DNA from: a virus
Direction: 5' to 3' (one strand)
DNA: 25,161 nt
IMG/VR virus record: IMGVR_UViG_3300042143_000037
Coordinates: 1 to 25,161 of that record
Part shown: in pieces, positions 1-25,161 of the stretch
How the letters are laid out: every line of letters starts with the position of its first letter
Numbering within the stretch: the first letter of the stretch is position 1
Program-made: the position numbers and the translations under genes
Notes under the pieces: model-generated
The model's database searches: none
Told to the model about the DNA's origin: nothing
What the model saw: only the letters and a program-made list of their open reading frames with translations

Positions 1-28
1 TTTTACCTACTCTTAACCTTATAGAGAA

Positions 29-385
29 ATGACCAAAGAAGAAAAGCTAGAAAGAATATATGAAGTGATAGCGGATAGGACACTTAGTTTTGGATGTATT
101 ATAGAAAAATTTATAAAAGTTATAAATTGAAAACCTATTTATTGTAAAACTTATTACTGACAACCTTGAACATTATGAGTTTTTGAAGAAAGAAAAGAAT
201 TTTCAGATAAAATAATCTGACGCCCAGTAATGATAAATAGATGTGATTGGTATTTTAAGAAAAATAATAGACCAGATTTATGTATACAGCTACATATTGA
301 TGATTTAATAAAAACAGTTAATGAACGACCAGAAAATAAAATAACACAATTATATGACAATCTATTGATTTTATGATGTAAATAG
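29..385 (+). CDS. Phage hypothetical protein with a PVMI..DW motif
   Basis: This encodes 118 residues when TGA is read as Gly. The N-terminus (IADRTLSFGC) and the central GRPVMINRCDW stretch resemble a recurring phage and prophage hypothetical family that I remember as carrying 'TLSFGC' and 'HPVMIGDVLDW'. The function of that family is unknown to me. The ATG chosen is the first in the frame within the window, and the gene ends at TAG. It opens a run of short same-strand genes at the left edge. One CGA codon (NE-CGA-PENK) could be Trp. I see no signal peptide or membrane segment. The family link is from memory, so the name is descriptive only. Confidence 0.7.
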
Positions 386-424
386 TTATATATACAGATA
401 TATTTATATTCTAATCTGTGTAAA

Positions 425-991
425 ATGATTAAACATTGAATGAGTAGAACTAGATTTTATAGAATTTATTGCCATATACGGAATAGGTGTAATAGAAAAG
501 AAAATGAGAATTATGACAGCTATTGAGGAAAATGAATAAGAAACAAATGGAATAGTTTTGAAGAATTCAAGAACGATATGTATGAAGAATACAATAAACT
601 ATCAGAGGAAATCGGAGAAAGAAATGTATCAATAGACAGAAAAGAAAATGGTAAAAATTATTGCAAGTATAATTGTAGGTGGATACATATAAATAAACAA
701 CAATCTAATAGAGATATAAATCATTATTTGGAATATGAATGAAAGAAACAAACCATAAGAGAACGAGCAAAAGAAAAATGAATAAGAGAAGAAACACTTA
801 GAAATAGAATACTATACTATGGTATGGATGTAGGAATAGCATTAACAAAGAAGGTATGCAACTATTTTTGAAATCCAAACCCAAAGAAGATACAGTATAA
901 ATGAAAAGAATATACAGTAAAAGAATTACAAAAAGTTATACCATTAAGCAAAAAAACAATTTATAGAAAAATAAATAATTGAGAATTGTAA
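425..991 (+). CDS. HNH/AP2-like homing endonuclease relative
   Basis: This encodes 188 residues. In order it shows an N-terminal SRTRFYRIY..IRNRC segment, YGGKGI near residues 34-39, a W..F..F..DM segment, the SIDRKENGKNY..NCRW block, and a C-terminal EYEGKKQTIRE-x-AKEKGI segment with a helix-turn-helix look (KELQKVIPLSKKTIYRKI). This layout matches the small mobile phage endonuclease and AP2-like family that inserts among phage genes. The CGA codon at 764-766 sits where that family normally has Trp (T..EWA...GI), which is one of the clues to a CGA = Trp reassignment. Its stop overlaps the next ATG by one base (TAATG). Catalytic activity cannot be judged by eye. Confidence 0.8.
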
Positions 992-1176
992 TGTATTGAT
1001 TTTATATTTTCACTTATAGAGTAATGAAACGATTAAGAAAAACATTATTTAAGATTTTGTATTATTTGTTCCCTATACGAACATATAATTTTATTCACAA
1101 CAAACACTTAACATATGACCAGTTAGGTATGTTTTGAATAGAAGATTTATATGGATGAGAAATATACTGGGAATAA
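991..1176 (+). CDS. Small hypothetical protein
   Basis: This encodes 61 residues, starting on the last base of the preceding stop codon (TAATG). An internal ATG at 1024 is an alternative start. The N-terminal two thirds is hydrophobic and basic (a RKTLFKILYYLF segment), and the C-terminus is acidic and aromatic (DLYGGEIYWE). Two CGA codons sit next to hydrophobic residues. I do not recognise the family. The tight coupling to the upstream gene and the proper TAA stop support a real gene. Confidence 0.5.
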
Positions 1177-1200
1177 TTTTTACTCTTTTAATATCATCAA

Positions 1201-1803
1201 ATGCTAGAGCTAAAAGACGATAATTGAAAATTACTTCCAAAGAAAATACAAAAAAGAGTAAATGATTTTATAGAACATTTAAAAAAAATTGGTTGGTTTA
1301 AACCAAGTAAAGATTTAAAAAAATCAGATGTAGATAGACAAGCCAAATTTGTATTAAAATGCTTTTGAATAAAAGCAGAAGTAGAATATAGAAAACTAGA
1401 TACTGATGAAGATTGGGATTTAGCTTGAAAGGTGGCTTGTGCTTGGAATTGGGATTCGGATTGGTCTTCGGCTTGGGTTTCGGTTTGGTTTTCGGCTTCA
1501 GCTAAGGATTCAGTTTTGGTTTCGGCGAGGGAGGCGGCGAGGGAGGCGGCGAAGGAGGCAGCGAGGGTTTCGGCGAGGGAGGCAGCGAGGGTTTCGGCGA
1601 GGGTAGCGGTTAGGACTATTATGGAATTATTAGTAATGGATAACAAAGACTTCAGAGAAGAGTATCCAAATTGAGCGTTCACACAGTTATTTGAATTATG
1701 GAAAATGTGATTATACCCAGTTTGAATTTTGGGAGAGAACAAAAAATTTGTGATATATGCTGACCCTAAGTATTGCTTAAAAGAAAATGGATGGTTTGAA
1801 TAG
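1201..1803 (+). CDS. Hypothetical protein with a Trp/Ala-rich repeat insert
   Basis: This encodes 200 residues in three parts. Residues 1-75 are Lys-rich and soluble. Residues about 78-136 are a low-complexity block that starts with Trp spaced about every four residues (W-x-S-x units) and passes into Ala-Arg-Glu units such as SAREAAREAAKEAARVS. Residues 137-200 are globular again, ending in KENGWFE. The repeat DNA is GC-rich and uses GCG, TCG and AGG codons that are rare elsewhere in the window. Phage and prophage hypotheticals with (W/R)-A-S-(V/A) repeats are known to me, but their role is not. The flanks stay in one frame through the repeat, so the gene looks intact. Long open frames on both strands here are a by-product of the repeat. 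Confidence 0.7.
1430..1615 (+). repeat. GC-rich degenerate tandem repeat within a CDS
   Basis: The plus strand is made of imperfect units rich in G, such as gcggcgagggag and gcgagggtttcg. The unit lengths are multiples of three, so the reading frame is kept. The base composition differs sharply from the AT-rich surroundings. Confidence 0.85.
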
Positions 1804-1897
1804 ATAAAATATTTAAACAATACCATTATCTTATATTATATACCGAATAAATGAAGTAAGGAAACGGTAGAAAATTATTTTATTTTTGATATAAATT

Positions 1898-2146
1898 ATG
1901 TTACGAATAGTTAAATTTACTAAGATTTGAAAGAGTCATTTTTCTAAACAATATCGTATTAAAAATAAATTAAGTAGATATGTAGCCTTGTTGCATAGTC
2001 CTATGTTTTATATTTTTGGTAAAAACCATTGTTGGGTTAATATAAAATATAATTGGAGATACTTTAATTGATTACATATAATTAGATGAAAGATTATTAA
2101 ATACGATAAATGATACAAAATAAATATTTTAGATATTATTATATAA
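1898..2146 (+). CDS. Small basic hypothetical protein
   Basis: This encodes 82 residues rich in Lys, Tyr and Ile, with no motif that I recognise. It starts at ATG after a 94-bp gap and ends with TAA four bases before the next ATG. The gap upstream (1804-1897) holds no ATG-started gene, although the frame of the preceding gene stays open past its TAG to 1914. The composition (many Lys and Tyr, short) is typical of accessory phage genes and could suit nucleic-acid binding, but nothing specific supports that. Confidence 0.5.
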
Positions 2147-2149
2147 TTG

Positions 2150-2713
2150 ATGTCTAATTGATGACCACACCATATAAAATACAAAGAACAATTAGATTTT
2201 TACCATAGTTATATTGGAAATAAATGTAAATATTGATGTTTTTTTTCTAGGATACATCAACAATGATTATCTTATGAAGAGGCAATAAAGCCACAGACAT
2301 TAAAATGAAAACATCTTATAAAAACTATGTATGATGAAAACGGGCGTGTGTGTGTAATATGTTGAGAATATAAGACACGAAATAATTATCATAAAAGTAT
2401 GACAGGATTTATGAATAAAGTATCGCTTTGTAAAGATTGTAGAAAACAACAGAAATTGGAGTATAGAATAAGAACTAATTATAAAAAAGACCACGAATAT
2501 AAAAAACGTAGGAGAACATTAGAAATATGAACTATAATATGATTTCATAAAGAGGTATATATTGATTGAATACCTAGAGAAGATATATACGAAGTAATAA
2601 AATACGAATATAAAAAATGATATATGATAAAATCTAAACGGAATTGATTATTTAAACGGATAGATTTATGAGATAATGGAGACAGACCAAAATTTTATAT
2701 AATAAATGTTTAA
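2150..2713 (+). CDS. Zinc-ribbon protein, endonuclease VII/HNH-like
   Basis: This encodes 187 residues. It has two CxxC pairs, C68-V-I-C71 and C94-K-D-C97, separated by 22 residues, followed by a strongly basic stretch (KKDHEYKKRRR). This resembles the Cys4 zinc-ribbon region of small phage HNH and recombination endonuclease VII-like proteins, where the second pair typically reads C-K-x-C. The C-terminal third (GYMIKSK..GLFK-x-IDL) is a separate domain, possibly DNA binding. Two CGG codons there, and a CGA after EYKT, would read as Trp under the proposed second reassignment. It is one of two endonuclease-like genes in this accessory block. The exact nuclease class is uncertain. Confidence 0.65.
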
Positions 2714-2715
2714 AA

Positions 2716-2898
2716 ATGAAAACAGAAGAATTAAAAGCTCTATGATTGCAAGATACAAATCAATATTATGCTGATTGTAGGATATTTAAACATATAGAAA
2801 GTGGTAGCTTATTATTATTTAAAGAGCTAGTGAAAGATTGACTTCATTATGAAGTAGATAGTTTTAGTAAAGATTTGTTCGAGAATTTGAAGAAGTAA
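2716..2898 (+). CDS. Small hypothetical protein
   Basis: This encodes 60 residues starting two bases after the preceding stop. It is mixed charged and hydrophobic, with a C-terminal DSFSKDLFENLKK helix-like segment. I do not recognise the family. It is the last gene before a 372-bp stretch without an ATG-started gene and before a hairpin terminator, so it probably ends the left-hand transcription unit. Confidence 0.5.
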
Positions 2899-2986
2899 TA
2901 TATCATATAAGTAGTTCACATTTAAAGATATAGTGTGTTAGGTAATTAAGGATGAATTACATAGTAGAAATAAGGTAAAACATATT

Positions 2987-3017
2987 ATAACTATAATTTA
3001 ATATTATGGTTATTTTT
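2987..3017 (+). terminator. Rho-independent terminator of the left gene block
   Basis: An 11-bp inverted repeat (ATAACTATAAT with ATTATGGTTAT, one G-T pair) encloses a 5-base loop and is followed by a run of five T. It lies about 90 bp after the last gene of the left block. The stem is AT-rich, so its strength is uncertain. Confidence 0.55.
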
Positions 3018-3041
3018 CATATAAAAAAAATAGAAAAAGGC

Positions 3042-3069
3042 TTGAAAATATAACATAATATCTTATTAA
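3042..3069 (+). promoter_or_regulatory. Possible promoter before the structured intergenic region
   Basis: TTGAAA and TATTAA are separated by 16 bases just downstream of the hairpin terminator. It would transcribe the predicted structured RNA and the ParB, methylase and terminase genes. AT-rich DNA gives many chance matches, so this is weak. A purine-rich AAAGGAGAAGG follows at 3071-3081 without a start codon at the usual distance. Confidence 0.25.
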
Positions 3070-3181
3070 TAAAGGAGAAGGTTTTATTAAAAGCTATATA
3101 ATAAATACGACTACAAATATTTAGATTAGTAATGATATATTAATATAAGAACTTTTGAACGTAAGACATAGATGAATTTTA

Positions 3182-3251
3182 GGACTGTATATCTATGTTG
3201 TAAACATCACCACCAGATATGAATATTCATTGTCTAGTGGTTGAATAGTCC
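3182..3251 (+). ncRNA. Predicted three-way-junction RNA element
   Basis: The 70-nt stretch is closed by a 7-bp helix (GGACTGT with ATAGTCC). Inside are a 5-bp hairpin with a GTA triloop (ATGTT/AACAT at 3195-3207) and a 9-bp arm with one mismatch (ACCACCAGA at 3209-3217 with TCTAGTGGT at 3233-3241). The apical loop of that arm contains the palindrome ATGAATATTCAT. The size and closing helix recall a tRNA, but there is no T-arm or proper anticodon loop. It sits 20 bp before the ParB-like gene, so it could be a leader regulatory element or a separate small RNA. The call is from hand folding only. Confidence 0.35.
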
Positions 3252-3270
3252 ATACAATTATATATAGTAA

Positions 3271-3756
3271 ATGATAACAAAAGAATATAAGAAGGTTGAA
3301 TTAGAAAAATGTATTCCGTATGGTAGGAATAATAAAACACATTTAAAGAATGTAGACAATATAGTAGATAGTATTAAAGCCAATACCTATTTGTCGCCAA
3401 TAATAATTGACAAGGAGACAAACACTATACTTGTTTGACATTGAAGGAAATTGGCATTAGAAAAACTTTGAGTAAAAGAAGAGTATGTATTGGTTGTGTG
3501 ATGATTAAGTGATAAACAGAAAAAAGATTATAGATTAAGAGATAATAAATTGTCGGAGCTATCAGAACGGAATATTGAGAATATAAAGTTTGAATTAGAT
3601 GAGATATGAGATATTGAATTAAATAATTTGTTTAGTGATTTAGATAAAACAGAAGACATTGATTTTGATGATATCAAATCCAACGAAGACAGAGAGAAAA
3701 AAGAAAACTCAAAAGAAGTTGTATGTCCAATGTGTGAACATAAGTTTAAGATATAA
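3271..3756 (+). CDS. ParB/sulfiredoxin-fold nuclease-like protein
   Basis: This encodes 161 residues. The order of elements fits the ParB-like domain found beside phage DNA methylases: an N-terminal VELEKCIPYGRNN motif, DSIKAN..LSPIIIDK, and the core GHGRKLALEKLG with G56-H57-G58-R59. Next come LRDNKLSEL and an acidic region. The C-terminus is a short zinc-ribbon-like C152-P-M-C155-x-H-K-F. The CGG codon at 3568-3570 (LSE-CGG-NIE) aligns with a position usually held by Trp in this family ('LSEWD..'). The methylase follows after four tandem repeats, the first of which begins inside the last codons of this gene. Its role could be DNA nicking or regulation of the modification gene; neither is shown. 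Confidence 0.85.
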
Positions 3757-3801
3757 ATCCACGATATAAGTTCACGATATAAATTTAAGATATAATCTTT
3801 T
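3750..3801 (+). repeat. Four 13-bp tandem repeats (iteron- or operator-like)
   Basis: GATATAA recurs at 3750, 3763, 3776 and 3789, exactly 13 bp apart. The full units are GATATAAATCCAC, GATATAAGTTCAC, GATATAAATTTAA and GATATAATCTTTT. They lie between the ParB-like gene and the methylase start at 3821, the first unit overlapping the ParB stop codon. A protein-binding array or a methylase operator is possible. Confidence 0.8.
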
Positions 3802-3820
3802 AGTTGTGTAAATATATATA

Positions 3821-4747
3821 ATGCCAGTTCCATATTTAGGTAGCAAAAGAAAATCAGCATTTCAGATTAAGAATGTAATCATTGCACACACAAAAGATAA
3901 AAGTATAAATATTATGGTTGATTTGTTTTGTTGATGATTGGCAATATGAGAAGTGTTTATAAAAGACTGACGGAATGTTATTGCTAATGATAAAAATAAG
4001 TATGTAGTAGCTTTAATAGATAAAACAATAAATGGGTTGCTAGATGAAAATAAATGTTTAGAGTTTGTAAGTAGGGCTACATTTAAAGATATAGTGGATA
4101 ATCCAACCAAGTATGAAGATTGGTATGTATGATATGTTCAGTGTATATGGAGTTTCGGAAACAACCAAAAAGGCTATCTCTTATGAAAAGACCGTGAAGA
4201 GATATATCATAAAGTCTATAATATGATAGTAAATAAAGAAGTAGATGAAACGATTAAAGAACTTATTCCGCAAAAGTATATTGACTGAATATTAAAACAA
4301 TCAAACTGGCACAAAAGGAGAATAGCATTTAGGAAAGTATGGGATGTACTAAAAGACAAAAAAGGTGGACATCAATTAAAAAGCCTACAAAGCTTAGAAG
4401 GTTTAGAAAATTTACAAAGCTTGGAAAGATTGGAAAGTTTACAAAGATTAGAAAGTTTACAAATAACAGCTAAAAGTTACGAAGAGGTTATAATACCAAG
4501 TAATGCGATAGTCTATTGCGACCCACCGTATAAATGAACCGCAGAATATAGTGAATGAATGTTTGACTATACTAAATTCCGACAATATATAAGAACATTA
4601 TCGAAAACAAACCAAGTATTCATATCAGAATATACAGCCCCAGACGATTTCAAGGCAATATACGAGTTTCCACAAAAAAGTACTTTGTCAATAGGCAATC
4701 AATCCCATAACAACCAGCCTAATGAGAAAGTATTTACTAAAATATAA
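3821..4747 (+). CDS. D12-class (Dam-type) adenine-N6 DNA methyltransferase
   Basis: This encodes 308 residues. The protein is expected to methylate adenine in DNA using S-adenosylmethionine. Motifs visible are the N-terminal YLGSKRK, the AdoMet site DLFCGGLAIG near residues 33-42 (three of its four glycines are TGA, so the motif only exists under the altered code), NVIANDKN, and catalytic DPPY at 234-237. Residues about 187-215 are a Leu-Gln-Ser-Leu-Glu repeat, which also occurs in phage Dam proteins that I know. The C-terminal block F..F-CGA-QYIRTLSK..VFISEY.APDDF matches the phage family, where the CGA position is Trp. It may protect phage DNA from host restriction. It follows the ParB-like gene and precedes the terminase genes. 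Confidence 0.95.
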
Positions 4748-4770
4748 ATATTTAATTTTTAATAAACAAA

Positions 4771-5211
4771 ATGCCTAGATGAGATAATTTCAGATGAAAA
4801 AAACCGACTAATACGCCTAAAAGACCCAGTACTCATTGAGTAGTAATTGAGAGAGTAACGCAAGTAGGTAGACTTATTATACAATGATATCAAAGGTATG
4901 AGATAGTGGCTATATGACAAGAGAAATGGGACTTATCAGCCAGTCAAATAGATGATTACATTAAGAGAGCAAGAGAGCGAATAAAAGCCAAGAACGACAA
5001 AACCATAGGGGAGGAGATAGAGGAGACAGCGGCTCAAATTATGGATGTATACCAATGAGCTAGGAGAGATAAGAAATGGGGAGATGCTAGTAGGGCATTA
5101 AAGCTAAAAATGGAATTAAGAGGATTAGAGGCACCGAAGAAGATGATAATACAGGAGATAGACCCAGAGGATGAGGAGCTGGTACAACAATTATTAATGG
5201 ACAATGAATAA
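4771..5211 (+). CDS. terS: Terminase small subunit
   Basis: This encodes 146 residues and lies directly before the large terminase. The N-terminus is basic and Gly/Pro-rich. A helix-turn-helix-like region follows (LIIQGYQRYEIVAIGQEKWDLSASQIDDYIKRARERI), and then helices ending in the acidic tail EIDPEDEELVQQLLMDNE. This layout is usual for small terminases, which recognise the packaging site and recruit the large subunit. The call rests on position and the HTH plus helical pattern, not on a conserved signature. A five-codon ATG frame at 5204 overlaps its stop. Confidence 0.75.
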
Positions 5212-5245
5212 GACTGTGTAGAATTATTTACTAAATATATTGTGT

Positions 5246-6700
5246 ATGGATGGAGAATTGCTATATAAAGTGTTGAATAAAAAAGAGACTAGGGTAAGAT
5301 ACCTAGAGTTTGATTTTTTTAGATGGTGTTTATATTATTTTCCTGGTTCTTTTCATTATCCAAAGACAGCCCCTTTCCATAAAGATTGGTGTAAGATTAT
5401 AGCAACCGATAATAATATATATTTAGAATGATTTAGGGAATGTGCGAAGACTATGATTGTGGGTTTATTATATGATTTATGGTGTATAGTTTATAAGAAG
5501 AGGAGATTTATTTGTTGTTTTAGTTATGAATGAAAAACAGCTAATGATTATCTATTTAAAATCTCTGTCCAGTTACAGACCAATTATAGATTAATTAATG
5601 ATTACTGACAACTATTTTATTGAGACAATAGTGAAAAGAAATCACAAAAAAAAACAGTATCGGAATTTATAACAGAGAATGATATAAAAGTTAAGGCGTT
5701 TTCCATGTGAATGTCTATGAGATGACAAGTATTTATGAGTAAGGATTGATTACTAAGACCGGACTCGTTATTGTTAGATGATATAGATGTTATCAATAGT
5801 GTAGGTAATAAGACCACAATAGACAAGAATTTTAGATTTTTAGAGGATGAAGTATTTTGATGATTAGCTGATTACTGCCAGATAAGGATATTATGAAATG
5901 TTATTAAAGAGGATTGAATTAATCCTAGATTAAAGGATAAGTTTAAAGACAATAAAAAACGACACATAAAATCACAATCAATATATGATAAGAAATGAGA
6001 GATAGTATGGAGTAGATATACAGAGACAGACAAAGAGGCGTTGGAATATAACAAAGACATAAAAGACGTCAAGAAATATAAAATATCATTAGAGAGTAAA
6101 AAACGTGATTTATGACCAATCTCATTCAATCAAAACTATCTTTTAGTGCCTTATATAAACTGACAACAAATTATATCAAGGGATATGATAAGATATGACA
6201 AAGAATGTGTTAGTTATGGGTTTGATTATATACAGATATGAGTAGACCCTGCTATTAGTGAAAAACAGTGAAGTGATAGATTTGCTATAACTGTTACTTG
6301 ATTTGATTGACCTAAAAGATATGTATTACAGTGTGTTAAACTAGAATGACAAGAAAAGAATATTAAGAGAGCTAGTAAAGTTGTTAAATGATTATACGAT
6401 AAATGGAACGCTGACAGGGTAGCGGTTGAAACTGTCGCATATCAAGCAGTATTAAAAACTATATTTAAAGATATGTGAATGGCGGTGGATGAAATAAAAA
6501 CTAGTAGGGATAAGGTAACAAGATTATTAGAATATCAAAGTATGTTTGAAGATGGGCTGATATATTTTAATCCTGATTTAACAAGTGATTTAGTGGAGGA
6601 GTTGTTAGTATTCCCTAACTGAGAATATGATGACTTAATGGATAGTATGTTATTCAGTTTTCATTGAAGAGTAAATAAATTCTTTTTATCTAGTATATAG
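5246..6700 (+). CDS. terL: Terminase large subunit (packaging ATPase-nuclease)
   Basis: This encodes 484 residues. The ATPase half has a Walker A-like GFRECAKT near residues 62-69, of the R..AKT type common in terminases, and Walker B LLLDDID near 174-180. The RNase H-like nuclease half has three acidic clusters: GVDPAIS near 331-337, VAVETVA near 391-397, and EYDDLMDS near 459-466. Together they pump DNA into the prohead and cut it. ATG at 5246 is chosen; TTG at 5240 is an alternative, and a TAG at 5219 closes the frame upstream. The CGA at 5960-5962 lies where this family tends to have Trp. The length is normal for the family. Confidence 0.95.
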
Positions 6701-6702
6701 TG

Positions 6703-6960
6703 ATGACAAAGACTAACAAAGAATTAAAATCTGAGCTTTTTAAGTTAAAAATACAGAAGTCTAAATGATGGTGTCCTGAGAGGCACAGGAATTTAGAGAT
6801 AATGGCTTGTGAGAGAGAGATATTAATTTTTATAAGTAAATGAACACAAAGGATGGATGATGTTAAGCCTATAACAGCCTACAATTTATTTGACTTTTGG
6901 AAGTACATACAAGATATAAAAGATGACTTAAATATAAATACCAGTAATTATGATGGATAA
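6703..6960 (+). CDS. Small hypothetical protein after the terminase
   Basis: This encodes 85 residues starting two bases after the terminase stop. It is Lys-rich at the N-terminus, with a W-C-P-E-R-H segment and then a helical, aromatic region (AYNLFDFWKYIQDIKDDL). I do not recognise the family. Tight spacing with terL suggests the same transcript. It lies between terminase and portal genes, a place where phages often carry small unknown genes. Confidence 0.5.
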
Positions 6961-6988
6961 GCTTTTAAATTATTAATTAAATAAAACA

Positions 6989-7360
6989 ATGAGTAAAAAA
7001 GTATTTACAAAGATTTCTGAAACTACTTTTAAAGTAGAAGAGGAAAGACATCTTGAGGATGTTATAGATACAGCCAAACAGTTTGAGCAGATGGCTGGGG
7101 TAGTATCAAAAATGAGACAGGTGGTGTCGCAAGTAAGCCAATTTAAAACAAATTTTAATGGTTATGTTGATTGGTATAATACTTGGGTAGATATTTTAAC
7201 TGATGCCAAAGATACGGTTAAATTAGCAATCAAAGTCCCTGAGAGAATAGAATTATCTGAGGGCTACAAATTAGAGGACATAGATATTAATAAGCTACCT
7301 AGAATTGACATTAGACTAGATATTGAGGAGGAAGATGTCAAAGAGGAAGTAACAGAATAA
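6989..7360 (+). CDS. Acidic hypothetical protein lacking TGA codons
   Basis: This encodes 123 residues. The N-terminal half is helical (HLEDVIDTAKQFEQMAGVV and VVSQVSQFKTNF), and the C-terminus is acidic (DIEEEDVKEEVTE). All three of its glycines use GGN, and there is no in-frame TGA, unlike its neighbours. It therefore also reads as an intact gene in the standard code. It is the last gene before a strong terminator and the late promoter. The function is unknown. It may be part of the head module or the end of the packaging transcript. Confidence 0.65.
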   Translation: MSKKVFTKISETTFKVEEERHLEDVIDTAKQFEQMAGVVSKMRQVVSQVSQFKTNFNGYVDWYNTWVDILTDAKDTVKLAIKVPERIELSEGYKLEDIDINKLPRIDIRLDIEEEDVKEEVTE

Positions 7361-7374
7361 TAGTTATTCATAAC

Positions 7375-7411
7375 AAAAATATAGGTTATTAATTTAATCT
7401 ATATTTTTTTT
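7375..7411 (+). terminator. Rho-independent terminator before the head genes
   Basis: A 10-bp perfect inverted repeat (AAAAATATAG with CTATATTTTT) with a 14-base loop runs into a tract of T residues to 7411. It lies 14 bp after the last gene of the packaging block and 12 bp before the late promoter, so it separates two transcription units. Confidence 0.7.
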
Positions 7412-7423
7412 AAACAAAAAAAC

Positions 7424-7450
7424 TTGTATTTAAAGAATTATGATTATAAT
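7424..7450 (+). promoter_or_regulatory. Late promoter copy 1 (head operon)
   Basis: TTGTAT and TATAAT are separated by 15 bases, with TG four bases upstream of the -10. The whole block (CTTGTATTTAAA at 7423-7434 and TGATTATAAT at 7441-7450) recurs with identical spacing at 21071-21098, before the tail fibre. The 15-base spacer is short for a sigma-70 promoter, so an alternative or phage-modified polymerase is possible. It lies 51 bp before the portal ATG. Confidence 0.65.
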
Positions 7451-7458
7451 ATATTATA

Positions 7459-7480
7459 TTAGTAAGGTATTAGTAAGGTA
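7459..7480 (+). repeat. Perfect 11-bp tandem duplication in the portal leader
   Basis: TTAGTAAGGTA occurs twice in direct succession, beginning 9 bp after the -10 hexamer of the late promoter. Its position suits an operator or a leader RNA element. Its function is not known. Confidence 0.75.
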
Positions 7481-7501
7481 TTTACAACTAGAACACAAGA
7501 T

Positions 7502-8770
7502 ATGCAACTAAACTTATTTTGACATTCTCTGCAGATTTTCAAGAAAGAGCCACCTATAATAAGTAAAAAGTCAGCTTGAGGGTATGTATGAAATTATAAT
7601 TATTCTTCATTATCTCAATTAATAGATTGAGGGGTTGTAATATCATTACAAACTTTTTATGATTTATACAAAAAGAACCCCGACATAAGACAATCAGTAA
7701 GAAAGATAGCCAATAGTGTGTCAAGGAACGGTATTTATTTAGAAGACAATGATTGAAAAGTGATAGAAGATAGAGAATTGCAAGATGTAGTATTATGATA
7801 TTTAAAAACCCCTACATTTCTTAACTTCAAAATAGATTTGTTTAGGAACTATTTATTAAGTTGAGAAGTATATATAACCCCTATGAGTAATCTTAAATGA
7901 GAGGTGGTATGATTTGAGGTATTAGATAGTAGAAGTATGACAAAGATAGTAGATATATATTGAAACATAAAGAAATATAAACAAGCAAATAGTAAAGGTG
8001 CAACAAAAGAATATAAAGCAGAAGATATATGCTACTTCCAATTAGAGACAGATATAAACAACTCTAATTTATGAATGTGATTATTGCATTGAGTAATCTG
8101 GGATGCTCTAAGTGATTTGGAGGCGACAAAGACTAATTATATGTTTTATGAAAATAATGCTATCCCTAATTCAATATTATTATTAGAAAACACATTGTCG
8201 GACAAAGAAATGATGTTAGCAAAAGAGCAATTTAATACACAATATAAAGGGACAGGGAACGCCCATAAAATGTTAATAGGTGGTTGAGTCAAAGATATAA
8301 AGACGTTATCGGTTACTCCTAGAGATATGGAGTTCATAAACCAAAGAAAGCTAACAACAGAAAAGATAAGTGCGGTGTTTTGAGTTCCTAAATCAATATT
8401 AGGTTATGTAGATAATGTAAACTATGCGAATGCCAAAGAGTTAAGAAAAGAATATATTGAGTGAACTATTATTCCATATCAAAACGATTTTGAAAACATA
8501 CTCAATACTGTTGCTAGTAAATTCTTACCTTTGATATATGAGAATTACTGGATTAGATGTGATTGAGAGCAAGTGGACGAAACAGAAATAATATACGAAA
8601 ACCAAAGAAAAGATATTGCATTATGAGTTATAAGTATAAACGAAGCTAGATTAGACAGATGACTAGAAGTAAGTAAAGATGAAAACGCAGACAAATTAAT
8701 GATTAATAGGAATATGGTATTATTAGAAGACATAACACTAGATGCAACTTTAAATCCTAATGAGCAATAG
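7502..8770 (+). CDS. Portal protein, HK97 family
   Basis: This encodes 422 residues. The portal ring forms the DNA entry vertex of the capsid and binds the terminase during packaging. Recognisable features are the early SLQTFYDLYKKNPDIRQSVRKIANSV-type region, a central LSGEVYITP stretch, the LDSRSM and GLLHGVIWD segments, and the ISAVFGVPKSILGY motif typical of phage_portal proteins (Pfam PF04860 type). The C-terminus is a flexible tail. Start and stop are clear, and the MuF-type gene follows after 3 bases. The leader carries the late promoter and the 11-bp repeat. The length is normal for the family. Confidence 0.93.
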
Positions 8771-8773
8771 TAT

Positions 8774-9613
8774 ATGTGAGTTTCATTAAATTATAGGAAT
8801 ATAGCAAGAAATGAAGTAAAGATATATACTATTATTATTAAATCATTTAAGAGACAGTTTAAATTCTTAATAGAAAATCTTGAGGACCTATACACTAATT
8901 ATCAAGCAAAGATAGAGCTAGAATATTGATACTTACAAAGACCTAGACCCGATATATACGAATGAAATATGTATAAATGATGGGGTAGTGAGATAAGTAG
9001 TGAGCCCTTAGATTGATTTTGGAGAGAGATGTGAATATATGATATGATAGAAGATGTAAAGCCACAAGTAAGATGAGCGGTAGAGAAATGATATAAAAAG
9101 ATGTATAGATTATTTGAAGACGATATGAGAAGGAATGGGTTCAGTTATCAAGAGGCGGTACCCATAGATTATATGAATAAGTTTTGAGAGCTAAATCTTA
9201 GTAATTATAAATGAAGTATATCACTAACTACTAAGAATTGAGTGATTGAGATATTAAAGAATTGATTAGATAATAATTTATGAATATGAGATATAGCCAA
9301 ACAGATAACGGAGCTTAACAGCACATTATTTAACAAAGCTAGAGCGAAGCTTATAGCAACGACAGAGGTAGGAAGAGCTTATGAGTATTGAAATAATTAC
9401 CCTATGCAACAGTTAAACAATGTATGAATTAATATCATAAAAAAACGACAAACAGTAAATGATAGCAGAGTAAGACCAGAACATATGGAAAATGAGCTAG
9501 AATGACGACAACCACTAAATTATATATACCCTGCTACTGACTGTGATATACCGCCAGCCGCTCCGAATTGTCGTTGTACGGTATTATATGAGATAGAGTG
9601 AGCTAATAAATAA
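8774..9613 (+). CDS. Head morphogenesis protein (SPP1 gp7 / MuF-like)
   Basis: This encodes 279 residues and begins ATG-TGA (Met-Gly). The C-terminal half carries the MuF signature: ARAKLIATTEVGRAYEYG, then a K-CGA-QTVNDSRVRPEH segment near residues 223-236, and the terminal PPAAPNCRC. In this family the residue before 'T..D.RVR..H' is usually Trp, matching CGA at 9446-9448. The CGT at 9572-9574 supplies the conserved Arg of NCRC. These proteins bind the portal and are packaged in or near the capsid. The gene sits between portal and protease, its usual place. Confidence 0.9.
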
Positions 9614-9639
9614 GTTATTTTAAATATTAATTTAGTTAA

Positions 9640-11142
9640 ATGAACATTAAATCAAAGTTAGTAAAAAACAAAAATTTTTTCCAAATCGTATGTGAGCAAA
9701 AATGAATAAAAGACTTAACAAACGAAGCATGAGAGATTATTGGTGTTGAGATTGAATGATACGCCTCTACTAAAGATAAGGATAGAGTAAACGACATAGT
9801 AGAGCCAACCGCATTTAAAGATGCCATAGATTTGTATATGACAAACCCTGTTGTATTGTTACAACACGATGTCGGGAAACCTATAGGTATTGTTACAGAA
9901 GCTAGTATAAGACCAGAGGGGCTTTATATTAAAGCAAAGATTACACAAGATGTTGATGGTATATTTTCAGCATTAAAGAATAAGGTTCTTAGAGCGTTCT
10001 CTATATGATACAGGGTAAAAGATTATGTAATTCAAGAAGTAAAGGACTGAGAGGGTTTTGTTACTTGATATGAAACTATTATCAAATCATTAGAACGATA
10101 TGAAACATCTGTAATATCTATACCTGCAAATGCTTATGCACTTATGAAATCAATGAATAGTTGTGTAGAGGTAAAAGAATTAGAGGCATCAGAGGCATCA
10201 GAGGTAAAGGATTGAGAAGAGGTGATAGAAGAGGTTGTAGAAATCACAGAGGTGATAGAAGAGGAAAAAGAATTATGAGCAATTGAATGATGAGTGATAA
10301 ATAATATACCCACAGAAGAAGAACAAGTAATTCTTGCAAATTGAGAGCAATGAGAACTAGGAACTTCTGACGAAGAAATAGAGGAAGAAGAAAATGAAAC
10401 CATAGAGGAAAAAGAAATAGCAGTGATAGAGAAAAAAGCATTAAGTAAAGAAGACACTATAGAGATGAAAATCACTAATAAATTGATAGCTGAAAAATGA
10501 ATAGAGGAATGAAGTAATGAGCACATATATGTATGTTGATTATATAATACAGAGTTTATATATAATCATTACAAATTTTGAGATAATGGATTTGATATAT
10601 ATTATAGAAGATGATATAGTAACAATGATTGAGAGATTAGTCTTACTTGAGAAGATGTAGAAGTAGAGACTACCACTCAATGGACAGACACTACTAAATT
10701 ATTTAAAGACCAATTAATTAAAGATGCTAATACTACAAATATGGAAGTTAAGTCTAATGAAATCAAAGAGTCTGAAAATCCTAATGAAATTGTAGGAGAT
10801 GATGTCCAAAAGGACGTTGTTGATGAATGAAAAGAATTAGAGAAGATGGCTAGAAAGAATGTAGAGAAGTTTATAAATGCGGAAATTGATAATAAGATTA
10901 AAGCATTTAATGAAACTATTGAAGCAAAACTTACTCTGAAAAATGAGGAAGTAGAAAAGATGTCAAAGAGGTTTGACTGAACGTTAGAGGTTATCAAGTC
11001 TTTACTAGAATATATTGAAGAACTAGATAATAAAGTGTCTAATACAGTTATTAAGTCTTGATTTGCTTTTGAAAAGCCAGTTGCTAAGAAAAAAGCTACT
11101 GCTTATTGAAATCTTGCGAATAAAGTTAAAGAGCTTATTTAA
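9640..11142 (+). CDS. Prohead protease with a C-terminal scaffold-like region
   Basis: This encodes 500 residues, much longer than a lone HK97 protease of roughly 200. Residues 1-170 are the serine protease: GYASTKDKDRVNDIVEPTAF, VLLQHDVGKPIG with the likely catalytic His near 75, AFSIGY with Ser near 120, and ETSVISIPAN near 154-163. Residues about 175-270 are extremely Glu-rich. A small domain follows (HIYVCGLYNTEFIYNHYKFG, then YYRRGYS). The last 130 residues are a long helical, coiled-coil-like region, as expected for an internal scaffold. The protein would therefore shape the prohead and then cut itself and the capsid protein. It precedes the capsid gene by 37 bp. Confidence 0.9.
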
Positions 11143-11179
11143 AAAAAAATTATTTTAATTTATTTACTTATTTAGAAAA

Positions 11180-12298
11180 ATGAATAAAAAACTATTAGAA
11201 ACCATCATCAAATCAAAGAAATTGGTTGATGAAAGCTTCGATGAAGTTGCTTTTAGAGGAGCAAACGAAGTAAAATCAGAAGTGGAAATTGATACCAAAG
11301 CCAATGAGGTTATGCACCCTACTAATACTGGATTTGGAAAAGAACTTATTCCAACTGATGTGTATACTGACCCTATGTTAGATTCAGTACCTGAATATTC
11401 TAAGTTATTACCTATGCTACCTTGAAATCAAGGAAACAATATGCCTATATCCGCTAAGGTTCCTGTTATAGGAGAGGCTGATATGTTCTATGGTAATACT
11501 ACTTGGACTACTGGTTCCCCAATACCTGATAATGCAGTAGATAATGGACCAGCTACATCTGACATTACTATAACACAAGGTCAATTCATCTTAACTGTTG
11601 CTTTGTCTAAAAGAGAATTAAATTATTCTCCTGAGCAAATAGAAAGTATAGTTAGAGAAAGAATAAATAGAAGTGCAGCTAGAACTATTGACGCCGTTAT
11701 CTTGAATGCAGATACTGCAACATCAGGTAATGTCAATACTTCTGGAACTCCTGCTTCAACTTTGTATTATATGCAACAAGATGCAGGTATTAGAGAAATT
11801 GCTATCTCTGACGCTAATACTCACGATGTATGAGCACTTACAGAGGCTGATTTCTTGTCATTGTTATCTAAATTAGATGCAGGGTACCAATCAGATTTAA
11901 CAAACTTATTGTATGTTATGCCGTCTAACGTGTATAATCAAGCAATGTTGTTGGATGCAGTATTGACTATAGATAAATTCTGACCTAAGGCTACATTCTC
12001 TAGTTGAGTATTAGCAAAAGCTTTTGGAATTGATATATTAGTTGCAAGAGACCGACCAGCTTTGGCTTTGGCTACTGGAAAAGTACACGCAACTACAGGT
12101 AACGATTTCGGTTCATTTGGACTTATCTACAAACCTGCTATACAATATGGATTTGGACAACCACTTGAAATAGATGTATGGAGAGTACCAGGAAAATGAG
12201 TACAATTAATTGCTACATTTGAATTTGGATTTGCTATTGCTTATAAAAAAGCAGGTCTAGGAAACACTTGTGCAGTTGCTATTAATGTAACTATGTAA
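11180..12298 (+). CDS. Major capsid protein, HK97 fold
   Basis: This encodes 372 residues. An N-terminal charged region of about 50 residues may act as a delta domain or be cleaved. The body follows the HK97 major capsid pattern: GKELIPTDVYTDPMLDSVPEYS, ISAKVPVIGEADMFYG, ITQGQFILTVALSKRELNYS, RTIDAVILNAD, and a C-terminal LIATFEFGFAIAYKKAGLG. By hand count, glycine is written with GGN 24 times and TGA about 5 times, the reverse of the tape measure gene. This suggests codon selection for high expression. The GC-rich terminator follows 8 bp after the stop. Confidence 0.92.
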
Positions 12299-12306
12299 TC
12301 TTAAAT

Positions 12307-12336
12307 AGGGAGGGGGAAATCTCTCTCCCTTTACTT
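12307..12336 (+). terminator. GC-rich terminator after the capsid gene
   Basis: A 10-bp stem (12307-12330, AGGGAGGGGG pairing with CTCTCTCCCT, two G-T pairs) with an AAAT tetraloop is followed by TTACTTTT. It is the only strongly GC-rich hairpin in the window and lies 8 bp after the capsid stop. Partial termination here would give more capsid than connector transcripts. Confidence 0.75.
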
Positions 12337-12357
12337 TTAAAATCTAATAAACTTAAA

Positions 12358-12771
12358 ATGTGAATATTAGCCAAAAAAGAATATACAATCAAAAATATAT
12401 CTGAAGATACTCAAAAAGTACCTACCCTAGAATGAAAAAAAGAAGTAAAATCTGGAAAAGAGTTTGTGTGTAGTAAAAGAGACGGAGACAATTTGCTAAG
12501 ATTATACAAACATTTATTCACTCTAATTAATGAATGAAATACTGAAATTAAGGTGCCTACATATAATAAGAATAATGTAGGGGAAGATAAAACAGTTAAA
12601 ACAGATGAAACAGTTAAAACAGACGAAAAAGATGCAGAAGACAACAAGGATAACGAAACATCTGATTTAGATAATTTAAGAAAAGAATATAAAGAGAAAT
12701 TAGGCAATGATGTACCTGTGAATAAAAAGAATGATATGGAGTGGATTAAGTTAAAACTGAATACTTTATAA
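12358..12771 (+). CDS. Head-associated hypothetical with a C-terminal FI-like segment
   Basis: This encodes 137 residues, beginning ATG-TGA. The N-terminal half looks like a small beta domain (KKEYTIKNISEDTQKVPTLE). A charged linker follows with the repeat KTDETVKTDEK. The C-terminus LRKEYKEKLGNDVPVNKKND resembles the short helical tail found on many phage head proteins ('Y..KFGK..P....ETIKAKL'). The position between the capsid gene and the connector suggests a role in head completion or decoration. This is inferred from place and tail motif only. Confidence 0.6.
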
Positions 12772-12785
12772 AATAAATATTATTA

Positions 12786-13403
12786 ATGGCATTCACTAAT
12801 TACGCTACATTAGCACAAGTGAAAGATTATCTATGAATAACCGATACATTAAATGACAGCCTAATTCAGCATTTATTAAATAGTTCATATTATCTATTAA
12901 ATAAGTTAATATGAGTTGCTACATTGAATGGTTGAAGTGTTATTGAGGAGCTTAATTTAGGGGATATATATAAATGAGTATGATATTATTGATTTAATAT
13001 ATATCTTAAGAATAAGCCTGTATCTGCTATAACAAAGATAAATTGAACTGCTTATACTTGAGTTAAATGAACAGATTATATGATAACTTATGACAGGAAA
13101 CTAACAATAAAAGATTTAGACAATTATATAGTAAGTCTTAATTTTGATGTATTTGAAATAGAGTATACAGCTTGATATAATAGAGATGATAGTTGAGTTG
13201 ATACGCTACCTGATGATATAAAACTTATGCAGATGATGTTAGTTAGCTGATTATATAATAAAAAAGGTAATGAGTGAATAAACCAATATAGATTATGAGA
13301 TGAAAGTATATCGTTTTGAAGTCAAAATAATATGGGTGCTGATGACATGTATTTTTCATTTAAGACTATGTTAGATAAATATAAAAGTTTTTATTTGCCT
13401 TAA
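12786..13403 (+). CDS. Head-tail connector (adaptor) protein, gp6-like
   Basis: This encodes 205 residues. It starts with a TLAQVKDYLGITDTLNDSLI helix pattern, which is characteristic of phage gp6/gp15-type adaptors ('..vk.yl.i..t..d..i..ll..a..'). It continues with a beta region (LGDIYKGVGYYGFNIYLKNK) and ends with helices containing LPDDIKLMQMMLVSGLYNKK. These proteins form the ring under the portal. The gene order after the capsid gene fits. Many of its Gly codons are TGA. Confidence 0.8.
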
Positions 13404-13409
13404 TAGGAA

Positions 13410-13712
13410 ATGTCTATATTATATAACAAAGTTGCGGTAGTATATAAATATGAAAGGAATAGTAATATGGTAGCCAGTTATACAGCCCTAGAAAGTCTAA
13501 AATGTAACATTCAGCCAGTATGAGTAAGGGACTGATTTGATTGAGCTATTATGTTTGAAATGAAAAAACTATATACTGATTATAGCGGGTTGAGTGTTTG
13601 AGATAAATTGGTTATTGATTGAATAACTTATATTGTAAAAACATTCGATACACGACAATGAAAAATGAGAGAATATTATAAAGCATTTATTCAGAAATCA
13701 GAATGACAATAA
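13410..13712 (+). CDS. Probable head-closure (stopper) protein
   Basis: This encodes 100 residues with a compact beta-rich pattern: a DYSGLSVGDKLVIDGITYIVK core followed by T-CGA-QGKMREYYKAFI. In head-closure proteins that I know, the corresponding position tends to be Trp ('vkgvadw.g....hy'), matching CGA at 13653-13655. The size and location between adaptor and neck genes support the call. Its stop overlaps the next ATG by one base (TAATG). Confidence 0.7.
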
Positions 13713-14056
13713 TGGGCTTTCAAATAACTTGAGATATAAAGAAATTCTTTAATGTAAAATCTAATAGTAATGTAGCAATAGAGTTGGCATTGACCCAGAT
13801 TTGATTAATGGTACAAAACCAAGCAAAGATAAATGCGCCTTATGATAAATGAACATTAAGGAGAAGTATAATAACTGATTTTAAACAAATAAAGAGCTGA
13901 TTAGTGGTTGTTTGAAGTCAGGTGGCTTATGCCAGAAGAAGAGAGTTCGAGAACTACAAAAACCCACACACAAAATATTATTTAAAAAGATGATATGAAG
14001 ACAATAGAGATAGGATATTAAAGATAGTGATAGAGCAATTTAAACTTAAATTATAA
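13712..14056 (+). CDS. Neck/tail-completion protein, HK97 gp10-like
   Basis: This encodes 114 residues. The pattern 'IGLMVQNQAKINAPYDKGTLRRSI..VVGSQVAYARRREFEN' is diagnostic of the HK97 gp10-type family ('..aP.dTG.Lr.Si.......v.....YA...E.G'). These proteins take part in joining head and tail. It overlaps the previous stop by one base and is followed 3 bp later by the tail terminator candidate. Confidence 0.88.
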
Positions 14057-14058
14057 AT

Positions 14059-14499
14059 ATGGCTACATACTCATTTAAGGAGATAGGAGACACAATATAT
14101 ACAGAGATGTTGAAGATAAAAAATACTGACACAAGAGTAGGGGCGGTCTATAATTATGATATAAAAATATTAGATTGAATATCACTGCCAGCAATTATCA
14201 TTACTCCAAGTAATGGTACCGAAAATTATTTAGATAGTTGTAGTTATCAATCTACTATAAACTTTACAGTTAGATTGATAGACAGAATACAGGATTGAAT
14301 ACAGCAGATAGAAGACAATATGAGAGTGGTTGCTGATATGATAATGACTAGGTTAAAAGATATATGAACTATTAGTTGGACAAATGATAATTGAATGACT
14401 GTTAAATTAGAGTTTGATTACATACGATGATTTGCAGACACTCAAGAACCATTAAGAGTATTTGAGGTTGAGTGTAAATTTGTGTCTATTGAGAATTAA
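14059..14499 (+). CDS. Probable tail terminator protein
   Basis: This encodes 146 residues with an N-terminal helix (SFKEIGDTIYTEMLKI), a strand reading SLPAIIITPSNG, then NFTVRLIDRIQDGIQQIEDN, and a final strand region FEVECKFVSIEN. This is the usual order for tail terminators ('P.i.v......E......r.....f.v.i'). It caps the tail tube before head joining. Its position before the tail tube gene agrees. The call is by pattern and place. Confidence 0.7.
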
Positions 14500-14521
14500 T
14501 TTTATAAAATAATTTATTATT

Positions 14522-14743
14522 ATGGCAACAAAAGGTAAGAGATGCACAGAGACAATAAATGAAACAATAAATGAAGCGACAATAGATAATAGAAAAGAAT
14601 TAATGGAGGTAGAGCTTGAGCAATCGTGAGAACTTAAAAAATTTAGTTTTCCTAAACAGTGATTAACTATACAAGCCAAGAATATAGAGGAGGCAAACAG
14701 GAAAATGAAAGTTATTATTGAGTACAGAAAAAAAACAATTTAA
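14522..14743 (+). CDS. Small hypothetical protein before the tail tube gene
   Basis: This encodes 73 residues, with an N-terminal KGKRCTETINETINEATIDN segment, then Glu- and Lys-rich helices and a beta-like centre (KKFSFPKQGLTIQAKNIEEA). Similar short proteins with 'f.....g.t..A.n..EA' occur next to tail genes in other phages, but I cannot name the family. It ends 35 bp before the tail tube ATG. Confidence 0.55.
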
Positions 14744-14778
14744 GTTAAATCTAATTTTAATTACTAAATTTTATTAAA

Positions 14779-15978
14779 ATGCATGAATTTATAGGAAGAA
14801 AATCAGCCATCTGATTAGGAAAAGAGGCAGTAAAAGGTACAGCAGTTGCCGCTAATGTGCGAATACCAAAAACAAGTGGGGTATTAAATCCGTCTTTTGA
14901 GGAGGCAGTTGATGATAGTTGATATTGAGTTATTGATGAAATATATGACTCACAAACAACTAAAAACTTCTCTAAGATAACATTAAATGGTATTGCTAGA
15001 GATGACTTTATAGGTTATTTATTATTAGGTGCGTTAGGTAGTTATAATGCCGTACAATGTATAACATTACCAACCCCTGCTGGATGAACTCCTGCTAGAG
15101 GAGACACAGTATATGTATGAACAATATGAGCCGAAACTTGGATATGAGAGATTAAAAAAATCTTATCATTATGAACGGTAGCCACTACTTATTATTTTGT
15201 ATCTACAACAAGCGGAACCTTAGCACATTGAGATACAGTAACTGACGGTACTTGGACAGCTACCGCTTGAGTAACTGCTACAGCAGGTGTTAAATGACAC
15301 TTTTTTAGTAGAGCCAACGACAATAACCATCAAACATTTACAGTATACGATGACGACCCAATAGGAGCCGTTAAATCCACATACGCTATGATAAACACTT
15401 TTGAATTAAGTTGTGAGGTAGCAGATTATGTAAAATTTACTGCAGAATTACGAGGTAAAAAAATGAGTACAGCTAGTGCATTAAGTCCTGCTTACTCAGA
15501 CGACAACAAATTTGTTGCCAGTATGGCTCAAGTATTCTTTGCTACTAATGAAGCGGGGTTAAATTGAGCTACTGCACAATGTATGCAGAATTTTAGATTA
15601 TCAATTAATAAAAACTTGGTTGATATCCAATGTTTTGGGACAGATGATATTAATAGTCTACATAATCAACAATTCACTACTGAATGAGATTTTGAAGCAT
15701 TATATAGTGATACTGATTTAAGAAGTTTTGTAATTAATAGTGAAAAAAAGGCTTGCAGATTTGAGATAATCAATTCACAAGCCACAGCACTAGTTGCTAG
15801 CCAAATATTTCCTTCAATGTTTGTAGATTTGGCAAAGGTTGGTTTCAAAGAATGGACAAAAACTGATGCTAATAATGATATAGTAAAGCAAACACTAGGT
15901 TATACTTGACAATACGACAATTCTACAAGTATGCAAATAGAAGTATTGTTATTAAATGATAATTGAATTTGATATTAG
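14779..15978 (+). CDS. Major tail tube protein
   Basis: This encodes 399 residues. The start GRKSAIGLGKEAVKGTAVAA and the following PKTSGVLNPSFEEAVDDS are typical of large tail tube proteins ('G..t..Gta.....W.p...f.f.p......d.s..G'). The CGA at 14860-14862 stands where that family has Trp. A Gly/Thr-rich stretch at about residues 100-175 looks like an inserted beta domain. The protein polymerises into the tube. After its TAG the same frame stays open to 16128 (49 codons), and the stop region is part of a small repeat. The gene lies just before the chaperone and tape measure, as usual. Confidence 0.85.
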
Positions 15979-15991
15979 AACTTGATATTAG
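15969..15991 (+). repeat. 10-bp direct repeat spanning the tail tube stop codon
   Basis: TTGATATTAG occurs at 15969-15978, ending in the stop codon, and again at 15982-15991, a 13-base step. It is short and may reflect a small duplication after the stop. Confidence 0.6.
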
Positions 15992-16096
15992 AGGCTATTA
16001 GTGATTGTGATCATATAAAAATATTATTAAGAAGTCAGTTTAGTCATAACTGAAATCAAGAGCTTTCATATTTTAATACTTTAAAAACAGAGCAAA

Positions 16097-16396
16097 ATGA
16101 CACAAGAGACTTTATCAGTAGTAATTAATGGGACAGAAAAAGAGGTAGCATTTAAAGACGTTTATACAAGATGAATTGATAGAAAATTTAACGAAATTTT
16201 ATTTCAATGAGTTGAAGCTATAACTAACTCAGAATGAAAATCGGATTTTAAAATAAATCCTGACAATATGCAGAAAGCAAACGACTATATCGTAGAGGCT
16301 ATGACAAATCTTAATAGTAAAGAATTAGATTGATTGTCAGTGTCAGATTATAACGCAATTCTAGAAAAGGTTGTAGCCTTAAAAAATCCCAGTTAA
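16097..16396 (+). CDS. Tail assembly chaperone (gpG-like)
   Basis: This encodes 99 residues: a beta start (LSVVINGTEKEVAFKDVYTR), then helices and VSDYNAILEKVVALKNPS at the end. The place between tail tube and tape measure and the length match gpG-type chaperones, which coat the tape measure before tail assembly. Its end overlaps a second frame that has no start codon, so the usual ribosomal frameshift to a longer product is expected. The slip window is 16381-16394. Confidence 0.8.
16381..16394 (+). promoter_or_regulatory. Programmed frameshift site
   Basis: The sequence is AAAAAATCCCAGTT, read in the zero frame as AAA AAT CCC AGT TAA. CCC followed by A allows a +1 slip (CCC to CCA). Six A also allow a -2 slip. 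A -1 slip at the heptamer AAAAAAT would stop after about 10 codons and is not productive. Confidence 0.65.
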
Positions 16397-16631
16397 TTAT
16401 GATGATATATTAAAGAAATTTACTAAAACATTAAGAACGCAAACTTGATTATCAAAAGAGCATAGAGATTATATATTAATTAAAGAATTATATAAATGTA
16501 GTCCTAGTGAATTGGATAACCAAGATGAAAATATACTAACATTACATTATACTATGTTAATGGAGGAAAGGAAACACGAAGCACTAGAAATCGAAAGGGA
16601 AAAACAAAGGAATTCATCTCATAAAAAATAA
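16383..16631 (+). CDS. Frameshift extension of the tail chaperone (gpGT-like)
   Basis: This frame is open from 16383 to TAA at 16629-16631 and has no ATG, GTG or TTG near its beginning. After a +1 slip at CCC-A (16388-16391), translation continues as V-N-Y-D-D-I-L-K-K-F for 79 residues. A -2 slip on the preceding A run would also enter this frame. The product would be about 177 residues long. The extension is Lys/Glu-rich and helical, like other T-domains that bind the tape measure. It ends 4 bp before the tape measure ATG. This is inferred from frame structure and from the general phage pattern of chaperone frameshifting. Confidence 0.75.
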
Positions 16632-16635
16632 TATA

Positions 16636-19104
16636 ATGGGTTCAAGCGACTATAATATTAAGTTAGTGTTAGAGGCTCAAAATAAGATGAGCTGAGAGCT
16701 AGACAAGGTAACCAAACAGATGTCTTGACTAGAAAAAACCGCTCAGTCATCTTTTTCTACATTATCAAAATGATTAACTTGATTATGAATAGTCGCTTGA
16801 TTTAAAAATATTGCTGGATGAACAATAACTCTTGCTTGAAACTTACAACAAGCAACCGTTGCATTTACTACAATGCTTTGAAGTTGAGAAAAGGCTCAAG
16901 ATATGCTTATAAAGTTATCAGATTTTGCTAAAAAGACCCCTTTTGAATTGACAGGTATTAGAGACACAGCTAAACAATTATTGGCTATATGAGTAACGAC
17001 TGGTGATATAATACCTACATTAAAAAGTTTATGAGATGTTTCAGCTTGATTAAGTGTACCTATTGAAAGATTGGCACTTAATTTTTGACAAGTAAAATCA
17101 CAAGGAAAACTCACAGGAAGAGAACTTAGAGATTTTTCTCTAGCTTGAGTACCTTTAATAGCAGAACTTGCTAAGAATTTATGAGTTGCAGAAAGTGCAA
17201 TAGCTGGTATGACATCAGCAGGGAAAATATGATTTGCAGAAGTAGAAGAGGCATTTAGGACTATGTCTAGTGAATGAGGGAAATTTGAGAACCTTATGGA
17301 TGCACAAAGTAAAACATTTCAAGGGACAGTATCAAATATGAAAGACAGTATTTCTCAATTATGAGAGACTATATGATGAATATTCTTACCGTGATTGACT
17401 AGTTTAGTTAATGCAATTGTCCCTGTTATAGGCGCAATATGAGAATGGGCAAAAGAAAATCAAGAAGTAGTCAAAAATATAATAATAGCAACAGGTGCAT
17501 TGGTATGATTAATATGAGTAGTTACTATATTAATACCTCTAGTTAAAACTTTATGGCTGGTTATATCATCTAACCCTATATGATTATTAATAACAGTAGT
17601 ATACTGATTATATATATGATTGAATTTATTAAATAGTGTTATAAAGACTAGCGACCAATTAATACAACACAATAAAAATGAGATATTAGCTTTAAATAAA
17701 GCATATCAAAGCTGAACCATAGACCAAAAGAAATATGAGGAAGAGCTAAGAAGATTAAAGATAGAAATGGTTGAAAGCAAATTAAAAGCTAATTGATTAG
17801 GGAACGAAATGAAATGAAATCTTAAAACAGCATTAAGTGCTATTACTAGCCCTATAAAATGAGCAAAACAAGCTTTTCAAGATTTTAAAACAATAATGGT
17901 GGCAGTAAAGACTTGATTAATAAATTTACGATGACAAGTAAAGGCTTTTATTATTAATTTGATTAATTCAAATCCTGCATTAAAAGCTTTTGCAGACAAT
18001 TTTATGATAGTATTTTGATGAATATTAAAGTATGTTAATATAGCGGTCGGTGGTATAGTAAATTGAATATCTAAGTTGAAATCAGCATTATGATTATGAT
18101 GAGATAAAATAAAGGCGTCTGACATAGTAGATAGCTGATGATTTGATAATATGTTCCCTTGATTAGACATTTCATTAAAAGAGACAAAAGATAAGATAAG
18201 CACAATATCCGCACCTGTAAACGAAGTATGAGGAGTAGTGAAAGATTTAGCAAAAGATTTTTGAGACGCCTTTGATTATATTAATGAATGATTAGATGAA
18301 AGTATTTGAAAAATAGAATGATACCAAAAAGAGATAGAACAAATACAAGAGAGTATGAAAGAATTATGAGTAGGTGAAACAAAAGATGTTGCTAGTGAAT
18401 ATGTTAAGATAAAAGAAGAGATAGCAAAAATTAATGAAGAGTTAAATGTTGGCTGAGTATCACAAGAAAAACAACTAGAATTAATACAGCAAAGGAAATT
18501 AGCACAAGATGCAATGGCTTCGGCTTTTAGCTGATTAAGTGAAGAGGAGAGACTATTATTAAATGATAGAATAGCGTACCAAGAAAAATATAATGAAATG
18601 AACTCTATTGAAAAGATTAAAGAAGATTACGCTATAAAGAAAGAGGAGTTACAGGCGGAGCTTGATGTTAAAATAGCATTAATGGATGCAGAATTTGAAA
18701 AGATTAAACAATTAGAGGCAGACAAAATAAAACTAGAAAATGATTGGATGGTTAAATTAAGATTAGACAATACTGAACAAATAACTATGTATAATTCTTT
18801 AATCCAAAAAGCAAGAGAATTAGCAGCTGCAAGAGCTAGAGCCTGAATGTGAGGAGTGTCTTGAGCTAGGGCATTATGATGACCTGTAAATGCTTGAGAG
18901 ACTTATCTAGTATGAGAGAGATGACCAGAATTATTTGTCCCTAGTACCAAATGAAGTATAACCCCTAATAATGCTATAACTAATAATAACTGAATATCAA
19001 TCAATCTTAGTTGAATAACTGTAAAAACAGAGGCAGATATAGAGATGATAACTGATGAAATAATTAGGAAGATAAAATTAGAAAAACAATTCTGAATAGT
19101 TTAA
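16636..19104 (+). CDS. Tape measure protein
   Basis: This encodes 822 residues. The N-terminal region (LVLEAQNKMSGELDKVTKQM) is helical. Residues about 60-250 carry the conserved tape measure domain (FTTMLGSGEKAQDMLIKLSDFAKKTPFE and RDFSLAGVPLIAELAKNL). Hydrophobic, membrane-like segments lie near 275-335. Coiled-coil regions lie near 550-735. The C-terminus has GGPVNAGETYLVGERGPELF near 747-766, a common ending of tape measures. By hand count it uses TGA about 63 times for Gly, against about 19 GGN. Under the usual 1.5 angstrom per residue rule, the tail would be roughly 120 nm long. Confidence 0.95.
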
Positions 19105-19122
19105 ATCATAAATATAAAATAA

Positions 19123-19953
19123 ATGTTTAATTGAGTACTATTTAATAGTTATCCATTATGAAGCTGACTTGCTCCTATATGAGCAGGAGAGCAAGATTTA
19201 TTTGTATTTAATTGATATTCATTAAACGATTGTGTAAATACTAGGGTAAAAATGAGTAACCACGATGATTTAAGTAGTCTGGATTTTATTACTTATGAAG
19301 CACCTAGAACCGATTGAGGTTGAGTATTAGACAAATTTTATAGAAAAAAAACAATAAATATTAATATCTCACTTACTGCTAACACAGTAACAGCCCTAGA
19401 CAATCTTATAGATGACTTCAAATATAATATTAGTGGGACTGAATGAAAACTTGAAATAACAATATGATGAATAGTTAGACAACGAAAAGCTACATTAACT
19501 AAATGTGATTTTAATAGAAAATATCATAATATTACATTTATACAAGACATATCACTTACTTTTGTTGCTACTAACCCACATTGATATAATAAAAACAATG
19601 ATAGTAACAATTATTATGATATGACTTGAGATTTTGATGAAGAAATAATATACCAAGGTACAGCTCAATCTTATCCTAAAATCTATTTTATATTTTGAGT
19701 TGTTTCCGATTTGGAAAATACTGCTATAAGTGTAAACTGAATAGCTTTGAATATAGAAGAGACAATAACTACTTGAGATATTTTGTTGGTTGATTGAGAA
19801 GAAAAAGAGGTAACTCTAAATTGAACGGCTATTAAATATTCTTGACCTTTTCCTATATTCAATAAATGAGTTAATCCAATTTCATTTATATTTTCTTCTT
19901 GAGCTACTCTAAATTGTGATATTACTATAATAAATAAGAGGAAATACCTTTAA
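19123..19953 (+). CDS. Distal tail protein (Dit-like)
   Basis: This encodes 276 residues. Features are an N-terminal beta region, APRTDGGGVLDKFYRKKTININISL (the pattern 'R.G..v..r..g.r.i.i.g.i' of Dit proteins), then GGIVRQ-x-KATLTKCDFNRKYHN and FIQDISLTFVATNPHGY. A C-terminal galectin-like half follows (GDFDEEIIYQGTAQSYPKIY). The CGA at 19483-19485 is at a position that is usually aromatic. Dit forms the hub ring between the tube and the tip. It follows the tape measure, as in most siphoviruses. Confidence 0.87.
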
Positions 19954-19976
19954 TCACCGTACACAAAAACGTAAAT

Positions 19977-20006
19977 TTGATTAATAAAAAGTTATAGTAA
20001 TATATT
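19977..20006 (+). promoter_or_regulatory. Weak candidate promoter before the tail hub gene
   Basis: TTGATT and TATATT are separated by 18 bases, within an 89-bp gap between the distal tail and hub genes. The match is fair, but it is in AT-rich DNA and unlike the repeated late promoter. Confidence 0.2.
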
Positions 20007-20042
20007 TATCCATCCAGCTTTAAAATTTGTTAAAATCAATAT

Positions 20043-21068
20043 ATGCAAAAAAGATATGATATAAAAGTATATGATAGTGGTAAGAATTATTTGATGACAA
20101 TAAACCCGAATAATATTTTGTCTGATATAATATTTCCAGCTAGTATAAATTGATGACAATGACAATTGAAATTAAAATTGAATTTAGAGTTTAACGACAC
20201 ATCTTTTAATTGATGAGAAATAATAGAGGTAACTATATATGATGATAACCATAAAAATTGAGAGATAATTTATTATTGATTTATTAGTAAAATAAATAGG
20301 GTACAAGAGACTTCTAGTGCATTTATAGAGATTGTATGTTTATGAATAGCCAGTTTATTAAACAGTGTGATATATTACAATAGCTCATATGCCCCTACTG
20401 TAAACCAAGACCCAGCACAAACAATAAAAGATGTTATAGATTATTTTAATACGCAATATACTTGATGATTATTATCTTATAGTGGATGATGAATTATTGA
20501 TTATGGTTCTAATGTTAGTCTAAAATTTAACTACGACACTTGTTTTAGTGTTATAAAGAAGATAGCAGAAGCCACTGATTATGATTGGTTTATTGATAGT
20601 AAATGACAAATAAGATTTAACCCAAAACCTACACAATCTACACACTGGCTCACTAATGAAAAAGATGTAGAATATATAAACCTAGAATTTGATTTAGAAG
20701 ACATAGTAAATAAGTTTCATTTACAAAGAAGTTGAGGGACTTATAAAACATATAATGATAACGCTAGCCAGTTATTATATTGAATAAAAGAGAAAATGGA
20801 GAGTAAGACGGATATACAGGACGAAGCCTCACAAGATGAATATTGAAATAATTATTTAATAAAGAACGCAGACCCTAAAAACAACTCTAAAATAGTTGTA
20901 AACCAATTATATAATATAGAAAGTATAGAGCCTTGACATACTATTGCAATATTAAATATAGATTATGAGATAGACAATTTGAAAATAGAAAAAGTGTCTT
21001 ATTCGCCTGATAAGATTTCTCTGGAAGTAGAGGTTATAAGCTCACTTTGGAAAGAAATAAACTCATAA
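20043..21068 (+). CDS. Tail hub / tail-associated protein
   Basis: This encodes 341 residues. The N-terminal half matches phage tail hub proteins: a ILSDIIFPASINGGQGQLKL-type opening, then YDDNHKNGEIIYYGFISKIN and a QTIKDVIDYFNTQY segment. The centre reads FNYDTCFSVIKKIAEATDYDW, typical of these proteins ('...t..dal..ia..tgydw.i...g.i.f'). The C-terminus ends in a strand region (KIEKVSYSPDKISLEVEV). It lies after the distal tail gene and before the fibre gene. A fused lytic domain is not seen. Confidence 0.82.
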
Positions 21069-21071
21069 ATC

Positions 21072-21098
21072 TTGTATTTAAAAATAAATGATTATAAT
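21072..21098 (+). promoter_or_regulatory. Late promoter copy 2 (tail fibre)
   Basis: TTGTAT and TATAAT are separated by 15 bases. The blocks CTTGTATTTAAA (21071-21082) and TGATTATAAT (21089-21098) are identical in sequence and spacing to those at 7423-7450. It lies 28 bp before the tail fibre ATG, in the only sizeable gap nearby. Confidence 0.65.
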
Positions 21099-21126
21099 AA
21101 TATTAAATTTATATAAACTATAAAAA

Positions 21127-23709
21127 ATGGCATTCCAAAACTACTTATTAGACAATAACGCTCAATCAAGTCTAACTGCTTGAATATGAGCCAGTGCGTT
21201 AAGTATTATTCTAAAAACTTGAGAATGAGATTTATTCCCTATTAGTAATTTTCCTTTATGTATAGAGACAGTAGATACTAGCACTTGATATGTAACAAGT
21301 AGAGAAATAGTATTATGTACTGCTAGGGCAGGAGATGCTTGTACTATCACAAGGTCGTTTGCTAGTTGTGTACAAGATGATAGTGCAGACCCTAAAATTA
21401 AAGGGACTACTGCACACTCATTTCTAGCTTGAGCGGTAGTAAGTTTGTATGTAAATAAAGAAATAATCAAAGACATACAAGATGAAGTTTCAAGAATTAA
21501 TACAGTAGAACTACCAGCAAAAGCAAACGATAGTGCAGTTGTCCATAACACAGGGGATGAAACAATAGCTGGTATTAAAACATTTTCAAGTAGTCCAATA
21601 GTACCAACACCGACAACAGATATGCAAACAAGTACAAAGAAATATGTAGATGATGAAATACTTTCTTCACAAGACCAATATAAGCTCACTAACTCGAACT
21701 TTATGACTTGAGAAGATTTGGTTGAATGAAATAGTGTGTTTCAAGAAGAGACAATAGAACTCTCCGACCATAATAATGATGACCAAATTGTGTTTGATAG
21801 TACTTCAAGCATAACAGACGATAGAGGATACAGACTACAAGCAATAAGAGATTTGAATATAGTAAGTGTTACAAAAAGCTCGACTTGTACAGCCACAAAA
21901 GCGTATATTAAAACAGATACTTGAAACACAATTCTTGCAACAGCTACATTTATTTGAAATATAGCAACTTTTGCAACCCCATATTCGTTTAATATTAACG
22001 ATTATTTCAGAATAGAGGCTGATAATAATTGAGCTTCGTATACTTGTCATTATAAATCTTCTCCTTGATTCCCTAAAACAGCTACAGATATTATATACAA
22101 TACTGGTAGTTCAAATTGAAGCAATTATAGTGATGCTTTAAATATAGATAGTATAACAACAACATCTTTACTAACTCCTGAATTATTAGAACAGAATATT
22201 TGAGATGTGGCAAACAATACAAGGGTGGCAATAAGATTAATATGAGACTGAATAACTGACGATATATTAAATCTAGCATTAGCAAAAGTAGGCTCTCCTT
22301 CAGTAGATTTATGAATAATAATTGAAACAGATAGTGCAGGAAGTCCTAGTTGAACTTTGGTAGATGTTAATGCTACAGCTACAGTATTGGCTAGTTGATT
22401 AACAACAAGTTTGGCAAATACAATAGTTACATTAATTTGAGATATAACAATACCTGAATGAGATGTAGTGCGATTAGTATTATTTGCTTGAACTTATTGA
22501 AGTGAGACAGTAAACTCTAGTAATTATTTTAAAATTTGATATAGTAGTAATAATACGACTACAAGATATGGGCAAACGTGGGACGGTACAGAATGGGGAG
22601 ATTTAGTATATACCACAGATGATGACCAAATTACTCTTAGTAGTGGCGGTTCGGATATAAATAATTATTGATATAGGCTACAAGCAAGATATAATTTAGC
22701 GGTAAAAACAGTGAATAAAAATGCTAGTTGTACAGCAACAAAAGCGTATTTGAAAAACGATGCTGGTACATTGTTGGATACAGCTACATTTAGCTGAAAT
22801 GTGGCTAATTTTGCAATATCGTATTCATTCAATACTAATGATTATTTTAGGATAGAGTTGGGAAGTGATTGAGCTTCGTATACTCTTTGTTATAATAATT
22901 CTCCTTGATTTCCTAAGAATTGAACGAATATTATATACAATACTGGTAGCAAAAATGGAAGTAATAATGGTAGTGCTTCAAATATAGACAGTATAGAGAC
23001 TTGAATATTCACAGCTTGAGAGTATGACAATAATTTTAAATATGTTTCATCTTCTCTATTTGCTGATACTTTATATTCCAAAACAGATGCAAAATATATT
23101 TATAAACTCCCTGATATACCAAGAATAGTAGACAAAATATATAGTACAGGAGAGGTGCCAAAACGAGATTTTGCAGGAATTAGCAAACATCTTACAGGAC
23201 TAACTAGATGAGATGAATTATTTGTCAGTGATACCCCTTGAGCATTAAGTAATATTGCTGGAACTAATGAACGAAAAATATGAGATGTGATAGAAAGTGA
23301 TGAGCTATTAATAAGTGAAGCCAATGACGTAGTACAAACAAACGATGATACACTTACTTGACCAGCTTGAGATACTTCTAATAGTTCTACTACTTATAAT
23401 AAAAAGTTACAATATACTATACCAGTTACTGGAATATATAGAGTTTATTATGAATATGAGACTAATTCTAGCAGTAATACCGTTTCCACTAGAATATATA
23501 AAAACTGAGTTGCCTATTGAACAGAAAAATCGACAAGTTCTACATCACGACAAACACGAAGTGAAGATTTAAGTTTCAATAAATGAGATACTTGTGAATT
23601 ATGGGTAAAAAATAGTAATGCCTCTTATAATTGACAAACAAGATATTTTGCTTTGAAATGACAGATATATAAACAGCCTAATATTTATTTTGATTTACAA
23701 TCCTATTAA
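21127..23709 (+). CDS. Large tail fibre / receptor-binding protein with a duplicated domain
   Basis: This encodes 860 residues. Residues 1-110 form an attachment-like head domain (DLFPISNFPLCIETV, then REIVLCTARAG). Residues about 142-176 carry the tail fibre motif GDETIAGIKTF..SPIVPTPTTDMQTSTKKYVDD. Two copies of a beta domain follow, at about 234-343 and 515-623. They share C-T-A-T-K-A-Y, SFN-x-NDYFRIE, GASYT, SPGFPK and IIYNTG. Between them lies another beta-rich domain. Residues about 640-860 include GISKHLTGLTRGDELFVSDT and a C-terminal beta-sandwich-like domain. It would recognise the surface of the host. It is expressed from its own copy of the late promoter. Confidence 0.9.
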
Positions 23710-23710
23710 T

Positions 23711-23899
23711 ATGAAAAAATCCATATTCAAAGATTGAAGTATATGTTATTGAGTCGATTATTCTAATAGAGAAGATTGTTTGGAGGTCGAAGATATAACC
23801 AAAGAACAATATCTAGCTGAAACCTATATAGAGCCTGTAATTGAAGAAATAGTTGAAGAAATAGTTGAGGAAACGGCTGAAATTCCTGTTGAGGAATAA
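23711..23899 (+). CDS. Small acidic protein after the tail fibre
   Basis: This encodes 62 residues starting one base after the fibre stop. The N-terminus is KKSIFKDGSICYGVDYSNRE, and the C-terminus is a Glu/Ile/Val repeat (VIEEIVEEIVEETAEIPVEE). Short genes of this kind follow fibre genes in other phages as possible fibre accessory proteins. I do not recognise a family. Confidence 0.55.
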
Positions 23900-23968
23900 G
23901 CAGTTTATTAATTCATAAAACTTAATAACAATCCGTCCAAATTAGATTTAGATATTAAAAATTCTACT

Positions 23969-24310
23969 ATGAGCAATATAGAAATAATAAGAGGTGATGA
24001 TTATGAATTTACTACTACCCTTACCGATGAAAATTGATTGCCTATAAATCTTACTTGAGCAACAGTATATTTTACAGTGAAAAAAGAAGACGATTATACT
24101 AATGATGACGTTAACGCAGTAATAGCAAAAGTGATAACCTCCCACACTACGCCTTTAAGTTGAATAACTACAATAACATTAAGTCATACTGACACGAATA
24201 TAGCAGAATGAGAATATTATTATGATATACAGATAAAAGATGCTAGTGATAAAATAAGTTCTATAAATAAAGCTAAGTTTATAGTAGCAAGAGATATAAC
24301 AAAATCTTAA
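23969..24310 (+). CDS. Baseplate/fibre-associated protein with an Ig-like fold
   Basis: This encodes 113 residues. The pattern EIIRGDDYEFTTTLTDENGL, then INLTGATVYFTVKKEDD, and the ending AEGEYYYDIQIKDASDKI matches small phage proteins related to the N-terminus of BppU-type baseplate proteins ('i.rGdt....i.d..G....ltg..i.f.ik......g.Y.yDiq'). It probably joins fibre to baseplate. The function is inferred from that family and from the neighbouring fibre genes. Confidence 0.75.
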
Positions 24311-24326
24311 ATCTTAACAATATTAT

Positions 24327-24779
24327 ATGAGTGATATAGATATTAATATAGTAAAGCCGTCAATAGATGTCATTATTAACAAGCCTGACATAAATGTTGT
24401 TATAGAGAAAAAACATATCCAAGTGCAAATGGGGCAATCAATGAGAGTAGTATATTTGGTAGACACATTAGCCAATAGAGATTTGATACCTGCTAATATA
24501 AGATATGAATGATTTATAGCCTATGTGCAAGAAGATACTAATACATATCAATTAAAGTGATGAATAGATAATACTGATTGGATAATATTTTGATGAGCGG
24601 TTGTTGGCGTACACAACGATTTAAGCTGACTACAGGGAGGAGACACATCTGAAAGATACCATTTAACAAACTTACAAGTTAGTAATCTAAATAATCAAAG
24701 TTGAGTTAATACTGGCGACCAAGATTTAAGCTGATATGCAACTAATAATGACGCCTTTTTATATGCTTTAATATTATAA
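24327..24779 (+). CDS. Tail fibre protein with an HNDLSGLQGG motif
   Basis: This encodes 150 residues. The N-terminus is a repeated strand region (VKPSIDVIINKPDINVVIEK). The middle resembles fibre proteins with 'VDTLANRDLIPANIRYEG..AYV..DTNTYQLKGG..N..W'. The C-terminus has HNDLSGLQGGDTSERYHLT and SGVNTGDQDLSGYA, both widespread phage fibre motifs. It starts 16 bp after the previous gene and overlaps the next ATG by one base. Confidence 0.82.
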
Positions 24780-25161
24780 TGAAAGCAATAGTAGGAAATT
24801 ATTTGTCAAGTTCATATATATTTGACGCATCTGCAAAGACCGTTACTATTTCTTGAATAGATAATTTTAATACAAATAGTTTATTGGCCATAATAAATAA
24901 TACTACTTGAGATATAATATTTCAGCCTAATTTATCTTGAAAATTAGCGACTATAGTTTGAGATATTATAACATTACAATACGATACATCTTTTATGTCA
25001 GATACGGACATATTGCAAATATTTATTGAAATTGATTGAAATATTAAAATAACTAATCCTGATTGAAGCAACATAAACAGTCCTAGTACAAATTATTTAG
25101 TAGCTTGAATAGATTGAGATCATATATGATATTTTGAGCCTTGAACTGATTTATGGTATAT
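24779..25161 (+). CDS. Partial tail-associated protein (runs off the window)
   Basis: The first 127 codons are present and no stop is reached. It starts in the TAATG overlap with the preceding gene. The sequence is beta-rich (KTVTISGIDNFNTNSLLAII, then DIIFQPNLSGKLATIVGDII), like proteins that follow fibre genes in other phages ('..v.i.g......l..I.n.t....iy'). The rest lies outside the window, so the function is open. Confidence 0.7.

Follow-up and report, generated by a model that had tools for sequence, protein, structure and literature searches.

CGA and CGG appear to encode tryptophan rather than arginine in the phage represented by IMGVR_UViG_3300042143_000037, a single virus record of 25,161 bases that we refer to as the window. 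We assign this reading, first proposed in a preliminary description of the DNA, a probability of approximately 0.97. In profile scores, tryptophan outranks every other meaning of these codons by a wide margin, both in the window and in the whole clade of related phages, and in alignments the codons swap with TGG and practically never with arginine codons.

GC content, measured per kilobase, is approximately 0.23 to 0.34 across the window. Under the standard code, almost no structural gene is open over its full length; reading TGA as glycine yields an unbroken series of plus-strand genes. Judged from these predicted genes, the window is a tailed phage (Caudoviricetes) with an HK97-type head and a tape-measure tail. 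Genes for terminase, portal, MuF, protease, capsid, tape measure, and Dit are present in that order, and head-tail connectors are encoded between the major capsid and tail protein genes (Table 1). In the 29 window ORFs, we counted 366 TGA, 52 TGG, 22 CGA, and 5 CGG codons, and the arginine-type codons in the same ORFs were AGA (172), AGG (55), CGT (6), and CGC (1). CGA is therefore the commoner of the two codons, accounting for 22 of the 27 in-frame CGA/CGG codons. The 28 complete ORFs end in TAA (23) or TAG (5).

Table 1. Window genes relevant to the meaning of CGA and CGG, with the positions of the codons discussed in the text.
Feature	Position	Strand	Codons and remarks
HNH endonuclease, PHROG 3377	425..991	+	CGG at 479, CGA at 764 (IRE[CGA]AKEKG)
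ParB-like gene	3271..3756	+	CGG at 3568 (SE[CGG])
D12 class N6-adenine methyltransferase	3821..4747	+	CGG at 3971, CGA at 4580, TGG at 4307
Terminase large subunit, PHROG 38	5240..6700	+	CGA at 5960
Portal protein	7502..8770	+	No CGA/CGG; query for collecting the clade
MuF-like head morphogenesis protein, Pfam PF04233, PHROG 2468	8774..9613	+	CGA at 9446 and 9506; CGT (Arg) at 9572
Head maturation protease	9640..11142	+	CGA at 10096
Major capsid protein	11180..12298	+	CGA at 12053
Head protein, PHROG 939, head-closure-like	13410..13712	+	CGA at 13653
Conserved structural protein, without PHROG match	14059..14499	+	CGA at 14425
Tail protein, PHROG 290	14779..15978	+	CGA at 14860 and 15451
Tape measure protein	16636..19104	+	CGA at 17929
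Distal tail protein Dit, PHROG 33	19123..19953	+	CGA at 19483
Tail-fibre-like protein	21127..23709	+	Five CGA: 22471, 23164, 23272, 23548, 23557

The clade was gathered by portal-based scans of viral contigs, which gave approximately 25 relatives, most with 45 to 99% portal identity. The sources of these related phage contigs (at least 25) include an Antarctic lake, goat colon, and other metagenomes; L005 and L006 come from the Antarctic lake metagenome (PMC8542988). Searching with the terminase or the tape measure protein yielded few relatives, and the portal protein alone had no match among genome contigs. TGA is needed as a sense codon in the clade records, except in L012 to L014, which are distant and high in GC, and in L002 and L030, which are weak matches.

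We scored codon meanings with a Codetta-like profile method, leaving out near-identical records and masking CGR codons (CGA or CGG) everywhere. At 19 CGA/CGG sites in the window, the profile log-odds were +56.5 bits for tryptophan and -33.7 bits for arginine, with the next best residue at -8.0 bits. CGA alone gave +44.9 bits for tryptophan and -30.6 bits for arginine over 17 scored sites, and CGG alone gave +11.6 bits for tryptophan over only 2 scored sites. TGA, with 296 scored sites, reached +580 bits as glycine, followed by serine at -163 bits; the profile scores support both halves of the doubly altered code that had been suggested for this phage. The control codons in the window scored as tryptophan (TGG), phenylalanine (TTT), and arginine (AGA, AGG, and CGT, and likewise CGC), in agreement with the earlier observations that conserved arginines are written with AGA, AGG, or CGT and that TGG is also used for tryptophan. 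Across the clade, tryptophan scored highest for CGA in every one of the 26 genomes with scored sites, and for CGG in 19 of 20 genomes.

Homologues of the window genes from the clade were then aligned with CGA/CGG masked, giving the residue-by-residue view that the preliminary description had called for. Homologues exist for 19 of the window CGA/CGG sites. Twelve of these lie opposite unambiguous tryptophan (TGG), none lies opposite arginine, and the remaining 7 face neither residue. Tryptophan occupies the terminase site 5960 in 11 of 11 unambiguous relatives (in relatives, the column consists of 11 TGG and 10 CGR), and the same holds for the two MuF sites, 9446 (13 of 13; 13 TGG, 11 CGR) and 9506 (5 of 5; 5 TGG, 19 CGR), for the head protein site 13653 (11 of 11; 11 TGG, 6 CGR), for site 14425 of the conserved structural protein (9 of 9; 9 TGG, 7 CGR), and for the tail protein site 14860 (12 of 12; 12 TGG, 2 CGR). 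The distant high-GC relatives L012 and L013 carry TGG at 9506. Other sites are mixed: 3568 in the ParB-like gene faces seven Trp and one Asp among eight unambiguous relatives, with TGG in L001, L004, and L005; 19483 in Dit faces Trp (6), Ile (4), and Val (1); 4580 in the methyltransferase faces one Trp and one Asp; 12053 in the major capsid faces Phe (8) and Trp (3); and 15451 in the tail protein faces Met (10), Trp (1), Leu (1), and Thr (1). All relatives have Leu and none has Trp at 10096 in the protease, 17929 in the tape measure is a variable site with Lys, Ile, or Val in relatives, and the five CGA codons of the tail-fibre-like gene all lie at variable sites and decide neither way.

The eight codons cited in the preliminary description are all CGA or CGG and lie in frame within ORFs read with TGA as glycine, and its placement of an arginine CGT at 9572-9574 in the motif NCRC was correct on rechecking. 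Its observation that these codons sit where related proteins carry tryptophan or another aromatic residue is confirmed. Only tryptophan faces 5960, 9446, 13653, and 14860, and the residues at 3568, 19483, and 4580 are mixed. The clade alignment covered seven of the eight sites; for 764 the clade offered no homologue, and PHROG 3377 favours tryptophan there by about 5 bits. Sites supporting tryptophan beyond these eight are 9506, 14425, and 12053.

We also scanned the window proteins against PHROGs twice, with CGA/CGG translated as tryptophan and then as arginine. The tryptophan translation raised the score of MuF against PHROG 2468 from 50.7 to 61.6 bits (+10.9), and it raised the best-family scores of ParB from 105.1 to 111.7 bits (+6.6), of the protease from 95.8 to 100.2 bits (+4.4), of Dit from 54.7 to 56.6 bits, and of the terminase from 197.1 to 198.6 bits. 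The tail protein matched PHROG 290 with 72.3 bits when CGA was read as tryptophan and fell under the reporting limit when it was read as arginine, and the match of the small head protein to PHROG 939 was gone under the arginine reading. For individual codons, tryptophan gained 4.9 bits at CGA764 (HNH, PHROG 3377) and 2.3 bits at CGA4580 (methyltransferase, PHROG 56). CGG479 in the HNH gene dissents, with arginine better by 2.9 bits against PHROG 3377, and arginine is better by 1.9 bits at CGG3971 against PHROG 56. These standard-code profiles, built independently from phage proteins in general, mostly agree with tryptophan.

The same pattern extends to the clade. Among 92 clade columns containing CGR, 62 contain tryptophan without arginine, 7 contain arginine without tryptophan, and 23 contain neither. 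The commonest partner in these columns was tryptophan (41), then phenylalanine (14), with arginine commonest in only 2; in CGT columns, arginine was found in 47 of 88. Parsimony, applied to a tree built from six core proteins, gave 103 exchanges between TGG and CGR versus 1 between arginine codons and CGR. These divide into 75 TGG-to-CGR, 28 CGR-to-TGG, 1 Arg-to-CGR, and 0 CGR-to-Arg changes, a split whose direction is biased by tie-breaking, which affects the total of 103 much less. Swaps in both directions are visible between the window and L001, which are 95.5% identical over 10.4 kb: CGG3568 of the window is TGG in L001, and TGG4307 of the window is CGG in L001. In addition, CGG3971 is CGA in L001 and CGA10096 is CTA (Leu); codon by codon, this comparison revealed no CGA or CGG swapped for any arginine codon. 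In the 5.6-kb contig G016, CGR codons outnumber TGG 15 to 3 in conserved genes.

If CGA and CGG still encoded arginine, the coincidences with tryptophan would have to reflect chance or misalignment at variable sites. Tryptophan is indeed missing opposite 17929, 22471, 23164, 23548, and 23557, and CGG479 prefers arginine; however, the window scores (-33.7 bits for arginine versus +56.5 for tryptophan), the columns of TGG and CGR only in terminase, MuF, head, tail, and minor structural proteins, and the 103 versus 1 parsimony changes make this explanation extremely unlikely, the alignments already refuting it. Ambiguous decoding, in which the phage tolerates a mixture of tryptophan and arginine, seems improbable to a somewhat lesser degree. 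Some ambiguity in decoding would be compatible with the sequence conservation. Sense codons under reassignment can pass through ambiguous stages, and seven columns have arginine in one or a few relatives at variable sites, but CGA occurs at otherwise strictly tryptophan positions of terminase, MuF, and tail proteins, and the number of inferred CGR-to-Arg codon changes is zero.

Under the reading of CGA and CGG as tryptophan, the decoding machinery would come from the host. Neither the window nor L001 yielded a tRNA gene, and the same was true of 23 other clade records (4 to 64 kb); the only tRNA matches above the cutoff came from the outgroup G028, where CGA/CGG are scarcely used. Because neither the window nor the CGR-using clade members carry a tRNA gene, we infer that a host tRNA must decode these codons. 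Very probably, the host reads CGA/CGG as tryptophan and TGA as glycine, and this is the code under which the phage genes evolved. Tryptophan would then have three synonymous codons, TGG, CGG, and CGA, that drift into one another, arginine would be written as AGA, AGG, CGT, or CGC, and TAA or TAG would serve as stops. Host tRNA-Trp with UCG/CCG anticodons would read CGA/CGG, and host tRNA-Gly with a UCA anticodon would read TGA.

Phages that recode TAG or TGA in standard-code hosts bring suppressor tRNAs, and their code differs from that of the host. By analogy, the phage could infect a host in which CGA is arginine and recode it with its own tRNA-Trp(UCG). Stop-codon recoding by phage-borne tRNAs is known, the phage RSA-ATP1 has a tRNA-Gly(UCA), and the window, like the clade contigs, may be incomplete. 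The tRNA survey nevertheless makes this very unlikely, since G028 alone exceeded the cutoff. Like the genes of stop-recoding phages, those of the window are unreadable in the standard code; unlike those phages, the window carries no tRNA and has a code that matches a known host code.

That host code (NCBI table 37) is the one used by Absconditabacterales, which are very small parasitic bacteria. Its features seen here are TGA as glycine, CGA and CGG as tryptophan, arginine through CGT, CGC, AGA, and AGG, and TAA and TAG as stops. The preliminary description mentioned a reported change of CGA/CGG to tryptophan in this group, and such a report exists: for Absconditabacteria, Shulgina and Eddy (2021; PMC8629427) inferred tryptophan for CGA and CGG together with glycine for TGA, and they found tRNAs consistent with the reassignment. 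The phages share with this code the same three reassignments, the retained arginine codons, low GC, and a preponderance of CGA over CGG, whereas the code was reported for cellular genomes (PMC8629427) and here belongs to a phage clade. The CGR:TGG ratio of 15 to 3 in G016 exceeds that of any host described in the same study. Both changes together have been described in no bacteria other than Absconditabacteria. The host therefore probably belongs to Absconditabacterales (Candidate division SR1), and the view that the code narrows the host range of the phage is reasonable but indirect.

A host in Gracilibacteria (BD1-5) instead is unlikely, though less so than the alternatives considered above. 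TGA encodes glycine in both groups; for some Gracilibacteria a tryptophan reading of CGG was inferred, with no mention of CGA (PMC8629427). Against this, CGA as tryptophan is reported only for Absconditabacteria and CGA predominates in the window; the 17 window CGA sites (+44.9 bits for tryptophan) also argue against table 25, in which CGA would be arginine.

An alignment-based scan of genome contigs recovered one further clade contig, L031, its sole confident match, which is binned in the goat-colon MAG RGIG2002. We rejected RGIG2002 as the host: sampled stretches flanking its tRNAs mostly read well in the standard code, with TGA adding little in most, and its tRNA-Arg(ACG) also counts against that role. 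L031 is probably misbinned.

Earlier work assigned code 25 to phages and prophages of Absconditabacteria and Gracilibacteria (PMC10746230), as well as to RSA-ATP1 (PMC13059738). These are likewise tailed phages matched to the same host group, with TGA as glycine throughout. In those studies, however, genes were called with table 25, which leaves CGA/CGG as arginine, and the main texts are silent on CGA (PMC10746230, PMC13059738). RSA-ATP1 also carries four tRNA genes (PMC13059738), in contrast to the window. Another virus living under its host's reassigned sense codon is Scheffersomyces segobiensis virus, a totivirus of a yeast that reads CUG as serine; there, all but one CUG codon have been eliminated (PMC3628385), whereas the phage clade has reassigned codons at conserved tryptophan positions. 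Our search of the open literature, which is weak evidence on this point, found no report of sense-codon reassignment in phages, and a search for literature on table 37 found nothing relevant. The code itself is already known from hosts; in the literature searched, a virus clade using it appears not to have been reported.

On balance, we lean slightly toward a broader interpretation, in which an entire phage lineage, diverged to approximately 45 to 60% protein identity, has existed with two reassignments at once (stop to glycine, arginine to tryptophan). Its conserved sites would make free use of the reassigned sense codons, which in places outnumber TGG. In no earlier case would a virus clade have been shown to employ a reassigned sense codon instead of avoiding it, and the lineage would be bound by its code to Absconditabacterales, CGA at invariant tryptophan positions marking the host. 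The code change has been inferred from rare codons of a few uncultured genomes, and the phages support it independently from the viral side. One implication is that table 25, when used to annotate such phages, puts arginine where tryptophan is conserved. CGA/CGG usage is a simple marker that may tell phages of Absconditabacterales from those of Gracilibacteria. In contrast to the purge seen in the yeast totivirus, viruses are able to adopt a sense-codon reassignment fully.

Within the subclade formed by L017 to L020, which has a GC content of 0.36 to 0.37, TGA codons are few and arginine is encoded preferentially by AGG over AGA; CGA still specifies tryptophan. At CGG 479-481 in the HNH gene of the window, arginine scores approximately 3 bits ahead of tryptophan in the profile, a preference that differs from that at CGA764 within the same gene. 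The HNH gene may have been newly acquired from a standard-code genome; alternatively, CGG479 may just be a variable site.

The D12 methylase of the window has a leucine-rich repeat stretch at approximately 4400-4490 (LQSLEGLENLQSLERLESLQ...), and the protein is longer in the close relative L001 than in the window (317 versus 308 residues in the alignment), a difference in length that perhaps stems from repeat number. In the tail-fibre-like protein (21127-23709), a module about 110 residues long (YGYRLQA...DYFRIE...SPGFPK) is present in duplicate.

The bin of the goat-colon MAG RGIG2002 includes L031, a phage contig of the clade in which TGA encodes glycine. Most RGIG2002 contigs sampled use the standard code, and the presence of L031 is probably contamination of the public genome record.

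Two tRNA-like matches were found in the outgroup G028. The anticodon loop of L096 is oversized, as if a short insert lay inside it, and ARAGORN at default settings made no tRNA call at either match.

Features of G028
Handle	Position	Strand	Description
L117-L119	G028, 45.7 kb		clade member, the most distant
L096	G028:5492-5573	-	tRNA-like match
L100	G028:6218-6307	-	tRNA-like match

The GC content of G028 is approximately 0.20 (over 12.75 kb in L028), and TGA encodes glycine. CGA and CGG together occur only 11 times among approximately 13,000 codons, a scarcity that makes these codons look as if they were unassigned or avoided in the host of G028.

What the first reader, a model, noticed from the sequence alone, without database searches (positions are those of the whole stretch)
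16381..16631. Programmed frameshift in the tail chaperone, probably +1 at CCC-A
The downstream frame has no usable start codon and stays open for 79 residues up to the tape measure. It overlaps the end of the chaperone gene exactly at AAT CCC AGT TAA. A +1 slip at CCC or a -2 slip on AAAAAA gives a gpGT-like fusion, whereas a -1 slip does not. Most known phage chaperones shift -1, so this is a less common type, and in a recoded genome.
Basis: partly seen in the sequence, partly recalled or inferred. Interest (0 to 1): 0.7.

Follow-up and report, generated by a model that had tools for sequence, protein, structure and literature searches.

The report
Forward frameshift in phage tail chaperone
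A phage that reads the stop codon TGA as glycine appears to make two forms of its tail-building helper protein by having some ribosomes skip one base forward at the rare codon CCC, and about 60 related phages all keep this split gene, some shifting forward and some backward.

Summary
Chaperone gene G (16097-16396) ends AAA AAT CCC AGT TAA. The +1 frame stays open for 79 codons after CCC and stops five bases before the tape measure gene; it has no start codon near its beginning. The genome reads TGA as glycine.

I found relatives of the second frame on about 60 viral contigs. In all 60 rows where both parts could be scored (window included), T is out of frame with G, never fused. Of these, 37 use +1 at CCC AGY (32) or GGG AGT (5), one is +1 without that motif, and 22 use -1. 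All 21 distinct CCC sites read AAA NNW CCC AGY, although CCC is only 2% of proline codons. The AAAAAA run needed for a -2 slip is not conserved. CCC-AGU is the substrate on which E. coli tRNAPro(UGG) was shown biochemically to shift +1.

New are the conserved CCC-AGY motif, its use in TGA=Gly phages, and switching between +1 and -1 within one family. No protein evidence exists, and host tRNAs could not be examined.

The parts
14779..15978 (+). tail tube protein, upstream neighbour
   Evidence: Pfam PF18906 Phage_tube_2, E 6.9e-11
16097..16396 (+). G part of the tail assembly chaperone (0 frame, 99 aa, TGA=Gly)
   Evidence: PF10109 Phage_TAC_7 weakly in 11 of 12 members, below the curated cutoff for the window protein; predicted fold (pLDDT 89.5) matches an annotated tail assembly chaperone, TM 0.87/0.90
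16382..16393 (+). conserved slip motif AAA AAT CCC AGT (consensus AAA NNW CCC AGY)
   Evidence: 21 of 21 distinct CCC sites
16388..16391 (+). slip tetramer CCC-A: peptidyl-tRNAPro re-pairs from CCC to CCA (+1)
   Evidence: conservation; CCC is 2.0% of Pro codons; E. coli biochemistry in PMC8324841
16392..16631 (+). T part, +1 frame, 79 codons plus TAA; fusion gpGT 177 aa with junction KNPVNY
   Evidence: homologues in about 60 loci; predicted all-helical, pLDDT 75.8
16636..19104 (+). tail length tape measure protein, downstream neighbour
   Evidence: phrog_9959 E 2e-73; Pfam TMP_3 E 1.1e-23

Best explanation
This is a lambda G/GT-type tail assembly chaperone gene in a TGA=Gly (code 25) siphophage-type genome. 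Most ribosomes end at TAA 16394 and make G (99 aa). A minority slip one base forward when tRNAPro reads CCC (16388-16390) and re-pairs on CCA (16389-16391), then read GTT AAT TAT and make the 177-aa G-T fusion (KNPVNY junction). Shown: the frames, conservation of T as a protein out of frame with G, and the invariant CCC-AG motif. Inferred: that the slip is ribosomal; that the tRNA is tRNAPro(UGG), weakly paired on CCC and perfectly paired on CCA; the ratio of products; and the role (G on the tape measure, T recruiting tube protein).
For: T is out of frame with G in all 60 scored rows (window included), never fused. The CCC, the following AG and the AAA two codons upstream are invariant in 21 distinct sites while the codon between varies, at divergences where window-relative dS is saturated. 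CCC is 46/2294 Pro codons overall and 14/1489 in the +1 loci. No start codon lies near the beginning of T in the window. The gene sits between tube and tape measure and G resembles tail assembly chaperones. An mRNA with AUG-CCC-AGU-U, the same seven bases as the window site CCC AGT T, gives +1 product with tRNAPro(UGG) in vitro; CCC-A shifts 1.5% in E. coli and 4.2% without tRNAPro(GGG) (PMC8324841); CCC-A is the most shift-prone CCC-N (PMC4519876). Lambda's product ratio is 30:1 (PMC5009743).
Against: There is no peptide evidence. AGT is a common Ser codon here (34% of Ser), so a simple hungry-codon account of AGY fails. An in-frame CCC AGT also occurs in gene 4771-5211 at 4825 with no sign of a functional shift, so CCC-AGT alone may be inefficient. 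No 3' structure stands out in the window. Host tRNA genes could not be examined.
Confidence: 0.87

Rival explanations
1. A -2 slip on AAAAAA (16381-16386) reaches the same frame, with junction KIPVNY, as in phage Mu.
For: The window has AAAAAAT directly before CCC and the frame fits.
Against: The run is AAAAAC, AAAATA or AAATCT in most +1 relatives, while CCC AG never changes.
Confidence: 0.03
2. T is translated separately by termination-reinitiation at G's stop codon.
For: In the GGG AGT branch an ATG in the T frame overlaps the GGG in L038, L039, L040 and L044. Genes in the window lack clear Shine-Dalgarno sites, so initiation signals are hard to judge.
Against: No ATG at or near the slip in the window, and none overlapping the slip in the CCC loci; a few CCC loci have GTG one codon after the slip or start codons further upstream in the frame. 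Reinitiation does not explain why CCC is invariant or why the frame is always out of phase.
Confidence: 0.05
3. Transcriptional slippage or an assembly or sequencing indel creates the frame change.
For: The window site has a run of six A.
Against: A second contig is identical over 751 bases; the frame change is conserved in many contigs from different metagenomes, and the +1 sites share no long homopolymer.
Confidence: 0.03
4. A special tRNA decodes CCCA as a four-base codon.
For: Would give the same product; no direct evidence.
Against: No tRNA gene in the window; ordinary tRNAPro(UGG) suffices in E. coli. The window and most relatives are fragments and host tRNAs were not seen, so it is not excluded.
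Confidence: 0.02

Closest known systems
Lambda G/GT tail assembly chaperone frameshift (conserved in dsDNA tailed phages, Xu, Hendrix and Duda 2004)
   Same: Gene position between tube and tape measure, short G plus rare G-T fusion, T without its own start.
   Different: Lambda slips -1; here +1 at CCC-A. G and T gave no clear sequence match to named phage proteins in the searches run.
HSTV-2 (haloarchaeal myovirus) chaperone, predicted +1 (PMC5009743, PMC8211752)
   Same: +1 shift in the tail chaperone.
   Different: Archaeal virus; its slip site was not given in the passages read.
Listeria phages PSA, A118 and A500: +1 at AAA CCC UGA (tsh), PSA cps at ACA CCC UCC (PMC5009743)
   Same: +1 at CCC, rare in the host (5% of Pro codons), in phage structural genes.
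   Different: Tail tube and capsid genes, not the chaperone; the next codon is a stop or UCC, not AGY.
E. coli tRNAPro(UGG) +1 shifting on CCC-AGU (PMC8324841, PMC4519876)
   Same: Same CCC AGU U sequence.
   Different: Engineered reporter next to the start codon; here a conserved natural site at the end of a gene.

Membership tests
G/GT-type frameshifted tail assembly chaperone | Lies between tail tube and tape measure genes | tested here: met
G/GT-type frameshifted tail assembly chaperone | Downstream ORF overlaps in another frame, is conserved as protein and lacks its own start | tested here: met
   exception to 'no start': GGG branch
G/GT-type frameshifted tail assembly chaperone | G homologous to known chaperones | tested here: inconclusive
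   PF10109 below cutoff for the window protein; structure match to annotated chaperones; no significant PDB match
G/GT-type frameshifted tail assembly chaperone | Fusion made at a few percent | not testable with these tools
   needs proteomics or a reporter
-1 heptamer (X XXY YYZ) frameshift | T lies in the -1 frame with a slippery heptamer | tested here: not met
   -1 frame stops after 7 codons; -1 is seen only in other members such as L078, L051, L079
+1 frameshift at CCC (Listeria PSA type) | T in the +1 frame at a conserved, rare CCC codon | tested here: met
+1 frameshift at CCC (Listeria PSA type) | tRNAPro(UGG) reads CCC, with little or no tRNAPro(GGG) in the host | not tested
-2 frameshift (phage Mu type) | Conserved run allowing -2 re-pairing | tested here: not met
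   A-run not conserved

The most novel reading that the evidence does not exclude
In this family of TGA=Gly phages the proline codon CCC is a two-way slip site: W CCC A shifts +1 onto CCA and C CCC shifts -1 onto CCC, so small changes beside the codon reverse the direction. The direction has switched several times while the chaperone product is kept.
Probability: 0.5. Interest if true: 0.6.

Novelty: new variant of a known kind. Interest (0 to 1): 0.47.

Why it matters
It appears to be a natural, conserved use of CCC-AGU, a sequence studied biochemically as an error-prone substrate of tRNAPro(UGG). It extends +1 chaperone frameshifting to code-25 phages, gives a dataset in which +1 and -1 shifts interchange in one gene family, and offers a sequence signature for finding these split genes, which standard gene callers would miss.

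Tried and rejected
TGA=Trp reading rejected: TGA falls at Gly columns 374 of 469 times. Stimulatory 3' structure: none general; one sub-branch (L048, L073-L075) has a modest hairpin. Searches of named phages with G and T gave no significant match. AGY as a rare codon: rejected, it is 47% of Ser codons. Trp reading of CGA/CGG (known in Absconditabacteria): no informative columns. Two dN/dS pairs (L063/L066, L071/L075) were misanchored and the script then stopped, so the remaining pairs were not computed.

Full report
Observation. Under TGA=Gly, G runs 16097-16396 and ends TTA AAA AAT CCC AGT TAA. The +1 frame is closed by TAA 16380-16382, then open to TAA 16629-16631; from the codon after a slip at CCC there are 79 codons. 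The tape measure ATG is at 16636. A -1 shift ends after 7 codons. The open frame is unlikely by chance (7 of 5000 shuffles; 0 of 894 wrong-frame stretches). The first ATG, GTG or TTG in the frame is 41 codons past the slip.

Code. All long frames need TGA as sense. In an alignment of 49 tape measure proteins TGA falls at Gly columns 374 of 469 times. This is code 25, known from Absconditabacteria and Gracilibacteria and their phages (PMC10746230, PMC8629427). The host of this fragment is not identified.

Surroundings. Tail tube (PF18906) upstream and tape measure (TMP_3, phrog_9959) downstream place the gene where tail assembly chaperones sit. G has weak PF10109 matches in 11 of 12 members, below the curated cutoff for the window protein. 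Its predicted fold (pLDDT 89.5) matches an annotated tail assembly chaperone at TM 0.87/0.90 and 46% identity, with no significant PDB match. T is predicted all-helical, pLDDT 75.8.

Relatives. Searching IMG/VR with T and G gave about 60 distinct contigs. In the 60 rows where both parts were scored (the window and 59 or so loci, including one near-identical contig), T is always out of frame with G. Thirty-seven rows have +1 with CCC AGY (32) or GGG AGT (5), one (L089) is +1 without that motif, and 22 are -1. The contig behind L002 is identical to the window over 751 bases, so its site is not an independent observation.

Slip site. Among 21 distinct CCC sites, AAA, CCC and AG are invariant and the base before CCC is A or T, never C; the codon between is ATA, ACT, AAT or TCT. 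CCC is 2.0% of proline codons in these contigs and 0.9% in the +1 loci. The sites are related by descent, so this is retention across divergence, with window-relative dS saturated, not 21 independent draws. The A-run needed for -2 is not kept.

-1 members. Their sites include G GGT TTG (L046, L051), G GGA AAG (L078), C CCC CCG (L079-L081, L085), C CCC CCC (L067, L084) and A AAC CCC (L042); several others have C before CCC (L053, L086, L087; L057 in the longer listing), and some have no clear site (L062, L082, L088, L090, L091). A tree of G plus T needs 5 changes among the site classes; supported branches force at least two changes of the -1 label. L042 (-1) falls beside the window, with moderate support. 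The pattern W CCC A for +1 and C CCC for -1 is my inference.

Mechanism. In E. coli, tRNAPro(UGG) pairs poorly with CCC and shifts +1 to CCA; an AUG-CCC-AGU-U mRNA yields the +1 tripeptide, and in cells CCC-A shifts 1.5%, or 4.2% without tRNAPro(GGG) (PMC8324841). CCC-A is the most shift-prone CCC-N (PMC4519876). GGG AGT would allow the same move by tRNAGly(UCC) onto GGA, but reinitiation is not excluded in that branch. AGY may matter through tRNASer(GCU). The two related records with a phage tRNASer(GCU) gene (G006, G019; one also with tRNAPro(UGG)) both belong to the G GGT TTG branch that does not use CCC AGY; this is one lineage, so only a hint.

Cautions. No protein data. An in-frame CCC AGT in another window gene (4825) shows that the motif can be tolerated; a slip there would meet a stop after four codons. 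Host tRNAs were not available.

Known context. A +1 chaperone is predicted for HSTV-2 and Listeria phages use +1 at CCC in other genes (PMC5009743; PMC8211752); both +1 and -1 joined genes occur in SEA-PHAGES data (PMC10885494). Hence a new variant of a known kind.

Noticed in passing
window 4825-4830: In-frame CCC AGT in gene 4771-5211; a +1 slip there would reach a stop after four codons.
   Followed up: partly
L030 (record G006, also holding L011/L051): Phage tRNA cluster: Pro(UGG), Asn(GUU), Ile(GAU), Gln(UUG), Ser(GCU), in a member with a G GGT TTG -1 site.
   Followed up: partly
L131 (record G019, also holding L047): Phage tRNASer(GCU) in another member of the same -1 branch.
   Followed up: no
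L050 and L068 (contig IMGVR_UViG_3300028832_000146, 64 kb): Two different copies of the G/T module on one contig, both with CCC AGT; possibly two prophages or a joined assembly.
   Followed up: no
L132 (record G047, also holding L090): tRNA with CUA anticodon (called Pyl by ARAGORN) in a distant relative; possibly a TAG-reading tRNA.
   Followed up: no
L038-L041, L044: GGG AGT replaces CCC AGT, with ATG (or CTG in L041) overlapping the GGG in the T frame.
   Followed up: partly
window, all genes: 19 CGA and 4 CGG codons; these are read as Trp in Absconditabacteria (PMC8629427), and the test here was uninformative.
   Followed up: partly
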